From Sulfitobacter sp. SK012 (GTDB lineage Bacteria; Pseudomonadota; Alphaproteobacteria; Rhodobacterales; Rhodobacteraceae): a DNA stretch of 64,000 nucleotides. Below are positions 1-64,000 of the stretch, piece after piece. Position 1 is the first letter of the stretch. Each line of letters opens with the position of its first letter. A program made the translations under genes and the position numbers. Location: positions 930,001 to 994,000 of the forward strand of contig NZ_CP025804.1 in the NCBI RefSeq assembly GCF_003352085.1, read 5' to 3'. The notes under the pieces are model-generated. The model was not told the DNA's origin and did not search any database. It saw nothing but the letters and a program-made list of their open reading frames with translations.

Positions 1-735
1 GTCATTGGTCAGGATCATGCCGCCGCGCGGTCCGCGCAGAGTTTTATGCGTTGTCGTTGTGGCGACATGGGCGTGTGGGAAGGGCGAGGGGTGCTCGCCC
101 GCAGCGACCAGTCCTGCAAAATGCGCCATGTCCACATGTAGGTATGCCCCGACCATATCGGCGATCTCGCGCATGCGTTTGAAATCGATCTGGCGCGGAA
201 TGGCAGAACCGCCTGCAATAATCATCTTGGGTTTGTGTTCTTTGGCGAGGGATTCGACCTCATCGTAATCCAACAGGTTGTCCTGTTTGCGTACGCCGTA
301 TTGAACGGCGTTGAACCACTTTCCGGATTGGTTCGGTTTTGCCCCGTGGGTCAGGTGGCCACCTGCATCAAGCGACATTCCCAGAATGGTATCGCCAGGC
401 TGTAGCAGCGCCTGAAACACGCCTTGGTTGGCTTGGGATCCAGAGTTTGGTTGGACGTTTGCAAAGCCACAATCAAACAGCTGGCAAGCGCGTTCGATCG
501 CAAGGTTCTCCGCAACATCAACGTATTGGCAGCCACCATAGTAACGTCGGCCTGGATAGCCTTCAGCGTATTTGTTGGTCATGATGGAGCCTTGCGCTTC
601 CAACACGGCGTTCGAGACGATATTCTCAGAGGCGATCAGTTCGATCTCGTCGCGTTGGCGGCCCAACTCTGAGGTGATCGATCCAAAAACGGCCGGGTCC
701 GAGGCGGCGAGGGAACGGGTAAAAAAGTCGGTCAT
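1..735 (-). CDS. glyA: serine hydroxymethyltransferase, N-terminal part (cut by window edge)
   Basis: This PLP enzyme interconverts serine and glycine and passes the one-carbon unit to tetrahydrofolate in the cytoplasm. The visible 245 codons begin [14 protein letters not shown] and contain the family blocks [25 protein letters not shown] and [11 protein letters not shown]; the lysine of the last block (about residue 231) is the PLP-binding residue. Family members have about 420-430 residues, so roughly the last 40% lies outside the window. The start at 735 is preferred because an AGGAG sequence lies ten bases upstream; an in-frame ATG at 744 sits too close to that site. The next gene, an NAD kinase, is divergent. 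Confidence 0.96.
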
Positions 736-905
736 GGGCGACATGCTCCTGTCATGGGGGTCATCTGCGTTAGGCGTTTCGTATCGGAAACATGTCCACG
801 CGGAAAGCAGGGAAAGCGACGCTGGAGGTGTTTGTTGCGGCGGCACTGGTCCCCTCGGGAATTATGTGGTTCTTTTGGGGACACCTGACGCGGATCGGAA
901 ACTTC

Positions 906-1667
906 ATGCCCAGCAAGATTGCTTTTGCCGCCAGCCGCGCCCCCGTGGCGCAGGCGGCCCATGCAACGCTTACCCAGCGCTATGGGAATGCCCCGCTGGC
1001 CGAGGCGGATGTCATTGTCGCACTTGGTGGGGACGGGTTCATGTTGCAGACGCTGCATGACACGCTGGAATTGCTAGCCCCCGTTTACGGCATGAATTGC
1101 GGGACCATCGGGTTCATGATGAACGCCTACGCTGAGGATGAACTTGTGGAACGCCTGACCGCTGCTGAAGAGGCCGTGATCAATCCGCTCAGCATGAGGG
1201 CGACACATACCGATGGCCGCCAAAGTCGCGCATTGGCATTGAATGAGGTGGCGTTGCTGCGGGCGGGGCCACAGGCAGCCAAGCTGCAGATCACAGTTGA
1301 TGGGCGTTTGCGGATGCAAGAATTGGTTTGCGATGGTGCGCTGGTGGCGACACCTGCAGGTTCCACTGCCTATAATTATTCGGCGCATGGGCCGATCCTG
1401 CCGATTGGCGCAGATGTTCTTGCCCTGACCGCAATGGCGGCTTTTCGACCCCGGCGGTGGCGTGGTGCGCTGCTGCCCAAAACAGCAAAGGTGCGCTTTG
1501 ATGTATTGGAGCCGGAAAAGCGGCCGGTGATGGCAGATGCGGATGGCACGTCTTACCGGGATGTCGCCAGCGTTGAGATTCAATCGGAGCCCAGCATTTC
1601 GCACCGCATTCTTTTTGATCCCGGTCATGGCCTCGAAGAGCGGTTGATCTCGGAACAGTTCACTTAA
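906..1667 (+). CDS. nadK: NAD kinase
   Basis: This enzyme phosphorylates NAD to NADP in the cytoplasm. The protein has 253 residues, the compact length usual in alphaproteobacteria. It carries the signature GGDGFML, whose Asp43 is the family's catalytic residue, and a downstream [12 protein letters not shown] block that belongs to the substrate-binding core. The frame is open further upstream to about 792, but the ATG at 906 ([10 protein letters not shown]) matches where family members begin; the ribosome-binding site in front of it is weak (GGAAAC). It is divergent from glyA and is followed by a 227-base spacer holding the promoter of the next operon. Confidence 0.93.
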
Positions 1668-1713
1668 AGGTCTCCTCGGATCAAACGGTCTTTCTGGATT
1701 TCACAAATTTGCC

Positions 1714-1762
1714 TTGACATAATACCAAATGGTATCTTATTTGAGGGATACTAAATGGTATC
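1714..1762 (+). promoter_or_regulatory. promoter with two tandem palindromic operators before the arsR-family gene
   Basis: A TTGACA box at 1714-1719 is followed after 17 bases by TTATTT (1737-1742), a plausible sigma-70 promoter. Two copies of nearly the same dyad overlap it: ATACCAAATGGTAT at 1722-1735 and GATACTAAATGGTATC at 1747-1762. Both read GATAC/ATACC...GGTAT with the same AAAT centre and lie 26 bases apart. Their position between and just after the promoter boxes suits autorepression by the ArsR-type protein encoded downstream, which is my inference. Confidence 0.65.
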
Positions 1763-1898
1763 AAGATGGAAGCCGATGACCCCAATGTACTTCTTTGACA
1801 CGCGCTACAGCGAGGCTGCCAACCCTAAGGCGCACCGCACGCAAATTGACGGCTTTCAGAGGTGTTTTTCTGATACCTCTACGAAGGTGCCGTCATGA
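1755..1898 (+). CDS. possible 47-codon upstream reading frame, overlapping the arsR start
   Basis: An open frame of 47 residues begins MVSRWKPMTPMYFFDTRY and ends in a TGA that overlaps the ATG of the ArsR gene (ATGA). A GAGGG sequence lies seven bases before the ATG, so translation is possible, but the start codon lies inside the second operator palindrome. The product resembles no family I know. It could be a leader peptide that couples translation to the regulator, or a chance frame. Confidence 0.25.
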   Translation: MVSRWKPMTPMYFFDTRYSEAANPKAHRTQIDGFQRCFSDTSTKVPS

Positions 1899-2215
1899 GC
1901 CAGATCGAGCACTTGGCGTTTCGCGCGCTTGCAGATCCAACGCGCCGCGAAATTTTGATGCTTTTGGCGCATCAAGACATGACCATCGCGCAGGTCGCTG
2001 AAAATTTCGACATGACGCGGGCTGCGGTTAAAAAACATCTGACCATCCTAAGTGATGGCGGTCTGATTGAGACGCGCGTTGATGGCCGGACGCGTGTCAA
2101 TTCTCTGCAAAAACAAGGCGTGGGGCGTGTTCGAGACTGGTTCGGGTACTTCGACCAGTTCTGGGATGATCGTCTCTCTTCTCTCAAATCAGCAATTGAA
2201 AAGGACAAACAATGA
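1895..2215 (+). CDS. ArsR/SmtB-family transcriptional regulator
   Basis: This 106-residue winged-helix protein has the ArsR layout: FRALADPTRREILMLL at the N-terminus, then the recognition helix region MTRAAVKKHLTILSDGGL and a wing ETRVDGRTRV. No cysteine cluster typical of metal sensing is present, so it belongs to the metal-independent subgroup commonly paired with an AHSA1-domain gene. Its stop codon overlaps the next start (ATGA), so the two are translated together. It probably represses its own operon through the two palindromes upstream. Confidence 0.9.
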   Translation: MSQIEHLAFRALADPTRREILMLLAHQDMTIAQVAENFDMTRAAVKKHLTILSDGGLIETRVDGRTRVNSLQKQGVGRVRDWFGYFDQFWDDRLSSLKSAIEKDKQ

Positions 2216-2625
2216 GCGAGAACACTTTACAGAAAACCGTTTTTCTTCAGGCCACTCCAGCTCAGGTGTGGGCCTATTTGACGGAGCCAGAAAAGCTGGC
2301 GATATGGTTTCACAAGCCGAAAGACGTGCTGGCAGAGGGCAGCTATGAGATGTTTGGGGCCACATCCGGCGACAAGCTGATGTGGGGCGATGTTTTGGTC
2401 GCAAGACCTTTTGAGCAACTTGAATACACGTTTACGATCGCGCCGATGGGCGACAAAGTCAGCACGGTCAAATGGGCGCTACATGAGATTGAGGGCGGCA
2501 CCCGTCTGTCCCTTGAGCACTCGGGTTTGCCGCAGGGTGCGGAGGCATTCGGGCTTACACTTGCGCTCGACAAAGGGTGGGATGATCACATCTCGCGTAT
2601 GCGAACGTCGCTTCACGAAGCTTAG
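2212..2625 (+). CDS. SRPBCC / AHSA1-domain protein
   Basis: This 137-residue protein belongs to the activator-of-Hsp90-ATPase-1-like group of the START/SRPBCC fold. It starts with the usual TVFLQATPAQVWAYLTEPEKLAIW strand-helix unit and ends with the long C-terminal helix GWDDHISRMRTSLHEA. These proteins form a hydrophobic cavity; the ligand is unknown for most members. It overlaps the ArsR gene by four bases. ArsR-AHSA1 pairs are common in bacteria and the regulator usually controls the pair. A strong hairpin terminator follows. Confidence 0.88.
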   Translation: MSENTLQKTVFLQATPAQVWAYLTEPEKLAIWFHKPKDVLAEGSYEMFGATSGDKLMWGDVLVARPFEQLEYTFTIAPMGDKVSTVKWALHEIEGGTRLSLEHSGLPQGAEAFGLTLALDKGWDDHISRMRTSLHEA

Positions 2626-2640
2626 CGTTTTTATGTGGTT

Positions 2641-2676
2641 GAAACACCCTGCTGACCTTATGGCGCAGGGTGTTTC
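2641..2676. terminator. hairpin terminator between AHSA1 gene and prpE
   Basis: GAAACACCCTG (2641-2651) and CAGGGTGTTTC (2666-2676) form a perfect 11-bp stem with a 14-base loop. It sits between two convergent genes and probably serves both; U-runs are short on both sides. Confidence 0.7.
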
Positions 2677-2688
2677 GGCCTCTCGGCC

Positions 2689-4581
2689 TTAGTCTTTGGC
2701 CAACCCAATGGTCTGCAAGGCCACCTTGATCTCATCCAGAATGGCCGGATCATCGATAGTGGCGGGGAGCTTGAATTCTTGGCTATCAGCGATCTTAACC
2801 ATCGTGGCACGCAGGATTTTTCCGGACCGTGTCTTGGGCAGGCGGTCCACCACCAGCGCTAATTTGAAGGCCGCCACAGGGCCGATTTGATCGCGGATGC
2901 GGGCAACACATTCGGCGGTAATCTCGCCGTGAGGGCGGTTAACGCCATTGGTTAAGCAGACAAATCCAACAGGGGCCTGACCCTTGAGCGCATCTGACAC
3001 ACCAACCACAGCACATTCCGCAACGTCCGGGTGACCGGCAAGAACTTCTTCCATCGCGCCGGTACTTAGACGGTGCCCCGCAACGTTAATCACGTCATCG
3101 GTGCGCGCCATGATATAAAGATATCCGTCTTCATCGATCATGCCTGCATCGCCGGTTTCATAAAAACCGGGAAAGGTGGTCAGGTAGGATTTGCGAAACC
3201 GGTCTTCGGCATTCCAAAGCGTTGGTAAAGTCCCTGGAGGCAGGGGCAACTTGATCGCAATGGCGCCCAACGTGCCCGGTTTTTGCGCATGGCCTGCTTC
3301 GTCGAGGATATGAACTTCGTAGCCTGGCATTGGGACGGTGGGCGATCCGATCTTAACGGGAAGCGCCTCCAGTCCAGCGGGATTGCCCGCGATGGTGAAG
3401 CCGGTTTCGGTTTGCCACCAGTGATCATAGACTGGTTTGCCCAACACATCCTGCGCCCAGATGATCGTATCCGGATCGGCGCGTTCGCCCGCGAGGTAGA
3501 GCGCGCGCAGGCAAGAGATGTCATATTTCGCCAGCTCAAGCCCTTTGGGGTCCTCGCGTTTAACGGCGCGGATTGCAGTGGGTGCGGTGAAAAAGCTGCG
3601 CACGTTATGTTCTGAAATCACCCGCCAGAATGTGCCCGAGTCTGGCGTACCAACCGGCTTGCCTTCGAACACCACGGTGGTGTTGCCGTGAATCAGCGGC
3701 GCATAGGTGATGTAGCTATGTCCCACGACCCAACCCACGTCTGAGGCTGCCCAAAACACATCGCCGGGGTCCACGTTGTAGATGTTCTTCATCGTCCAAT
3801 TGAGTGCGACCAGATGGCCTGCTGTTGCGCGCACAACGCCTTTGGGCGCTCCCGTGGTCCCAGAGGTGTAGAGGATATAGGCAGGGTGATTGCCTTTGAC
3901 CGGAACGCAAGGTGCCGGATCTACGCCTTCTTGCGCGGCGTACCAATCAAGATCGCGGCCCTCGATCAGATCGCAGGGGGCTTGGTCACGTTGAAGGATC
4001 AGGCAGAAGTCAGGCTTGTGGGTGGCCAATTCAATGGCACCGTTCAACAAAGGTTTGTAGGCAACAATGCGCCCCGGCTCCACGCCGCAGGAGGCCGCGA
4101 TAATTGCTTTAGGCGTGCAATCGTCAATGCGCACGGCCAACTCGTTTGCAGCAAACCCACCAAAGACGACGGAATGCACTGCACCGATGCGCGCGCAGGC
4201 CAGCATTGCTTCGATCGCTTGGGGAACCATCGGCATATAAATGATGACGCGGTCGCCATGGCCAACGCCTTGGGCCACCAACGCGCCTGCAAGGGAGGCG
4301 ACGCGGGTTTGCAGATCGGCAAAGGAGATTTTTTCTTGTGTGCCGGTGATGGGGCTGTCGTGGATGATCGCAATTTGCGCGCCACGGCCCTGTTCTACAT
4401 GACGGTCAACGGCGTTGTAGCACCCGTTCACTTCGGCATCGGCATACCATTCATAAAGGTCATTGCCGCGCTCAAACAGCGCTTGCGTGGGCGGTGTGAT
4501 CCAGTCGATCGCTTGCGCCTGATCTAGCCAATAGGTCTCTGGATCGGCTTTCCACCGGCTATAGGTCTCGCGGTATCCCAT
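2689..4581 (-). CDS. prpE: propionate-CoA ligase (PrpE-type)
   Basis: This 630-residue member of the ANL superfamily activates propionate (and more weakly acetate) to the CoA thioester via the acyl-adenylate. The N-terminus MGYRETYSRWKADPETYW, the P-loop-like YTSGTTGAPKGV near residue 235, the YDHWWQTETG block and the C-terminal PKTRSGKILRATM, whose lysine is needed for adenylation, are all present. The length equals that of known PrpE enzymes, and PrpE fits better than acetyl-CoA synthetase. The start at 4581 is chosen over an in-frame ATG at 4605 because a GGAGG site lies just upstream of it. It is a single gene, divergent from the porin-like gene. Confidence 0.92.
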   Translation of the reverse strand: MGYRETYSRWKADPETYWLDQAQAIDWITPPTQALFERGNDLYEWYADAEVNGCYNAVDRHVEQGRGAQIAIIHDSPITGTQEKISFADLQTRVASLAGALVAQGVGHGDRVIIYMPMVPQAIEAMLACARIGAVHSVVFGGFAANELAVRIDDCTPKAIIAASCGVEPGRIVAYKPLLNGAIELATHKPDFCLILQRDQAPCDLIEGRDLDWYAAQEGVDPAPCVPVKGNHPAYILYTSGTTGAPKGVVRATAGHLVALNWTMKNIYNVDPGDVFWAASDVGWVVGHSYITYAPLIHGNTTVVFEGKPVGTPDSGTFWRVISEHNVRSFFTAPTAIRAVKREDPKGLELAKYDISCLRALYLAGERADPDTIIWAQDVLGKPVYDHWWQTETGFTIAGNPAGLEALPVKIGSPTVPMPGYEVHILDEAGHAQKPGTLGAIAIKLPLPPGTLPTLWNAEDRFRKSYLTTFPGFYETGDAGMIDEDGYLYIMARTDDVINVAGHRLSTGAMEEVLAGHPDVAECAVVGVSDALKGQAPVGFVCLTNGVNRPHGEITAECVARIRDQIGPVAAFKLALVVDRLPKTRSGKILRATMVKIADSQEFKLPATIDDPAILDEIKVALQTIGLAKD

Positions 4582-4667
4582 GACGTGCCCTCCTCGCAGT
4601 CGCATATGATTGTGTTAATCAGGCGCGAGGCACGGAGCAAGGGATATGCAGCTAAAGGGCATAATTG

Positions 4668-4691
4668 TGGATAGGAATTTACAACTATCCA
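4668..4691. promoter_or_regulatory. inverted repeat in the prpE / ompV spacer
   Basis: TGGATAG (4668-4674) and CTATCCA (4685-4691) are a perfect 7-bp inverted repeat with a 10-base centre, in the 225-base divergent spacer. Its size suits a dimeric regulator. Which of the two genes it would control is unknown. Confidence 0.35.
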
Positions 4692-4806
4692 TACATGATC
4701 GTTAAGTAATTTTCGCAAATCAGGCGTATACAAAGCGAGAGGTTTTGGCGTATAATCGGCTTTGATTGCTGTATGTTGTGCAGTTGTGTTCTCAGGTGAT
4801 TAGAAT

Positions 4807-5589
4807 ATGCGAGCCTTCCCGAAATTTTCTACGACCCTCGCGCTGAGCGTTGCGTGCGCATTTGGTGCCGCTTTACCTGGTGCTGCACAAGAACGGTCGT
4901 TCAACTTTGCCTTGGGCGCAGGGGTCAGCAATGAGCCGGCCTATCCGGGGGCTGACAGCAATAGAACGAGACCTGATTTCGCTTTTACCTTTGGTGCGGT
5001 GGAGTGGGGTCCTATTGAACAAGGCAGCCGCATAGGGTCCATTCCAAGCAATGGTCTTGCGTTGCGTGGGTCTTTTCGCATTGTCGGATCGCGAGATTCA
5101 GGTGACAACTCTGAGCTTGCAGGCCTCAAGGACATCGATACTGCGGTCGAACTGGGTTTAGGGGCTGTATACCGCGGCGACAACGTCCGAGTCTTTGGCG
5201 GCGTGCGTCAAGGATTTGGTGGTCATGAAGGCGTGACTGGCACCTTGGGCGCGGATGTCATCTTTCGCCCAGGCTCCAAGTGGACCATCAGCGCAGGGCC
5301 ACGGATTAATTTTGGCAACTCCGAATACGCCTCGACCTATTTTGGCATCAGCCAAGAGGAATCAGCAGCATCGCAGTTCGGAGCCTATGAGGCTGAGGGC
5401 GGCGTGCTGGGAGCAGGTTTTTCCGTTATTGCGGCCTATCAGCTTGACCAACGCTGGGCAGTCGGAGGCCAAATCGGCTATGAAAGACTGCTTAACGACG
5501 CAGGTAACAGCCCGATCACACAATTAGGCTCTAATGATCAGTGGACGTTGCGCTTGGGGCTAAGCCGTTCTTTCGACCTGCAGTTCTAA
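4807..5589 (+). CDS. MipA/OmpV-family outer-membrane protein
   Basis: This 260-residue protein begins with a clear Sec signal peptide (hydrophobic stretch TLALSVACAFGAAL, likely cleavage near AAQ-E). The mature part is a series of amphipathic, alternating segments rich in Gly, Phe and Tyr and ends in a terminal Phe (SRSFDLQF), as expected for an outer-membrane beta barrel. Blocks such as NEPAYPGADSNRTRPDF and the final LGLSRSFDLQF match the MipA/OmpV family, which has roles in scaffolding of murein enzymes or passive permeation. Substrate or partner cannot be told. It stands alone between prpE and a short reading frame. Confidence 0.85.
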   Translation: MRAFPKFSTTLALSVACAFGAALPGAAQERSFNFALGAGVSNEPAYPGADSNRTRPDFAFTFGAVEWGPIEQGSRIGSIPSNGLALRGSFRIVGSRDSGDNSELAGLKDIDTAVELGLGAVYRGDNVRVFGGVRQGFGGHEGVTGTLGADVIFRPGSKWTISAGPRINFGNSEYASTYFGISQEESAASQFGAYEAEGGVLGAGFSVIAAYQLDQRWAVGGQIGYERLLNDAGNSPITQLGSNDQWTLRLGLSRSFDLQF

Positions 5590-5697
5590 GTCGCGTTGTG
5601 ATATAGCGGCACGAGATGAACGGTCCGCTAAACAAGCGACCATAACAGGGGCTACGCATCAGGCGCTGCCCCGTCTTTTGACAAAAGTTCAATAAAT

Positions 5698-5808
5698 ATG
5701 GCCACCGAGCCCGTGAGTAAAAAGAAAACGATCAAGCGGACCCCCGGTCTGGCACCGGAGTTGGTGTTGAAATCGGACGAAGGACAACCGCAGCCCGAAG
5801 AGAAATAG
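5698..5808 (+). CDS. small basic hypothetical protein (36 residues)
   Basis: A 36-codon frame reads MATEPVSKKKTIKRTPGL and ends in the acidic tail EGQPQPEEK. It runs in the same direction as the porin gene and ends just before a strong terminator, which places it at the end of a transcript. The basic N-terminal half followed by an acidic tail looks like a real short protein, but the ribosome-binding site is poor. No family is recognised. Confidence 0.4.
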   Translation: MATEPVSKKKTIKRTPGLAPELVLKSDEGQPQPEEK

Positions 5809-5826
5809 GCGAAAGCCTGACAAAAG

Positions 5827-5855
5827 CGCCGCCCCTCGGTCCACCAGGGGCGGCG
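5827..5855. terminator. bidirectional terminator between the small gene and maeB
   Basis: CGCCGCCCCT (5827-5836) pairs with AGGGGCGGCG (5846-5855) in a perfect 10-bp GC stem with a 9-base loop. T-rich bases follow on both strands, so it can stop both the small plus-strand gene and the malic enzyme gene. Confidence 0.8.
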
Positions 5856-5862
5856 TTTGGCG

Positions 5863-8136
5863 TTAGCCGTATTGCGCGACCGGGGTGCCGGCGATAGCCC
5901 CCATGTTCAACAGGCCGCGCGCCGTGATCGAAGGGCTGACGATATGGGCGCGGTTGCCCATACCCATCAGGATCGGACCAACTTCCAGTCCGCCCCCCTT
6001 CATTTTCAAGATGTTACGCACGCCAGACGCTGCATCTGCATGTGCAAAGACCAATACGTTCGCGGCGCCTTCCATGCGGTTTTGGGGAAACAGACGCTTG
6101 CGCAGTTCCGGGTCCAGCGCAGTATCGATGTTCATCTCGCCTTCATAAGAAAAGTCGTTATTGCCGGCGTCCAACAGCTCAATCGCGGCGCGTAAGCGTC
6201 CACCAGTGCCTTCGCCCTGATTGCCGAACTGGCTTTGTGAGCACAGCGCCACTTTTGGCTCAATCCCAAATCGCCGCACATGCCGCGCAGCACCTATCGC
6301 GATTTCGGCAATCTGCTGTGGGTTTGGATGCAGATGAACTTGGGTGTCTGCAATGAACAGCGGGCCATCCTCTAGGATCATCATCGAAAGCGCACCATGC
6401 GGGCGCAGACCGTCACGTCCCAGCACTTGCTGGATGTAATTCAGGTGCCAGCGGGTTTCGCCGAAAGTGCCGCAAATTATGCTGTCGGCCTCGCCTCGGT
6501 GCACCATGACCGCTCCAATTGCGGTCGTATTGGTCCGCATCACGGCGCGCGCGATATCTGGCGACACACCCTGTCGCGCCATCAAGGCGTGATAGGTTTC
6601 CCAGTAATCCCGGTAGCGCGGATCGTTTTCGGGGTTCACGAGGTCAACGTCTTGGCCCAGGCGGATGTTCACACCGGTCTTTTCCAACCGGCGCTCAATT
6701 ACTTCTGGGCGGCCGATCAAGATTGGACGTTCGGTGGTTTCTTCCAGCATGGCTTGCGCCGCACGCAGCACGCGTTCGTCTTCGCCTTCGGCAAACACAA
6801 TGCGGCGAGGGGCCGAGCGGGCAGCCTGAAACACCGGACGCATGAGCATTGCGGATTTGAAAACAGATCCGTCCAGTTTGACCTTATACGCATCCATATC
6901 TTCGATTGGCCGCGTGGCCACACCGGTTTCCATCGCGGCCTTTGCCACAGCAGAGGACACAATGCCGACAAGGCGTGGATCAAAAGGTTTCGGGATCAGA
7001 TAATCCGCACCAAAGGTTAGTTGTTCGCCTTGATAGGCGGCAGCGGCCTCAGCCGAGGTTGTCGCGCGGGCGAGGGCGGCAATACCTTGGATACAGGCAA
7101 TTTTCATCTCGTCATTTATCGTCGTCGCACCAACATCCAGCGCGCCGCGAAAGATGAACGGAAAACACAGCACGTTGTTGACTTGATTGGGGAAATCCGA
7201 CCGTCCGGTCGCGATGATCGCACCGGGTGCAACCGCGCGCGCCAGATCTGGCATGATCTCAGGGTTTGGATTGGCGAGGGCAAAGATGATCGGGCGCTCA
7301 ACCATCTTTTCGACCATTTCAGGCGTCAGCACGTTTGGTCCTGATAAGCCTAGGAATAGATCGGCGTCTGGGATTACATCAGCCAATGTCCGAAAATCCG
7401 ACTTTTGCGCATATTCAGATTTGATCGGATTCATGTCCTCGGTTCGGCCTTCGTAAACCAATCCGTGTACGTCACACAGCCACACATTCTCACGCTTAAC
7501 ACCCAGCTTGAGCAGCATGTTCAGGCACGCAATGCCGGCGGCACCGCCACCAGTTGAGACGATTTTGATGTCTTCAAATTTCTTGCCCACCACAAACAAC
7601 GCGTTGGTGGCTGCGGCCCCCACGACGATGGCGGTGCCGTGTTGATCGTCATGGAAAACAGGGATGTTCATGCGTTCGCGGCAAATCCGCTCAACGGTAA
7701 AGCAATCGGGTGCTTTGATGTCTTCGAGGTTGATCGCCCCAAACGATGGTTCCAGCGCACAGACGATATCGGCGAGTTTTTCGGGGTCAGCCTGGTCTAC
7801 TTCGATATCAAAACAGTCAATGTTGGCAAACTTTTTGAACAGGACAGCCTTGCCCTCCATTACGGGTTTTGAGGCCAGTGCGCCAATGTTGCCCAACCCC
7901 AGCACCGCCGTGCCGTTGGTGACAACTGCGACCAGATTGCCGCGCGATGTGTAGCGGGCTGCGGTGGTTGGATCGGCCTTTATTTCAAGGCAGGCCTCGG
8001 CGACGCCGGGCGAGTAAGCGCGGGCCAGATCGCGACCGTTAGCCAGTGGTTTTGTGGCTCGGATTTCCAGTTTTCCGGGTTTGGGAAACTCATGGTAATC
8101 GAGCGCAGCCTGACGTGCTTTGTTGGTGTCATTCAT
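5863..8136 (-). CDS. maeB: NADP-dependent malic enzyme with C-terminal phosphotransacetylase-like domain
   Basis: This 757-residue protein decarboxylates malate to pyruvate with reduction of NADP, linking the TCA cycle to pyruvate and acetyl-CoA. Residues to about 430 form the malic enzyme part, with [36 protein letters not shown] and the dinucleotide site [12 protein letters not shown]. The rest resembles phosphotransacetylase; in MaeB proteins this part is regulatory, binding acetyl-CoA, rather than catalytic. The start at 8136 (MNDTNKARQ) is chosen because a GGGGAG site lies upstream; the longer frame lacks one. It is divergent from cdd. Confidence 0.95.
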
Positions 8137-8302
8137 GGTGCGGTCGCTCCCCTTCAGAAGATGGTTTAGTGTTAAACTAGTTTTGTGGCCCCGCCAACAC
8201 GGCATTTGCTGAGGGGCGGTATTGGAAGAATTGAAATCACCTCTCGCATCTTGAGGGCGTCGCTTTTATGGTTTTCCTCAAAGCAGCAAATGGGAGGCAT
8301 GG

Positions 8303-8698
8303 ATGACACAGGATTTGCGGGATGCGGCAACAGCAGTGCGCAAAAACGCGCACACGCCCTATTCCAACTTTAAGGTGGGGGCTGCGATCCGAGGCGCGTC
8401 CGGTGCGCTCTATTTGGGATGCAACGTCGAAAATGTCGCCTATCCAGAAGGCACCTGTGCCGAAGCAGGTGCGATTGCTGCGATGGTTGCTGCAGGTGAG
8501 ACAAAATTGACTGAGGCCTATGTGATTGCCGGTAGCCCTATGCCCGTGACGCCTTGCGGTGGGTGCCGCCAAAAACTCGCGGAATTTGGCGCAGGCGAGG
8601 TTGTTGTGACCATGGCCACCACTGGCGGCGCTGAGCAACAGATGACCTTGGCTGAGTTGTTGCCTGGCGCCTTTGGTGCCGCGCATATTGCGGGCTAA
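8303..8698 (+). CDS. cdd: cytidine deaminase
   Basis: This 131-residue zinc enzyme deaminates cytidine and deoxycytidine to uridine and deoxyuridine. Cys52-Ala-Glu54 (TCAEAGA) and the pair Cys85/Cys88 (PCGGCRQ) supply the three zinc ligands and the catalytic glutamate. The short form, about 130 residues, is the tetrameric type. A GGGAGG site lies six bases before the ATG. It is the first gene of the cdd-deoA-deoB-upp salvage operon, and the stop is only four bases before deoA. Confidence 0.94.
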   Translation: MTQDLRDAATAVRKNAHTPYSNFKVGAAIRGASGALYLGCNVENVAYPEGTCAEAGAIAAMVAAGETKLTEAYVIAGSPMPVTPCGGCRQKLAEFGAGEVVVTMATTGGAEQQMTLAELLPGAFGAAHIAG

Positions 8699-8702
8699 GG
8701 GT

Positions 8703-10004
8703 ATGAGCGCACGCACAATTCTGGCCAAGCTGCGCCACGGAACAGCCCCTAACGTGAGCGAGTTGGCGTGGATGGCCCAGGGATTGGCCGACGGATCCGT
8801 GAGCGATGCGCAAGCCGGTGCTTTTGCCATGGGCGTCTGCCGCAACGGGTTGGATGAACCGGGCCGTGTGGCGCTGACTCAAGCCATGCGGGATTCAGGG
8901 CGCGTGCTGAGTTGGGACTTAGACGGGCCGGTGCTGGACAAGCATTCCACGGGTGGCGTGGGCGACTGCGTGAGTTTGGTTTTGGCCCCGGCGCTTGCGG
9001 CTTGTGGTGCCTATGTGCCGATGATTTCAGGCCGGGGGCTGGGCCACACGGGCGGCACGCTCGACAAGCTTGAGGCGATCCCGGGCGTCGCGACAATGCT
9101 CGATGAGCCAAGAATGCGGGATGTGGTCGCGCAAGCGGGCTGTGCCATTGTTGGTGCCACGGCGGATATCGCGCCAGCGGACAAGCGGCTTTATGCGGTG
9201 CGTGATGTGACCTCCACGGTGGACAGCCTTGATCTAATCACGGCCTCAATCTTGTCGAAAAAGCTGGCGGCAGGATTAGATGGATTGGTGCTGGACGTCA
9301 AAGTTGGGTCTGGTGCTTTTATGAAGGACCTAGATGCCGCGCGCGCGTTGGCACAGGCTTTGACGCAAACGGCCAATCAGGCGGGATGCCCTACGACCGC
9401 GTTGATCAGCGATATGAACCAGCCGTTGGTGCCGAGCTTGGGCAATGCGTTGGAAATTGCCGAAGTCATGCACGCGCTTAACGGCGATGCCAGCAGCCCC
9501 ATCAGTCAACTAAGTGCGGCGCTGGGCGGTGGTTTGCTGGCCCAAGCGGGGCTGGCTGCAGATGTGGATGCAGGCGAAGCCGCGATTTTGGATGCGATCC
9601 GCAATGGTGGTGCCGCGGAACGATTTGGCCGCATGATCGCTGCAATGGGTGGCCCGGTGCAGTTTGTTGAGAATTGGCGGCGCTTTTTGCCTGAGGCGAC
9701 GGTGATCCGCGCAGTGACTTCACACATTTCGGGGCACGTGCAGGCCATCGACGGCGAAGCATTGGGATTCGCGGTTGTCAATCTGGGCGGTGGACGCGTG
9801 GTGGAAAGCGATGTGGTCGATCCCGCTGTTGGTCTGTCGGAGGTGCTACGGTTAGGTGCGCCTGTGGCCAAAGGGCAAACACTTGCTGTTATTCATGCCG
9901 CGCGACCGGGCGACGCGGACCGCGCGGTAAAAGATGTGCGCGCGGCATTTACGGTAGGCGATGCACGCAAGACTGCACCGCTGGTGATTGAGAGGGTAGG
10001 GTAA
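8703..10004 (+). CDS. deoA: thymidine phosphorylase
   Basis: This 433-residue enzyme cleaves thymidine with phosphate to thymine and 2-deoxyribose 1-phosphate. The signature [13 protein letters not shown] (phosphate binding), the [17 protein letters not shown] block and [14 protein letters not shown] are intact, so it should be active. The start at 8703 follows an AAGGG site directly after cdd. Its stop overlaps the deoB start (TAATG). In the salvage operon it feeds deoxyribose 1-phosphate to DeoB. Confidence 0.95.
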
Positions 10005-11197
10005 TGGCACGTGCATTTTTGGTCGTGATGGATTCCGTAGGCATTGGCGGTGCGCCAGATGCGCATGATTTTTTTAACGGTGAGGTGCCCGATACGGGGG
10101 CAAATACGTTGGGCCACATCGCGTTGGCCTGTGCCGCAGGGCAGGCCGAAGACGGACGCTCTGGGCTGTTGCAGGTGCCTAATCTGGCAGCTCTAGGATT
10201 GGGCCCTGCGTTGAAAGCCGCGAGCGGAATGTCCGTGCCCAACCTTCATGTTGAAACCACCGGGCGTTGGGGCCACGCCACAGAGGTGTCGTTGGGCAAA
10301 GACACGCCATCTGGTCACTGGGAACTTGCCGGATTGCCTGTTCCTTGGGCTTGGCATTTCTTTACCGACAAAGACGCATCTTTTCCGCCTGCATTGATCG
10401 CAGAGGCTGCGGCCGCTGCGGGAACTGACGGCATTTTGGGCAATTGCCATGCGCCCGGCACCGCCATCATCGAAAAGCTGGGGGCCGAGCATATGCGCAG
10501 TGGCTGGCCGATCTGTTATACCTCGGCTGACAGTGTCTTCCAGATTGCCGCCCACGAAGAGAGCTTTGGGTTGGAGCGGCTTTTGGCGATGTGTGAGGCG
10601 TTGGCTCCGACGTTGCATTCAATGAAAGTGGGCCGGGTCATCGCGCGGCCTTTTGTGGGTGACGCTGAGAGCGGCTTTAAGCGAACACCGCATCGGCGTG
10701 ACTATGCGATTATGCCTCCCAAGCCGGTGCTGAGTAACTGGGCGCAAGACGCGGGCCATGCAACTTATGCTGTTGGCAAGATTGGCGATATCTTCTCGAT
10801 GCAGGGCTTTGACGACGTTCGAAAAGGAACGGATGCGCAGCTGATGGATCATTTGCGAGACCTGGTTCGCGAGGCTCCTGAGGGGGCGTTTTGCTTTGCC
10901 AATTTCGTGGAATTTGACAGCCTATATGGCCATCGTCGGGATGTATCAGGCTACGCAATCGCCCTTGAGTGGTTCGATGCGCAGATCGGTTCTGTACTTG
11001 CCGAATTGCGCCCTGATGACATGCTGGTGCTGACGGCGGATCATGGCAACGATCCCACCTGGATTGGAACCGATCATACCCGCGAACGGGCACCAGTTTT
11101 GGTTGCAGGGGCAGGAACTGAGCCTTTGGGAGCGATGATGTTTGCGGACGTAGCCGCGTTGGTGGCACAGCATCTGGGCATTTCGGTGCCGCAATGA
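10004..11197 (+). CDS. deoB: phosphopentomutase
   Basis: This 397-residue metalloenzyme of the alkaline-phosphatase superfamily converts (deoxy)ribose 1-phosphate to the 5-phosphate. Metal sites are visible in [10 protein letters not shown] at the start, [10 protein letters not shown], and near the C-terminus in [18 protein letters not shown]. It overlaps deoA by one base and takes its product. A 107-base gap with a small hairpin separates it from upp. Confidence 0.95.
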
Positions 11198-11223
11198 TAG
11201 CGGGTAGTTAAGCGGAATTCTGG

Positions 11224-11246
11224 TTCCAAGGAAGTGATCCTTGGGA
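11224..11246 (+). other. small hairpin between deoB and upp
   Basis: TTCCAAGGA (11224-11232) and TCCTTGGGA (11238-11246) form a 9-bp stem (one G-T pair) with a 5-base loop. No T-run follows, so it is more likely an RNA-stability or partial-termination element than a full terminator. Confidence 0.4.
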
Positions 11247-11304
11247 TGGTTCCAACACAGGCTGCCCTGTAGCTCTTGAGCAAGATTGATTGAGGAGATG
11301 AGCA

Positions 11305-11940
11305 ATGTCGGATAATCATTTGACGGTAGTGGATCACCCTTTGGTGCAGCACAAGCTGACCATTATGCGCGACCGCAATACCCCCACGGCTGTGTTTCGG
11401 CAGCTTTTGCGCGAGATCAGCCAGCTCTTGGCCTATGAGGTCACGCGCGGCTTGCCAATGACGACAAAGCAGATTGAGACGCCAATGGAGATGATGGATG
11501 CACCCACGCTGGATGGTAAAAAGCTGGCGTTGATCTCGATTTTGCGGGCCGGAAACGGGTTGCTGGATGGCGTGCTGGAATTGATCCCCTCTGCCCGCGT
11601 TGGTTTTGTTGGGCTTTACCGGGATGAAGCGACGCTCAAACCTGTGCAATATTATTTTAAGGTTCCCGAAGCGCTTGAAGACCGGTTGGTCATTGCGGTC
11701 GATCCAATGCTGGCAACGGGCAATTCGTCGGTCGCGGCGATCGATTTGCTCAAAGGGGCAGGGGCCACGAACATTCGGTTTCTTTGCCTGCTGGCTGCCC
11801 CCGAAGGAATCGCGCGTATGAAAGAGGCGCATCCTGATGTGCCGATTGTCACGGCGGCTGTGGATAAGCAGCTCAATGAGCTGGGCTACATCGTCCCAGG
11901 CCTTGGGGATGCGGGTGATCGGATGTTTGGAACGAAATAA
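11305..11940 (+). CDS. upp: uracil phosphoribosyltransferase
   Basis: This 211-residue enzyme makes UMP from uracil and PRPP. The PRPP loop [18 protein letters not shown] and the C-terminal uracil-binding [17 protein letters not shown] are complete, and the length is the family's. A GAGGAG site lies seven bases before the start. It is the last gene of the pyrimidine salvage operon, which turns cytidine into uridine (Cdd), handles deoxynucleosides (DeoA, DeoB) and recovers the free base here. Confidence 0.95.
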
Positions 11941-12029
11941 CGGTCCCAAATTAACCCAATTGTCGCGCGGATCGCTTTACAAGGAGCGTGAGCTTGGGGC
12001 ATCGTACCCCATATTCTGCGGGGAATGTT

Positions 12030-13316
12030 ATGAAACTTACTAGACTTATCGCAATTGGCATTATTTGGGGGTCCGTTGGCGCGCTGGCGCTAAACGCTCA
12101 AGATGTGCGGCCTGGCGATCAGCCTGCGGAGTTCCCGCCCGCGTCCTTCAAAGGCAATCAGTATGTTGACAGCAGGGGCTGTGTTTTCATCCGTGCAGGC
12201 ATTGATGGCACCGTCAGCTGGATCCCACGGGTAACGCGGAACCGCACAGGCGTTTGTGGCTTCAAGCCGACATATGCAGGCACGGTGGAAACTGTGCCCC
12301 GGCCGGTCCCGGCCGATGCTCAGCAGATTACAAACACGCCTGCTGTCGCGACAGCCACCGTTAGACCTCAGCCCAAGCCGGCCCCGCAAGTTGTACGCCA
12401 AACCCCCAAAACCGTCGCAAAAGCTCCAGTTGCCGTTTCGCAAGCGCCCGTTACAACCAATGCTACCGTTGACACCGGATCCGTGGTTTGTCCGGGCGGG
12501 TCTGCGATAAGCCAGCGCTATACTGTTAGTACCGAGAGAAACCCGGTGCGTTGCGGCCCACAATCAGCTTCGATCATAGGTGCGCGGATTGGAACAGTGC
12601 CGCCGCCACCACAGGTGAAGAGCGCCAAGGTCGTGACAGAAAACACACCTATTACCGTCAATTCAAACACGCGGATTGTGCCGCGTCACGTTGCAGTTTC
12701 GCGGGTGAATACGACCAACGTGACCGTGCCAAAGGGATACCGCAGCGTTTGGGATGATGGCCGTCTGAACCCTCGCCGGGCTGAGCAAACATTGGCCGGG
12801 CATCGTGCGATGCAGCTGATTTGGACATCAACCGTACCGCGCCGCTTGATCAATCAAACCGGTGGCCAGGACGTGACCGCCAAAGAACCCCTTGTCTATC
12901 CCTACACCAACTACCAAACACAGCAGCAAGAGCTTGGTGAAGTAACAATAGTGCAGCGCAACGGCACGACCGCCAAACGGTTGGTGCGCAAGCCAAGTAC
13001 TGTGCAGCCGGTTTATTCCAGTCGATCTGCGCCGAAGCAAACCACATCAACAACGCAACGCCGTGCTACGCCAAAGGCTGAAGCGGCCGGTAAGGGTTTT
13101 GTTCAGGTGGGCAGTTTCGATGATGCCGCATCGGCACAGGCGCAGGCTAAGAAGGTGCAGCGTCTAGGCCTTCCGGTTCGGATCGGGCGCTATACTCGCG
13201 ATGGTAAGACGACGCGCTTGGTGATTGCCGGTCCATTTGGTGGGCAAGGGGCGGTCGATCATGCGGTATCGCAGCTTAAGGGCGCAGGATTTTCTGGAGT
13301 TTTTGCACGCCGCTGA
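12030..13316 (+). CDS. SPOR-domain protein, exported
   Basis: The 428-residue protein starts MKLTRLIAIGIIWGSVGALALNAQ, a signal peptide, followed by a low-complexity Pro/Val/Thr-rich middle region (about residues 100-220) and a C-terminal SPOR domain from about residue 350 (GFVQVGSFDDAASAQAQAK to the end). SPOR domains bind denuded glycan strands of septal peptidoglycan, so a role in cell division or envelope maintenance is likely. Four cysteines lie in the N-terminal half. The ATG at 12030 with a GGGGAA site is preferred to a GTG at 11988 that lies one base after an AAGGAG. Confidence 0.82.
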   Translation: MKLTRLIAIGIIWGSVGALALNAQDVRPGDQPAEFPPASFKGNQYVDSRGCVFIRAGIDGTVSWIPRVTRNRTGVCGFKPTYAGTVETVPRPVPADAQQITNTPAVATATVRPQPKPAPQVVRQTPKTVAKAPVAVSQAPVTTNATVDTGSVVCPGGSAISQRYTVSTERNPVRCGPQSASIIGARIGTVPPPPQVKSAKVVTENTPITVNSNTRIVPRHVAVSRVNTTNVTVPKGYRSVWDDGRLNPRRAEQTLAGHRAMQLIWTSTVPRRLINQTGGQDVTAKEPLVYPYTNYQTQQQELGEVTIVQRNGTTAKRLVRKPSTVQPVYSSRSAPKQTTSTTQRRATPKAEAAGKGFVQVGSFDDAASAQAQAKKVQRLGLPVRIGRYTRDGKTTRLVIAGPFGGQGAVDHAVSQLKGAGFSGVFARR

Positions 13317-13339
13317 TGACAGCTAAAATCGTGAAAACG

Positions 13340-13373
13340 AGGCCTGTTGGAGAACATCCAGCAGGCCTTTTTT
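13340..13373. terminator. terminator after the SPOR gene
   Basis: AGGCCTGTTGG (13340-13350) pairs with CCAGCAGGCCT (13358-13368), one G-T pair, followed by six T. It lies between convergent genes and ends just before the stop of the minus-strand gene. Confidence 0.85.
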
Positions 13374-13374
13374 G

Positions 13375-14388
13375 TTACCCACCGCAGATGCTTTGCAGGC
13401 GAAGCCAATCCCCGTCCGTCAAAAGAGGCTCCGTGTTTTTGCCTTGCATCGGATCACCTTCAACCAGCTCAAGAACGGTTTCTCCGGTAATGTCGCGCGC
13501 CATAGCATAAGGTGTGCTGCGCAGCTGAGCAGTGCCGAACAATTCTAACAATGGCTGATCTTTGGGCGGCGCGGCGGGATGGCTTAACAAATGCTCTGCA
13601 TAGGCATCCAGTGTTTCAGGGGCCAGATCGCCGGTGGTTAACAGGCGAAAGTTTTCCCATGGGCCGGCCACCGACAAAAGTGGGCGCAGGGGATCAAGGG
13701 TGGCTCGGCGGCTGACCTCGGCCAGAATATAACCCGCAGCAACATCGGGTTCTTCATAATCCTCTATAACACTCCGGTTAATCACAATCAGCCCACCCGG
13801 CAAATGTAGCGCAGGTTGCGTAAGGTTGGGCAGAACTGCCAAGCGGGAAACCCCTAGCCGCAGGCCCAACCGGGTCAGCGCCGCACTTCCAACGGCGTCA
13901 GAGCATCTTGGGCCGGATACGCGCTGCAACCGGTCTAAAAGCGCTGTGCCCAAACTCTTGCGTTTAACCTGTGGAACAACGCGCAGGGTGTTGTCCTGCA
14001 TCGCACCGGGCAGCCAAAACACACCCAACGCCAGTACCGCTGCAATGGACAAGCCTACACCCAGAAACCGCAAGCGACCGGGGCGGGGCCGCGTACGATT
14101 AACCGCCCGGCGCAGCTTTTCGATGGCCGCGATCATAACGGTCTCGTTCTCTGGCAGCTCTAGCGTTTCCGAGGTGTCGCCGTCGGGGTGAAAAATCGCT
14201 GGGTATTCGTCCGGATTAACCCGGGCAACGGCCGCCAGCGACCAATGGGTGATCGCCTGATCTTTGCTGTCTGAAATCATCAGTGTCGCGTCCCCGATGG
14301 AGACTATCACCTCACGGCGCTGGGCTTGGGCGTCGGGGCGCCACAGCCCGGTCGCTTCGATCCGGTCGTATTTTGTGAGGGCGGTCAT
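13375..14388 (-). CDS. membrane-anchored protein resembling a peptidase M48 without the zinc motif
   Basis: The 337-residue protein has a cytoplasmic N-terminal part of about 100 residues, one membrane segment (LRFLGVGLSIAAVLALGVFWL, roughly residues 104-124) and a C-terminal domain. Residues 190-240 read LPGGLIVINRSVIEDYEEPD then AAGYILAEVSRRA, which follows the pattern of M48 metallopeptidases (LPGG, N-R, then the helix carrying HExxH). Here the HExxH positions read LAEVS, so the zinc site is lost. I infer a pseudo-protease with a binding or scaffold role. It is convergent with the SPOR gene. Confidence 0.6.
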   Translation of the reverse strand: MTALTKYDRIEATGLWRPDAQAQRREVIVSIGDATLMISDSKDQAITHWSLAAVARVNPDEYPAIFHPDGDTSETLELPENETVMIAAIEKLRRAVNRTRPRPGRLRFLGVGLSIAAVLALGVFWLPGAMQDNTLRVVPQVKRKSLGTALLDRLQRVSGPRCSDAVGSAALTRLGLRLGVSRLAVLPNLTQPALHLPGGLIVINRSVIEDYEEPDVAAGYILAEVSRRATLDPLRPLLSVAGPWENFRLLTTGDLAPETLDAYAEHLLSHPAAPPKDQPLLELFGTAQLRSTPYAMARDITGETVLELVEGDPMQGKNTEPLLTDGDWLRLQSICGG

Positions 14389-14501
14389 GAGGTCGGTTGC
14401 ACTGCCGTATTGTTTGCGTTCTTGTTTTGCCCAGACTGTAGCACTTGATTGTCATGGAGCAATGGGAGCTGAGCGGAACAGATGATAAAGAAAGCGATGA
14501 A

Positions 14502-14972
14502 ATGAAATTTGAGCTGGCAACAGAGGCTGACATTCCCGCCTTGGTGGAAATTTGGCATGACGGTTGGCATCAGGCCCATGCGGAAGTTGTGCCGCAAGCG
14601 TTGGTTACCCGCCGCGTTCGGGCGGAATTTGACCCCCGAGTGCGCGCGCATTTGGGGCAAACCCGCGTTGCGCATGAGGATGGTCAGGTGGCGGGGTTTT
14701 TCATGTTGGACGGCGATGAGATTTATCAGTTCTATCTCGCAAGAGCGTTTCAGGGCCGCGGGAAGGCCCGCCCGCTGTTGATGGCTGCCGAAAGCGCGCT
14801 GGGGGCAGGGCACAAGTGGCTGGCCTGCAGCGTTGGCAATACTCAAGCGGCGGGGTTTTATGAAGCGTGCGGGTGGCACCGGGCCGCGACGCTGCCGTAT
14901 GAAGTCGAAACATCTGATGGCCCTTTGGTGATCAATGTCTGGCGCTACGAAAAACTGCTGCGCGCAGATTGA
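14502..14972 (+). CDS. GNAT-family N-acetyltransferase
   Basis: This 156-residue protein has the GNAT layout: MKFELATEADIPALVEIWHDGW at the start, the acetyl-CoA-binding turn YLARAFQGRGKARPLLMAAE in the middle and the ACSVGNTQAAGFYEACGW strand-helix near the end. Acceptor substrate unknown. The frame stays open upstream to a TTG at 14445, but MKFELATEADI is the typical N-terminus. It is divergent from the M48-like gene and convergent, seven bases apart, with the acyl-CoA synthetase. Confidence 0.85.
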   Translation: MKFELATEADIPALVEIWHDGWHQAHAEVVPQALVTRRVRAEFDPRVRAHLGQTRVAHEDGQVAGFFMLDGDEIYQFYLARAFQGRGKARPLLMAAESALGAGHKWLACSVGNTQAAGFYEACGWHRAATLPYEVETSDGPLVINVWRYEKLLRAD

Positions 14973-14979
14973 GCCACCT

Positions 14980-16608
14980 TCAGAGGGTTGCCGCCAGTTT
15001 GCGCAATTCGAATTTTTGGATCTTGCCGGTCGACGTTTTTGGCAATTCTTGAAATACGACTGTTTTTGGGGCTTTGAAGCCGGCCAGCGTTTCGCGGGCA
15101 AAAGCGATCAGGGTTGCCTCATCTACATCCGTACCGGGTTTTAGCTCGACAAAGGCGCAAGGCACTTCTCCCCATTTGTCATCTGGTTTGGCGACCACAG
15201 CGGCAAGGTTCACGTCCGGATGACCCATCAACACCCCTTCGACTTCCACGGAAGAGATGTTTTCGCCGCCAGAAATGATGATGTCTTTGGCGCGATCCGC
15301 GATTTGGATATAGCCGTCTGGATGCTGCACCGCGAGGTCCCCTGAGTGGAAATAGCCACCCGCGAACGCTTCTTGGGTGGCGGTAGGGTTCTTGTAATAT
15401 CCCTTCATCACCGAGTTACCGCGCATCATGATTTCGCCCTGTTTGGTTGCGTTGCGCGGTACTTGGGTCATCTCTTCGTCCATGACGGTGATGTGTTCCA
15501 TCATCGGAAAAGCCACCCCTTGGCGTGCCTTGATCGCGGCCTTTGCGGCGGTGTCGAGCCCGTCCCAGTCCTCAGCGCGCCAAATGCATTCGGTCACGTG
15601 GCCGTAGGTTTCAGTCAGACCGTAAACTTGGGTCACATTAAACCCAAGCGCCTCGATCTTGGTGAGGGTGGCGGGGGCAGGTGGCGCGCCCGCGGTGAAA
15701 ACTTCGACAGTATGATCAAAAGCGCGCCGCTCTGTTTCGGGCGCGTTAACCAACATGTTCAAGACAATGGGCGCGCCGCCAAAATGCGTCACACCTTCGT
15801 CTGCGATGGCGTTGTAAATTGCAGGCGCTGTGATGTCGCGACAGCAAACCAACGTGCCGCCGATCATTGGCATCATCCATGTGTGGTTCCAGCCGTTACA
15901 GTGAAACAGTGGCACAATCGCCATAAACACTGGGTGCAGGACCATCCGCCAAGAGACAACCGTTCCCATCGTCATCAGATACGCACCGCGGTGATGATAA
16001 ACCACGCCCTTGGGCCGCCCAGTGGTGCCCGAAGTATAGTTTAGCGCGAGGCTTTCCCATTCGTCCTTTGGCATATGCCACGTGTGAGCGGGATCGCCGC
16101 TGGCGAGTGTGTCCTCATAGGTGGGGTGACGGCCTGTGGCGGGATAACCGGCGCTTGCATCGGGGACTTCGACGATCTGCGGCGGAACGCCTTGCATCCG
16201 GGCACTTGCGGCTTCGGCTAGTTCAACGAATTGAGTATCTGCCAATACGACCTTTGCTGCGCCGTGCTCAAAGATATACGCGACCGTATCGATATCGAGC
16301 CTGGTGTTGATTGTATTGAGCACCCCACCGCAAGCGGGCACGCCAAAATGCGCTTCGGCCTGCGCAGGCAAATTTGGGATCAGCGTGGCGACAACATCAC
16401 CGGGGGCCACACCCATCGCTGCCATCGCAGAGGCCAGTTGGCTACAACGCGCGTGATATTGCGCATAGGTAATCCGGTGTTCACCATAAATAACGGCCAC
16501 CCGATCAGCGAACACATCCGCCGCACGCGTCAGATGCGACAGCGGCGTTAAGGCCACAAAGTTAGCGTCGCATTTATCCAGCCCCGTTTCGTCCTGCATC
16601 CAGCCCAT
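14980..16608 (-). CDS. acyl-CoA synthetase (AMP-forming, medium/long-chain type)
   Basis: This 542-residue ANL enzyme activates a carboxylic acid to its CoA thioester. The P-loop LNYTSGTTGRPKGV, the VYGLTETYG motif, YFHSGDLAV and the C-terminal LPKTSTGKIQKFELR with the adenylation lysine are present. Fatty acids are the likely substrate. Roseobacters also have related enzymes (DmdB) acting on methylmercaptopropionate, and the sequence alone does not exclude that. A GGGGAGG site lies seven bases before the ATG. It is divergent from the DMT exporter. Confidence 0.85.
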   Translation of the reverse strand: MGWMQDETGLDKCDANFVALTPLSHLTRAADVFADRVAVIYGEHRITYAQYHARCSQLASAMAAMGVAPGDVVATLIPNLPAQAEAHFGVPACGGVLNTINTRLDIDTVAYIFEHGAAKVVLADTQFVELAEAASARMQGVPPQIVEVPDASAGYPATGRHPTYEDTLASGDPAHTWHMPKDEWESLALNYTSGTTGRPKGVVYHHRGAYLMTMGTVVSWRMVLHPVFMAIVPLFHCNGWNHTWMMPMIGGTLVCCRDITAPAIYNAIADEGVTHFGGAPIVLNMLVNAPETERRAFDHTVEVFTAGAPPAPATLTKIEALGFNVTQVYGLTETYGHVTECIWRAEDWDGLDTAAKAAIKARQGVAFPMMEHITVMDEEMTQVPRNATKQGEIMMRGNSVMKGYYKNPTATQEAFAGGYFHSGDLAVQHPDGYIQIADRAKDIIISGGENISSVEVEGVLMGHPDVNLAAVVAKPDDKWGEVPCAFVELKPGTDVDEATLIAFARETLAGFKAPKTVVFQELPKTSTGKIQKFELRKLAATL

Positions 16609-16683
16609 GTGTCGCCTCCCCTTGTGTCCAAACAGTTTAGGGGTTGAGTATTATGCTGCAAGCGGTTCTCTGAAAGAGGAGAA

Positions 16684-16707
16684 ATGACGAAAGTGAGCAA
16701 TAAGTGA
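16684..16707 (+). CDS. possible 7-codon leader overlapping the DMT exporter start
   Basis: A mini-frame MTKVSNK follows a GAGGAG sequence and ends in a TGA that overlaps the GTG start of the exporter gene. The exporter GTG has no ribosome-binding site of its own (the GAGGAG lies 22 bases away), so re-initiation after this mini-frame is a possible way to start it. The spacing from GAGGAG to the mini-frame ATG is short, and chance cannot be excluded. Confidence 0.25.
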   Translation: MTKVSNK

Positions 16708-17651
16708 CATCAAGCGCGGTGAAGCCAGGGCTGGCAGCCCTAAGCGTGGTTGGAGGTATGGCAACGCTTGGGCTGACGGACAACTTCGTGCCCTATATCT
16801 CGGCGCGCGGATCGCTGTGGCAGTTCCATATGCTGCGCGGGGTGCTGGCTGTTGCGCTGTTGTGCCTGATTGCGGCTATGGGCTTTGGCGTTCTGCGGCC
16901 GTTGCGGGTTTGGGCCGTGTTGGGACGAAGCTTTTTTCCGGCCACTGCGATGCTAATTTACTTTGGGTGTTTGTCTGTGCTGCCGATCGGCGTGGTGGTC
17001 GCGGGGCTTTTTACGGCACCTTTGTTTGTGTTGATCATCTCAGTGGTGTTTCAGGGGCGCCGAGTCGGGCCCGTCAGGTGGGGTGCTGTGATCATTGGCT
17101 TTGTAGGTGCACTTTTGGTGATCCGCCCTGATCCATCGGCGCTTGATCCGGTGGCGTTCTTGCCGATAGTCGCGGCTGTGTTTTACGCCATTGGTGCAGT
17201 GGCCACGCGTGCGTGGTGCGAGGGCGAAAGCACATTGAGCTTATCCGCAGGTTTTTTTGGAATGCTGGCGGTATTTGGTGCAATCGGCACGCTGCTGTTG
17301 CCGGTGGGCGGGCCTGAGGGCTTTGACGGCTTTGTACTACGCGGCTGGGTGCCACTGGACGGTGCGATGCTGTTTTGGATCGCGGTGCAAGCGGTGGGCT
17401 CGCTTTTGGGCATTGGCCTTATATTTCGCGGTTACTTGGTCGGCGATGCAAGCCACGTCGCGGTGTTTGAGTATTCCTTGCTGATCTTCGCTAGTTTCTG
17501 GGCATGGGTGTTGTGGGGCGAGGTTGTTGAACCGTTGGCATATCTCGGGATGGGGCTGATTGCTTTGGCGGGAACGGTGATTGCCTTGCGATCCAAGGGG
17601 CCAGAGCCCTTAGGGGCCACAACTACAGCTGATGTGGGGGCGGGCCTATGA
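16704..17651 (+). CDS. DMT-superfamily transporter (EamA type)
   Basis: The 315-residue protein has about ten hydrophobic segments in two EamA-like halves, for example AVALLCLIAAMGFGVL, MLIYFGCLSVLPIGVVVAGLF and LAYLGMGLIALAGTVIAL, and belongs to the drug/metabolite transporter superfamily of the inner membrane. Substrate unknown; exporters of amino acids or metabolites are typical. The start is a GTG because an in-frame stop lies directly in front. Its stop overlaps the start of the sulfotransferase gene (ATGA), so both are co-translated. Confidence 0.88.
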   Translation: MTSSAVKPGLAALSVVGGMATLGLTDNFVPYISARGSLWQFHMLRGVLAVALLCLIAAMGFGVLRPLRVWAVLGRSFFPATAMLIYFGCLSVLPIGVVVAGLFTAPLFVLIISVVFQGRRVGPVRWGAVIIGFVGALLVIRPDPSALDPVAFLPIVAAVFYAIGAVATRAWCEGESTLSLSAGFFGMLAVFGAIGTLLLPVGGPEGFDGFVLRGWVPLDGAMLFWIAVQAVGSLLGIGLIFRGYLVGDASHVAVFEYSLLIFASFWAWVLWGEVVEPLAYLGMGLIALAGTVIALRSKGPEPLGATTTADVGAGL

Positions 17652-18295
17652 TCTTGTCTGTTGGGCGGCGTTACGTCTTTATCCACATTCCCAAAACTGG
17701 TGGCACCTCCATGGCACTGGCGCTTGAAGCGCGGGCGATGAAGGATGACATCATGCTGGGCGACACGCCCAAGGCGCTCAAAAGACGCGGGCGCGTAAAA
17801 GGGGCTGCGACGGCGGGGCGTCTTTGGAAGCATTCTACGCTTGCCGATATCGACGGGTTGGTTCCCGAGGATACACTGTCAGGCCTTTTTACTTTTACGC
17901 TCGTGCGCAATCCTTGGGACCGGGTGGTCAGCTATTATCATTGGCTGCAAGTGCAGGGGTTTGATCATCCCGCCATCGCCCTTGCCAAAACGCTCGATTT
18001 CGAAGGGTTCTTATTGCACCCGACAACGCAAACCGCGCTGCGCAACAGCCCGGCGTCCAGCTATATGACGGATGCGCAAGGGAAAGAGCGTTGCGATGCT
18101 TATATCCGCTTGGAACATTTTGCGGAGGATGTGGCCCCATTGGAGGCCCATCTGGGATTTGGCCTAAACTTGCCCCGTGAGAACCGATCTGAGCGAGTAC
18201 CGTACCAAGATGTATACACGCCCAAGTTGAGGGATTTGGTTGGAGCGCTTTGCGCGTCCGATATTGCGCGGTTTGGGTACCGATTCGAAGTTTGA
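17648..18295 (+). CDS. sulfotransferase-family protein
   Basis: The 215-residue protein contains the PAPS 5'-phosphosulfate loop in FIHIPKTGGTSMALALE near the N-terminus and the 3'-phosphate-binding FTLVRNPWDRVVSYYHW around residue 90. This places it with the sulfotransferase family that includes carbohydrate and lipid sulfotransferases. The acceptor is unknown. It overlaps the DMT exporter by four bases, which hints that the exporter might move the sulfated product or a precursor; this is inference only. Confidence 0.85.
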   Translation: MILSVGRRYVFIHIPKTGGTSMALALEARAMKDDIMLGDTPKALKRRGRVKGAATAGRLWKHSTLADIDGLVPEDTLSGLFTFTLVRNPWDRVVSYYHWLQVQGFDHPAIALAKTLDFEGFLLHPTTQTALRNSPASSYMTDAQGKERCDAYIRLEHFAEDVAPLEAHLGFGLNLPRENRSERVPYQDVYTPKLRDLVGALCASDIARFGYRFEV

Positions 18296-18546
18296 ATTGC
18301 GCCATTTTGCACAAGGTCGGACAGGCGAATTGGTTAATGATTCCTTCTCACCGCCACATTTGATTTCGAGAATTCCGCCTAAGCTGGCCCGTAATCAGTA
18401 GTTAATTCATAGGATTGCTATCGATCGTGGAAACAATGCCCTAATTTTGCCCCGTTCTTGACCAGCCAGTGCCCAGAGAATCACAACATATGGTTTCATA
18501 CGACAATGCACTGCTGCCAATGGTGCCTCATCATGGGGATGAAAAA

Positions 18547-19224
18547 ATGTTTGGATGGAAAATGACGATACAACACCACCACCGTTCCACTGAAACAACG
18601 GGTGCCTTCGATGGCGGCCGGAGCCAATTGACCCATGGTTTGATGGCCGGCACAAACGTGGCTTCAAACCTTGGATGGCGTGCGATCGACGCGTTGGCCG
18701 TGGGTGACAAAGTGTTGACGTTTGACAACGGCATGAAGGAAATCACGGAAATTCGCCGCGTTTCTATGTGGATTGATGCTGCGGACACAGAAGAAGCTTT
18801 ATGGCCTGTGATTGTTCCAGCCGAGGTTCTTGGCAACCGCGATGAGCTGGTGTTGCTTGGCGATCAAGGTGTGCTGGTCGAAAGCGATGCTGTGTCTGAT
18901 GCGCATGGCGATCCGTTTGCTGTGATCCCCGCCTGCGCCTTGGTTGGCGTGCGTGGTATCCACCGTCGCCAGCCACAGCAACACGTAGAGCTGATCGCAG
19001 TTCATTTTGAAAAAGAGCAGATCATCTACGCAGAAGGCGGCGCTTTGCTGCACTGCCCCCGTGATATGTCGACTTTGGACAAGTTCCTTGACCAACCAGA
19101 CTCTGCTTATGATGTGCTCAGCATCAAGGACGCCGCGTTCCTTGCGGAATGCCTCGTGGTCGAAGATCAGATCACAACGACGGGTGGGTGGACAGACGCA
19201 CGCAGTGCGGTGATGGCCTGCTGA
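18547..19224 (+). CDS. Hint (hedgehog/intein)-domain protein, degenerate
   Basis: A Hint-type block starts at about residue 38 (AGTNVASNLGWRAIDALAVGDKVLTFDNGM), and the later VHFEKEQIIYAEG strand also fits the fold. In self-splicing or self-cleaving members the first position is Cys or Ser and a conserved His sits in the second block; here these positions read Gly/Thr and LLGDQGVLVES, so autoprocessing is unlikely. Proteins of this type are frequent in Rhodobacterales and uncharacterised. The ATG at 18547 has a GGGGA site; the frame extends to an ATG at 18490 and a GTG at 18469 with poor sites and atypical codons. A terminator follows. Confidence 0.75.
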   Translation: MFGWKMTIQHHHRSTETTGAFDGGRSQLTHGLMAGTNVASNLGWRAIDALAVGDKVLTFDNGMKEITEIRRVSMWIDAADTEEALWPVIVPAEVLGNRDELVLLGDQGVLVESDAVSDAHGDPFAVIPACALVGVRGIHRRQPQQHVELIAVHFEKEQIIYAEGGALLHCPRDMSTLDKFLDQPDSAYDVLSIKDAAFLAECLVVEDQITTTGGWTDARSAVMAC

Positions 19225-19284
19225 GTCCAAAACACTGTTTCTGGCCTTTTGGAGGAGGCTGGATACTTTTATACTGCCAAGTCG

Positions 19285-19314
19285 AAAAGGGTCGCACCGG
19301 GCGGCCCTTTTTTT
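19285..19314 (+). terminator. terminator of the Hint gene
   Basis: AAAAGGGTCGC (19285-19295) pairs with GCGGCCCTTTT (19301-19311), one G-T pair, 5-base loop, and seven T follow the GC part. A classical intrinsic terminator 60 bases after the stop. Confidence 0.88.
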
Positions 19315-19519
19315 GTGCATTACACTTGTGTGATCCTGCTTGATGCTTGGCTGGATCTAACCGGGTCTCGGCAATCGGTGCATAGAAAGTGACTGATGCA
19401 GTCCGCCACAGTTGGGTGACGTAAACACGACGCAGAAAACGGCAGGTTGGGTTGGTTTGAATTTGAAATGATTGGAAAAGGCATGTGGGCGGGAAAGCCG
19501 CCGGATCATAGAGCCACGT
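19315..19519 (+). other. gene-free stretch with a possible short or decayed reading frame
   Basis: Between the Hint-gene terminator and the next hairpin no full gene is found. One plus-strand frame is notable: from 19420 to a TAA at 19519-19521 it reads RKHDAENGRLGWFEF, then from the ATG at 19468 MIGKGMWAGKPPDHRAT. Upstream in the same frame an ATG at 19396 (MQSATVG) is separated from it by one TGA at 19417. The frame ends exactly at the hairpin. It may be a 17-residue peptide, the end of a decayed gene, or chance. Confidence 0.3.
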
Positions 19520-19547
19520 AAAAAGGGGCACCGCAGCGCCCCTTTTT
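19520..19547. terminator. bidirectional terminator after fadB
   Basis: AAAAAGGGGC (19520-19529) and GCCCCTTTTT (19538-19547) make a perfect 10-bp stem with an 8-base loop and T-runs on both strands. It lies ten bases after the stop of the minus-strand fadB-like gene. Confidence 0.87.
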
Positions 19548-19557
19548 TGTTGTCAGT

Positions 19558-21762
19558 TTAGGCGGCTTTAGCGGCCTCTGGATCAAAGCGTTCGTAAAAG
19601 CTCTGACCTTTGGCTGCCATTTCGCGCAGCAGGTCAGGGCATCTGAAACGCGGACCGAATTGCGCTTCTAACGCGTCGCAGCGTTCTGCCGCATAGGGTG
19701 TGCCGATCATGTCGAGCCAGCTGAGCGGGCCACCCGACCATGGCGCAAAGCCCCAGCCAAGGATCGCGCCCACGTCGCCTTCGCGGATGTCCATCAACAC
19801 GCCTTCTTCGAGCGCCCGCACGGCTTCAAGTACCTGAACAAACATCAACCGGTCCTGTACATCCTGCAGCGCAGGTTGCGTATCCGCGTGTGGATATTTT
19901 TCCTGCATGCCGGTCCAATACCCCTGCCGCTTGCCCTTTTCGTCATACTCAAAGAAACCGGCCTTGGATTTGCGACCCAGACGCCCAAGTTCTTCCATCC
20001 AAAAGATCAGATTGTCAGCTTCGCTGGCAGGATAGGCATCGCCCATCGCTGCTTTTGTCGCGCGCGCAATCTTGGCACCCAGATCAATCGAGGTTTCGTC
20101 AGTAAGCTGCACCGGGCCGACGGGAAAACCCATCAGTTTGGCTGCGTTGTCGACCAGCGCCGGTGCGACGCCTTCGGTGATCATACGCGCGCCTTCGTTG
20201 ACGTATGGGATGATACACCGGTTGGCGTAGAAGAAGCGTGCATCATTGACCACGATGGGCGTTTTGCGAATTTGACGCACATAATCAAGTGCTTTGGCCA
20301 CAGCCCGGTCACCGGTATTGCCGCCTTTGATAATCTCAACCAGCAGCATTTTCTCAACAGGGGAGAAGAAGTGGATGCCAATGAACTGTTCCTGACGCGA
20401 AGACGCTTTAGCTAGCTCAGTGATTGGCAAGGTGGAGGTATTAGAGGCAAAAATGCAGTCGTCGGGGATCACAGCTTCGACCTTTTGGGTCATTTCGGCC
20501 TTCACCTTGGGGTCCTCAAACACGGCCTCAATGATCAGATCGCAGCCCTTGAGCGCGTCCAAGTCTGTGGTCGCCGTGATCAGGCCCAATGCGGCTTCTT
20601 TCTTCTCTGGCGTGGCCTTTTTGCGGGCAATACCTTTGTCGAAATAGGTGGCGGTGTAAGATTTGCCACGATCCGCTGCTTCTTGGCTCTGATCGATCAA
20701 AACAACTTCGATACCTGCCTGTACGGAAACCAGCGTAATGCCAGCGCCCATCATGCCTGCGCCCAAAACGCCAAGCTTTTTGACCCGTTGATCTGGGACA
20801 CCGGCAGGACGCACAGCGCCTTTTTCCAGCGCCTCTTTGTTCAAGAATAGCGAGCGGATCATCGCAGCGGATGACGGATCCATCAAAATATGCGTGAACC
20901 AGCGTGCCTCAATCTTGAGCGCGGTGTCGAAATCGACCATCGCACCTTCATAGACCGCCGACAGCAGCGCTTTGGCGGCTGGATAGACCCCTTGGGTTTT
21001 GCCGTTCACCATCGCGCTGGCACCTACAAAGGTCATAAAACCCGCTGGGTGGTAGGGCATGCCTCCGGGCATCTTGTACCCTTTCGCGTCCCACGGCTTT
21101 ACCAGATCAGCGTCTTTGGCTGACAAAACCCATGCGTGGGCCGCGGCCATCGGGTCATCGGATACCTCGTCGATGATCCCTGCGCGGAGCGCTGCATCAG
21201 GCGAAACCAACTTGCCTTCGAGCAAAAAGGGCGAGGCCGCCATTGCACCCATCTTGCGGACAAAGCGCGTTGTGCCACCGGCACCGGGGAAGATACCCAC
21301 CATGATTTCGGGCAAACCAATGCGGGCTTTTGGATTGTTGGCCGCAAAAATGCGGTGTGTGGCCAGCGGCAGTTCGAGGCCAATGCCAACGGCGGTGCCG
21401 GGCAGTACACAGACAATCGGCTTGCCGCCCTTAAGCGTCTTTGGATCCATGCCTGCGCGTTCAATCTTGCGCAGCAGGGCGTGCATTTTCATGGTGCCCT
21501 CAAACAGGCCCTTTGCCGGGTCATCGCCCGCGTCGGCTTTCATCTTGGCCAGCAGGTTTAGATCCATCCCGCCGGCAAACGATCCGTCCTTGCCGGATGT
21601 GATGATCACGCCCTTTACGGCGTCATCGCCCAAAGCTTGGTCCACAAGCGTGCCAAGCTCTTCCAGGCCCTCAAAGGACATGACGTTCATGCTTTTGTCG
21701 GCCACGTCCCACGTTAGGACGGCAACGCCATGGCTATCGGTGTTCATTGTAAAGTCGGTCAT
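19558..21762 (-). CDS. fadB: fatty-acid oxidation multifunctional protein (enoyl-CoA hydratase / 3-hydroxyacyl-CoA dehydrogenase)
   Basis: This 734-residue protein joins an N-terminal crotonase domain (VLPGTAVGIGLELPLATH, then ARIGLPEIMVGIFPGAGGTTRF with the catalytic Glu) to a C-terminal 3-hydroxyacyl-CoA dehydrogenase (VLGAGMMGAGITLVSVQAG, the NAD site; then IGIHFFSPVEKM with the catalytic His). It carries out the two middle steps of beta-oxidation and would form the alpha subunit with the FadA-like thiolase encoded upstream. The start at 21762 is chosen for its GGAGA site; the frame extends ten codons further. It is the last gene of the beta-oxidation block. Confidence 0.93.
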   Translation of the reverse strand: MTDFTMNTDSHGVAVLTWDVADKSMNVMSFEGLEELGTLVDQALGDDAVKGVIITSGKDGSFAGGMDLNLLAKMKADAGDDPAKGLFEGTMKMHALLRKIERAGMDPKTLKGGKPIVCVLPGTAVGIGLELPLATHRIFAANNPKARIGLPEIMVGIFPGAGGTTRFVRKMGAMAASPFLLEGKLVSPDAALRAGIIDEVSDDPMAAAHAWVLSAKDADLVKPWDAKGYKMPGGMPYHPAGFMTFVGASAMVNGKTQGVYPAAKALLSAVYEGAMVDFDTALKIEARWFTHILMDPSSAAMIRSLFLNKEALEKGAVRPAGVPDQRVKKLGVLGAGMMGAGITLVSVQAGIEVVLIDQSQEAADRGKSYTATYFDKGIARKKATPEKKEAALGLITATTDLDALKGCDLIIEAVFEDPKVKAEMTQKVEAVIPDDCIFASNTSTLPITELAKASSRQEQFIGIHFFSPVEKMLLVEIIKGGNTGDRAVAKALDYVRQIRKTPIVVNDARFFYANRCIIPYVNEGARMITEGVAPALVDNAAKLMGFPVGPVQLTDETSIDLGAKIARATKAAMGDAYPASEADNLIFWMEELGRLGRKSKAGFFEYDEKGKRQGYWTGMQEKYPHADTQPALQDVQDRLMFVQVLEAVRALEEGVLMDIREGDVGAILGWGFAPWSGGPLSWLDMIGTPYAAERCDALEAQFGPRFRCPDLLREMAAKGQSFYERFDPEAAKAA

Positions 21763-21846
21763 CAAGATGTCTCCGAGATTATTCAGTTTCATATTTCACC
21801 GGGCGTAAGGTCGCCCGTCAGCATTCTCTTTATGTCGGGTCGCCGT

Positions 21847-22305
21847 TTAGGCGTGCCCTGTTGTCTTGTGCAGGATGCGCCCCATCCCGACATTGGGATC
21901 CAGCGCAATATAGGATCGGCAGACCGCCCACTCTCCGTTTATCCGCCTTAGAATCGACTGGACCGGGTAGGGGTGTTCAAGCACATGCGCACCACACAAC
22001 ATGCGGGTCTCGTGCATGCAGTCGATCTCATCTGAAGCGGTAAATGTGGCTACCAGACAGGTCCGAATGTGATCTGTGACTGCTTTGGTGGCCAAGAACG
22101 TACAGGTGCCATCAAAGACTTCGCGCAGATCGCTATGATCGTTCAGCGTGGTGGTTGGGCCAAAGCCAAAAATGGTATGCGGTACGTTGATCATTCGGGC
22201 AAAGCAGTCAAAATCGCGCATCTCATAAGCAACGCAAATCCTGTCCAGCATCTCTTGATAGATTTGCTGTGCCACTTCGTCCGAATTCTCAAGTTCATTT
22301 ACCAA
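21847..22305 (-). CDS. SnoaL/NTF2-like hypothetical protein
   Basis: A protein of about 152 residues lies between fadA and fadB and probably belongs to the same transcript. The part [28 protein letters not shown] and the later [17 protein letters not shown] and [19 protein letters not shown] follow the cone-shaped alpha+beta (NTF2/SnoaL) pattern. Function is unknown. The start is uncertain: I place it at a TTG (22305) just after the fadA stop, with a GTG at 22275 and an ATG at 22251 as alternatives. Confidence 0.6.
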
Positions 22306-22307
22306 TA

Positions 22308-23519
22308 TCAGACCCGTTCGATGATGGTCGCGGCCCCCATTCCAGATGCGATGCACAAGGTGGCAAGGCCAACTTCTTTGTCGGCACGCTCCAGCTCGTC
22401 CAGCAGGGTGCCGATGATCATGGCCCCGGTCGCGCCAAGTGGGTGACCCATCGCGATGGAACCGCCATTCACGTTGACCTTGTCATGATCCACATCAAAC
22501 GCTTGCATGAAGCGCATAACGACAGCGGCAAAAGCTTCGTTCACTTCGAACAAATCAATGTCTTTGATGTCCATGCCGTTGTCTTCGAGGATCTTTTTGG
22601 TAACGGGCACAGGACCGGTCAGCATGATTGTTGGATCGGTGCCGATCTTGGCGGTAGCGCGGATCCGGGCGCGGGGTTTCAACCCGTATTTTTCGCCGAA
22701 TTCCTTGTTACCGATCAGCACGGCTGCAGCCCCGTCCACGATGCCTGATGAATTCCCGGCGTGGTGGATGTGGTTGATCCGCTCAAGATGCGGGTACTTC
22801 ATGGTGGCGACTTTATCGAAACCGGGCATGACCTCGCCCATAGCCTGAAAGGCTGGGTTTAGCGCGCCAAGGGACTGCATGTCGGTTTGGGGCCGCATGT
22901 ATTCGTCATGGTCAAGGATCGGCAGACCGTTTTGGTCGCGAATGGTGATAACAGATTTCGCAAACCGATTGTCGTCCCATGCCATCTTTGCCCGGCGCTG
23001 GGATTCTACAGCCAGTTGGTCTGCCTGTTCGCGGGTAAATCCGTACTCGGTTGCAATGATATCGGCGGAAATGCCTTGGGGAACAAAGTATTTATCCATT
23101 GCCAGCGTTGGATCCACGGCAATCGCGGCCCCGTCGCTGCCCATGGGCACCCGGCCCATCATCTCAACACCGCCAGCAATGTAGCCCATGCCGGCGCCTG
23201 CTTTGACTTGGTTGGCAGCAAGGTTGACCGCCTCCATGCCGCTTGCGCAGAACCGGTTGATGGCAAGGCCGGGAATGCGTTCATCGAGATCTGATGCCAG
23301 CACGGCCGAGCGAGCAAGGCAGCCGCCTTGTTCCATGACTTGTGTGACATTGCCCCAGATCACATCCTCAACGGCGTGACCCTCAAGGTTGTTGCGCTCC
23401 TTGACCGCATTCAAGGTAAGCGCACTCAGCCGTAGCGATGTTAGTTCGTGCAGCGCGCCATCTTTGCGTCCTTTGCCACGCGGCGTGCGCAGCGCGTCGT
23501 AGATGTATGCTTCGGTCAT
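22308..23519 (-). CDS. fadA: acetyl-CoA C-acyltransferase (thiolase)
   Basis: This 403-residue thiolase performs the last step of beta-oxidation. The nucleophile Cys lies in [18 protein letters not shown], the catalytic histidines in NEAFAAV and [15 protein letters not shown], and the second cysteine in [13 protein letters not shown]. The start at 23519 ([13 protein letters not shown]) has an AAGGAG seven bases upstream. It precedes the SnoaL-like gene and fadB on the minus strand, consistent with a FadAB complex. Confidence 0.93.
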
Positions 23520-23606
23520 CGGAAACTCCTTCGTTGTCGTCATATTACAAGCACTTGCCCAATGACGGGCTGTCTTGCTGTTGATTAGGTGTCTGTTGGT
23601 CCTAAC

Positions 23607-24245
23607 TCAGGCCCGATCAGCGGGGGAGCCGGGCATCAGATCATAGGGGGCTTTCCAGTTGGGTTCTTGGGACAACCGGGTCAGCCATGCATCGATATGC
23701 GGCCAGTCGCTGCGTGAAAATCCATATGGTTCGGGATAATAGAGATACCCACAGCAGCTTAGGTCCGCATTGGTGACGCCGTTGCCCACAATCCAATCGC
23801 GGGTTTCGAGGTGGTCATTGAGCACCGCATAGGCAGCTTTGAGACGGCCTTGCATGAAGCCAATCACTTCTGCTGGGCGTTTGTCTTCGGGGATGAAATT
23901 CATCAAAAAGCGGGTCATACCAGCGTTAGAGCTGAGCTTGTGATTGTCCCACAGCACCCAGCGCAAAATCTCGCGACGCTCAGTGGAATCCTGACCGCCG
24001 AACTTGCCAGATTTCTCACTGATATAGTCCTGGATAACGCCCGATTGGGTCAGTTGCAGATCACCGTCCACCATGACAGGGACTTCGCCCATTGCATTGA
24101 CCGTTGCGCGGTAATCGGGTGCGCGTGTCTCTCCGCCAAAGAAATCAACTTTCACAGGCTCCCATTCAAGGCCTGATAATTGCAGCGCCAAAGCCGCCTT
24201 ATACGCATTACCGGATTCGCCGAAGCAGTGTAGTTTGATGGTCAT
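23607..24245 (-). CDS. glutathione S-transferase family protein
   Basis: The 212-residue protein has the thioredoxin-like N-terminal domain (MTIKLHCFGESGNAYKAALAL, then NAMGEVPVMVDGD with the cis-proline and LTQSGVIQDYISEK with the glutathione-binding Ser) and the helical C-terminal domain with GNGVTNADLSCCGYL. It sits within the beta-oxidation block of Roseobacter genomes. Detoxification of electrophilic intermediates is a plausible role; none is shown by the sequence. Confidence 0.88.
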   Translation of the reverse strand: MTIKLHCFGESGNAYKAALALQLSGLEWEPVKVDFFGGETRAPDYRATVNAMGEVPVMVDGDLQLTQSGVIQDYISEKSGKFGGQDSTERREILRWVLWDNHKLSSNAGMTRFLMNFIPEDKRPAEVIGFMQGRLKAAYAVLNDHLETRDWIVGNGVTNADLSCCGYLYYPEPYGFSRSDWPHIDAWLTRLSQEPNWKAPYDLMPGSPADRA

Positions 24246-24408
24246 CTGTTGATCCTTGTTAGCGATGTGGAGACAGGGGTTTTATGCCCCCGTTGGCGTC
24301 ATTCTTGAATGGCAAAGCCCAGTTGTGCCGCAGATGTGTCGCATCGTGAGGTGCGGGGCTGGGGGGCGCATTTGAGCAGTGTCAGTCTTCAAACACTTTG
24401 AAAAAGTC

Positions 24409-24621
24409 TTACCTTTTTCTCCCTTCGAGTTCTGAATTGAACAGACGCAGACGCGCGATCAGATTTTCCTCATTGATGACACTGCCGAAGTTTTCAAAAA
24501 GAAACGACAGCGCCTCGCCTTCGTCCAACCCCGCGTCGCCGCTGAACTTCTTCAACCGACGATATCCGTCTTCGGTCATTGCAACGGGGAAACGACGGGT
24601 TAGGCGAAAGCGTTTAGGCAT
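24409..24621 (-). CDS. small ribbon-helix-helix-like protein
   Basis: This 70-residue protein begins with a basic strand-like part (MPKRFRLTRRFPVAMTEDGY) followed by two predicted helices (RRLKKFSGDAGLDEGEALSFLFENF and the C-terminal part). The pattern fits the ribbon-helix-helix DNA-binding fold, which I infer rather than recognise by a signature. It lies 44 bases downstream of the acyl-CoA dehydrogenase and probably shares its transcript. Confidence 0.6.
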   Translation of the reverse strand: MPKRFRLTRRFPVAMTEDGYRRLKKFSGDAGLDEGEALSFLFENFGSVINEENLIARLRLFNSELEGRKR

Positions 24622-24665
24622 GGATGCTCCGGAATAGGGGCAGGGGGCACGCGGCCCCGCTGCCG

Positions 24666-26447
24666 TTAAAAGTTTGCCGCGTCCAGTGCCATCACCGTGT
24701 CTGCGCCCGATTGAATGCGGGTCAGATGCAGAGACGTCGCAGGCAATTGGCGTGCCATGTAGTAGCGACCGGTCGCGAGCTTCGTCTCAAAGAATGCGGT
24801 GTCTGTGGTACCACCCGCAAGGGCCTCTTTTGCCGCCAAGCCCATTTTCGCCCACATCAGACCCAGACACACATGGCCGAACATATGCATAAAGTCATTG
24901 GAGCCTGACAAAGCGTTGTTGGGGTTCTTCATGCCGTTTTGCATGAAATACATGCCCGCCGCCTGCAAATCCTTGCTGGCTGCTTTGAGTGGCTCAAGGA
25001 AAGAGGCATCAAATTCCGCATCTTGGCCTGCTTTGTCTTTTACAAAGCTCTTTACCAGATCGAAAAATGCCATCACATGCTTGCCGCCGTCTTGGGCCAG
25101 TTTGCGGCCCACCAGATCAAGCGCTTGTACGCCATTGGCACCCTCGTAGATCATCGCAATGCGCGCATCACGGGTGAACTGGGACATGCCCCATTCCTCG
25201 ATATAGCCGTGGCCGCCGTAGACTTGTTGGGCTTTGACGGTCATGTCGTAACCTTTGTCGGTCAGAAAACCCTTAATAACCGGGGTCAGCAGCGACACGA
25301 GGCCATCGGCGTCTTTGTCTTTGCCGCGGTGAGCGGCGTCGATCAGCATGGCACCCCAAAGGATGAAAGCACGTCCTCCTTCGACAAAACTCTTTTGGTC
25401 CAAAAGCGAGCGCCGGATATCGGGATGCACAATGAGTGGATCGGCGGGTTTGTCGGGAAATTCAGCTCCAGTTACCGCGCGACCCTGTAGGCGGTCGTTG
25501 GCATAAATTACAGCGTTTTGATAGGCGACCTCGGCTTGCGCAAGGCCTTGCTGGCCCACGCCCAGACGCGCTTCGTTCATCATGGTGAACATGGCGCGCA
25601 TGCCTTTGTGCTCTTCGCCCAGCAGGTACCCGGTGGCACCGTCGTAGTTCATCACGCAGGTCGAGTTGCCGTGGATGCCCATCTTTTCTTCGATAGATCC
25701 GACAGTCACTTCATTGCGGGCACCCAACGATCCATCTTCGTTCACGGCGAATTTTGGAACGATGAACAACGACACACCTTTGATGCCTTCAGGACCGCCT
25801 TCGATCTTGCCAAGTACCAGATGGATAATGTTATCGGCCATGTCATGCTCACCCGAGGAGATGAAGATTTTCTGTCCGGTGATCTTGTAGCTGCCGTCGC
25901 TTTGCGGGGCCGCTTTGGTGCGCATCAGGCCCAGATCGGTCCCACAATGTGGCTCCGTCAGGTTCATGGTGCCAGTCCATTCGCACGACACCATGTTGGG
26001 CAGGTACATGTCTTTTTGGGCGTCCGTACCGTGGGCGAGGATCGCAGAGGCCGCACCGTGGGTAAGGCCGTGATACATGGTAAATGCTTGATTGGATGAG
26101 GAAAAGAGTTCCCCGACAGCGGCGCCTAGCACATAAGGCATATTTTGCCCACCGTATTGCTCGGGCATATCAAGACCGGTCCATCCACCGTTGCGCACTT
26201 GATCGAATGCTTCTTTGAAGCCCTTTGGCGTATAAACCACACCATTTTCTAACCGGCATCCTTCGGTATCGCCAACTGCGTTCAGCGGTGCCAGCACATC
26301 AGACGTCAGCTTGCCGGCTTCTTCAAGAATGGCACCGGTGAAATCACGCTCAAGCTCATCATAGCCAGGTGTGGCGGCTTCGTTGATTTTGAGGACATCG
26401 TGCAAGACGAATTGCATGTCTTTGGTAGGGGCTGTGTAGCTTGGCAT
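24666..26447 (-). CDS. acyl-CoA dehydrogenase, long (about 590-residue) type
   Basis: This 593-residue flavoprotein oxidises an acyl-CoA to the 2-enoyl-CoA. Flavin-binding blocks ([29 protein letters not shown]) and the catalytic base in [17 protein letters not shown] are present, and an extra C-terminal helical domain follows, as in the AcdA/DmdC subgroup. DmdC enzymes act on methylmercaptopropionyl-CoA; others in this subgroup use ordinary fatty acyl-CoAs. The neighbouring fadA, fadB and MerR regulator favour general beta-oxidation, but the DmdC possibility stays open. Confidence 0.88.
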
Positions 26448-26490
26448 CCGGATCTCTCCCTTAGAGGTCGTATCGTGATCAGTTTGAAGG

Positions 26491-26522
26491 AGCGCAGCCT
26501 GCCGCGTGATAGGGGCTGCGCT
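26491..26522 (-). terminator. hairpin between the MerR gene and the acyl-CoA dehydrogenase
   Basis: AGCGCAGCC (26491-26499) and GGCTGCGCT (26514-26522) form a perfect 9-bp stem with a 14-base loop in the 100-base gap. On the minus strand it lies after the MerR stop and could limit read-through; there is no U-run. Confidence 0.45.
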
Positions 26523-26547
26523 TGTTATTCGGGGTCAAAACGCCGTC

Positions 26548-26949
26548 TTATTCGGCAGCGTTTCGTGTAATTTTCATGGAGGCGATCATCTTTTCCCCCC
26601 ATTTCAGTTGATTGCGCAGCTCGTCGATGGATTGTGTTAATTCATCGCGTTGGATTTCCATTTCGGACAGGCGACTGCGGGCTATTTCATAGGTCCGTGC
26701 GATCTGGGTCTGTTGTTGATCGCCCATATGATAAAGGTCTAGCAGCTGTCGGATTTCTTCCAGCGAAAAGCCAAAGCGCTTGCCGCGCAGGATCAGCTTG
26801 AGCCGGGCGCTGTCGCGTCTGGTGAACAGTCGCTTCTGCCCATGTCTGATTGGGAACAACAGTTCCTTGGCTTCGTAAAAACGCAGGGTCCGCGGTGTGA
26901 CATCATACGCATCACACATTTGGCGGATCGTCATAGTGTCAGTTGTCAT
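26548..26949 (-). CDS. MerR-family transcriptional regulator
   Basis: This 133-residue protein has the MerR winged helix (MTIRQMCDAYDVTPRTLRFYEAKELL), the RRDSARLKLILRGKRFGFSLEEIRQLL wing-helix part and a C-terminal coiled-coil dimer helix. It lacks the metal-binding cysteines of MerR/CueR and resembles the LiuR/PsrA-like regulators of acyl-CoA catabolism. It heads the beta-oxidation block and likely controls it in response to an acyl-CoA. The start at 26949 is preferred to an ATG at 26964, which lies inside an inverted repeat. A second MerR paralogue is encoded at 28255-28641. Confidence 0.88.
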   Translation of the reverse strand: MTTDTMTIRQMCDAYDVTPRTLRFYEAKELLFPIRHGQKRLFTRRDSARLKLILRGKRFGFSLEEIRQLLDLYHMGDQQQTQIARTYEIARSRLSEMEIQRDELTQSIDELRNQLKWGEKMIASMKITRNAAE

Positions 26950-26962
26950 TTTCATCACTCTC

Positions 26963-26985
26963 ATCAGAAAAATCTCGTTTCTGAT
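26963..26985. promoter_or_regulatory. inverted repeat directly before the MerR gene
   Basis: ATCAGAAA (26963-26970) and TTTCTGAT (26978-26985) are a perfect 8-bp inverted repeat with a 7-base centre. It begins 14 bases upstream of the MerR start, a place that suits autorepression. Confidence 0.45.
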
Positions 26986-27030
26986 TGGAAACTGGGTGTT
27001 CGGATATCGGCTTACAATGGTCTGCCTAGT

Positions 27031-27089
27031 TGACGTAAGTCGGACGTTACGTCACTTTGGAGCCTTACGTGAGGGCGGGCCACGTAAGG
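27031..27089. promoter_or_regulatory. two inverted repeats with TTACGT half-sites in the MerR / LuxR spacer
   Basis: TGACGTAA (27031-27038) and TTACGTCA (27047-27054) form one perfect repeat with an 8-base centre. CCTTACGTG (27063-27071) and CACGTAAGG (27081-27089) form a second with a 9-base centre. All four half-sites share the TTACGT core. ACGT-containing half-sites are known for LiuR-type MerR regulators, and LuxR-type proteins also bind inverted repeats of about 18-20 bases, so either neighbour could be the ligand. Confidence 0.55.
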
Positions 27090-27175
27090 TACCGCTTTTG
27101 CAAAGGGTTGCGCGGCTTTTGCATTGAGCGCAGCATAAGACAGCGCCGTGACGGTGCCCGTTGATCGGAGCCACG

Positions 27176-27922
27176 ATGGCAGAAAAACAATCTTTGAGCG
27201 GCTTTCTAGCTCAGTGCCGCAGCACGCAAACCACGCAGGATTTGTGGCACGATGCGCTGGATTTTTTCCACGGCTGTGGCATCGCCATGGTCAGCTATCA
27301 CATGGAAGATGCAGAACGGCCTGGCGGGCGCAGTGAGGGCTTCGTTGAGGATGGCTTTCCGGAAGCGTGGATCTGTCATTACATCGAAGCTGAGCTGTTG
27401 CTGGTTGATCCGCTGCCACAACTTGCCCGACAGTTGGGCCGCCCGTTTCTTTGGTCAGAGATGGAAAAACTCACCACCCTCAGCAAAGCGGGGCGCGCCT
27501 TTATGCACGACCGTGCCGAGTTGGTGACATGCGATGGGATTGCGATGCAGGTCTTTGGGCCAAATTTGCGCAATGCCCATGTGGCGCTGGGGTTTGCCGA
27601 AGGCATGCCAGTTTTGAAGCCAGAAGAGATATTCGAACTTCAGTGCGCAGCTCATATCGCTCATATCCGGTATTGCGAGCTCACAGAGGTTTCGCACGAA
27701 ACCCCTACGCGTCTGTCTCCGCGCGAATTGGAGATATTGCGGTGGATCGCGCGTGGGAAAAGCAATTCGGTCATTGCGGAGATATTGGGCATCTCTCGGC
27801 ATACCGTCGATACCATGGCGCGGCGCGTTTTTGAAAAGCTGGATGTTAACGACCGGACCACGGCAGCCATTCGCGGCTTGGGTTCTGGTTTGTTGCATTA
27901 CCGTGATGGGGCAGTGGTGTAG
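27176..27922 (+). CDS. LuxR-family regulator with autoinducer-binding domain (no luxI beside it)
   Basis: This 248-residue protein has an N-terminal autoinducer-binding domain and a C-terminal LuxR HTH (TRLSPRELEILRWIARGKSNS, then IAEILGISRHTVDTMARRVFEKL). All six residues conserved in LuxR/TraR ligand pockets are here with the same spacing: Trp65, Tyr69, Asp78, Pro79, Trp93 and Gly121 (TraR 57, 61, 70, 71, 85, 113). The HTH residues Glu184, Leu188 and Gly194 also match. No AHL synthase gene occurs in the window, so it is probably an orphan receptor. The ATG at 27176 follows a GGAG site. It is divergent from the MerR gene. Confidence 0.92.
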   Translation: MAEKQSLSGFLAQCRSTQTTQDLWHDALDFFHGCGIAMVSYHMEDAERPGGRSEGFVEDGFPEAWICHYIEAELLLVDPLPQLARQLGRPFLWSEMEKLTTLSKAGRAFMHDRAELVTCDGIAMQVFGPNLRNAHVALGFAEGMPVLKPEEIFELQCAAHIAHIRYCELTEVSHETPTRLSPRELEILRWIARGKSNSVIAEILGISRHTVDTMARRVFEKLDVNDRTTAAIRGLGSGLLHYRDGAVV

Positions 27923-27996
27923 CGCAGCTGCGTGACATGAACTTTGGGGCGCGGCACCTAAGTAGCATTGCATTAGGGTTTAACCAGGAACTGAAT

Positions 27997-28266
27997 ATGT
28001 GTGCTTATTTGAAGATATCGCTCGGCAGTGACGTAGCGGTTGGAAAAACGGGATTAAAATCCAAGTTAAGTGGGGCTGATTCCAGCGCTCCAACCATGGA
28101 TACGTTGCTTGCAGCATCCAAAGCGGTCGAGACAGTCGCTTTTGATGTGGCGTCGACCCAGCCTGACACCGTTGTCTCAGATCTTATTTTGATCGCCGCT
28201 GATCTTGAGCGGTTGGCTCGGAGAATCTCAGGTCTTCCACCAGCCAAGCTGTGCTCAGACGCCTGA
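27997..28266 (+). CDS. small hypothetical protein (89 residues)
   Basis: The frame reads MCAYLKISLGSDVAVGKTGL and continues with a helical part rich in Ala, Leu and acidic residues (SDLILIAADLERLARRIS). An AGGA lies eight bases before the ATG; an in-frame ATG at 27937 is the alternative. Its end overlaps the end of the convergent second MerR gene by 12 bases. No family recognised; follows the LuxR gene. Confidence 0.45.
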   Translation: MCAYLKISLGSDVAVGKTGLKSKLSGADSSAPTMDTLLAASKAVETVAFDVASTQPDTVVSDLILIAADLERLARRISGLPPAKLCSDA

Positions 28267-28641
28267 CAAGGCCTTTGCGGTGTCATCGCGGAGTTTCTGA
28301 AGCTCTGCGATCGCCGTGTTCAGTTGCGCCTTTTGCTCTGCAAGTTCGGCCAATTGGCCATCGGCAAGGTTGATCCACGCCTGCATCTGCGCTGTTGTGC
28401 CTTCGTTTTCATAGATCAATAGCCATTGCCGGATGTCTTCCAGCGCAAACCCAAACTTGCGACCACGCAGGATCAACTCCATGCGGGCGCGTTCACGGGG
28501 GCCATAGTGTCTGCTGCGGCCATCCCGATCAGGGTGCAACAGTTCGATGTATTCGTAGTAGCGCAGGGTACGGGGCGTCACGTCAAATTTGGCGCACATT
28601 TCCTTGAACGTCAGGCGGCTTGCTGTTGCATCTTTGGTCAT
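28255..28641 (-). CDS. MerR-family transcriptional regulator (second copy)
   Basis: This 128-residue protein is a paralogue of the regulator at 26548-26949: RLTFKEMCAKFDVTPRTLRYYEYIELL, then ERARMELILRGRKFGFALEDIRQWL and a C-terminal coiled coil ending LQKLRDDTAKALSGV. The start at 28641 has GGAGG seven bases upstream; the frame stays open further upstream without a better site. It is divergent from the thioesterase genes and may control them. Confidence 0.88.
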   Translation of the reverse strand: MTKDATASRLTFKEMCAKFDVTPRTLRYYEYIELLHPDRDGRSRHYGPRERARMELILRGRKFGFALEDIRQWLLIYENEGTTAQMQAWINLADGQLAELAEQKAQLNTAIAELQKLRDDTAKALSGV

Positions 28642-28717
28642 GTCGGCTCCTCCGCTTAAAGGACAGGCTAGATCGTCGCGTGGCTCGGTGCAACACCGGG
28701 ACTTGCCCTTTGGTTGA

Positions 28718-28743
28718 CGGTACGGTGTAACGGCAAGGTACCG
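28718..28743. promoter_or_regulatory. inverted repeat in the MerR2 / thioesterase spacer
   Basis: CGGTAC (28718-28723) and GTACCG (28738-28743) are a 6-bp inverted repeat with a 14-base centre, lying 23 bases before the first thioesterase start. It is a candidate operator for the divergent MerR protein. Confidence 0.35.
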
Positions 28744-28765
28744 CGTACTCAAAAGGTCTCACATC

Positions 28766-29188
28766 ATGTCCGACAGGAGCCAACTGGCCCGGCAGTTCAT
28801 TCGAACACTGCCCCATAGCGTAGCGCTAGGCATGGAGGTTGTGGAACTCCACGACGGTGTGGCTGTCTTTACGATGCCATATGCCGAAAAGTTGATTGGG
28901 GATCCTAAAACCGGCGTGATCCATGGCGGGGCAGTCTCTGCGTTGATGGATACATCCTGCGGCGCCGCCGTGATGTGCCATTCCAGCAATCCAACGGGCA
29001 CCGCAACAATTGATCTGCGCATCGATTATATGCGGACTGCCACGCCTGGGCAGACAATCACAACGCGCGCGACCTGCTATCATATTACCCGCTCGGTCGC
29101 TTTTGTGCGCGCAGTGGCGACGGACGAAGATGAGGGTAATCCTGTGGCCACAGCCACCGGCACCTTTACCGTCGAGGCGTCGCAATGA
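28766..29188 (+). CDS. PaaI-family hot-dog thioesterase
   Basis: This 140-residue protein has the hot-dog motif VIHGGAVSALMDTSCGAAV with the catalytic Asp and the later strand ATIDLRIDYMRTATPG. PaaI-type thioesterases hydrolyse acyl- or aryl-CoA esters and rescue trapped CoA. Only AAGG-type weak ribosome binding is seen. Its stop overlaps the next gene, a second hot-dog protein (ATGA). Confidence 0.88.
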   Translation: MSDRSQLARQFIRTLPHSVALGMEVVELHDGVAVFTMPYAEKLIGDPKTGVIHGGAVSALMDTSCGAAVMCHSSNPTGTATIDLRIDYMRTATPGQTITTRATCYHITRSVAFVRAVATDEDEGNPVATATGTFTVEASQ

Positions 29189-29697
29189 GCCCCCGCCGCC
29201 CGCCTGAGCCCGTTCAGATCGTCAAGCAGCGCCGCGATGCTGCCTTGCACGCATTGGTCAGTGGTGTGCCGTATATCCAATACATGGGCATCAAATTCGA
29301 GCGTCGAGGCGATGAGCTTACTGGAGTTTTGCCGTTTCGGGACATGTTGATCGGTAACCCAATGCTGCCGGCTATCCATGGTGGGGTGACGGCGGCATTC
29401 CTTGAGGTAACGGCGATCATCACGCTCAGTTTGACCTACCTGTGGGAAGACCTCGAATCTGGGGAACTCGACATGGAAGGGATGAAGCCCGAAGACCTGC
29501 CACGTTTGCCCAAGACGGTTGATTTCACCGTTGATTATCTCCGCTCAGGCCTGCCGCGTGATGCCTATGCGCGCGCCAGCATCAACCGATCCGGACGCCG
29601 CTACGCCAGTGTTCATGTTGAGGGTTGGCAGGATAATCGCGCCCGCCTTTTTGCGCAGGCGACCGGTCATTTTGTTATGCCGCAGCGGCGTGACTGA
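29185..29697 (+). CDS. second hot-dog thioesterase-like protein
   Basis: This 170-residue protein is a longer homologue of the previous one, with AIHGGVTAAFLEVTAIITLSL and VDFTVDYLRSGLPRDAYARA. The Asp of the HGG-x4-D position is replaced by Glu (AAFLEV), a known variant in the family. An extra 30-residue insertion (WEDLESGELDMEGMKPEDL) sits after the central helix. The tandem pair may act as a heteromer. The MATE exporter gene follows after nine bases. Confidence 0.85.
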   Translation: MSPRRPPEPVQIVKQRRDAALHALVSGVPYIQYMGIKFERRGDELTGVLPFRDMLIGNPMLPAIHGGVTAAFLEVTAIITLSLTYLWEDLESGELDMEGMKPEDLPRLPKTVDFTVDYLRSGLPRDAYARASINRSGRRYASVHVEGWQDNRARLFAQATGHFVMPQRRD

Positions 29698-29706
29698 CGC
29701 CTCGCC

Positions 29707-31071
29707 ATGAGTGCTGAACCCACCGCAGCTGAGCTTCGTGCCATTGCGCGCGGCACCGTTGACCCCAAAGACGTAATCACCCACAAACGTGTGCTCAACA
29801 TTGCTCTGCCGATCGTTTTATCCAACGCTACCGTGCCGATCTTGGGCCTTGTTGATACCGGGGTCGTCGGCCAGATCGGGCTTGCCGCGCCAATCGGGGC
29901 TGTGGGCCTCGGCGCGATTGTGCTGTCATGGTTTTATTGGATGTTCGGGTTCCTGCGCATGGGGACCGTCGGGCTGACGGCCCAAGCCGTCGGTGACGGC
30001 GATGACGGCGAAGTGGCAGCATTGCTGACACGTGCGCTGATGATCGGGTTGGGGGCAGGGGCCGTACTGATCGCAGTGCAGACATTTCTGTTCTGGGCGG
30101 CCTTTGCAGTGTCGCCAGCTAGTGCAGAAGTTGAGGGTTTGGCCCGGCAATATGTTTCCATTCGCATCTGGTCCGCACCCGCGGCGATTGCGCTTTACGG
30201 CATCACCGGCTGGTTGATTGCACAGGAACGCACACGGGCCGTGTTGGTCATCCAACTTTGGATGAACGGGCTGAATATCTTGCTGGATTTGTGGTTCGTG
30301 CTTGGGCTGGACTGGGGTGTGTCGGGCGTCGCCATCGCGAGCTTGATTGCGGAGTGGTCGGGCTTGGCTCTTGGTCTTTGGTTTTGTCGCGAAGCATTTA
30401 ACGTGCCTGCATGGCGCGATTGGGTGCAGGTATTTGACCGAGGGCGGTGGGTTAATATGATGTCGGTGAACGCGGATATCATGATCCGCTCGCTGTTGCT
30501 GGAAGCGATGTTTGTGTCGTTCCTCTTCCTAGGATCAGGTTTGGGCGATGTTCGGTTGGCGGCCAATCAGGTATTGCTGCAATTTCTAATGATCACAGCC
30601 TATGCTCTCGATGGTTTTGCGTTTTCTGCGGAGGCTCTTGTTGGCCGAGCTATGGGCGCTGGGCAACGGATGGTCTTGCGTCGTTCGGCGTTGTTGACCT
30701 CGGGATGGGGGTTATTGTCATGCACTGCGATGACGTTGGCCTTTGCATTTGCCGGTGGCGCGATCATTGATCTGATGGCTAAATCGCCCGAGGTGCAGCA
30801 AGCCGCGCGCGTTTATCTACCTTATATGATCGCGGCCCCGCTGGCGGGCTGGGCTGCCTGGATGCTGGACGGCATATTCATCGGCGCCACGCGCAGTCGC
30901 GATATGCGCAACATGATGGCGTTGTCCTTTGTGATTTATCTGGTGGCGTTGGCGCTGCTGGTGCCGACGCTGGGCAATCACGGGCTGTGGTTGGCGTTGT
31001 TGATCAGCTTTGTCGCGCGCGGGCTGACGTTGGGCGTGCGCTACCCCGCGCTTGAACGTGCAGCGGGTTAA
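29707..31071 (+). CDS. MATE-family efflux transporter
   Basis: This 454-residue protein has about twelve membrane segments in two halves; the first starts RVLNIALPIVLSNATVPILGLVDTGVVGQIG, the typical MATE N-terminus, and the second repeats it weakly. MATE proteins (DinF-like branch) export cationic drugs or metabolites by sodium or proton antiport. Its ATG follows the second thioesterase closely, so the three are likely one operon. The end overlaps the convergent arsC gene by four bases. Confidence 0.92.
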   Translation: MSAEPTAAELRAIARGTVDPKDVITHKRVLNIALPIVLSNATVPILGLVDTGVVGQIGLAAPIGAVGLGAIVLSWFYWMFGFLRMGTVGLTAQAVGDGDDGEVAALLTRALMIGLGAGAVLIAVQTFLFWAAFAVSPASAEVEGLARQYVSIRIWSAPAAIALYGITGWLIAQERTRAVLVIQLWMNGLNILLDLWFVLGLDWGVSGVAIASLIAEWSGLALGLWFCREAFNVPAWRDWVQVFDRGRWVNMMSVNADIMIRSLLLEAMFVSFLFLGSGLGDVRLAANQVLLQFLMITAYALDGFAFSAEALVGRAMGAGQRMVLRRSALLTSGWGLLSCTAMTLAFAFAGGAIIDLMAKSPEVQQAARVYLPYMIAAPLAGWAAWMLDGIFIGATRSRDMRNMMALSFVIYLVALALLVPTLGNHGLWLALLISFVARGLTLGVRYPALERAAG

Positions 31072-31415
31072 AGAAGCTCCAGCACGGCCTCGGGTGGCCG
31101 GCCAATGACAGCGCGGGAGCCCTGAAACGCGATAGGCCGTTCGATCAGAATGGGGTGGTCTGCCAAGGCTTGCACAAGCGTCTTAGGGGGGCTGTCAGGG
31201 GTAAGACCAAGCTCTTTGAAAACTGCTTCACCGCGGCGCATCAATTCGATGGGCGCGATGTCTAGCGCGGTAATCGCGGCCTCGATCTCGATCACGTTTG
31301 GGACGTCCAACAAATACCGCCGCACTGTCAATGGCACATCGCCCTTCATCAACAGGGCAAGTGCCGCCCGCGATTTTGAGCAGCGTGGATTGTGCCAAAG
31401 GGTGATCACAGCCAA
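31068..31415 (-). CDS. arsC: ArsC-family arsenate reductase (glutaredoxin type)
   Basis: This 115-residue thioredoxin-fold protein has the ArsC active-site loop [12 protein letters not shown] with Cys at about residue 12 and the arginines expected for oxyanion binding (RRYLLD, the Arg before GEAVFKELG, and [11 protein letters not shown]). It would reduce arsenate with glutathione and glutaredoxin. No other ars genes are near. It overlaps the end of pyrD by ten bases and probably shares its transcript. Confidence 0.85.
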
Positions 31416-32449
31416 TCGCTCCGCTTGGTGCCGACTGCCTCTGCGACCGTTGCAAATCCATCCTGCGCCAGCAGATCATCGAGGCCTCGTGCGATGTCGC
31501 CCACCATTGATATGCCGCCAAACACCAACGCCGTATATATCTGCACGGCGGCAGCCCCGGCGCAGATCTTGGCATAGGCATCTGCAGCCGACGCAATGCC
31601 GCCCACACCGATTAACGGAATATCCGTAAGCGTGGAAAGCTGCGCCAGAACATGGGTGGAGCGATCAAACAACGGCGCACCGGACAGCCCACCCGCCTCG
31701 GTTGCATGCGGGCTCTGGAGACCCTCGCGCGACAGGGTCGTGTTTGTGGCGATTATCGCCGCGACACCAGCATCGCTCGCCACTTCGGCCACATCAGCAA
31801 TTTCAGCATCCGTCAGGTCAGGTGCGATTTTTAGGAAAACGGGCGTAACACCGCGCACTTCCATTACACCTTCCAACAGGGCGGCGAGGGCGGCTTTGCC
31901 CTGCAGGTCGCGCAGTTTTTCGGTGTTAGGGGAGGATACGTTCACGGTGGCAAAATCAACGTGATCACGGGCGGCTTCCATCACTTGGGCAAAGTCATGT
32001 GCACGGTCAGGGGAGGTCTTGTTCGCGCCGAGGTTCAGCCCGACAGGGATGCTACGCTCCGCATCTGCCAGCCGCGCGCAGATCGCGCCCATGCCATCGT
32101 TGTTAAAACCAAAGCGGTTGATCGCCGCACGGTCTTGGGTCAGGCGAAACAGCCGGGGACGCGGATTGCCGGGTTGTGGGTGTGGGGTGGCGGCTCCAAC
32201 TTCGATAAACCCAAAGCCTGCGTTGCTGAGCTGGGTGATCACAGTTGCGTTTTTGTCAAAGCCGGCCGCCAACCCGATGGGGTTTGGCATTTCGATCCCA
32301 GCCACTCTTGTTCGTAAACGCGGCGAGGTTATGGGCCCGGGTGCCGGAGCAAGGCCTGCACGCAGTGCCTTGATCGCCAACCCATGCGCCGTTTCAGGAT
32401 CAATCCGGTGCAGGGCAAGCAGCCCCATCTTTTCCATCAACCGTTGCAT
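31406..32449 (-). CDS. pyrD: dihydroorotate dehydrogenase (quinone), class 2
   Basis: This 347-residue membrane-associated flavoenzyme oxidises dihydroorotate to orotate and passes electrons to ubiquinone. The N-terminal amphipathic extension ([22 protein letters not shown]) marks class 2. The core has [29 protein letters not shown] with the catalytic Ser, and [16 protein letters not shown] start it at 32449 because it follows the stop of the DUF952 gene; an open frame continues into that gene. It follows the DUF952 gene by 16 bases, a pairing usual in Roseobacters. Confidence 0.92.
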
Positions 32450-32465
32450 CAGAATTTTGGGCCGA

Positions 32466-32816
32466 TCAAACGGAAGCTTCCACAAGACCGGCGGGAAATT
32501 GATGCACGCCATCTTTCAGAGGCAGCGGTTGCGCCCAGTAAACGTCTCTAAGCTGCATCTCGCGGTAAAGATGCGGAAAGAGCGCGTCGCCGCGTGAGGC
32601 TTCCCATTTCAGGTCTTCGCCCAAAGGGACGGGATCGACGGCAACCAGGAACAGATCGTCTTGATTGGCGAAATGCTTTGCCGCAGTCTCGGGGGCCTGT
32701 TGGGCGGTCGAGAAATGCACAAATCCATCGCTGATATCAATCGGCGCTCCGGCCGTTTCACCATTCTTGCGCAGGGCGATCCATTCTGGTTCGCGAAATA
32801 TCTTGAAAATCAACAT
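32466..32816 (-). CDS. DUF952-domain protein
   Basis: This 116-residue protein matches the DUF952 family, with [20 protein letters not shown], then [20 protein letters not shown] and [16 protein letters not shown]. The conserved GFVHFS and FPHLY blocks suggest a small ligand-binding or ADP-ribosyl-type fold, but no function is established. The ribosome-binding site is weak. It precedes pyrD and arsC in one operon. Confidence 0.85.
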
Positions 32817-32939
32817 GGTTCGGTGATGCCTGCACAGGTAACGCAGGTCAAGGGGGCGCTTTGATGTCACATCCTCTTTGACAGCCGCACAAGGCCGGGT
32901 CAGGGTGGTGCCATAAATCAACCTTTTGGGGGTAAACCA

Positions 32940-34496
32940 ATGAATCGATTCCTGACCAGTGTCGCGGCACTCGCGATGACCAGCGGTATGGCAGCGGCGG
33001 ACTATAGCCTGACCATCCTGCACACAAACGACTTTCATGCTCGTTTTGAGCCGATCAGCAAATATGACGGCCCATGCAACGTCGAAGACAACACCGAAGG
33101 CAAATGTTTCGGCGGTTCTGCGCGTCTGATGACCGCGGTAACCGAAGCACGTGCACGGTCCAACAACTCGATCCTTGTGGATGGCGGTGACCAGTTTCAG
33201 GGCACTCTTTTCTACACGTATTACAAGGGTTCCTTGACTGCCGAGATGATGAATCAAATGGGTTATGACGGGATGACTGTCGGCAACCATGAGTTCGACG
33301 ACGGCCCAGAAGTGCTGCGTGGGTTCATGGATGCGGTTGAATTTCCGGTCTTGATGTCGAACGCTGATGTTTCTGGCGAGCCGCTGCTGGCCGACAAACT
33401 GGCGAAATCCACAATCATCGAACGCGGTGGCGAAAAGATTGGCCTTATTGGCCTGACGCCCGAAGACACGGATGAGTTGGCCTCACCTGGTGACAACATC
33501 ACTTTCTCCGATCCGGTGGCTGCTGTGCAGGGTGAAGTCGACAAACTGATGGCCGAAGGCGTGAACAAGATCATCGTGCTCAGCCACTCTGGTTATGCTG
33601 AGGACCAGCGCGTCGCAGCAGGAACGACCGGCGTCGACGTGATCGTAGGAGGGCACTCCAACACGCTCTTGAGCAACACCAACGAGCGCGCGGCAGGTCC
33701 GTATCCCACGATGGTTGGGGCAACGGCAATCGTTCAGGCCTATGCCTATGGCAAGTTTCTGGGTGAGTTGAACGTGACCTTTGATGACGAGGGCAATGTC
33801 ACCGAAGCCGCGGGCGAGCCGCTGATCATGGACGCTGCCGTGGCCGAAGACGAAGGCACCGTAGCGCGCATCGCGGAGGCCGCAGGGCCGCTGGATGAAA
33901 TCCGCAACAAAGTCGTCGCAAACACTGATGAAGTTATTGGTGGCGATCGTGATGTCTGCCGGGCTCAGGAATGCTCCATGGGTAATTTGATCGCCGACGC
34001 TATGCTGGCGCGGGTCAAGGATCAGGGTATTGATGTCGCCATTCAAAACGGCGGCGGCATTCGTGCTTCGATTGACGCAGGCGAAGTCACGATGGGCGAA
34101 GTACTGACCGTGCTGCCATTTCAGAACACACTATCGACCTTCCAAGTGACCGGCGATGTGTTGCTGGCAGCGCTTGAAAATGGTGTGAGCGAAGTGGAAG
34201 AGGGCGCAGGCCGTTTCCCACAGGTGGCTGGTATGACGTATGCCTTTGACGGCAAGGCCGAAGTTGGTGCACGGATCAGCGATGTCATGATTGGCGGCGC
34301 AGCACTTGATCCTGCCAAAGTTTATGGCGTGGTTTCCAATAACTACGTGCGCAATGGCGGTGACGGCTATGACATGTTCAAGACGGCTGCCAATGCCTAC
34401 GACTTTGGGCCTGACCTTGCGGATGTGACGGCGGAATATCTGGCTGCGAACGCGCCTTATTCGCCCTTCACGGATGGCCGTATTTCTGTGAAGTAA
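32940..34496 (+). CDS. periplasmic 5'-nucleotidase / 2',3'-cyclic phosphodiesterase-type metallophosphatase
   Basis: This 518-residue protein starts with a signal peptide (ending near AAA-DYS). The N-terminal metallophosphoesterase domain has ILHTNDFHARF, DGGDQFQG, GNHEFDDG and GGHSN, the two-metal site. The C-terminal 5'-nucleotidase domain (from about residue 330) has the substrate stack region NGGGIRASIDAGEV and NNYVRNGGDGYDMF. It dephosphorylates nucleotides in the periplasm so nucleosides can enter the cell; the salvage operon at 8.3-11.9 kb would use them. A strong terminator follows. Confidence 0.93.
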   Translation: MNRFLTSVAALAMTSGMAAADYSLTILHTNDFHARFEPISKYDGPCNVEDNTEGKCFGGSARLMTAVTEARARSNNSILVDGGDQFQGTLFYTYYKGSLTAEMMNQMGYDGMTVGNHEFDDGPEVLRGFMDAVEFPVLMSNADVSGEPLLADKLAKSTIIERGGEKIGLIGLTPEDTDELASPGDNITFSDPVAAVQGEVDKLMAEGVNKIIVLSHSGYAEDQRVAAGTTGVDVIVGGHSNTLLSNTNERAAGPYPTMVGATAIVQAYAYGKFLGELNVTFDDEGNVTEAAGEPLIMDAAVAEDEGTVARIAEAAGPLDEIRNKVVANTDEVIGGDRDVCRAQECSMGNLIADAMLARVKDQGIDVAIQNGGGIRASIDAGEVTMGEVLTVLPFQNTLSTFQVTGDVLLAALENGVSEVEEGAGRFPQVAGMTYAFDGKAEVGARISDVMIGGAALDPAKVYGVVSNNYVRNGGDGYDMFKTAANAYDFGPDLADVTAEYLAANAPYSPFTDGRISVK

Positions 34497-34518
34497 CGCT
34501 CACAAGCTACTGATATTT

Positions 34519-34551
34519 AAAGGGCGTGCCTGTACAGGGCGCGCCCTTTTT
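34519..34551 (+). terminator. terminator of the 5'-nucleotidase gene
   Basis: AAAGGGCG (34519-34526) pairs with CGCCCTTT (34542-34549), with an inner CCTG/CAGG stem, followed by T bases. It begins 23 bases after the stop. Confidence 0.82.
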
Positions 34552-34721
34552 CGTGGCGGCTTGAGGCGCAACAGCAGGACGTGATTGACAGCCCCACAGG
34601 TCAATTAACTCGCTGACCCGTCGTCATTTAGGATGCGATTGATACCGCGCCAGATTTCACGGGCTTGTTCGGGATGCTGGTTAAACGTTAAAAGTGCGGT
34701 GCAGATAATGGGGGCGAGGCA

Positions 34722-35414
34722 ATGTGTGGACGAATGGCGGTGACCTTGCCGATGGACGCAATGGCGCAGCTTTTTGCCGCTGCACCCGCGAATAATCTAC
34801 CAGACGTGCCAAATTTTAACGTTTGCCCGACGACGCAGGTGCCTGTGGTAACATCGGACGCGGATGGTGATCGCAAGCTGGCGGCGATGCGCTGGGGCCT
34901 GATCCCAAAATGGTACAAGAAGCCCAACGATGGCCCGCTGCTCATCAACGCGCGGGCCGAGACCGTTCTGGAAAAACCTGCCTTTCGTGAAGCGGTGCAA
35001 GCGCGGCGGGCGTTGGTTTTGTGCAGCGGTTTTTTTGAGTGGACCAAGGATGCAGACGGGGGTCGCGATCCTTGGTATATTACCCGCCGCGACGGCGCTC
35101 CGCTTGCACTGGCAGCCCTTTGGCAAGACTGGACACCGCCTGATGGCGATACCGCTTTACGCACGGTTGCGGCCCTGACCACAGGGGCAAATAGCGCGAT
35201 GTCTGCGATACATCACCGGATGCCCGTGATTGTCGAGCAATCGGATTGGCCGCTTTGGCTAGGCGAGGCGGGCAAGGGTGCCGCGCCACTGATGCGTGCA
35301 GCCCCTGAGGATACATTGGAATGGCACCGTGTTTCTCGGAGTGTTAACTCTAACCGTGCAGCAGGGCCTGAATTGATTGAGACATGGGAGCCGGTTGAAG
35401 TTACCGACACCTGA
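34722..35414 (+). CDS. SRAP-family protein (abasic-site DNA crosslinker, YedK/HMCES type)
   Basis: This 230-residue protein starts MCGRMAV; Cys2 becomes the N-terminal residue after Met removal and forms a thiazolidine link with abasic sites in single-stranded DNA. The other active-site residues are visible: the Asn in LINARAET, the Glu in CSGFFEWTK and the His in IHHRMPVI. It therefore looks fully functional. No SOS box could be recognised upstream by eye. Confidence 0.92.
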   Translation: MCGRMAVTLPMDAMAQLFAAAPANNLPDVPNFNVCPTTQVPVVTSDADGDRKLAAMRWGLIPKWYKKPNDGPLLINARAETVLEKPAFREAVQARRALVLCSGFFEWTKDADGGRDPWYITRRDGAPLALAALWQDWTPPDGDTALRTVAALTTGANSAMSAIHHRMPVIVEQSDWPLWLGEAGKGAAPLMRAAPEDTLEWHRVSRSVNSNRAAGPELIETWEPVEVTDT

Positions 35415-35443
35415 GATCTGCGCAGCCACAAATCAGACGCAGA

Positions 35444-35478
35444 AACAGAGGCCACCTGAAGTGACCTCTGTTGTTTTT
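35444..35478. terminator. bidirectional terminator after the SRAP gene
   Basis: AACAGAGG (35444-35451) with CAC pairs with GTG and CCTCTGTT (35465-35472), one mismatch, then GTTTTTG. It separates the SRAP gene from the convergent cupredoxin-like gene. Confidence 0.75.
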
Positions 35479-35518
35479 GTTCTGTGCGGAAAAACTGACG
35501 ACGTCAGCCTAACCCAAA

Positions 35519-35890
35519 TTAGTCGATCGACGGGCTCGAAAAATCTAGGTTGCCCTTCATCGGATCAGAGATTTCTCCGCCTTCGGCGACTTCGGTCTCT
35601 TCATCTGCGTTGAGGAAGGTAGACTGCATGCTCGACTCAACAACGACGGCTTTTTCACTGCCTTGCGAGATCTCACCGGTTGTCCAGCTGGCGTCTTTGG
35701 CCACAACTGTATGTGCAATACCGCTGTCATTGGTGAAGATGAGCGTATCACCTGGCTGAACATAGGTTACGGCCGGGAAATAGGCGTATTCCAGAATCAA
35801 TACGTTATGGGTTTCTGCTGAAGCAGAGCCCGCCATGAAAGTCAAAGTAGCAGCAAGGGCAGCAACGCCCGCGCGGTAAGTATTCAGCAT
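35519..35890 (-). CDS. exported cupredoxin-like protein lacking the copper loop
   Basis: This 123-residue protein has a signal peptide ending near ASA-ETH. The mature part begins like a plastocyanin/azurin-type cupredoxin (YFPAVTYVQPGDTLIFTNDSGIAHTVVA), with the first copper-ligand His in GIAHTV. The C-terminal Cys-x-His-x-Met loop that normally completes the type 1 copper site is absent: that part reads STFLNADEETEVAEG and then SDPMKGNLDF, with no Cys or His. It therefore probably does not bind copper in the classical way. An AAGGAG site fixes the start at 35890. Confidence 0.7.
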   Translation of the reverse strand: MLNTYRAGVAALAATLTFMAGSASAETHNVLILEYAYFPAVTYVQPGDTLIFTNDSGIAHTVVAKDASWTTGEISQGSEKAVVVESSMQSTFLNADEETEVAEGGEISDPMKGNLDFSSPSID

Positions 35891-36006
35891 CACGATGCTC
35901 CTTGTAACGGCCCCACCCGGTAACAATCCGAAAATGATTAACTTCCATTTGTGGCGAAAGTTGGGCGGAGGCGGCAATTTTTTAGAAAATTCTCGCCTAA
36001 ACGCCT

Positions 36007-36909
36007 CTATTTATACGTGTATTCCGGCAGCGCCTGGGCAGACAGCCAGCTGCAAAAAGCCTTGAGCGGGGGTGGCACTGGGCGATCCTGAGGCCAGACA
36101 AGGTAGTAGTTGCCGACGCTTTCGTTGGTTTGGGACGCAGCCAGCACCAACTTATTTTCGTTGAGATAGGGCTCTGCGACAAAAGTAGGGAGTAGCGCCA
36201 CGCCCAATCCGTGGATTGCCGCCTGTGCCATGGTGGCGAATTGATCAAACATCATGCCATCGGGCGGAGGTGTCGCAACATCCAACGCTTCAAGCCAGCG
36301 CGCCCATGCGCGGGGGCGGGTTTCTAGATGCAACAGCGGATGCGCAAGCAGGTCCTGCGGCAAGGCCGTCTTTCCATTCAGCAAATCCGGGGCACAGACC
36401 GGCACGACAACTTCAGGCATCAACGGCAGGAAGTGCACGCCGGGCCAATCTTCGTGGCCAAAGTGGATCGCGGCGTCAAACCTACTTGAGCCAAAGCTGA
36501 ACGGGTGCAGCCGGGTGGATAGGTTCACTGTCACTTCCGGATGGCATTTGGCAAAATCGCTAAGCCGCGGGGCCAGCCAGTGCATCCCAAAAGCGGGCAA
36601 GATTGCGAGGGTCAGTGCGCCGCTTTGACGTTTTGTGCGTGCACTGACGGAGGCCTGCGCCAACCGTGAGAGTATGTCGCGCACTTCGCGGACGTAGTCC
36701 GTTCCTGCTTGGGTCAGTACCAAATTGCGGCCCTGCCTTGCCATCAAGGCGACACCCAACTGTTCTTCCAGCGCCTTGATTTGACGGCTGATGGCGCTTT
36801 GGGTCAAAGACAATTCTGTCGCGGCCTGCGTGGCGCTGCCAAGGCGGGCAGCGGCCTCAAACGCCAAAAGCGCTGAGATCGAAGGGAGAAAACGGCGCGG
36901 AGCAATCAT
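36007..36909 (-). CDS. LysR-family transcriptional regulator
   Basis: This 300-residue protein has the LysR HTH at residues about 10-68 (LLAFEAAARLGSATQAATEL, SQSAISRQIKALEEQLG) and a substrate-binding domain of the GcvA-like type. It is divergent from the glutaryl-CoA dehydrogenase gene across 125 bases. LysR proteins usually control the divergent neighbour, so it is a likely regulator of gcdH; the inducer would be a glutarate or lysine-degradation intermediate, which is inferred from context only. Confidence 0.9.
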   Translation of the reverse strand: MIAPRRFLPSISALLAFEAAARLGSATQAATELSLTQSAISRQIKALEEQLGVALMARQGRNLVLTQAGTDYVREVRDILSRLAQASVSARTKRQSGALTLAILPAFGMHWLAPRLSDFAKCHPEVTVNLSTRLHPFSFGSSRFDAAIHFGHEDWPGVHFLPLMPEVVVPVCAPDLLNGKTALPQDLLAHPLLHLETRPRAWARWLEALDVATPPPDGMMFDQFATMAQAAIHGLGVALLPTFVAEPYLNENKLVLAASQTNESVGNYYLVWPQDRPVPPPLKAFCSWLSAQALPEYTYK

Positions 36910-37034
36910 CTATTCATTTTTCTCATAGGTTGCGGTGTAAGCAGCGTTAGAAGTTTACGCGTTTTATTGCAATACTGCGCGCAACAGGGCCAATGAGGCC
37001 CAATTCCAACCGACGCCCTATGAAAGGAACTCAC

Positions 37035-38258
37035 ATGAACGCCGAGAGCCCCATCCTGAAAGCCAAGGACGCGCCTGATCTGGGGCGTTTTGATCACACC
37101 GACCCGTTACGCATGTCTGAACAGCTGAGCGAAGACGAACGGATGGTTCAAGAAAGCGCGCATTCTTATGCACAAGAAAAGCTGCAGCCGCGCGTGATCG
37201 AGGCATTTGCGAACGAGACGACGGATGCCGGTATCTTTAGAGAGATGGGCGATATGGGTCTGTTGGGTGTGACGCTGCCCGAAGAATATGGTGGCCTAGG
37301 CGGCAGCTATGTCAGTTACGGCTTGGTCGCGCGCGAAGTGGAGCGGGTGGATTCTGGCTATCGGTCGATGATGTCCGTGCAAAGCTCGTTGGTGATCTAT
37401 CCGATTTACGCCTACGGGTCAGAAGCGCAGCGCAAGAAATTCCTTCCCAAACTCTGCTCTGGCGAGTCGATCGGGTGCTTTGGTTTGACGGAGCCCGATG
37501 CGGGATCAGACCCTGCAGGCATGAAAACCCGCGCGATCAAGACGGCGACTGGATACAAGTTGATTGGGTCCAAAATGTGGATTTCGAATGCGCCCATAGC
37601 GGACGTGTTTGTCGTCTGGGCCAAGTCCGAAGAGCACGGTGGCAAAATCCGCGGCTTCATTCTTGAGAAGGGTATGAAGGGATTGAGCGCGCCAAAGATC
37701 GGCAATAAACTCTCTTTGCGGGCCTCGATCACTGGCGAGATTGTCATGGATAACGTGGAAGTGGGCGATGATGCGCTGCTGCCGCATGTCGAGGGGCTGA
37801 AAGGGCCGTTTGGCTGTCTGAATCGTGCGCGCTACGGCATCAGCTGGGGTGTGCTGGGAGCCGCAGAATTCTGCTGGCATGCGTCGCTGCAATATGGACT
37901 GGATCGCAAGCAATTCGACAAGCCGCTTGCGCAGACACAGCTGTTCCAGAAAAAGCTCGCGGATATGATGACCGAGATCACGCTGGGCTTGCAGGCGTCT
38001 TTGCAAGTCGGTCGGTTGATGGACAATGCCAATGCCGCACCTGAGATGATTTCGCTGGTAAAGCGTAACAACTGCGGCAAGGCGCTTGATATCGCGCGGA
38101 TGAGCCGGGACATGCATGGTGGCAATGGTATCTCAGGTGAGTATCAGGTGATGCGTCACATGATGAACCTTGAAACGGTCAATACATATGAGGGCACTCA
38201 TGATGTCCACGCGCTGATTTTGGGTCGCGCGCAGACAGGTCTTCAGGCTTTTTTCTAA
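37035..38258 (+). CDS. gcdH: glutaryl-CoA dehydrogenase
   Basis: This 407-residue flavoprotein oxidises and decarboxylates glutaryl-CoA to crotonyl-CoA in lysine and tryptophan breakdown. FAD-binding blocks [20 protein letters not shown] and [18 protein letters not shown] are present, with the catalytic Glu386 in [19 protein letters not shown], a sequence typical of GcdH. The length fits. The start at 37035 has an AAGGA six to seven bases upstream; an upstream frame to 36993 lacks support. It is divergent from the LysR gene and ends in a strong terminator. Confidence 0.93.
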
Positions 38259-38279
38259 GCCCAACGGAAACCAAACAGG

Positions 38280-38310
38280 AGCCCGCGCTGAATATGGCGC
38301 GGGCTTTTTT
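38280..38310 (+). terminator. terminator of gcdH
   Basis: AGCCCGCGC (38280-38288) and GCGCGGGCT (38297-38305) form a perfect 9-bp stem with an 8-base loop, followed by six T. It starts 22 bases after the stop. Confidence 0.92.
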
Positions 38311-38601
38311 GTGGGCGCTATAAACAGGCAGCTTTCTCAGGTCATAGAATCAGCCGCGTGTGTAATTTGAGGGGTGGCTTTGAGATTCTCTGAGGCGCAT
38401 CGAGTTCAAGCCCGGGCTTGATTTTAGGAATCCGTCCTCATGTATCGCTTTAGGATAGATTTATATATTATTGTTTAAAAAGACTAAAATGCCTATATTG
38501 ATTTTTTTTGCAAACGTGTGCAAAAAATTGTTGTCAAACGCCCTATCTGCGCCCTAACCTGAAATGGCTAGTGGTGGTGCAAGCTGTATTGGGGGGCATA
38601 C
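38311..38601 (+). promoter_or_regulatory. gene-free promoter region of the 16-kb catabolic operon
   Basis: This stretch holds no gene. It is notably AT-rich from about 38450 on, unlike the surrounding DNA. A candidate promoter is TTGTCA (38531-38536) followed after 18 bases by TAACCT (38555-38560), directly downstream of the LacI-type operator at 38504-38527. The first 140 bases after the gcdH terminator show nothing recognisable. Confidence 0.45.
38504..38527. promoter_or_regulatory. LacI-family operator upstream of the ABC transporter genes
   Basis: TTTTTTGCA (38504-38512) and TGCAAAAAA (38519-38527) are a perfect 9-bp inverted repeat around AACGTG. The core GCAAACGTGTGC closely follows the GCAAACGTTTGC-type sites bound by LacI-family repressors, with the CG at the centre. 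The only LacI-family gene of the window (48105-49121) lies in the operon behind it, so autogenous control of the whole operon is likely. Confidence 0.8.
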
Positions 38602-39651
38602 ATGGCCCAGATCGAACTCCGGAATATCAATAAGCGATGGGGCAGTTTTGTCGGCGTCGAGAATTTTGATCTGACAATTGCAGATCAAGAGTTCTTAGTT
38701 TTGCTCGGGCCTTCGGGCTGCGGCAAAACGACAACGATGCGCATGATCGCGGGGCTAGAGGATATCACTGAAGGTAACATCCTCATTGATGGCAAGGTGG
38801 TGAACGACCTTGATCCCAAGGACCGCGATGTGGCGATGGTTTTTCAGTCCTATGGGCTTTATCCGCACATGAACGTCTATGAGAATATCCGCTTTCCGCT
38901 GAAGGTGCGTAAGGTCGATCCGGACACGCATGATGCGCGTGTGCGCCGTGCCAGTGCAATGGTTGAACTGGACGAGTTCCTGCACCGCAAACCTGCAGAG
39001 CTGTCGGGTGGTCAGCGTCAGCGCGTGGCACTTGCCCGTGCAATCGTGCGCGAGCCGAACGTGTTCTTGATGGACGAGCCACTGTCGAACCTTGATGCGA
39101 AATTGCGGGTATCGACCCGCGCGCAGATCAAGAACCTTAGTCATGAACTCAAAGTCACGACCGTCTATGTGACGCATGATCAGATCGAGGCGATGACCCT
39201 TGCAGACCGCGTTGTCGTTATGAAACAGGGCAAAGTCCAACAGGTCGGTACGCCGACAGAAATCTACGACAATCCGGCCAACACCTTCGTTGCATCCTTC
39301 ATCGGTTCGCCAGCGATGAACCTGATGGATGGCACGATTAAATCCGGCACGTTCACGGGCAAAAACGTTGAGATCAACGGACTTGATGCCAAAGACGGTG
39401 ACGTGACGCTGGGCTTCAGGGCTGAAGATGCCGAAGTTACGCCAGAGGGCCAAACCGGCCAGATTACAGCGCCCATCTATACCATTGAGTTGCTGGGTGA
39501 TGCCGTGATGCTCGCCGTGAAAGCGGGGGGGCAACTTATTTCTGTCAAAGCAGGCAAAGAATTCCGGGCAGATATTGGGGATGAAATCTCATTCTCGGTC
39601 ACGCCAGCAATTTGCCACGTATTTGATCGTGCAACAGGCGAACGGGCCTAG
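38602..39651 (+). CDS. ABC transporter ATP-binding protein (CUT1, UgpC/MalK type)
   Basis: This 349-residue protein powers the importer encoded next. Walker A GPSGCGKTTTMRM, the signature LSGGQRQRVALARAI, Walker B VFLMDEPLSNLDAK and the switch His in YVTHDQIEA are all present, followed by a C-terminal regulatory OB-fold domain (from about residue 240). CUT1 ATPases energise uptake of sugars, polyols or glycerol phosphates. It is the first gene behind the LacI operator. Confidence 0.92.
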   Translation: MAQIELRNINKRWGSFVGVENFDLTIADQEFLVLLGPSGCGKTTTMRMIAGLEDITEGNILIDGKVVNDLDPKDRDVAMVFQSYGLYPHMNVYENIRFPLKVRKVDPDTHDARVRRASAMVELDEFLHRKPAELSGGQRQRVALARAIVREPNVFLMDEPLSNLDAKLRVSTRAQIKNLSHELKVTTVYVTHDQIEAMTLADRVVVMKQGKVQQVGTPTEIYDNPANTFVASFIGSPAMNLMDGTIKSGTFTGKNVEINGLDAKDGDVTLGFRAEDAEVTPEGQTGQITAPIYTIELLGDAVMLAVKAGGQLISVKAGKEFRADIGDEISFSVTPAICHVFDRATGERA

Positions 39652-39738
39652 GTACGTTCAAGCGCCTCTTTGGGGGCCAAAACCACCGGTGCAGTCTTGC
39701 AAGTTGCACCGACTAATACTGCAACAGGGAGTTTAAAA

Positions 39739-40959
39739 ATGATGTTGAAGAAACTAGCACTGGCTGGGGCTATGTCTTTGATGGGCAGCACGGCATTTGC
39801 CGCCTGCGCGTTCGAGAATACGGTCCCCGTGAAATCACTTTCGGCGGGCTTTGAAGCCTGGAAAGCCGTAACCGACGCGATGGGCGAATGCGGTAATGTA
39901 CAGGCCGAGCTTGACCAGGAGTTTCGGACCAAGCAGCCGGCAGCGTTTGAGGCTAATCCGTCGCTCTATCAGATCGGTGGTGTGTCCAACGGTACGATCA
40001 CGCCGCTGCTGAATGCAGGCACAATTCGTCCGCTGGATGATCTGGTCGCAAAATACGGTCAAAACCTCGCACCGAACCAGTTGATCAAAATCGACGGCAA
40101 GGTCATGGCGATTGCGATGATGGTGAACACCCAGCACCTGATGTACCGCGAAGACATCCTGAGTGATTTGGGCATCGCAGTTCCAACCACATGGACTGAG
40201 GTTCTTGATGCCTCTGCTAAGATCAAAGAAGCCGGCGTTATCGATTACCCCCTGGGTGGAACGCTGAAATCTGGTTGGAACCTCGCGCAGGACTTCAACA
40301 ACATGTACGTCGGCTTTGGTGGCGAATTCTTCAATGATGATAACACGACAGCCGTGAACTCTGATGCCGGTGTTAAGGCATTGGAAGAGATCAAGGCGTC
40401 GATGGCGTATATGGATCCAGAGGTACTGGTCTCCGATTCCACATATGTGCAGCAGCAGTTCCAGCAGGGTAAAATCGCCATGGCGAACCTTTGGGCCAGC
40501 CGTGCAGCGGCAATGGATGATGAGGCCGAAAGCCAAGTCGTCGGCAAGGTCAAGATGGCCATGGCTCCGCTTGCAATGGATGGCGGTTCTCCCGCAACCA
40601 CCTTGTGGTGGGACGGTATCGTGATTGCGACCAACATCTCTGACGAAGAGGCTGATGCGGCCTTCCGCGTTGCGATGGAAGGGATCGACACCGAAATGGT
40701 CGAGGCCAACAACGACGCGGCGATATGGCTGGTGAGCGGCTATAAGCCAGGTGAATTGTCACAAGGCACCATCGCCACTGCGATGCACAGCCCGGCACCA
40801 CCTGCCTATCCGTCAACCACTCAGATGGGTCTGTTGCACACTGCGATTGGCAACGAAGTTCCAGCCTTCCTGACGGGCGACCGTGACGCAACAGCAACGC
40901 TGATGGCGATCCAAGAAGCCTACACAACGTCGGCAAAAGAAGAAGGCATTCTTAAGTAA
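39739..40959 (+). CDS. ABC transporter extracellular solute-binding protein (CUT1)
   Basis: The 406-residue periplasmic protein starts with a signal peptide (MMLKKLALAGAMSLMGSTAFA, cleavage before ACAF). The mature part has the bacterial family 1 binding-protein layout, with QIGGVSNGTITPLLNAGTIRPLDD early and WWDGIVIATN later. The ligand cannot be told from sequence. The start at 39739 follows GGGAG. A strong stem-loop follows the gene, as is common after binding-protein genes that need higher expression than the permeases. Confidence 0.9.
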   Translation: MMLKKLALAGAMSLMGSTAFAACAFENTVPVKSLSAGFEAWKAVTDAMGECGNVQAELDQEFRTKQPAAFEANPSLYQIGGVSNGTITPLLNAGTIRPLDDLVAKYGQNLAPNQLIKIDGKVMAIAMMVNTQHLMYREDILSDLGIAVPTTWTEVLDASAKIKEAGVIDYPLGGTLKSGWNLAQDFNNMYVGFGGEFFNDDNTTAVNSDAGVKALEEIKASMAYMDPEVLVSDSTYVQQQFQQGKIAMANLWASRAAAMDDEAESQVVGKVKMAMAPLAMDGGSPATTLWWDGIVIATNISDEEADAAFRVAMEGIDTEMVEANNDAAIWLVSGYKPGELSQGTIATAMHSPAPPAYPSTTQMGLLHTAIGNEVPAFLTGDRDATATLMAIQEAYTTSAKEEGILK

Positions 40960-40966
40960 ACCAACT

Positions 40967-40997
40967 GGCATCGGCCGGGCGCGATCCGGCCGATGCC
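40967..40997 (+). other. intra-operon stem-loop after the binding-protein gene
   Basis: GGCATCGGCCGG (40967-40978) and CCGGCCGATGCC (40986-40997) form a perfect 12-bp stem with a 7-base loop, eight bases after the stop codon. No T-run follows. Such elements after binding-protein genes protect the upstream mRNA and lower expression of the permease genes. Confidence 0.75.
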
Positions 40998-41110
40998 ATA
41001 CGACTTAGGGCGATTTTTGCCAGCCGCAGCGTGTCTGCTGCGCCCGGCTAAAACCGCACAGACTGGCGTATTCCAGCACATACCGTTTGACGCAATCGAG
41101 GGGACAGAAG

Positions 41111-42136
41111 ATGAAGTTCAAGACTTTCGCAGCCTTCGTAGGCCCGTCTATCTTCATGATGATCCTGTTCATCGCACTTCCACTAGTCAGCGTCTTTGTT
41201 GAGAGTTTCCGCAATACGTATGATCTGCGCGAACAGATCGAGGTCGAGACCTGCACGCCGGGCTTTTTGACTCAGACCTGCGTAACCGAGGTCAAAAATG
41301 TCCCTAAACTTGATGAGGACGGCAAAACCATCAAGATTACCGAATGGACTGGGCTTGAGAGCTACCGCAACGTTTTGCAGATGGACAAGTTCTGGGAAGC
41401 GGTAAAGTCCGGCAACTTTGGTGACATTCTTCAAATCGATTTTTGGAAAGCGCTGCGTTTTACGTTGATGTTCACGTTGTTAACGCTGCCTTTGGTGGTG
41501 GGCGTTGGGTTGATTATCGCTTTGACGGTCAACAATGCTGCAAGGGCGATACGCGGACCGGTGATCTTTATCTCGCTATTGCCCTTTATCATCACGCCGG
41601 TGATCGGCTCGCTGTCGATATATTGGCTCTTTGTTGGCGATGGCATCCTGACCTCCATGATGGAGCGGTGGACCGGCACCAACATTTCGATGTTCGCACA
41701 ATCCTGGACGATTGAGTTCCTGATGTATTTCTACCGGGTTTGGCACGTGGCACCCTTTGCCTTTGTGATCTTTTACGCGGGCCTTCAGACGGTAAATATG
41801 GACACGCTGGAAAGCGCGGTGATCGATGGCGCCAACCGGTTTGAGCGTTTGCGCTATGTTATCATTCCACATCTGATGCCGCTCATTGTCTTTATCGCAC
41901 TGATCCACCTGATGGATTGCTACCGCGTCTTTGAGGAGATTATTGGCTTCCGCAGCCAGGCCCACGTGATCTCGTTGCAGTGGCTGACCTATGACTTCCT
42001 CACCCCGGACGATTCAGGCAGCCGCGCGATCAGTCGTGCCTCCGCCTCGGCCATGCTGACCATGATTGGGATCGTCTTCCTGCTGATCCTACCGCTGCGC
42101 CGCACCTGGCGCGATCACAAAGGGGGGACGCACTGA
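41111..42136 (+). CDS. ABC transporter permease (MalF/UgpA type)
   Basis: This 341-residue inner-membrane protein has six or so membrane segments and the EAA loop LESAVIDGANRFERLRYVIIP that contacts the ATPase. Between the first and second segments lies an unusually long periplasmic loop of about 70-80 residues with two cysteines (ETCTPGFLTQTCVTEV) that could form a disulfide. A GAGGGG site precedes the ATG. Its stop overlaps the next permease start (TGATG). Confidence 0.9.
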   Translation: MKFKTFAAFVGPSIFMMILFIALPLVSVFVESFRNTYDLREQIEVETCTPGFLTQTCVTEVKNVPKLDEDGKTIKITEWTGLESYRNVLQMDKFWEAVKSGNFGDILQIDFWKALRFTLMFTLLTLPLVVGVGLIIALTVNNAARAIRGPVIFISLLPFIITPVIGSLSIYWLFVGDGILTSMMERWTGTNISMFAQSWTIEFLMYFYRVWHVAPFAFVIFYAGLQTVNMDTLESAVIDGANRFERLRYVIIPHLMPLIVFIALIHLMDCYRVFEEIIGFRSQAHVISLQWLTYDFLTPDDSGSRAISRASASAMLTMIGIVFLLILPLRRTWRDHKGGTH

Positions 42137-43296
42137 TGTCTTCTACTTCAAGAGCCATGCGGCAGTCCTTTGGCCTGCGCTTTGCCTCCGGCAGCTTCCT
42201 TGTTTTGTGGAGCATTATCGCGGCTTTCCCGATCATGTGGATCGCGATCATGAGCTTCAAGTCTCCGGTTGATGCCTTTGCTGACAGCCCGTGGCAGGTG
42301 ATTATGGGGCCCGCAACAAAAGCAGCTGGGAACGGTCTGTCGATCATCGACATCGTGCTTGGGCTCGCCGTGCTTTTCTTTACGATCCGCTGGGCCTTCA
42401 CGCGGCTGCCGGGTTTGATCAAAACATATGCGGCCGGTCCGTTTGTGGCACTTGGCTGGATTGTCGGCGCGGCCGCCTATGCGGTGGTATTCCTGTTGGT
42501 ATTCTTTGGCCTGCTGCCGCTGATCTTGGGACCGCTCAACAGCGTGCTTGGCCCGCTTGGAGAGCCGGTTCTTGGAATGACCACGCAGCATTATGTATCG
42601 GTTTGGGTCGAAAACCAGTTCTACCGAAACTTCCTCAACTCGATGTTGGTCACGGCGGGCGTGGTCTTGATCTCGCTGACTGTCGGGACGCTGGCAGGTT
42701 ACGGATTGGCCCGCTCGGGTTCTGACTTGGCATTTTGGCTGTTGATCGTGGCGCTGGTCTTTCGCGCTTTGCCGCATTCGGTGTTGGTTGCGGGGTATCT
42801 CCCGTGGTTCATCAACTCCGCCGAAATTCTACGCCCGATATTCGGGGATCTGTCGCCAACCCTCTACGGTCAACCGTGGGCCGTGATTGCGGTGTTGGTT
42901 GCGATCAACCAGCCATTCACGATTTGGATGCTACGCAGCTTTTTCCAGAACATCCCGGCTGAATTGGACGAGGCGGCGCGGGTCGATGGTTGTTCGCATT
43001 TTCAGGCGTTCCGGCGCGTTATTATGCCGGTCATGTGGCCGGGGGTTATCACCACGGGCCTCTTTAGCTTCCTTCTTGGCTATAATGACTTTCTTGTGAC
43101 GTCCTTGCTGCTTGATGCCCAGAACCAGACAATGGTGCCGGCCATCGCGGGCTATTTTAACCGCGAGACCACCACCACCGATCAGGTCGAAGCTGTGGCT
43201 GCCGCTGTCTCCATTACGGCTCCGCTCTTTTTGCTGGTCATGGTGTTCCAACGCCAGATTGTCTCGGGGCTTACCGCAGGAGCGGTCAAAGGATGA
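42136..43296 (+). CDS. ABC transporter permease (MalG/UgpE type) with an inserted membrane region
   Basis: This 386-residue permease has the EAA loop LDEAARVDGCSHFQAFRRVIMP and the usual C-terminal core. After the first membrane segment it carries about 90 extra residues with two or three further hydrophobic stretches (IIDIVLGLAVLFFTIRWAF and LGWIVGAAAYAVVFLLVFFG), which MalG-type permeases of about 280-300 residues lack. It overlaps the previous gene by one base; its stop overlaps the ATG of a 28-codon frame. Confidence 0.9.
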   Translation: MSSTSRAMRQSFGLRFASGSFLVLWSIIAAFPIMWIAIMSFKSPVDAFADSPWQVIMGPATKAAGNGLSIIDIVLGLAVLFFTIRWAFTRLPGLIKTYAAGPFVALGWIVGAAAYAVVFLLVFFGLLPLILGPLNSVLGPLGEPVLGMTTQHYVSVWVENQFYRNFLNSMLVTAGVVLISLTVGTLAGYGLARSGSDLAFWLLIVALVFRALPHSVLVAGYLPWFINSAEILRPIFGDLSPTLYGQPWAVIAVLVAINQPFTIWMLRSFFQNIPAELDEAARVDGCSHFQAFRRVIMPVMWPGVITTGLFSFLLGYNDFLVTSLLLDAQNQTMVPAIAGYFNRETTTTDQVEAVAAAVSITAPLFLLVMVFQRQIVSGLTAGAVKG

Positions 43297-43379
43297 GCGT
43301 CTCAGTCATTTTCAAAAAAGACCGCAGGGTTCAGAGGCCGTGCCTCTACCCGGGACAAACAACAGGACGAAACCGATGA
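43293..43379 (+). CDS. possible 28-codon coupling frame between permease and SnoaL gene
   Basis: A frame MSVSVIFKKDRRVQRPC... of 28 residues starts in an ATGA overlap with the permease stop and ends in a TGA that overlaps the ATG of the next gene. It fills the gap exactly. It could keep ribosomes moving between the two genes or encode a small protein; no family is recognised. Confidence 0.3.
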   Translation: MSVSVIFKKDRRVQRPCLYPGQTTGRNR

Positions 43380-43909
43380 AAGGCACACGCCCCGAGCAAG
43401 CTGTTCTCAGCCGCGATACCGATATGTCGAAAACCGGTGAAACCCGGGCGGTCATCGAAAACATGGTGGATGGTCTGAACGACCACAGCATCGACGGGAT
43501 CGGCGCATTCTTTCATGAGAGTTTTCGGTGGTTGGGCAATCAGGGGTGTGGGACCAAAACAGGTCTGACTGAATTTCAGGACAACTGGCAACGCCCCTTT
43601 CAGGCGGCGTTCTCAGATAAGGTCTGCGTTGATGAATCGCGGCTTTATATGGGCGAATGGGCTGCTGCCTTTGGCCGACAGGAAGCGACACATTCGGGGA
43701 CCTTCATGGGGATTGCGCCCACAGGAAAGCGTGTTGAAATCCGGTACATGGATTTCTGGAAGGTCGAAGACGGCAAGATTTCGGACAACTGGGTGATGGT
43801 CGATTTCCCGCATGTGATGGCCCAATTGGGCAAGGACGCATTTGATGGCGAGGGCTGGGAAGCCTTTGATAGAGGCGAAAAAACGCCGCCCCGCCCTGAC
43901 AATACATAG
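43376..43909 (+). CDS. SnoaL/NTF2-fold protein 1 (single domain)
   Basis: This 177-residue protein has the SnoaL-like pattern: a first helix ([30 protein letters not shown]), the central [19 protein letters not shown] and a last strand [25 protein letters not shown]. The end block with IxxxDFWxxxxGKIxxNWVxVD is shared with the other SnoaL proteins of this operon. SnoaL-fold proteins include cyclases, hydratases and isomerases, so the reaction is open. An AGGA lies nine bases before the ATG. Confidence 0.82.
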
Positions 43910-43917
43910 GTGACAGT

Positions 43918-45246
43918 ATGACGATCGATTATCTCAAGCGTGGTAAATCCGATGCAGAGCGTGGGGAGGATGATGCCAAAACCCGCGCAGTGGTCGAAAC
44001 AACCCTAAAAGATATTGAGACGCGCGGCGACGTGGCAGTTCGCGAGCTGTCAAAGAAGTTCGACAATTATACACCCGACAGCTTCAAGCTAAGCCAAAGC
44101 GATATTGAGGCATTGATGGCCTGCGTCTCACCGCAGGAAATGACAGACCTCAAGTTTGCTCAGGAAAATGTCCGGCGTTTTGCGCAAGCGCAGCGCGACT
44201 CGATGTTGGACATCGAAGTCGAAATGCAGCCCGGCGTGATCTTGGGTCATAAAAACATCCCCGTACAATCGGTGGGTTGCTACGTGCCGGGCGGCAAGTT
44301 TCCGATGGTGGCGTCGGCGCATATGTCCGTTGCTACGGCCAGCGTCGCTGGTGTGCCGCGCATTATCGCCTGCACGCCCCCCTTTAAGGGCGAGCCGAAC
44401 CCCGCCGTGATCGCCGCCATGCATCTAGGTGGCGCGCATGAGATTTACGTTTTGGGCGGCATTCAGGCCGTGGGGGCGATGGCGATTGGGACTGAAACCA
44501 TTGATCCTGTGCACCTGCTGGTTGGCCCCGGCAACGCATTTGTGGCTGAAGCCAAACGGCAGTTGTTTGGCCGCGTGGGCATCGATCTGTTTGCGGGTCC
44601 GACTGAGACGATGGTGATTGCCGATGACACCGTGGACGCCGAACTATGCGCCACCGATTTGCTGGGGCAGGCGGAGCATGGGTATAACAGTCCTTGCGTT
44701 TTGCTAACGAATTCGCGCAAGCTGGCGACAGACACGATGGCTGAAATCGCGCGGTTGCTTGAAATCCTACCCACCGCCGGCACCGCGCGCGTCAGCTGGG
44801 AAGACTACGGCGAGGTAATCGTTTGCGATACCTATGACGAGATGCTTGAGATGGCCGATGAGATCGCGTCTGAGCATGTGCAGGTGATGACGGATCGCGA
44901 CGATTGGTTTTTGGAACACATGACCTGTTATGGCGCGCTATTCTTGGGCGCACGGACGAATGTTGCGAATGGCGACAAGGTCATCGGGACCAATCATACG
45001 CTGCCCACCAAAAAGGCTGGGCGCTATACCGGAGGGCTTTGGGTTGGGAAATACCTCAAAACCCACAGCTATCAAAAGATCACGACAGATGAGGCCGCGG
45101 CAGAGATTGGCGCATATGGCTCTCGGCTTTGTATGCTCGAAGGGTTCGTGGGGCATGCTGAACAATGCAATGTCCGTGTGCGGCGGTACGGTGGTGTCAA
45201 CGTCCCTTATGGCGAGGGTGCGCCTGCGCTGAAGGCGGCGGAGTAG
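43918..45246 (+). CDS. histidinol-dehydrogenase-family enzyme (HpsN-like)
   Basis: This 442-residue NAD-dependent enzyme belongs to the HisD superfamily, which oxidises a primary alcohol to a carboxylate in two steps. Zinc ligands and catalytic residues are all kept: [12 protein letters not shown] (Gln and His), ASEHVQVMT (Glu-His pair), [13 protein letters not shown] (Asp) and [12 protein letters not shown] (His). It is not near any his biosynthesis gene and lies in a catabolic operon, which points to a HisD paralogue such as the sulfopropanediol dehydrogenase HpsN or one acting on a sugar alcohol. Confidence 0.85.
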
Positions 45247-45256
45247 GCCTACATAG

Positions 45257-46267
45257 ATGAACATAAACCAACGCAACAAGGCAATTGCGCTAGAACTTTG
45301 GACCATGCTCGATAGTGATCCGACCCGAACCATACCCATGCTCGACAGGCTGGTGGAATGGCAGGGGCCGGAACCTTTGGGCGTGATGCAAGGGGCTGAG
45401 GCCGCGATCGAGGGGATGTTCTCGCCACTCCTACGCAGCATACCGGATCTGAAGCGTGAGACGCATATCTTTATGGGCGGTGCATCAAACGCCCAAGAAG
45501 TGGAAGCCGAGGACGGCGCGCATTGGGTCGCTGGAACCGGCTATTATACGGGGCGGGCCGTCTGCGAGGCCTTTGGCATCCCTGCAACAGATGCCGATTT
45601 GCGTATCCGTTGGGGCGAGTTTTTGCGCTTTAACACAGAGGGTCATATCACCCATGCGCAAACGATCTGGGATTTTGTTGATTGGTTTGACCAAATTGGC
45701 CTGCCAGTGCTGCCAAAGCCGCGTGGGACCGCCCATGTTTATCCTGCGCCGACGGCCTATGACGGGGTGCGTGGCGCTATTGATGATCAGGCCGAAACTG
45801 ACCAAAGCATGGCGCTGGGACGGGGGCTGATTTTTGGCGGCTTGAACAGTTTCGACAAAAGCGACCTTGGCAGTATGGGCATGGCCCGGTTTTTCCACCC
45901 TAACGTTAAATGGTACGGTCCGGGCGGCATCGGGGCTTGTCTGTCACTCCAAGAATTCGAGACACGTCATCAGCAGCCTTGGTTGGTTGCATTTCCTGAT
46001 CGCAAGGTGATGCACCTTGAGAGCCTTTTTGCCGAAGACCGTTTGGTTGCTGCATCTGGTCCGATGGGGGTGGTTGCAACCCACACAGGACCCTATTTGG
46101 ATCAGCCAGCGTCCCAGAACCGGATCGAAGTTTCAGGCATCGATTTCTGGCTGCGCACCGGCGATAAATTCACCGAAAACTGGGTGTTTGTGGACATGAT
46201 TCACCTGTTCTCCCAGATGGGTGTGGATCTTTTTGCGCGGATGAAAGCGCAGGAGGTCAAAAGGTGA
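45257..46267 (+). CDS. SnoaL/NTF2-fold protein 2 (two-domain)
   Basis: This 336-residue protein is about twice the usual SnoaL length. The N-terminal half has RNKAIALELWTMLDSDP... and ends RWGEFLRFNTEGHITHAQTIWD; the C-terminal half has GMARFFHPNVKWYGPGGIGACLSLQEFE and ends in a DFWLRTGDKFTENWVFVDM strand pattern, so two tandem NTF2-like domains are likely. The next gene is its paralogue, sharing the WYGP.GIG block. The ribosome-binding site is weak; the gap to the previous gene is ten bases. Confidence 0.8.
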   Translation: MNINQRNKAIALELWTMLDSDPTRTIPMLDRLVEWQGPEPLGVMQGAEAAIEGMFSPLLRSIPDLKRETHIFMGGASNAQEVEAEDGAHWVAGTGYYTGRAVCEAFGIPATDADLRIRWGEFLRFNTEGHITHAQTIWDFVDWFDQIGLPVLPKPRGTAHVYPAPTAYDGVRGAIDDQAETDQSMALGRGLIFGGLNSFDKSDLGSMGMARFFHPNVKWYGPGGIGACLSLQEFETRHQQPWLVAFPDRKVMHLESLFAEDRLVAASGPMGVVATHTGPYLDQPASQNRIEVSGIDFWLRTGDKFTENWVFVDMIHLFSQMGVDLFARMKAQEVKR

Positions 46268-47313
46268 GTGCTCGGCATACCGAGAATAAGGCGCTGATCG
46301 CCCGCTTGCGTAGCGCGATGTATGATTTTGACGCGAATAACGTGCGGGCGGTGTTGCATGAGATATGCGCACCTGATGTGGTCTTTCGCCTGGCCTTTCC
46401 GTTCGAGAGTACGACCGGGGTGGATGCCTATTTCGACAAAGCCTATGCGCCGTTGTCGCGCGCCATTCCTGATCTGGAACGGCGCGATCATATCGTTATG
46501 GCAGGGCCGTCATCAGAAGAGGACGATTGGATCGGGTGCGGCGGTTTCTATTGTGGGACGTTTAAGGCCCCTTGGCTCGATATCCCCGCGACTGGGCACG
46601 TGGTGCATATGCGCTTTCACGAATTCTACAGGGTAGTTGAGGGCCGTGTGGTCGAGATGCAGGCGCTTTGGGACATTCCAGAGGTGATGATGCAGGCAGG
46701 CGCATGGCCGCTAACGCCATCGTTGGGCCGTGAATGGCACGTTCCGGGGCCCGCCAGCAACGACGGCATTGTGCCAAGCCCTTATGATGCGGATGCAGGT
46801 GCTGCGACCTGTCAGCATATCGTCGATATGCTCAACCACCTGACGCGTCACCCGACCCAAGGTGGTCCCGATGTGATGGAAATGCCCCGATTTTGGCACC
46901 CAAGAATGAACTGGTACGGTCCCGCAGGCATAGGCACTGGGCGCGGGATCGAGGGCTTTAGAAACTGGCATCAAATCCCGTTTCTGAACGCTATGCCCGA
47001 CCGTGGAAAGTACGCGGATGAAGTTGCACATCATTTCTTCGGGGATCGCCAATATGCGGCCGTGACAGGCTGGCCCAATATGGCGCAGACGATTGATCAA
47101 GGCGGGTGGTTGGGCATTGCGCCCTCAGGTAAGAAGGTGACGATGCGGTCGCTTGATTTCTGGCGGCTGGAAAACGGGCTGATCCGCGAAAATTGGGTGC
47201 TCGTGGACCTCTTGCACGTGTATGATCAAATCGGCGTAGATGTGTTTGCGCGCATGCGCGAATTTAACAAGGCGCGTGCAGGATTTGACCCTCAGACAGG
47301 AGCGGCATTGTGA
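46264..47313 (+). CDS. SnoaL/NTF2-fold protein 3 (two-domain)
   Basis: This 349-residue protein resembles the preceding one. N-terminal half: MRFHEFYRVVEGRVVEMQALWDIPE; C-terminal half: RFWHPRMNWYGPAGIGTGRGIEG, then KVTMRSLDFWRLENGLIREN followed by WVLVDLLHVYDQIGVDVFARM. The two genes probably arose by tandem duplication and may form a heteromer. The start is a GTG overlapping the preceding stop (GTGA), and its own stop overlaps the SDR start in the same way. Confidence 0.8.
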   Translation: MSARHTENKALIARLRSAMYDFDANNVRAVLHEICAPDVVFRLAFPFESTTGVDAYFDKAYAPLSRAIPDLERRDHIVMAGPSSEEDDWIGCGGFYCGTFKAPWLDIPATGHVVHMRFHEFYRVVEGRVVEMQALWDIPEVMMQAGAWPLTPSLGREWHVPGPASNDGIVPSPYDADAGAATCQHIVDMLNHLTRHPTQGGPDVMEMPRFWHPRMNWYGPAGIGTGRGIEGFRNWHQIPFLNAMPDRGKYADEVAHHFFGDRQYAAVTGWPNMAQTIDQGGWLGIAPSGKKVTMRSLDFWRLENGLIRENWVLVDLLHVYDQIGVDVFARMREFNKARAGFDPQTGAAL

Positions 47314-48068
47314 GCTTACCCAGAACACCATCCTTTGATCTTTCCGGCAAGCGGGCGTTGGTCACAGGGGCTTCAACAGGCATCGGCCTTGGCTGTGCCG
47401 TTGCATTGGCCGAAGCGGGTGCGCATGTTGTCTGCGCTGCGCGCCGCGTTGATGTGCTGCAAGCGACTGTTGATGCGATGGCTGCCGAAGGTTGGTCCGT
47501 TGAGGCGCTCCCCTTGGATCAAACTGATTTGACGGCCCTCAAGAACGCGTTTGACGCGCCGTTTGACATCGTTGTGAATTCCGCCGGATTGGCGCGACAC
47601 AGCCCAGCCATTGAGACCCAAGCCGAGGATTTTGATGCCGTAATGGATGTGAATGTGCGCGGGGCTTACTTCGTGTCGTCCTATGCCGCAGAAGCGATGA
47701 TGGAGGCTGGGCGAGGCGGCTCGATCATCCACATCTCCAGCCAGATGGGCCATGTGGGCGGAATTGATCGCGCTGTGTATTGCGCGTCCAAACATGCGGT
47801 CGAAGGCATGGTCAAAGCGATGGCTGTCGAATGGGGCAAATCCAACATTCGCATCAACACGGTTTGCCCGACGTTTATTCGAACGCCTCTGTCGCAGCCG
47901 ACATTTGATAACCCCGAACGTTTCAAGTGGATCATGGAAAAGATCAAGTTACCGCGGGCAGGCGAGGTCTCTGACATTATGGGGGCGGTGCTTTTTCTGG
48001 CCTCAGATGCTGCGGCGATGGTGACTGGCACGGCAATGATGATCGATGGCGGCTGGACGGCGGATTGA
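47310..48068 (+). CDS. short-chain dehydrogenase/reductase
   Basis: This 252-residue SDR has the cofactor motif VTGASTGIGLG near residue 18, NSAGLARH, the catalytic Ser in IHISSQMGH and YCASKHAVEG with the Tyr/Lys pair, and a C-terminal MVTGTAMMIDGGWTAD that matches classical SDRs acting on sugars or small polyols. It starts with a GTG overlapping the previous stop. In this operon it could oxidise a secondary alcohol of the imported compound or an intermediate. Confidence 0.9.
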   Translation: MSLPRTPSFDLSGKRALVTGASTGIGLGCAVALAEAGAHVVCAARRVDVLQATVDAMAAEGWSVEALPLDQTDLTALKNAFDAPFDIVVNSAGLARHSPAIETQAEDFDAVMDVNVRGAYFVSSYAAEAMMEAGRGGSIIHISSQMGHVGGIDRAVYCASKHAVEGMVKAMAVEWGKSNIRINTVCPTFIRTPLSQPTFDNPERFKWIMEKIKLPRAGEVSDIMGAVLFLASDAAAMVTGTAMMIDGGWTAD

Positions 48069-48104
48069 TATGGGGCAGGGTGTCAAACAAGCCGGAGGGT
48101 CAAT

Positions 48105-49121
48105 ATGCGCAAGATAACCTCGCATGAAGTCGCGGAAAAGGCGGGCGTGAGCCGGTCAGCCGTGAGCCGTGTGTTTACGCCCGGTGCGTCCGTGAGCAAA
48201 GATACCGCCGCCAAGGTGCGCAAGGCTGCGCATGAATTGGGGTACCGTCCAAACGTGTTGGCACGCAGCCTGATTACGGGCCGTTCGCGCATTATCGGGT
48301 TGGTGGTCGCCTACTTGGAAAACCAATTCTACCCGGAAGCGATTGAACGGTTGAGTAAATCGCTGCAAGAGCGCGGCTATCACGTGCTGATTTTCATGGC
48401 CTCCAATGACGGGGCTGCGACGCAGAAAGTCATCGATGAACTGCTGGATTATCAGGTGGACGGCATCATCGCGGCGTCGGTCGGCATGTCCAACGACCTG
48501 ACCCGGCGTTGCGAAGAAGCAGGCATTCCTATTGTCCTCTTTAACCGTCGCCAGAACGACGCGCGCCTGTCGAGTGTGACGTCGGACAATCACGCAGGCG
48601 GTGCTGCTTTGGCGCAATTCCTATTGGAATCGGGGCACCAGCACATCGGCCATATTGCCGGTTGGGAAGGGGCCTCGACCCAGATCGACCGTGAAGCGGG
48701 GTTTGTGACGGCTCTGGATACGGCTGATGTCGCGCTGTCCGCACGTGAGGTGGGTAACTTTGACTTTGAGCGGGCCAAATCTGCTGCGCGCAAGATGTTT
48801 GGTGGTGACGCACCACCCCAGGCGGTGTTTGTCGCCAATGATCACATGGCTTTTGCGGTGATGGATGTGCTGCGCTTTGAGTTGGGAATTGATGTGCCGG
48901 GCGATGTGTCGGTCGTAGGGTTCGATGACGTTCTGCTTGCCAGTTGGCCAACCTACAACCTGACCACTGTGCGCCAGCGTGCCAATCAGATGGTCGCAGA
49001 AACCGTCAGAGTTTTGATGGAACGTTTGGACGCTACCCCCACTGGCCCGCGCCAGATCGAGATCGAGGCCCCCCTTATCATTCGCGGCTCTGCCCGCACT
49101 ATTCAAGGATCAACGACATGA
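48105..49121 (+). CDS. LacI-family transcriptional regulator
   Basis: This 338-residue repressor has the LacI HTH (TSHEVAEKAGVSRSAVSRVF) with hinge helix PNVLARSLITGRS, and a periplasmic-binding-like effector domain. A GGAGG site precedes the ATG. The only LacI-type operator found in the window lies at 38504-38527 in front of the first gene, so it probably represses the operon including itself, relieved by the imported compound or a product. Its stop overlaps the next start (ATGA). Confidence 0.93.
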   Translation: MRKITSHEVAEKAGVSRSAVSRVFTPGASVSKDTAAKVRKAAHELGYRPNVLARSLITGRSRIIGLVVAYLENQFYPEAIERLSKSLQERGYHVLIFMASNDGAATQKVIDELLDYQVDGIIAASVGMSNDLTRRCEEAGIPIVLFNRRQNDARLSSVTSDNHAGGAALAQFLLESGHQHIGHIAGWEGASTQIDREAGFVTALDTADVALSAREVGNFDFERAKSAARKMFGGDAPPQAVFVANDHMAFAVMDVLRFELGIDVPGDVSVVGFDDVLLASWPTYNLTTVRQRANQMVAETVRVLMERLDATPTGPRQIEIEAPLIIRGSARTIQGSTT

Positions 49122-50101
49122 ACGGTTTTGACCCCAAATTCACAGATTTCCCCGATTACATCATCGGTATCACCAAGGAAATCTGGGAAGACCGCGGCAT
49201 TGCCACGCTGCACCAATATTACAGCGACGATATTGTGGTGCGCTCTCCCGGCTCAGTTGTGATCGGAAATAAATCGGTGATTGGTGCGACGATGGCGACG
49301 TTGGCCGAATTTCCTGACAGATGCCTGTTGGGCGAAGACGTGATTTGGTCCGGATCGCCCGAAGAAGGGATGCTGTCCTCGCACCGCATCCTATCCACTG
49401 CAACACATAGCGGCGATGGAATGTATGGTGCGGCGACGGGCAAGCGGCTTGCCTACCGGATCATGGCCGACTGTCATGCGATCAACAATCAGATCAACGA
49501 CGAGTGGCTGATCCGCGATCAAGGGGCCATCGTGCGTCAGATGGGCTGGGATCCAAAAGATTATGCCGCTGATTTGATTGCACGCGAAGGCGGGCCAGAG
49601 CAGTGTGTGCAACCGCTGACGCCTGCGATCGACCAAGCGGGGCCTTACAAAGGGCGCGGAAATGACAATGAATGGGGCACCAAATATGCCGATATTCTAA
49701 CCCGGTTAATGGGTGCGGATATGGCGCAGATCCCCAAGGAATACGACCGCGCGGTGCAAACCGAATACCCCGGTGGGGTCACGGGCCATAGCCACGAGTC
49801 GGTCGATGGTTTTTGGATGGGCCTGCGGGCGTCATTTCCCAACGCAACGTTTCAAATCGACCATGTGATTGGCCGCGATGACGCGCTGATGTCGCCCCGC
49901 GCCGCTGTACGCTGGTCGCTGAAAGGCAAGCATGATGGATGGGGCAGCTTTGGCACGCCTTCGGGCGCGGATGTCTATGTGTTGGGCATCAGCCATGCAG
50001 AGTTCGGCCCCTATGGGGTGCGGCGGGAATATACGATTTTGGACGAAGCAATTGTTTGGAAACAGATTTTGATGCAAACGGGAGAACGCCTGGATGCGTA
50101 A
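49118..50101 (+). CDS. SnoaL/NTF2-fold protein 4 (two-domain)
   Basis: This 327-residue protein begins MNGFDPKFTDFPDYIIGITK and has a first NTF2-like part (RGIATLHQYYSDDIVVRSPG, then GKRLAYRIMADCHAINNQINDEWLIRDQGAIVRQMGWD) followed by a second one (HESVDGFWMGLRASFPNATF, then RREYTILDEAIVWKQIL). It is more distant from proteins 2 and 3 than these are from each other. It overlaps the LacI stop by four bases. Confidence 0.78.
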   Translation: MNGFDPKFTDFPDYIIGITKEIWEDRGIATLHQYYSDDIVVRSPGSVVIGNKSVIGATMATLAEFPDRCLLGEDVIWSGSPEEGMLSSHRILSTATHSGDGMYGAATGKRLAYRIMADCHAINNQINDEWLIRDQGAIVRQMGWDPKDYAADLIAREGGPEQCVQPLTPAIDQAGPYKGRGNDNEWGTKYADILTRLMGADMAQIPKEYDRAVQTEYPGGVTGHSHESVDGFWMGLRASFPNATFQIDHVIGRDDALMSPRAAVRWSLKGKHDGWGSFGTPSGADVYVLGISHAEFGPYGVRREYTILDEAIVWKQILMQTGERLDA

Positions 50102-50270
50102 TGGTGCGATTACCTTTTCGATGCCAGCTAGCGCGCAGGTATTTCTGCCTGAGGGTGCGAACAAGATTGCCGTAGGCACTTTGGCTGCAGGTGTTCAAAT
50201 TCCAACGAGTATTGATGGTACCAAAACGGCAGCCCAAACCAACACGCTGCGCGAAGGGTGGCTCGGATGA
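50094..50270 (+). CDS. small uncharacterised protein (58 residues) inside the operon
   Basis: A frame of 58 residues starts MRNGAITFSMPASAQ within the last codons of the SnoaL gene and ends in a TGA overlapping the next ATG (ATGA). Both ends are coupled to neighbours, and the frame has no internal drift in codon use, which supports a real gene. The product has no hydrophobic segment or known motif. It could be a small subunit or regulator of the enzymes. Confidence 0.55.
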   Translation: MRNGAITFSMPASAQVFLPEGANKIAVGTLAAGVQIPTSIDGTKTAAQTNTLREGWLG

Positions 50271-50896
50271 AACCCTACGGTGATATCATGTTCACGCCTA
50301 CCATGTTGGAGGCACAGGCCCGCGCCGGATCGCAGGAAGCCAATCTGGCGCGCTACCAGCGTCTGCGTCCAGAAGGGTTGGGCCCTGACGAAGTCGCTTT
50401 TCTCCAAAGTCGCACCACGATTTACATGGCCACTGTCACTGCGGATGGCTGGCCTTATGTGCAGCATCGGGGTGGTCCGGTGGGATTTCTTAAGGTGCTG
50501 AACCCGCAAACCATTGGCTTTACCGACTACCGCGGCAACCGCCAGTTCATCACCACAGGCAATCTGGTTACAGACGACCGGGTTTCGATCTTTGCGATGG
50601 ATTATGCACGCAAGGCGCGGCTCAAGCTTCAGGGGCATGGGCGCATGATTGATGCGGCAGACGACCCAGATCTGGCTGCGCAATTGGCCACCCCCGGCCA
50701 AGGACGGGTCGAGCGGATCATGACAATCACGCTGGCCGCCTTTGACTGGAATTGCCCGCAATACATAACACCCCGCTTTGATACCGCCGAGATGACAGCC
50801 CTTGTTGGTCCGGAGTTGACGCGCCTTGAGACCCGCAACGCAGAGCTTGAGGCCGAATTGGCCCAATTGCGTGCACAGTTAGGAGCCACTGAATGA
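50267..50896 (+). CDS. pyridoxamine 5'-phosphate oxidase-like flavin-binding protein
   Basis: This 209-residue protein has the split-barrel flavin-binding pattern: FLQSRTTIYMATVTADGWPY, then VQHRGGPVGFLKVL, GFTDYRGNRQFITTGNL and DDRVSIFAMDYARKARLKLQG. Members bind FMN or F420 and reduce small substrates or act as sensors. A C-terminal coiled-coil tail of about 25 residues (LTRLETRNAELEAELAQLRAQL) could mediate oligomerisation. It overlaps both neighbouring genes by four bases. Confidence 0.85.
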   Translation: MKPYGDIMFTPTMLEAQARAGSQEANLARYQRLRPEGLGPDEVAFLQSRTTIYMATVTADGWPYVQHRGGPVGFLKVLNPQTIGFTDYRGNRQFITTGNLVTDDRVSIFAMDYARKARLKLQGHGRMIDAADDPDLAAQLATPGQGRVERIMTITLAAFDWNCPQYITPRFDTAEMTALVGPELTRLETRNAELEAELAQLRAQLGATE

Positions 50897-51858
50897 CCCC
50901 CCAAGAGATGGAAAACCGCATCGTCCGCTACGGTGATCTGCGCCCCTGCAAGACCGCGTTCATCGACGCCCATACGCCAGGGTCGGATCAAAAAGAGAAC
51001 TTTACCATTATTGGGGGGGGCGTGTCTGAATCTGCAGATCAACATGTCCACATCGCAATCCCGCATGGGTTCAACATCGGGGCTGCAGGACAGCCGCCCA
51101 AGTGCCGCAATTCGCTGCACAGCCACCGCACCGCAGAGGTGTTTTTTGTCCTCAAGGGCCGCTGGCGCTTTTTCTGGGGCCGGTGGGGTGACGCGGGCGA
51201 GGTGACACTTGAAGAAGGCGATATCATCAATATCCCGACGGGTATTTTTCGTGGATTTGAAAATATCGGCACCGACTACGGAATGATAATGGCGATCCTT
51301 GGTGGCGATGATGCCGGTGGCGGTGTGATCTGGGCCCCACAGGTGATCGAAGACGCTGCTGGACATGGATTGGTACTCGGGCAGAACGGCAAACTTTATG
51401 ACACTAAAAAAGGGATGGCGCTTCCTCAGGGCGTTGGCCCGATGCCGGTTCTGACGGATCAAGAACTCACCGCGTTCCCCGAGCCCAACACGGCCCAAGT
51501 CGTGCCGGGATATGTCGCGCGCCATCTTGATCTGATTGCATTGGCGGACCGCAAACCAGCGAAAGTGATCGGCGAAAATGGCATCCTGCGTGACAAGCCG
51601 GGTTTTGAAGTTGATTTCATCACACGCAGCAGCGCGACGGATGCGATGCATAGCCATGACAAACCATCGGTTTTGATGCCCATGCGCGGCCATTGGCACG
51701 TGAAGTGGGAAGGCGGGGCCGCGACGCTGGCACCCGGCGACACCATGTCGGTGCCTGCAAATCTGGCGCATTCTGCTGTGCCATCGATGACCGGGGAGGC
51801 GACACTTTATCATGTCGTCGCCACGGAGGATCCCGCGGGCCTGACCTGGCAAGGGTGA
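50893..51858 (+). CDS. bicupin protein
   Basis: This 321-residue protein contains two cupin barrels. The first has HSHRTAEVFFVLKG, the usual HxH-x4-E metal part, but the second-motif His is missing (GDIINIPTGIFRGFEN). The second has HSHDKPSVLMPMRG and PANLAHSAV, keeping HxH and the distal His but not the Glu. Each barrel thus lacks one common ligand. The order of barrels recalls gentisate 1,2-dioxygenase-type bicupins, though the residues do not prove dioxygenase activity. It overlaps the flavoprotein gene by four bases. Confidence 0.85.
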   Translation: MTPQEMENRIVRYGDLRPCKTAFIDAHTPGSDQKENFTIIGGGVSESADQHVHIAIPHGFNIGAAGQPPKCRNSLHSHRTAEVFFVLKGRWRFFWGRWGDAGEVTLEEGDIINIPTGIFRGFENIGTDYGMIMAILGGDDAGGGVIWAPQVIEDAAGHGLVLGQNGKLYDTKKGMALPQGVGPMPVLTDQELTAFPEPNTAQVVPGYVARHLDLIALADRKPAKVIGENGILRDKPGFEVDFITRSSATDAMHSHDKPSVLMPMRGHWHVKWEGGAATLAPGDTMSVPANLAHSAVPSMTGEATLYHVVATEDPAGLTWQG

Positions 51859-51910
51859 TCCGTTCACCGCTTGCCGCGCACAGACCAACAAGAATTGAAG
51901 GACTTAATCG

Positions 51911-53038
51911 ATGACGAAGACAACCCATGTAGGATCATTGCCGCGCACTCAGGACGTGGTTGATTTCATCTTTGCACGCGAAAAGGGTGAGAAATACGAC
52001 CTGGACGCCTTTGACAATTGCATGACGGCTGCAGTGTCGAGCACGGTGGCCAAGCAAGTTGCCGCTGGCATTGATATTGTCAGCGACGGTGAAACCTCCA
52101 AGATCAGCTATGCCACGTATGTCAAAGACCGGTACACGGGGTTTTCTGGCGATGGACCACGCAATGCACCCGGCGACCTCAAGCAATTCCCAAGCTTTCT
52201 AAAGCGTCTCGCTGAGGAGGGTGGCACACCGCAATACGCGCGGCCTATGTGCACCGGCGCGGTTAAATCCAAGGGGCAGGGCGAATTGCAAAAGGACATC
52301 GGCAACCTGCAAGCTGCGATCAAAACCCACGGAGCCGAGCGTGGGTTTATGAACGCCGCTTCTCCAGGAGTGATTTCACTGTTTTTGCAGAATGAGCACT
52401 ACAAGACACGCGACGCCTACCTTGCGGCGCTGGCCGATGCGATGCGTGAGGAATACGAATTCATTGTCGCCGCCGGTCTTGATCTACAGCTGGATTGCCC
52501 GGATTTGGCGTTGTCGCGGCATATGCTTTTCAATGATCTGAGCGATAAGGAATTCTTGAAGATAGCGGCAAGCCATGTCGAAGCGTTGAACCATGCGTTG
52601 CAAAATGTCCCTGAAGACCGCGTGCGCATCCACATCTGTTGGGGCAATTATGAAGGTCCTCATGTTTGCGACATTGGCATGGAAAAGGTGTTTGATACGC
52701 TGATGTCGGCCAAGGCACGCTATGTGTTGTTCGAAACGTCGAACCCGCGCCACGCCCATGAATGGACGGTGTTTCGGGATCGCAAAGCGGACATCCCTGA
52801 CGGTAAGGTGCTGGTGCCCGGTGTTGTCGATACCACCACCAACTTTGTGGAGCACTCGGAAGTTGTCGCCCAAAGGATTGAGCGGTTTACCGAGATCGTA
52901 GGCCAAGACCGGGTCATTGCCGGCAGTGATTGCGGCTTTGGCACATTTGCAGGCTACGGTGCCGTTGACCCACAGATCGCCTATGCTAAGCTGAGCGCGC
53001 TGTCCGAAGGGGCCGCCATTGCGCGAGATCGGGCATGA
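51911..53038 (+). CDS. MetE C-terminal-like zinc enzyme
   Basis: This 375-residue protein equals only the catalytic TIM-barrel half of cobalamin-independent methionine synthase. The zinc ligands are present as His241, Cys243 (RIHICWGNYEGPH) and Cys341 (AGSDCGFGTF). The N-terminal half used for folate-dependent methyl transfer is absent. Stand-alone members of this family activate a thiol, for instance in epoxyalkane:coenzyme M transfer, or move alkyl groups from sulfur or oxygen compounds. In this operon it may remove or transfer a substituent of the imported compound. It overlaps the next gene by four bases. Confidence 0.82.
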   Translation: MTKTTHVGSLPRTQDVVDFIFAREKGEKYDLDAFDNCMTAAVSSTVAKQVAAGIDIVSDGETSKISYATYVKDRYTGFSGDGPRNAPGDLKQFPSFLKRLAEEGGTPQYARPMCTGAVKSKGQGELQKDIGNLQAAIKTHGAERGFMNAASPGVISLFLQNEHYKTRDAYLAALADAMREEYEFIVAAGLDLQLDCPDLALSRHMLFNDLSDKEFLKIAASHVEALNHALQNVPEDRVRIHICWGNYEGPHVCDIGMEKVFDTLMSAKARYVLFETSNPRHAHEWTVFRDRKADIPDGKVLVPGVVDTTTNFVEHSEVVAQRIERFTEIVGQDRVIAGSDCGFGTFAGYGAVDPQIAYAKLSALSEGAAIARDRA

Positions 53039-53727
53039 ACGACAGCCTTCTCGCACTGCTCAAAAAAGTGGACACCCCCACGGTCTGCAACGCCATTGAA
53101 GTGGCACAAGGTAAGCGCGGGTTTGACGCATTTACCCGCGGTACCATGCTGGCCTCTGCTCCGGGCGAGGCAATGGTGGGGTATGCGCGCACTGCTCGCA
53201 TCCGCGCTGTTACTCCGCCCGGTGAAGCGTCTGACGTGATCCGCGCGCGCCGGATGGGGTATTACGAATACATGGCAAGCGGCCCGCGCCCCGGCATCGC
53301 GGTGGTGCAGGACCTCGATGTGCCAAATGCCATCGGTGCTTACTGGGGTGAGGTGAACACCAATATACACAAGGCATTTGGCCTCTCAGGGGCGTTGACG
53401 GACGGGGTCATGCGCGATCTGGGCGATTTGCCGGACGGGTTTCCTGTGGTTGCCGGATCCATCGGGCCAAGCCACGGATTTGTGCACGTTATTGACTTTG
53501 ATCAACCGGTTCAGGTGCATGGAATGACCGTGGCTCCCGACGCGCTGGTGCATGCAGATCGGCATGGTGCGGTGGTAATCCCTGACGATGTGGTGGCTGG
53601 ACTTGAGACCGCGGTCGCGCAGCTTTTTGCGTCAGAGAATATCGTGCTGGATGCAGTCAAAGGCCAGCAGATCGACTTTGCGCAATTCGAGGGTATCTGG
53701 GCTGCTTTTGAGAAATCGCGCACCTAG
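53035..53727 (+). CDS. RraA-like aldolase/decarboxylase
   Basis: This 230-residue protein is similar to the RraA / HMG-CHA aldolase family. The key Arg-Asp pair lies in ALTDGVMRDLGDL, and GPSHGFVHVIDFDQPV and VHADRHGAVVIP match the metal-binding part, so it may be an active class II aldolase splitting 4-hydroxy-2-oxo acids to pyruvate, rather than the RNase E inhibitor. It overlaps the preceding MetE-like gene. Confidence 0.85.
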   Translation: MNDSLLALLKKVDTPTVCNAIEVAQGKRGFDAFTRGTMLASAPGEAMVGYARTARIRAVTPPGEASDVIRARRMGYYEYMASGPRPGIAVVQDLDVPNAIGAYWGEVNTNIHKAFGLSGALTDGVMRDLGDLPDGFPVVAGSIGPSHGFVHVIDFDQPVQVHGMTVAPDALVHADRHGAVVIPDDVVAGLETAVAQLFASENIVLDAVKGQQIDFAQFEGIWAAFEKSRT

Positions 53728-53739
53728 AAAGGGCTGGCC

Positions 53740-54228
53740 GTGATCCGTATCGTTGACCCCATCGACGACCTTGCCGCGGTGGCTGCGTTTTATGCGGATG
53801 CGCCTGACTATTGGGTTCTGGCTGATGGGGTGCCGCCCGGCCCACAAAAGGCGGCCGAGTTTTTCACGGACACGCCACCCAATTGCGATCCTGCTGAATC
53901 GCATCATTTGGGCCTGTTCCTCGAAGGGCGGCTGTCCGGCCTTGCCGAGCTCTCTTTTGGCTTTCCTGAAGTGGGGGACGCATATCTTGGTCTGCTGATG
54001 CTCGGCCCGTGGGCGCAGGGGGTTGGCCATGGGCGGGTGATGTTGAACGAAGTTGAAACCCGCGCCCGCTCGATGGGCGCTCCAAACCTTTACCTTGCGG
54101 TTTTGGCCGGCAACCCTCGTGGCCGTGCATTTTGGGACCGCGAAGGCTTTGCTGATACCGGTTTGGGCCGCGACACGGTGGTTGGCGACCGAGCAGAGCG
54201 CATCACGCGCTTGGTCAAACCACTCTAG
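53740..54228 (+). CDS. GNAT-family N-acetyltransferase
   Basis: This 162-residue protein has the GNAT pattern DPAESHHLGLFLEGRLSGLAELSF, then LGPWAQGVGHGRVMLNEVETRA for acetyl-CoA and LAVLAGNPRGRAFWDREGF. It starts with a GTG nine bases after AAAGG. It is the last plus-strand gene of the operon; its acceptor is unknown. Its end overlaps the convergent enolase-superfamily gene by four bases, leaving no room for a separate terminator. Confidence 0.82.
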   Translation: MIRIVDPIDDLAAVAAFYADAPDYWVLADGVPPGPQKAAEFFTDTPPNCDPAESHHLGLFLEGRLSGLAELSFGFPEVGDAYLGLLMLGPWAQGVGHGRVMLNEVETRARSMGAPNLYLAVLAGNPRGRAFWDREGFADTGLGRDTVVGDRAERITRLVKPL

Positions 54229-55457
54229 TTTTTCTTGACCGGCGCGCCCCCGGCAAAGCTGTTGCCGTTCACGTAGTCGCACGGTGATTCTTGCATCTGA
54301 AGGTGCAGCCCGTCGCCCTTATAGGGGTGCGCGCGCGCCAAATCTTCATCCACATCGATGCCAAGCCCCGGCGCGGTAGGAGCCGCAATATACCCGCCTT
54401 CGGTCTTCAAACTCCCCTTGATGAGCGCACCATGGAACGGTGTTTCAATCGTTTCGCACATCAAGATGTTAGGGATGGAAACGGCGAGGTGGATGTTTGC
54501 GGCCCATTCCACCGGACCCGCATAAAGATGCGGCGCCATCTGCGCATTATAAACTTCCGCCATCGCGGCGACCTTCTTCATTTCCCAGATGCCACCTGCA
54601 CGACCCAACGCAGGCTGCAAGATCGTGGCCGCACCCGAGCGCAAGACAGGTGCAAATTCTGCTTTTGTGGTCAACCGTTCGCCTGTTGCCACAGGGATGC
54701 GGACCGCGCGCGCAACTTTGGCCATTTCTTCGACATTGTCGGGCGGGATCGGTTCTTCGAACCACAGCGGGCTATAGGGTTCAATCGCTTGGCCCAATCG
54801 AATGGCACCAGCGGTGGTGAACTGTCCATGGGTGCCAAACAACAGATCAGCCTTGTCGCCAACGGCCTCACGAATTGCTTTGCAGAACGCAACTGACATC
54901 GTGATGTCTTGCATGGCGGGCATGTGCCCTCCGCGCAGAGTGTAGGGGCCTGCGGGGTCAAATTTAACGGCTGTAAACCCGCGCGCTACACAATCCAATG
55001 CGGACTCAGCGGCCATTTCAGGCGAGGTCCAGAACGCATCGATATCGTGGTGCGGCAGTGGATAAAGATAGGTATAGGCCCGAACGCGTTCGTTCATCCG
55101 CCCACCCAGCAGCGCATAAACCGGCCGCTCGCGTGCCTTGCCAAGGATATCCCAACAGGCGATTTCAAGCCCTGAAAACGCGCCCATAACGCTCAGATCG
55201 GGCCGCTGCGTAAAGCCGCTTGAGTAAACGCGCCGGAACATCAGCTCTATGTTCTCGGGGTTCTCGCCAGCCATGTGCCGCGCAAAGACGTCTTGGATCA
55301 CCGCGCGCATTGCTTCCGGGCCAATGGAGGATGCATAGCATTCGCCCCACCCAACGATGCCATTGTCAGTCGTGACCTTGACCAAGATCCAATACTGGCC
55401 ACCCCAACCGGGTGCTGGCGGCGCTGTTATGATGATATCGAGATCTTGCAGTTTCAT
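54225..55457 (-). CDS. enolase-superfamily protein (mandelate racemase / sugar-acid dehydratase type)
   Basis: This 410-residue protein has the N-terminal capping domain and the TIM-barrel of the mandelate racemase subgroup. Visible: the Lys-x-Asp pair in AVKFDPAG, metal-ligand regions LLFGTHGQF, WFEEPIPPDN and ATGERL, and a candidate base His in MAPHLYAG. The Asp that normally pairs with this His (QPDxxxxGG) reads QPALGRAGG here, so it is missing. Acid-sugar dehydration is the best guess. GAGAG precedes the ATG. The alcohol dehydrogenase gene is upstream in the same direction. Confidence 0.83.
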   Translation of the reverse strand: MKLQDLDIIITAPPAPGWGGQYWILVKVTTDNGIVGWGECYASSIGPEAMRAVIQDVFARHMAGENPENIELMFRRVYSSGFTQRPDLSVMGAFSGLEIACWDILGKARERPVYALLGGRMNERVRAYTYLYPLPHHDIDAFWTSPEMAAESALDCVARGFTAVKFDPAGPYTLRGGHMPAMQDITMSVAFCKAIREAVGDKADLLFGTHGQFTTAGAIRLGQAIEPYSPLWFEEPIPPDNVEEMAKVARAVRIPVATGERLTTKAEFAPVLRSGAATILQPALGRAGGIWEMKKVAAMAEVYNAQMAPHLYAGPVEWAANIHLAVSIPNILMCETIETPFHGALIKGSLKTEGGYIAAPTAPGLGIDVDEDLARAHPYKGDGLHLQMQESPCDYVNGNSFAGGAPVKKN

Positions 55458-55508
55458 GGCATGCTCTCATCGTTCAGTTGGGTCGAATATGGTTTGGTTC
55501 CGGTGATG

Positions 55509-56597
55509 TCATTGATCAAACATGATCACATTACGCCGGGCCGCCCCTGATTTGGTATCCTCAATGGCTTCGTTGATCTGATCCAAACGCCACCGCCCCG
55601 ATATCAACTCATCCAATTTCAATCGGCCTTGGTCATAGAGATCTACCATCCAAGGGATGTCGCGCTGGATCACCACATCGCCCATTTTGGAGCCGATCAT
55701 ACCTTGGCCGGTTGCAGCCAACATCACTGGCTCATAGGTCGACATGGCACCGGAATGCGGCATGCCAACCATGATGACCTTGCCACCGGCGGCGAGGTAT
55801 TTTGGGGCGCTGTCATAGGCGGGGATCGCGCCCACGGTGACGATCACGGCATCCGCGCCGCGCCCCAGGGCTTTGATGGCTGCGCGCCAAGGCTTCTCGC
55901 CTGTTGCCAGCACGCCGTCGGTGGCTCCGAATTCGCGCGCCACAGTTAATTTATCTTCGCTCATGTCCACCGCTACGATCCGGCGTGCACCTGCGATCCG
56001 CGCGCCTTGGATGGCGTTTAGACCCACACCGCCGGCACCGATGACCACCACGTCTTGGCCCGCGCGCAACTTGGCTGCATTCACGACTGCCCCAACGCCT
56101 GTAATCACGCCGCAGGCGATTAGGCTGGCGGCATCTTTGGGAATGTCCGCGCTGATCTTGACGACTTGATTTTGCGCCACCACGACTTTTTCAGCAAACG
56201 CTCCGCAGGCCATCGCTTGGTGTAGTTTGCTGCCGTCTTTGGTTTTTATCGGTCCATGATCACCGTCATAGGGGGTCTCGCAGGCTGTTGGCTGACCAGA
56301 TGCGCAAGTAGGGCAAGACCCACAGGCACGGATCAAAGTCACCACGACGCTATCGCCAAGGGCAAGGCCGTGAACCGCATCCCCAAGGGCACTGATCCGG
56401 CCAGCGGCCTCGTGGCCATAGACCGCGGGAAGTGACCCACCCCATGCCCCAGAGGCAAAAGAGATATCCGAATGGCAGATCGCCACGGCATCCAGCGTGA
56501 CTTCAATTTCAGCGCCCTTGGGCGCTCGGAGTTCAATCTCTTCTACGACGAGGGGCGCACCAAATTCATGGCAGACAGCGGCTTTTATCAGGGGCAA
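55509..56597 (-). CDS. zinc-dependent alcohol dehydrogenase (medium-chain, class III-like)
   Basis: This protein of about 362 residues has catalytic zinc ligands in AICHSD, YGHEAAGR and the Cys of IACGVITG, a structural zinc set in ACGSCPTCASGQPTAC, and the NAD site VVIGAGGVGLNAIQG. It probably oxidises a primary or secondary alcohol and might also act on hydroxymethyl-glutathione like FrmA, which it resembles in part. No ATG lies at the expected place; I start it at a TTG (56597) after AAAGG, with another TTG at 56630 as alternative. Confidence 0.85.
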   Translation of the reverse strand: MPLIKAAVCHEFGAPLVVEEIELRAPKGAEIEVTLDAVAICHSDISFASGAWGGSLPAVYGHEAAGRISALGDAVHGLALGDSVVVTLIRACGSCPTCASGQPTACETPYDGDHGPIKTKDGSKLHQAMACGAFAEKVVVAQNQVVKISADIPKDAASLIACGVITGVGAVVNAAKLRAGQDVVVIGAGGVGLNAIQGARIAGARRIVAVDMSEDKLTVAREFGATDGVLATGEKPWRAAIKALGRGADAVIVTVGAIPAYDSAPKYLAAGGKVIMVGMPHSGAMSTYEPVMLAATGQGMIGSKMGDVVIQRDIPWMVDLYDQGRLKLDELISGRWRLDQINEAIEDTKSGAARRNVIMFDQ

Positions 56598-56692
56598 GGG
56601 CAGGGTCCTTTGATGGCGTTCTTTTGCCAAGGTCGCGCGATTCCGATCCCACGTGCAAGTGCCTTCCGCGACCTAGAAAAGAAAGATACCGA

Positions 56693-57892
56693 CTAGTCCG
56701 CTTGGCGGGGTATCGACAGCACCACAAATAGCGCCAAGATGCTGAGTGCCGCGGCCAATAGGAACGGCGCGCCGGGTGCCCAGATGGGGGCGTTTTCATC
56801 GGTAAAGCGTGCAAATGTGTAGGTCATTGCCATCGGTGCAAACATCATTGCAAGTGCTGAGGCAGAGGTGAGCGCGCCTTGCAGTTCGCCCTGACTGTTG
56901 TCGGGCACGCGGCGCGACATCATCCCTTGCAAAGCGGGGGGAATGATCCCGCCAAGGGCCGCGACCGGTGTGAGGATCAAAACAATTGTGCCGCTCGTGA
57001 TCAAACCGATCAAAACATAGCTGCTGATGCTGCACACTAAACCGGCGGTCACCGTGCCGCGTTCCCCCAATACCCGCAGGATAGGACGCATGCCGCCGCC
57101 TTGGATCAGCGCCATCGCCACCCCGAACAGAGCAAGCGATAAGCCTATCATTGATGGGCTCCAATCAAAGCGGGCCTGCCCAAAATACGACCAGACGGCG
57201 GGGTATACCGAGAAAGCTACGTGGTAGAGGAAATAGACCAACAACAACGTCCTGACGCCGGGAAGTGCGCCGAGGCTGCGCAACGCTCCCAATGGGTTTG
57301 CGCGCCGCCAATCAAAGGGACGGCGTGTTGCATCGGTGACGGTTTCTTTTAGCACAATCGCGCCAAATGCGGCATTTGCAGCGGCAAGGGCTGCGGCCAT
57401 CCAGAATGGCGCGCGGGGGCCGTATTCGCCCAAGACCCCGCCCAGCAGCGGGCCAAGAATAAAGCCCACGCCAAAGCCAGCGCCGATCAATCCGAAATTC
57501 GCAGCGCGATCCTTAGGGGCAGAGATATCGGCCATGTAAGCAGAAGCTGTTGATTGAGTGGCGGCTGTGATGCCTGCCACCATCCGCCCCACGACAAGCA
57601 CCCACAAGCTGCCTGCGACGGCCATCACAACGTAGTCTGCCGCCATCACCACAAGCGAGATCAGCAAGACAGGCCGGCGGCCATACCGGTCTGATAACCC
57701 GCCCATGGCGGGGCCAAACAGGAATTGGAAAACGGCAAACGTGGTTGTCAGGATACCGCCCCAAAGTGCGGCGCGACTTAAGGATCCGCCGCCAACATCT
57801 TGGATAAGATCGGGCATCACCGGTACCATCAGGCCGATGCCCATCGCATCGATCATCACCGTGAGCATGATAAAAACAACAGGCAGACGCAT
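56693..57892 (-). CDS. MFS transporter, TetA-like family
   Basis: This 399-residue protein has twelve membrane segments and the MFS loop motif GGLSDRYGRRPVLL after the second segment, with ITAATQSTASAYMADISAPKDRA in the fourth-fifth region as in TetA-type drug:H+ antiporters. It likely exports a metabolite or drug; resistance cannot be claimed from sequence. It lies between the alcohol dehydrogenase and the lactonase gene on the minus strand. The ribosome-binding site is weak. Confidence 0.88.
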   Translation of the reverse strand: MRLPVVFIMLTVMIDAMGIGLMVPVMPDLIQDVGGGSLSRAALWGGILTTTFAVFQFLFGPAMGGLSDRYGRRPVLLISLVVMAADYVVMAVAGSLWVLVVGRMVAGITAATQSTASAYMADISAPKDRAANFGLIGAGFGVGFILGPLLGGVLGEYGPRAPFWMAAALAAANAAFGAIVLKETVTDATRRPFDWRRANPLGALRSLGALPGVRTLLLVYFLYHVAFSVYPAVWSYFGQARFDWSPSMIGLSLALFGVAMALIQGGGMRPILRVLGERGTVTAGLVCSISSYVLIGLITSGTIVLILTPVAALGGIIPPALQGMMSRRVPDNSQGELQGALTSASALAMMFAPMAMTYTFARFTDENAPIWAPGAPFLLAAALSILALFVVLSIPRQAD

Positions 57893-57916
57893 GTCCGTCA
57901 GTATCCCTTGCGGCAG

Positions 57917-58717
57917 TTAGACATGACCGATGTCGCGCAAGAAATTGCTGAGGACGTCTGCGAATTCCTGGGGCTGCTCAACGCAAGGAAGGTGGCCGGC
58001 CTTGCGAATGAGGTGGAACTTTGCCCCCGGTATTAAGTCGACCGTTTCGCGCACCAGATCAGGCGGCGTTGCGCCATCTTCAGTGCCCGCAATGCCCAGG
58101 CAGGGTAGGCGCAATCCGCTGGTTGGCGTGTAAAAGTCGGTGCCTGATATTGCTGCTGAACAGCCTGAATACCCTGCGGCCTCGCCGCGTACTAACATGT
58201 TGCGCCATAATTCCAGCGCTGGCGTGTCGCGAAATGGTTTTGAGAACCAGCGCTCCATCACCGCATCGGCAAGGCTTTCTATGCCGCCGTGTTCAATCTG
58301 TGCAATTCGGTCGGCCCACAGGGCGGGGTTGCCGATTTTGGCCGCCGTGTTGCTGAGTACCAATGCACGAACTTGATCAAGCCGTTTGACAGCCAAACCC
58401 TGCGCGATCATTCCGCCGATCGAGAGACCTACAAAAACGCACCCACGCACATTCAAATGGTCAAGCAGCGCTTCGGTATCGGAAATAAGCGCACCCATGG
58501 AGTAAGGCGCAGGCGGGCAAGTCGAAAGACCATGGCCGCGTTTGTCGAACCGGACAATGCGTAGACCCGGAGGTAGCAATGGCAACACCTCATCCCAAAG
58601 CCGCATGTCAGTGCCGAGCGAATTTGCAAAGACCACCGGCGGGCCATCTTCGGGACCGTCGACACGGTAATGCAGGCGCACGTCGCCTGTGTCGAACATC
58701 TGCATGTGTGCACTCAT
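57917..58717 (-). CDS. alpha/beta-hydrolase similar to 3-oxoadipate enol-lactonase
   Basis: This 266-residue hydrolase has the nucleophile elbow VGLSIGGMIAQG, the oxyanion region FANSLGTDMRLWDEV, a catalytic Asp in GTEDGATPP and His in KAGHLPCVEQP. It matches PcaD, the lactonase of protocatechuate degradation. No other pca gene is present in the window, so its substrate may be a different lactone or ester. It is the last gene of the four-gene minus-strand hydrolase group. Confidence 0.82.
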   Translation of the reverse strand: MSAHMQMFDTGDVRLHYRVDGPEDGPPVVFANSLGTDMRLWDEVLPLLPPGLRIVRFDKRGHGLSTCPPAPYSMGALISDTEALLDHLNVRGCVFVGLSIGGMIAQGLAVKRLDQVRALVLSNTAAKIGNPALWADRIAQIEHGGIESLADAVMERWFSKPFRDTPALELWRNMLVRGEAAGYSGCSAAISGTDFYTPTSGLRLPCLGIAGTEDGATPPDLVRETVDLIPGAKFHLIRKAGHLPCVEQPQEFADVLSNFLRDIGHV

Positions 58718-58719
58718 TT

Positions 58720-59688
58720 TCAGATGCCCTCCAGCGCGCGGCGGAACATTTCGGCGTCCACGTTGCCGCCCGATATGATGGCAATTACGTCGTCGCCTTC
58801 GATTTCATCTTTGCGAAAAAGTGCCGCAGCCAGGGCGACCGCACCGCCCGGCTCGGCCACCAGCTTTAGCCGCTGGAATGCCAGTGCCATGGCTTGCAGT
58901 GCTTCGCCGTCGCTGACCACAAAACCGGGCCCGGCCAAGCGCTTGAGGATTGGAAACGTAATGTCGCCGGGTTGGGGCGTAACAATCGCATCGCAAATTG
59001 AACCTGTTTGATGCGCGTTGTGTTCAATCTGGCCCGATGCGAGCGAGCGGGCCACGTCGTCAAATCCTTCTGGCTCGGCGGGACGTACCCTGAGGCCGGG
59101 CGCGTCTGCTTCGAGAGCGAGTGCGATACCCGATGTGAGACCACCCCCACCACAACACACGATCACGTCGGCTTGGGTGATGCCGTGCGCCTTGGCTTGC
59201 TCGGCGATCTCGAGGCCGGTGGTGCCTTGGCCCGCGATAACCTCGGGTTCATCGTAGGGTTTGATCAACGTCAGCCCACGCTCAGCCGCCAACTGCGCAC
59301 CTATCTTGTCGCGGTCTTCGGTGGCGCGGTGGTAAGTTACGACCTCGGCCCCCAGCGCACGGGTGTTGTCGATCTTGAGTTTTGGCGCGTCCGAGGGCAT
59401 CACAATGACGGCTGGCACCCCGTGCATTTTGGCCGCAAGTGCCACGCCTTGTGCATGATTGCCGCTGGAAAAAGCGATCACCCCTGGCGCGCGGGTGTCT
59501 TGATCAAGCGCTGAAACCGCCGAGTACCCACCACGAAATTTGAAGCTACCGGTATGCTGTAGGCACTCCGGTTTAATCCAAACCCGGCGGCCAGCGATCT
59601 CGTCGAGAAAGGGCGAATTCAAGAGCGGTGTGCGCCGGACAACAACAGCAATGCGGGCATCTGCGGCGCGGATCATATCAATGTTCAT
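58720..59688 (-). CDS. threonine/serine dehydratase-like PLP enzyme
   Basis: This 322-residue enzyme is a fold-type II PLP protein with Lys50 in QHTGSFKFRGG, the Ser-Gly-Asn loop SSGNHAQGVALAA, and the phosphate-binding glycine loop CCGGGGLTSG. There is no C-terminal ACT regulatory domain, so it is the catabolic, non-allosteric type; hydroxy-amino acids (threonine, serine, hydroxyaspartate) are the likely substrates. The ATG at 59688 is in ATGA overlap with the upstream hydrolase gene and has a GGAG site. Confidence 0.88.
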   Translation of the reverse strand: MNIDMIRAADARIAVVVRRTPLLNSPFLDEIAGRRVWIKPECLQHTGSFKFRGGYSAVSALDQDTRAPGVIAFSSGNHAQGVALAAKMHGVPAVIVMPSDAPKLKIDNTRALGAEVVTYHRATEDRDKIGAQLAAERGLTLIKPYDEPEVIAGQGTTGLEIAEQAKAHGITQADVIVCCGGGGLTSGIALALEADAPGLRVRPAEPEGFDDVARSLASGQIEHNAHQTGSICDAIVTPQPGDITFPILKRLAGPGFVVSDGEALQAMALAFQRLKLVAEPGGAVALAAALFRKDEIEGDDVIAIISGGNVDAEMFRRALEGI

Positions 59689-60509
59689 GCCATCATCTCC
59701 GTCCACTTATGCAGCGCCGCAACGGCCTCGGGCTCATCTAGGAACGGGATGTGGCCCCGGCCCGGAACGCGCGCATAGATCATGTCGGGGCGGCGGTTCT
59801 GCATTTCGGCGACAGTTTCATCGCTGAGCAGGTTTGAATTGGCACCATGGATGCATGCCAAAGGCAGGCCATCCATTGCGTCAAAAAAGGGCCAAAGGTC
59901 AGGGGCAGCTTGTGCACCAGCCGCCTCAATCGCGTCACGCAGGTGTTTGTCGTAGGTGATCTGCAGGCCTGCGTCGGATTGCGTGTAATGTTTGCGCGCT
60001 TCCTCCAGCCAGCGGCTGTCGGGCACATCGTCAAACTCCGAGAACACGTGGGGCATTGCGGCCGCGGCTTCTGCGTGGGTCTGAGCTGCGGGATTTCGGC
60101 CAAGGTATCCCATGATAAAGCTCAACCCGTTTGGATCAATGTAGGGCCCTATGTCATTGAGCGCGACACCCAAAAGGCGGTCTTTTGCACCCATCGCCAA
60201 GCCCATCGCGTTCATACCACCACGAGAGGTGCCAAGGATCGCAACCTTATCGAGAGCCAGATGCGCGAGCAGTTCCAGAACATCACGGCATTCCACCGGC
60301 AGGGTGTAATTCCGCCATTCGGGATCGAAATCGGACTGACCGCGGCCTCGGTAATCAAGTTTGATCAGCCGGTGATCTGGAAGATATGGTGAGACGTAGT
60401 CGAAATCGCGCGTTGTCCGGGTTAGGCCTGCGAGGCAAAGGATTGGAAGGCCAGCGCCTTCGTCTTCGTAATAGAGCTTGAGGCCATCAGAAGTTGTGAA
60501 ATGCGCCAT
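59685..60509 (-). CDS. alpha/beta-hydrolase
   Basis: This 274-residue hydrolase has the elbow ILGTSRGGMNAMGLA with the catalytic Ser, YRGRGQSDFDPEW, and a C-terminal His in PGRGHIPFLDEPEA. It is unlike the PcaD-like protein encoded downstream apart from the fold. Substrate unknown. The start at 60509 overlaps the stop of the HAD gene (TGATG), and its stop overlaps the dehydratase start. Confidence 0.88.
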   Translation of the reverse strand: MAHFTTSDGLKLYYEDEGAGLPILCLAGLTRTTRDFDYVSPYLPDHRLIKLDYRGRGQSDFDPEWRNYTLPVECRDVLELLAHLALDKVAILGTSRGGMNAMGLAMGAKDRLLGVALNDIGPYIDPNGLSFIMGYLGRNPAAQTHAEAAAAMPHVFSEFDDVPDSRWLEEARKHYTQSDAGLQITYDKHLRDAIEAAGAQAAPDLWPFFDAMDGLPLACIHGANSNLLSDETVAEMQNRRPDMIYARVPGRGHIPFLDEPEAVAALHKWTEMMA

Positions 60510-61195
60510 CAAAGACCTGCCAATTCCGGAATGTCGGTCAAATCACTTAAAGTATGGGCTGGTTTCCATGGCATTCGGTCAACTGGATCACCGCCGCGGT
60601 TGACCCAAGCGGTGGTAAACCCGTAACCCGTCGCGGCTGCGGCATCCCAGCCGTTGGAGGACACAAACAACACCTCATTTTTTGCACAGCCGAATTGCGC
60701 CCCGACAAGGTCATAGACCCGCGCATCGGGTTTAAAGATGCCGACGCTTTCAACAGACAAAAGGGCATCAAGCATTCCGTTGATATGTGCACTGTCGACC
60801 GCGCCGCTCAGCATATCTGGCGACCCGTTGGATAAGATCGCTGTGTTGAGGCCAGCTTGTTTTAGAGCACCCAGCATCTCGGGGACCTCCGGGTAGGCCT
60901 GAAGCTCCCAATACAGCGCCAAAAGACGTTCACGAAGAGCTAAATCACCAGCGTGGCCGGTTTTCTCTAGCGCCCAGTCCAGGCCATCTTGCGTGACGTG
61001 CCAGAAATCAGTGTGTGCATCGGTCACTGCGCGCAGCCAGCTGTATTGCAGTTGCTTGAGGCGCCAATGTTCGGCGATCTGTGGCCACGTCTCTTTGATG
61101 GCAGCAAATTCGGGTTCGGATGCCGCCTGACGTGCAGCGGCGGCTACGTCAAAAAGGGTGCCGTACGCGTCAAAAACGCAGGTGGTAATGGGCAT
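60509..61195 (-). CDS. haloacid dehalogenase, type II (HAD superfamily)
   Basis: This 228-residue protein has the HAD nucleophile Asp9 in FDAYGTLFDVAAAA, the second motif LSNGSPDML, the Lys in FKPDARVYDL and the SSNGWDAAAATGYG loop, as in L-2-haloacid dehalogenases, which hydrolyse 2-chloro acids to 2-hydroxy acids. The family also contains related phosphatases. The start at 61195 has GGAGA upstream; the longer open frame runs into the divergent spacer. It is first of the four-gene group HAD / hydrolase / dehydratase / lactonase. Confidence 0.88.
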   Translation of the reverse strand: MPITTCVFDAYGTLFDVAAAARQAASEPEFAAIKETWPQIAEHWRLKQLQYSWLRAVTDAHTDFWHVTQDGLDWALEKTGHAGDLALRERLLALYWELQAYPEVPEMLGALKQAGLNTAILSNGSPDMLSGAVDSAHINGMLDALLSVESVGIFKPDARVYDLVGAQFGCAKNEVLFVSSNGWDAAAATGYGFTTAWVNRGGDPVDRMPWKPAHTLSDLTDIPELAGL

Positions 61196-61366
61196 GGGAT
61201 CTCCAGCTTTTGGTTGGGAGTAGACTGTCACGTGGATAGGCTGCCGAAAAGGGCGAAAACGGGGTTTACGTCGCGGCCTTGTCTTGGCAGGGTGGCCCAT
61301 CACTGGGGAGTACCTGCGCAGATACGCGGCCTCCCGTTCAATCCTCCCAAAAATTGGAGACGACTT

Positions 61367-61795
61367 ATGGCTGAGGTCAAACCCGGCGACACCGTGCACA
61401 TTCATTACACTGGCACTTTATTGGATGGCACCGCATTCGACAGCTCAGAAGGGCGCGAACCGCTGTCCTTTGAGGTGGGCTCTGGGCAGATTATTCCGGG
61501 ACTTGATGTGGCCATACCGGGGATGACAGTCGGTGAGAAAAAGGTGGTCAAGATCGCCTGTACCGATGCCTACGGCCCTTTGAACCCTGAGATGCGCCAG
61601 GCAGTCCCACGAGAGGGTATCCCAGATGATATCCCGCTGGAAGTTGGCACGCAGTTGCAAATGCAAACGCCCGACGGGCAGGCGATGCCTGTGATGATTG
61701 TTGAACTTGATGAAGCGACGGTGACGTTGGACGCCAATCATCCGCTGGCAGGCAAAGATCTGCAGTTTGATATCGAATTGGTCAAGATCGACTGA
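61367..61795 (+). CDS. FKBP-type peptidyl-prolyl isomerase (SlyD-like)
   Basis: This 142-residue protein has the FKBP fold (VHIHYTGTLLDGTAFDSS, SFEVGSGQIIPGLDVAIPGM, and EKKVVKIACTDAYGP leading into the inserted flap). The insert-in-flap layout with a short C-terminus and no His-rich tail resembles SlyD-like proteins. It helps folding in the cytoplasm. A GGAG lies nine bases before the ATG. A terminator follows. Confidence 0.9.
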   Translation: MAEVKPGDTVHIHYTGTLLDGTAFDSSEGREPLSFEVGSGQIIPGLDVAIPGMTVGEKKVVKIACTDAYGPLNPEMRQAVPREGIPDDIPLEVGTQLQMQTPDGQAMPVMIVELDEATVTLDANHPLAGKDLQFDIELVKID

Positions 61796-61823
61796 TTGGT
61801 TTCAAACCACTCTAGTTTCGTTG

Positions 61824-61848
61824 AAAGGGAGGGCATGGCCCTCCTTTT
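61824..61848 (+). terminator. terminator after the FKBP gene
   Basis: AAAGGGAGGGC (61824-61834) and GCCCTCCTTT (61838-61847) form a GC-rich stem with a 3-base loop and one bulged G, followed by more T. Confidence 0.8.
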
Positions 61849-61943
61849 TACATGCAATCGTTACGGCTCAGGATAACGCCGCCGCGCGGGAATGCATCGA
61901 TATCAGGTTGGGTCAGCAGGGGATGCGGCACTGAGCCGCGGGC

Positions 61944-62363
61944 CTAACGCTTGGGTCGCAGGCGGATCACCACGTCGACGCTTGCGATCTCGGACCCTTC
62001 GGGGGCTGTCGGCAGGCGCGAAATTTCCAGTTGTTCCGAAGGCGCATCGGTCAGCTTGCCTTCATCTTCCCAAAAGAAATGGGGATGGTCATGGGTGTTT
62101 GTGTCGAAGTAGCTTTTGGAACCATCGACGGTCACTTCTTGTACAAGGCCTGCGTCACAAAAGGCACGTAACGTGTTGTAAACAGTGGCCAAAGACACTG
62201 CTTCGCCTTCACCCTTGGCCGCCTCAAATAGGCTTTCTGCAGTGACATGACGGTGCTGGCCGTCGCCAATCAGCAACGCGGCCAGCGTCACGCGCTGGCG
62301 GGTGGGGCGTAAGCCAGCTGTTGCAAGCCAGTTGGTGCCAATCTGATGCGGGGCCGTGATCAT
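61944..62363 (-). CDS. irr: Fur-family iron response regulator (Irr-like)
   Basis: This 139-residue protein has the Fur-type DNA-binding domain (GLRPTRQRVTLAALLIGDGQHRHVTAESLFEAA, then VSLATVYNTLRAFCDAGLVQEV) and the dimerisation domain with the His-rich HDHPHFFWEDEGK. Irr proteins of alphaproteobacteria bind haem rather than ferric iron and repress haem and iron-use genes under low iron. In Roseobacters irr lies beside fabA, as here. The ATG at 62363 has AGG upstream; the frame opens four codons earlier. Confidence 0.85.
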   Translation of the reverse strand: MITAPHQIGTNWLATAGLRPTRQRVTLAALLIGDGQHRHVTAESLFEAAKGEGEAVSLATVYNTLRAFCDAGLVQEVTVDGSKSYFDTNTHDHPHFFWEDEGKLTDAPSEQLEISRLPTAPEGSEIASVDVVIRLRPKR

Positions 62364-62440
62364 CTTAAGCCTCATGAAGCAGGTTTCACTCCATATAGGG
62401 GGTATGAGGGGGGATTTTCAATTGAAATCCCATATCGCAC

Positions 62441-63241
62441 TTAAGAAGTGCGACCATAAAACCCCATCTTTTCGGTATCGGAGAATTGCGCGCCAGGGTG
62501 TTCGTAAAAAGTAAACACGGTGATCACGCGTTCGATATCGCCGGCCACAGGTGTGACACGGTGGGCAGTGTTCTTGCCGCGAAAGACGTTGAGGGTCCCG
62601 GGGGTTACATGCATTTGCGTCGGGGTCAGCTTGCCGGTCAGCAAATCCGTGACACCAGCGTAATTGGGATCATCGTCGCGCCGTAGGTTACGTGCGTATT
62701 CAAACCCGCCGCCTTCTTGGGGTGCCTGCAACAGTAGCGTTGTGGTGAATTCGGAGCGGTCAAAATGCCAGTTCAGCGCCTCGCCGGCGCGATAAGCCAT
62801 GACATTGAGCCGCGAGAGCGCGTCATCCATCGGATAAAGCGCAGGTTTTTCCATGACATCGGCTAGAAAGGCGGCAAAGGGAAGCCACTCATAAATCTCC
62901 GTTACCGCAGTATCTTCGACCACATCGCCACATAAGGTGTGGTTCACTGTCTCAACCTGTTGCAGGGCCGGGTGGTCATCCGGAAGCTCCGGAATGTCCT
63001 TGCGAAAGTAGATGTTGTGGCGGCGGGCATGGCGAAAGGACTGCTTGGCAAAACGAGGCATGACCGCATCGACGCAAGCTGTGCGGGCATCCTCGCGCAA
63101 GAAACCCTCAAGGTTAAAGAGCCCGTCCTGCGCAAGCTCTGCTTGGCAGCGCGCAACAAGATCGCGGTACGCAGGCCTATCAGGCCGGTCCAGTGGGTAA
63201 CGGTCAAGGTCAATTAGGGCGGCAATATCGATCTGTTTCAT
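62441..63241 (-). CDS. 2OG-Fe(II) oxygenase (HalD/BesD-like fold family)
   Basis: This 266-residue protein has an iron facial triad: His159 and Asp161 in NWHFDRSEF and His227 in KNTAHRVTPV, with the 2-oxoglutarate-binding Arg a few residues on in DIERVITVF. It resembles the family from which the amino-acid halogenases BesD/HalD come, but halogenases lack the Asp; here it is present, so hydroxylation is expected. The substrate may be an amino acid. It is encoded divergent from fabA. Confidence 0.8.
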   Translation of the reverse strand: MKQIDIAALIDLDRYPLDRPDRPAYRDLVARCQAELAQDGLFNLEGFLREDARTACVDAVMPRFAKQSFRHARRHNIYFRKDIPELPDDHPALQQVETVNHTLCGDVVEDTAVTEIYEWLPFAAFLADVMEKPALYPMDDALSRLNVMAYRAGEALNWHFDRSEFTTTLLLQAPQEGGGFEYARNLRRDDDPNYAGVTDLLTGKLTPTQMHVTPGTLNVFRGKNTAHRVTPVAGDIERVITVFTFYEHPGAQFSDTEKMGFYGRTS

Positions 63242-63370
63242 GCGCTGACTGTCGCGTGGGATACCGGATTTGACAAGTCCCCGAAGACTGACCGGTGCCC
63301 TTGCGAGTAGGCAAGAACGGATGCTAGATCATAACCAGTGTTAATAAAGTCCGAGCAGGAGACGCAGACC

Positions 63371-63880
63371 ATGGCCGAATTTCCCACCAGTTTCGACAAA
63401 GAAGGCTTGCTCAAATGCGCCCGCGGAGAGCTTTTTGGCCGCGGTAATGCGCAATTGCCTGCGCCACCGATGCTGATGATGGACCGCATTACGGAAGTTT
63501 CTGCCGATGGTGGCGAGCACGGCAAAGGCCACATTCGCGCTGAATTCGACATCACGCCGGACCTGTGGTTTTTCGATTGCCACTTTCCGGGCAACCCGAT
63601 CATGCCAGGGTGTCTGGGGCTAGATGGCCTGTGGCAGCTGACAGGATTTAACCTTGGCTGGCGCGGCTGGCAGGGGCGCGGCTATGCGCTGGGCGTGGGC
63701 GAAGTGAAGCTGACTGGTATGGTTCGACCTGACCGTAAGTTGCTGACTTACAAGATCGATTTCACCAAAGCAATCCAGACGCGCCGCCTGACAATGGGTG
63801 TAGCGGACGGCGTTGTTGAGGCGGATGGCGACGTAATCTACGTGGTCAAAGACATGAAAGTGGCCCTTAGCGAAAGCTGA
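63371..63880 (+). CDS. fabA: 3-hydroxydecanoyl-ACP dehydratase/isomerase
   Basis: This 169-residue hot-dog enzyme dehydrates 3-hydroxydecanoyl-ACP and isomerises the product, the entry point of anaerobic-type unsaturated fatty-acid synthesis. The catalytic His lies in [14 protein letters not shown] and the Asp in [13 protein letters not shown]. The length is exactly that of E. coli FabA. AGGAGA lies nine bases before the ATG at 63371. The usual partner fabB would be expected next but lies beyond the window if present. Confidence 0.95.
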
Positions 63881-64000
63881 AGACGGCCGTCTAGAGGGCG
63901 GTTCAGCCTGTCCTTAAGCAGATTGCATTAGGGCAGGCGAGAATTCATGACCATCCTGCGCAACCATATGTGCCGACCTGAATGCTCATATCGACGATGC
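63881..64000 (+). other. region after fabA without a supported gene
   Basis: GCCTGTCC (63906-63913) and GGGCAGGC (63931-63938) could form an 8-bp stem with one G-T pair, without a T-run. A frame opening with an ATG at 63947 (MTILRNHMCRPE) does not look like FabB and runs off the window; I cannot support it as a gene. Confidence 0.35.

Follow-up and report, generated by a model that had tools for sequence, protein, structure and literature searches.

Organization and conservation of the operon

The question raised by this locus of Sulfitobacter sp. SK012 is which compound is imported and degraded by an operon of 16 plus-strand genes (38,602-54,228), located in the 64,000-nucleotide stretch of DNA that we analyzed (the window). 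A sequence-only reading had counted seventeen genes and suggested that an imported polyhydroxylated compound, perhaps carrying a methyl, alkyl or sulfo group, is oxidized, stripped of that group, reshaped by SnoaL proteins and split by an aldolase. From what can be read directly in the DNA (the gene set and its conservation, a pair of operators, the linkage of a further SnoaL gene, SnUp, to threonine, serine and glycine genes in some lineages, and residue patterns) we infer the substrate through genomic context, as we do every reaction. We propose, with a probability of about 0.6, that mycosporine-like amino acids (MAAs), such as porphyra-334, shinorine and mycosporine-glycine, are imported and degraded by the products of the operon and of SnUp. 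These compounds are in widespread use as ultraviolet screens among algae, cyanobacteria, corals and marine animals.

The features are listed below with their Pfam matches and, where counted, the number of related loci with a match. These loci, called the best 80 from here on, rank highest among 382 confirmed relatives; they were retrieved with Sn3 as the sole query and are biased towards close relatives.

38602..39651, plus: CUT1 ABC transporter ATPase (UgpC/MalK type); PF00005, PF17912; NF008653 above cut-off; 75/80
39739..40959, plus: extracellular solute-binding protein (SBP_bac_1); PF01547; start is first ATG; 78/80, at least 50% identity in 60
40967..40997, plus: perfect 12-bp stem with 7-nt loop, 3' of the binding-protein gene
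41111..42136, plus: ABC permease 1; PF00528
42136..43296, plus: ABC permease 2; PF00528
43424..43909, plus: Sn1, single-domain SnoaL protein; PF07366 (match run from start 43418); 73/80
43918..45246, plus: HisD/HpsN-like dehydrogenase (predicted alcohol-to-acid), motif GKFPM; PF00815; 77/80
45257..46267, plus: Sn2, tandem-length SnoaL protein of limited distribution; PF07366
46264..47313, plus: Sn3, tandem SnoaL protein; PF07366, two stretches
47310..48068, plus: SDR oxidoreductase; PF13561; 74/80
48105..49121, plus: LacI-family regulator; PF00356, PF13377; 77/80
49118..50101, plus: Sn4, tandem-length SnoaL protein; PF07366; 78/80, at least 50% identity in 75
50258..50896, plus: PNPOx-type flavoprotein (accessory); PF01243; 22/80
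50893..51858, plus: bicupin, putative ring-opening dioxygenase; PF07883; 76/80
51911..53038, plus: MetE-C-like zinc methyltransferase without folate-binding N-domain; PF01717; 72/80
53035..53727, plus: RraA-like aldolase; PF03737; 66/80
53740..54228, plus: GNAT acetyltransferase; PF00583; 0/80
54225..55457, minus: enolase-superfamily protein (MLE/galactonate dehydratase-like), convergent neighbor; PF13378; 24/80, at least 50% identity in 23
55509..56630, minus: zinc alcohol dehydrogenase, convergent neighbor; PF00107; 12/80

The Pfam matches bear out the co-directional set described earlier, namely a CUT1 importer, four SnoaL/NTF2 proteins, HisD-like and SDR dehydrogenases and a flavoprotein, along with the bicupin, MetE-C-like, RraA-like, GNAT and LacI members. 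Most gene junctions overlap or are short; four larger gaps measure approximately 87, 151, 127 and 156 bp when the re-set starts of the binding-protein gene (39739) and Sn1 (43424) are used. Rfam matched nothing at its gathering score, the stem at 40967..40997 included.

Co-occurrence of the genes in other genomes, which the sequence-only reading had set as a check, was found: seven genes that we chose as a core (ABC ATPase, permease 2, Sn1, HisD-like, Sn3, Sn4 and cupin) occur together in 72 of the best 80, the poorest locus (L104, a 7.8-kb contig) having just two SnoaL genes of the set. The core is kept in Rhodobacterales, rhizobia and SAR324, and related gene sets are present in Vibrio and in a haloarchaeon. 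The GNAT and PNPOx-type genes are not core, because they were matched in 0 and 22 of the best 80, respectively, and the acetyltransferase is probably not part of the pathway. PNPOx and alpha/beta-hydrolase genes never co-occur in the 72 full loci. A glutathione transferase gene, considered as a member, was rejected, being present in just 10 of the best 80.

A shared operator links the operon to SnUp

A LacI-type palindrome, TTGCAAACGTGTGCAA, lies at 38508..38523, upstream of the ABC ATPase gene, which is the first gene of the operon. It recurs with at most one mismatch in 68 of 75 ABC-gene upstream regions (those loci of the best 80 with an ABC gene more than 60% identical), as compared with 0 of 1500 shuffles. 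Both this operator and the LacI gene inside the operon are conserved, which supports the earlier description of one LacI-controlled catabolic operon.

Within the whole 5.18-Mb genome, the operator was found with at most one mismatch at two places only, the promoter of the cluster and a site 41 bp upstream of the SnUp open reading frame, 1.6 Mb away. SnUp is a further tandem SnoaL gene outside the operon, next to a TrkA-like gene, and the operator pair predicts that it is co-regulated with the cluster. In the same-genus genome G055, the same place holds a palindromic site with two mismatches, at most 18 bp from the open reading frame; in G240 the site is perfect and lies 519 bp upstream, leaving space for a small gene (family names of G-numbered genomes are inferred). 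In many other loci SnUp adjoins the importer gene in divergent orientation.

SnoaL proteins and amino acid catabolic genes

Sn2, Sn3 and Sn4 have the length of tandem SnoaL proteins (327-349 amino acids), with two separate SnoaL stretches matched by Pfam in Sn3 only and one each in Sn2 and Sn4. The predicted model of Sn3 (pLDDT 73.9) matches SnoaL-fold structures. Relatives of Sn3 at E<=0.001, a cut-off that lets paralogues in, occur in 125 of 295 family genomes, and Sn2 has its best match in 11 of the best 80 (10 Tateyamaria and HIMB11). Among 197 genomes of a family taken to be Vibrionaceae, from the 92-96% identity of its proteins to Vibrio proteins, 48 carry SnUp; a DNA search of E. coli genomes with the Vibrio SnUp gene gave no match.

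Of 110 SnUp copies, 18 have a threonine, serine or glycine catabolic gene no more than 6 kb away. The other 92, which include every Rhodobacterales copy examined, have none within that distance; in many of the loci the sequence available on one side is shorter than 6 kb, and 17 copies share just 32-39% identity with a SnUp query and may be paralogues. The count excludes loci below L029, loci L193-L200 and the short duplicates L120-L124, L145-L152, L204, L205, L217 and L218. The adjacent genes are sdaA at 12 loci, all of one arrangement, kbl-tdh in one Vibrionaceae-type genome and three genomes of family f251, and gcvP-gcvT on one Granulosicoccaceae contig; in Ensifer adhaerens, tdh-kbl sits between SnUp and the degradative operon. 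A gcvP gene at L181 was not counted, because its distance from SnUp (about 8 kb) exceeds the limit of 6 kb. NCBIfam models name one example of each linked gene type above cut-off. With one arrangement common to all 12 sdaA cases, the independent arrangements number about five, none of them in Rhodobacterales. The choice of genes was partly post hoc, because we had the idea of MAAs first, then saw serine and glycine genes on visual inspection, and threonine genes only afterwards.

Gene copy numbers were also compared. In each of the three f251 genomes kbl is present twice, once beside SnUp; the remaining nine genomes searched carry a single copy. There was no clear excess of sdaA, with two to three copies in eight genomes with SnUp-adjacent sdaA and two in four searched genomes without this adjacency. 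A symporter neighboring sdaA could be a serine transporter, which, like the missing sdaA excess and the 92 unlinked SnUp copies, counts against the MAA reading.

Since a SnoaL protein predicted to be co-regulated with the operon is linked to threonine, serine and glycine catabolism in some lineages, the probable role of the SnoaL proteins is amino acid release, in place of the previously proposed reshaping of the imported compound. These three amino acids are the ones that the algal sunscreens porphyra-334 and shinorine carry. Of the earlier proposal of an imported polyhydroxylated methyl compound, polar import and an activated methyl group probably stand, judging by protein families; in view of this probable role of the SnoaL proteins, we favor an MAA over a sugar or polyol.

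A sugar route would be non-phosphorylative, with an unusual sugar or polyol (methylated, branched or deoxy) as the substrate of the operon; we consider it unlikely. In it, the SDR would form a lactone, a COG3618 or SMP-30 protein would open it, the MLE-type dehydratase would yield a 2-keto-3-deoxy acid, an RraA- or HpaI-type aldolase would release pyruvate, and the HisD-like enzyme would oxidize a CH2OH group. The CUT1 importer has a sugar-type binding protein, COG3618-type amidohydrolases and MLE genes are found in 21 and 24 of the best 80, respectively, and an SMP-30 lactonase is found in one Ruegeria. The sugar type of the importer counts against the MAA reading, as do these lactonases and the dehydratase, which also suit a sugar-acid pathway. 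However, MLE was not found in 56 of the best 80, and a sugar substrate leaves four to five SnoaL proteins, and the amino acid genes beside SnUp, without a role. Moreover, a zinc-thiolate enzyme would take up an O-methyl group only poorly from a sugar, where it is not activated.

Candidate enzymes for the remaining steps

The nearest PDB chains to the HisD-like protein are those of HpsN, and the family assignment supports the alcohol-to-acid oxidation proposed earlier. This kinship would suit catabolism of sulfopropanediol (DHPS) or another sulfonate, a reading that we regard as highly improbable: all 77 HisD-like rows read GKFPM, whereas the sulfonate-recognizing His motif of HpsN is GRY[AS]H, as given in an excerpt of PMC11382572, and a GRYSH-type copy of the HisD family is encoded elsewhere in the same genome. 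As the HisD-like protein lacks this described motif, the sulfo group previously considered for the substrate is unlikely. The GSAPL-type motif of HisD proper is also absent from the protein; this motif is not absolute, because a further HisD-family gene in the genome, 37% identical, reads GLASY there.

The MetE-like protein (375 amino acids) matched only the catalytic-domain model PF01717, with no N-terminal folate-binding domain. It has all of the MetE-family zinc ligands (His-x-Cys, Glu, Cys); H241, C243, E275 and C341 are invariant in an alignment of 7 sequences and align with MetE structures. Were this enzyme to act on sulfur, the substrate might be an S-methyl or sulfonium compound related to DMSP, and an SBP56 methanethiol oxidase gene does adjoin SnoaL clusters in two plasmids, one of which also carries DmdA. 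We judge this very unlikely, as SBP56 was found in just those two of the related loci compared, with two further pairs on one contig, no more than about 10 kb apart (G235 and G223), noticed by eye among the matches listed for the 295 family genomes; a methanethiol/DMSP link was set aside because of this confinement. The presence of methanethiol oxidase genes nearby in two plasmids is nonetheless an observation against the MAA reading.

In the bicupin, H76, H78, E82 and R120 are invariant in two alignments, the arginine standing at the usual position of the fourth metal ligand, and the C-terminal domain has no invariant His or other ligands; both points count against the MAA reading. Its predicted model (pLDDT 84.6) matches quercetinase, oxalate decarboxylase and salicylate dioxygenase, and also seed vicilins, with query TM-scores of 0.43-0.53; a search of PDB sequences at E 0.001 gave no match. 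The GVMRD and HADxHG motifs of the RraA-like protein, whose RD and HAD parts we take to be catalytic, are conserved in 97% or more of 67 rows, and the family supports the pyruvate release that had been suggested. An HpcH/HpaI aldolase, from an unrelated family, replaces or accompanies it in several gammaproteobacterial loci, and this HpaI-type protein scored best, below cut-off, with 2-dehydro-3-deoxyglucarate aldolase, which would suit the sugar route.

A proposed pathway for MAA degradation

In the pathway that we propose, the CUT1 importer would take up the MAA, and SnUp would hydrolyze the hydroxyamino acid (threonine or serine) from the cyclohexenimine ring, after which another SnoaL protein (Sn3, Sn4 or Sn1) would free glycine to leave 4-deoxygadusol. 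The MetE-like zinc enzyme would then transfer the enol O-methyl group to homocysteine, and the HisD-like enzyme would oxidize the C5 hydroxymethyl group to a carboxylate. The bicupin may open the 1,2,3-trioxygenated ring with O2, assisted by lactonase or alpha/beta-hydrolase proteins where present, to give 4-carboxy-4-hydroxy-2-oxoadipate as the predicted C7 product, which the RraA-type (or HpaI-type) aldolase would split into pyruvate and oxaloacetate. The C7 formulas balance (C7H10O5 - 2H + O + O2 = C7H8O8). The SDR is given no step, and the single steps are less certain than the pathway as a whole.

The amino acid linkage by itself leaves the other half of the substrate unnamed, and it might thus be a different, non-MAA conjugate of serine, threonine or glycine, such as another O- or N-methylated natural product; a sarcosine oxidase gene lies beside Vibrio pelagius clusters, with purU too in one record. 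We think such a conjugate decidedly improbable, given the features that fit MAAs specifically: the C7 balance, a CH2OH group next to a tertiary OH as a target for the HisD-like enzyme, and an activated enol methyl ether. The amino acid removal suggested for Vibrio harveyi also fits MAAs specifically.

More tentatively, the MAA pathway may be a complete aerobic one with new enzyme activities: tandem SnoaL proteins hydrolyzing amino acids off cyclohexenimine and cyclohexenone rings, a MetE-like enzyme putting the methyl group of an enol O-methyl ether into methionine, and a bicupin acting as a reductone dioxygenase, so that the sedoheptulose-derived C7 core would yield exactly pyruvate and oxaloacetate. 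A reduced version in Vibrio and other bacteria, made up of SnUp, transporters and serine/threonine enzymes, would just harvest the amino acids. If MAA degradation by this operon is true, these would be marker genes for an unseen flow of carbon and nitrogen from phytoplankton and corals to bacteria, many proteins currently annotated 'ester cyclase' or 'NTF2 family' would gain functions, and the fate of natural sunscreens would be directly testable with a few purified enzymes.

Comparison with known systems

That no described pathway has this gene set, as the sequence-only reading held, agrees with our search of the open-access literature (preprints and most subscription papers being outside its scope), in which none was found; nor did the portions covered of the open-access MAA literature of that scope, reviews included, yield MAA catabolic genes, and we know of none for MAA breakdown. 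Homarine and other known roseobacter substrates were dismissed, the open-access literature search showing no matching operon.

Non-phosphorylative sugar pathways of the fucose/rhamnose type have in common with these loci the SDR, COG3618 lactonase and MLE dehydratase types as well as a pyruvate aldolase type, but are not known to have SnoaL, MetE-like or HisD-like members. HpsN, an (R)-DHPS 3-dehydrogenase, belongs to the family of the HisD-like protein, whose zinc and catalytic positions align with it, and differs in having the sulfonate-recognizing motif. Hydrolysis of porphyra-334 and shinorine has been suggested for Vibrio harveyi (Dunlap and Shick, cited in PMC3083659), which resembles the hydroxyamino acid removal predicted here for SnUp; however, the relevant section of PMC3083659 names no genes or enzymes and describes no ring cleavage or demethylation. 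The core methionine synthases MesA-D, as described in an excerpt of PMC7857596, consist of a MetE catalytic domain with its zinc ligands kept and the folate domain absent. The MetE-like protein has this same architecture, but lies in a catabolic operon. LigK and ProA are 4-carboxy-4-hydroxy-2-oxoadipate aldolases of the RraA superfamily. Although the similarity of the RraA-like protein to them is weak (E 6e-5 with the ligK_PcmE model, far below cut-off), it is of the same superfamily, and its predicted substrate is identical to theirs.

Conservation and layout of the operon

The operon is real and conserved, and we put the probability that it serves catabolism of mycosporine-like amino acids (MAAs, algal and coral sunscreen compounds) at roughly 60%, judging by how it is regulated, its context in genomes, its residue patterns and the balance of the chemical formulae. 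Its place on the plus strand agrees with the sequence-only reading, which had counted 17 genes where 16 are present. With families assigned by Pfam and NCBIfam, the features are as follows.

38,508-38,523: operator TTGCAAACGTGTGCAA
38,602-54,228, plus strand: operon, in the order ABC ATPase, binding protein, two permeases (CUT1), Sn1, HisD-like, Sn2, Sn3, SDR, LacI, Sn4, PNPOx, bicupin, MetE-C-like, RraA-like, GNAT
40967-40997: perfect 12-bp stem-loop immediately 3' of the binding-protein gene
54225-55457: MLE protein

Sn1 is a single SnoaL protein, and Sn2, Sn3 and Sn4 are of tandem length. With two start codons corrected, the majority of junctions overlap or are short, and four gaps measure about 87, 151, 127 and 156 bp. 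The stem-loop possibly raises the binding-protein transcript level relative to the permeases; an Rfam search returned no family at gathering score. In the MLE protein, GTHGQ was seen by eye where, from the motif of related dehydratases, we presume the first metal-binding Asp to lie, and its activity may differ.

At E 0.001, a threshold lax enough to let in paralogues, 125 of the family's 295 genomes contain a relative of Sn3; at 1e-30 the figure across the phylum is 22 of 398 genomes. As a sample of related loci, we took the best 80 of 382 relatives confirmed by scanning genome contigs, which include Sulfitobacter, Tateyamaria, Ruegeria, Roseibium, Oricola, Pararhizobium, Cohaesibacter and SAR324. 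The co-occurrence in other genomes on which the novelty of the proposed pathway had been made to depend was confirmed, as seven chosen core genes were jointly present in 72 of the 80 loci. Gene counts per 80 loci are tabulated; since some loci stop at contig ends, absences are upper bounds.

Genes found in the 80 related loci
Operon genes: Sn3 80 (the query), SBP 78, Sn4 78, HisD 77, LacI 77, cupin 76, ABC 75, SDR 74, Sn1 73, MetE 72, RraA 66
Accessory genes: alpha/beta-hydrolase 41, SAM methyltransferase 33, MLE 24, PNPOx 22, COG3618 21
Rarer accessory genes: ADH 12, Sn2 11, GST 10, GMC 9, GNAT 0

Related genes also occur on plasmid records of Ruegeria, Paracoccus, Octadecabacter, Marinovum, Phaeobacter, Ensifer, Vibrio pelagius and the haloarchaeon Halobellus limi, the last with five SnoaL genes and a MetE-like gene. 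There (L112), aldehyde dehydrogenase and other oxidoreductases replace HisD, and a phosphonate-type transporter lies near. The Phaeobacter inhibens DOK1-1 plasmid locus (L118) is an apparent remnant, in which insertion sequences lie close to the ABC ATPase and SnoaL sequences and the greater part of the gene set is not annotated.

Operator and regulon

The operator is the sole match in the window at ≤2 mismatches (0.33 expected). A clear ABC gene is present in 75 of the 80 loci; upstream of it, the best site differed from TTGCANACGTNTGCAA by 0 mismatches in 48, 1 in 20, 2 in 2 and 5 in 5, and 0 of 1500 shuffled sequences came within 1 mismatch; because the loci are related and the window site supplied the pattern, these counts speak for conservation and not for independent origins. 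Across the whole genome (5.18 Mb, ≤1 mismatch) the pattern occurred at two places, and read backwards at none. The second site, with one mismatch, lies 41 bp before the ORF of SnUp, a tandem SnoaL protein of 334 aa with two SnoaL stretches.

G000:C1:2578843-2579905 (L142 9844-10905; L218): remote SnUp gene of the source genome, with a TrkA-like neighbour as in genomes G055 and G240

At this place G055 (same genus) has its best site, two mismatches off the pattern, directly before the ORF. G240, of another genus, has a perfect one 519 bp upstream of SnUp, and a small gene on the same strand may occupy the interval. The pattern (≤1 mismatch) was found at least once in 15 of 16 cluster-bearing genomes searched, including one place where an HpaI-type aldolase gene begins (G015). 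Some of these genomes have further operator-like sites off the cluster; examples, each with 1 mismatch, are G089:C23:70252, G066:C5:110139 and G238:C1:192350 (L224, L227, L225), beside which no related gene was recognised.

Amino-acid genes near SnUp

The MAA reading was framed from chemistry first, with serine and glycine genes noticed next and threonine genes last. The amino acids of porphyra-334 are Gly and Thr, and those of shinorine Gly and Ser. A review (PMC3083659) cites a suggestion that Vibrio harveyi hydrolyses both compounds. We searched for kbl, tdh, sdaA, gcvP and gcvT within 6 kb of SnUp, leaving out loci below L029, L193-L200 and the short duplicates L120-L124, L145-L152, L204, L205, L217 and L218. 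Such genes adjoin 18 of 110 SnUp copies (17 of the 110 share no more than 32-39% identity with a SnUp query and are possible paralogues): 12 have sdaA, in one shared arrangement from Vibrio-type genomes and one f69 genome; 5 have kbl-tdh, arranged in one way in Ensifer adhaerens (tdh-kbl separates SnUp from the degradative operon), in a second way in one Vibrionaceae-type genome and in a third in three genomes of family f251; and 1 has gcvP-gcvT. For every arrangement, the f69 sdaA excepted, NCBIfam named one example above its cut-off. The other 92 copies, including all from Rhodobacterales, had no such neighbour in the available flank (≤6 kb), and where a searched locus had no called SnUp, amino-acid genes turned up in just one case, the Ensifer region again (L113). 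Two kbl copies are present in each of the three f251 genomes, against one in the other nine genomes searched; sdaA is present in two or three copies in eight genomes with the adjacency and in two copies in four searched without it, so there is no clear sdaA excess. Some other conjugate of Ser, Thr or Gly is quite improbable as the substrate.

SnUp is present in 48 of 197 genomes of one family, which we take to be Vibrionaceae, and many Vibrionaceae-type regions examined hold a minimal locus of LacI, SnUp, MFS and sodium-solute transporters and often a porin. Among the best 120 of 2679 matches, Vibrio-type SnUp relatives at 75-90% identity occur in Cetobacterium, Ilyobacter, Psychrilyobacter, Clostridium grantii, Acetoanaerobium, Atlantibacter and Endozoicomonas, several of them from anaerobes or animal associates. 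Sulfatase genes lie near SnUp in two lineages (L104 6465-7847 and L129 4948-6450, both PF00884; also L130 and L164, by 94-96% identity).

Substrate and comparison with known enzymes

A recurring set (SnUp, Sn3, Sn4 or SnB, HisD, SDR, cupin, MetE, LacI, lactonase/hydrolase, aldolase) is accompanied by varied importers (CUT1, TRAP or sodium-solute symporters, at times a TonB receptor) and aldolases: some gammaproteobacterial loci have an HpcH/HpaI aldolase where others (L179, L183, L210) have RraA, and L180 has both. This variation suggests a small polar substrate and a pyruvate-yielding aldol cleavage. A non-phosphorylative sugar-acid pathway would account for the lactonases, MLE and aldolase, but it leaves the SnoaL proteins and the amino-acid link unexplained, and we consider it unlikely. 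A sulfur-compound substrate is disfavoured, even with an SBP56-type methanethiol oxidase adjoining SnoaL clusters on two roseobacter plasmids (L119 21539-28181, L115 13699-15762) and DmdA and other DMSP genes adjoining that of L119.

For MAAs, the formula arithmetic runs from 2-demethyl-4-deoxygadusol (C7H10O5), by oxidation of its CH2OH and O2 cleavage, to C7H8O8, the formula of 4-carboxy-4-hydroxy-2-oxoadipate, a known aldolase substrate; an aldolase acting after these two steps would yield pyruvate and oxaloacetate. The bicupin model (pLDDT 84.6) has an unusual metal site and matches quercetinase, oxalate decarboxylase, salicylate dioxygenase and also seed storage vicilins at query TM-scores of 0.43-0.53, which establishes the fold and not the reaction. 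For the Sn3 model, which is less sure (pLDDT 73.9), the top matches are two tandem SnoaL epoxide hydrolases, Lsd19 and MonB, along with single SnoaL cyclases. As a methyl donor, an enol methyl ether is activated. The MetE-like protein lacks the folate domain; its four zinc ligands are all intact, as are the GS and DGE motifs, two motifs with a homocysteine role. Given its homology to the core methionine synthases in a passage of PMC7857596, methylation of homocysteine is plausible. Palythine-serine and -threonine sulfates are counted as MAAs in a passage of PMC3083659.

The sulfo group allowed for in the sequence-only reading did not hold up well: a sulfonate substrate is disfavoured by the motif GKFPM in the HisD-like protein (77 of 77 rows) and by a GRYSH-type copy elsewhere in the genome. 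The latter is a second HisD-like gene (L002, G000:C1:2428945-2433213; by eye) whose neighbours are SDR and ADH genes as well as a TRAP-like permease; it marks a probable DHPS locus. HpsN is the nearest PDB relative of the operon's HisD-like protein, yet the corresponding motif, according to a passage of PMC11382572, is GRY[AS]H in HpsN and GSAPL in HisD proper; the HisD-like protein may therefore oxidise a different CH2OH that adjoins a hydroxyl, such as the one on C5 in MAAs.
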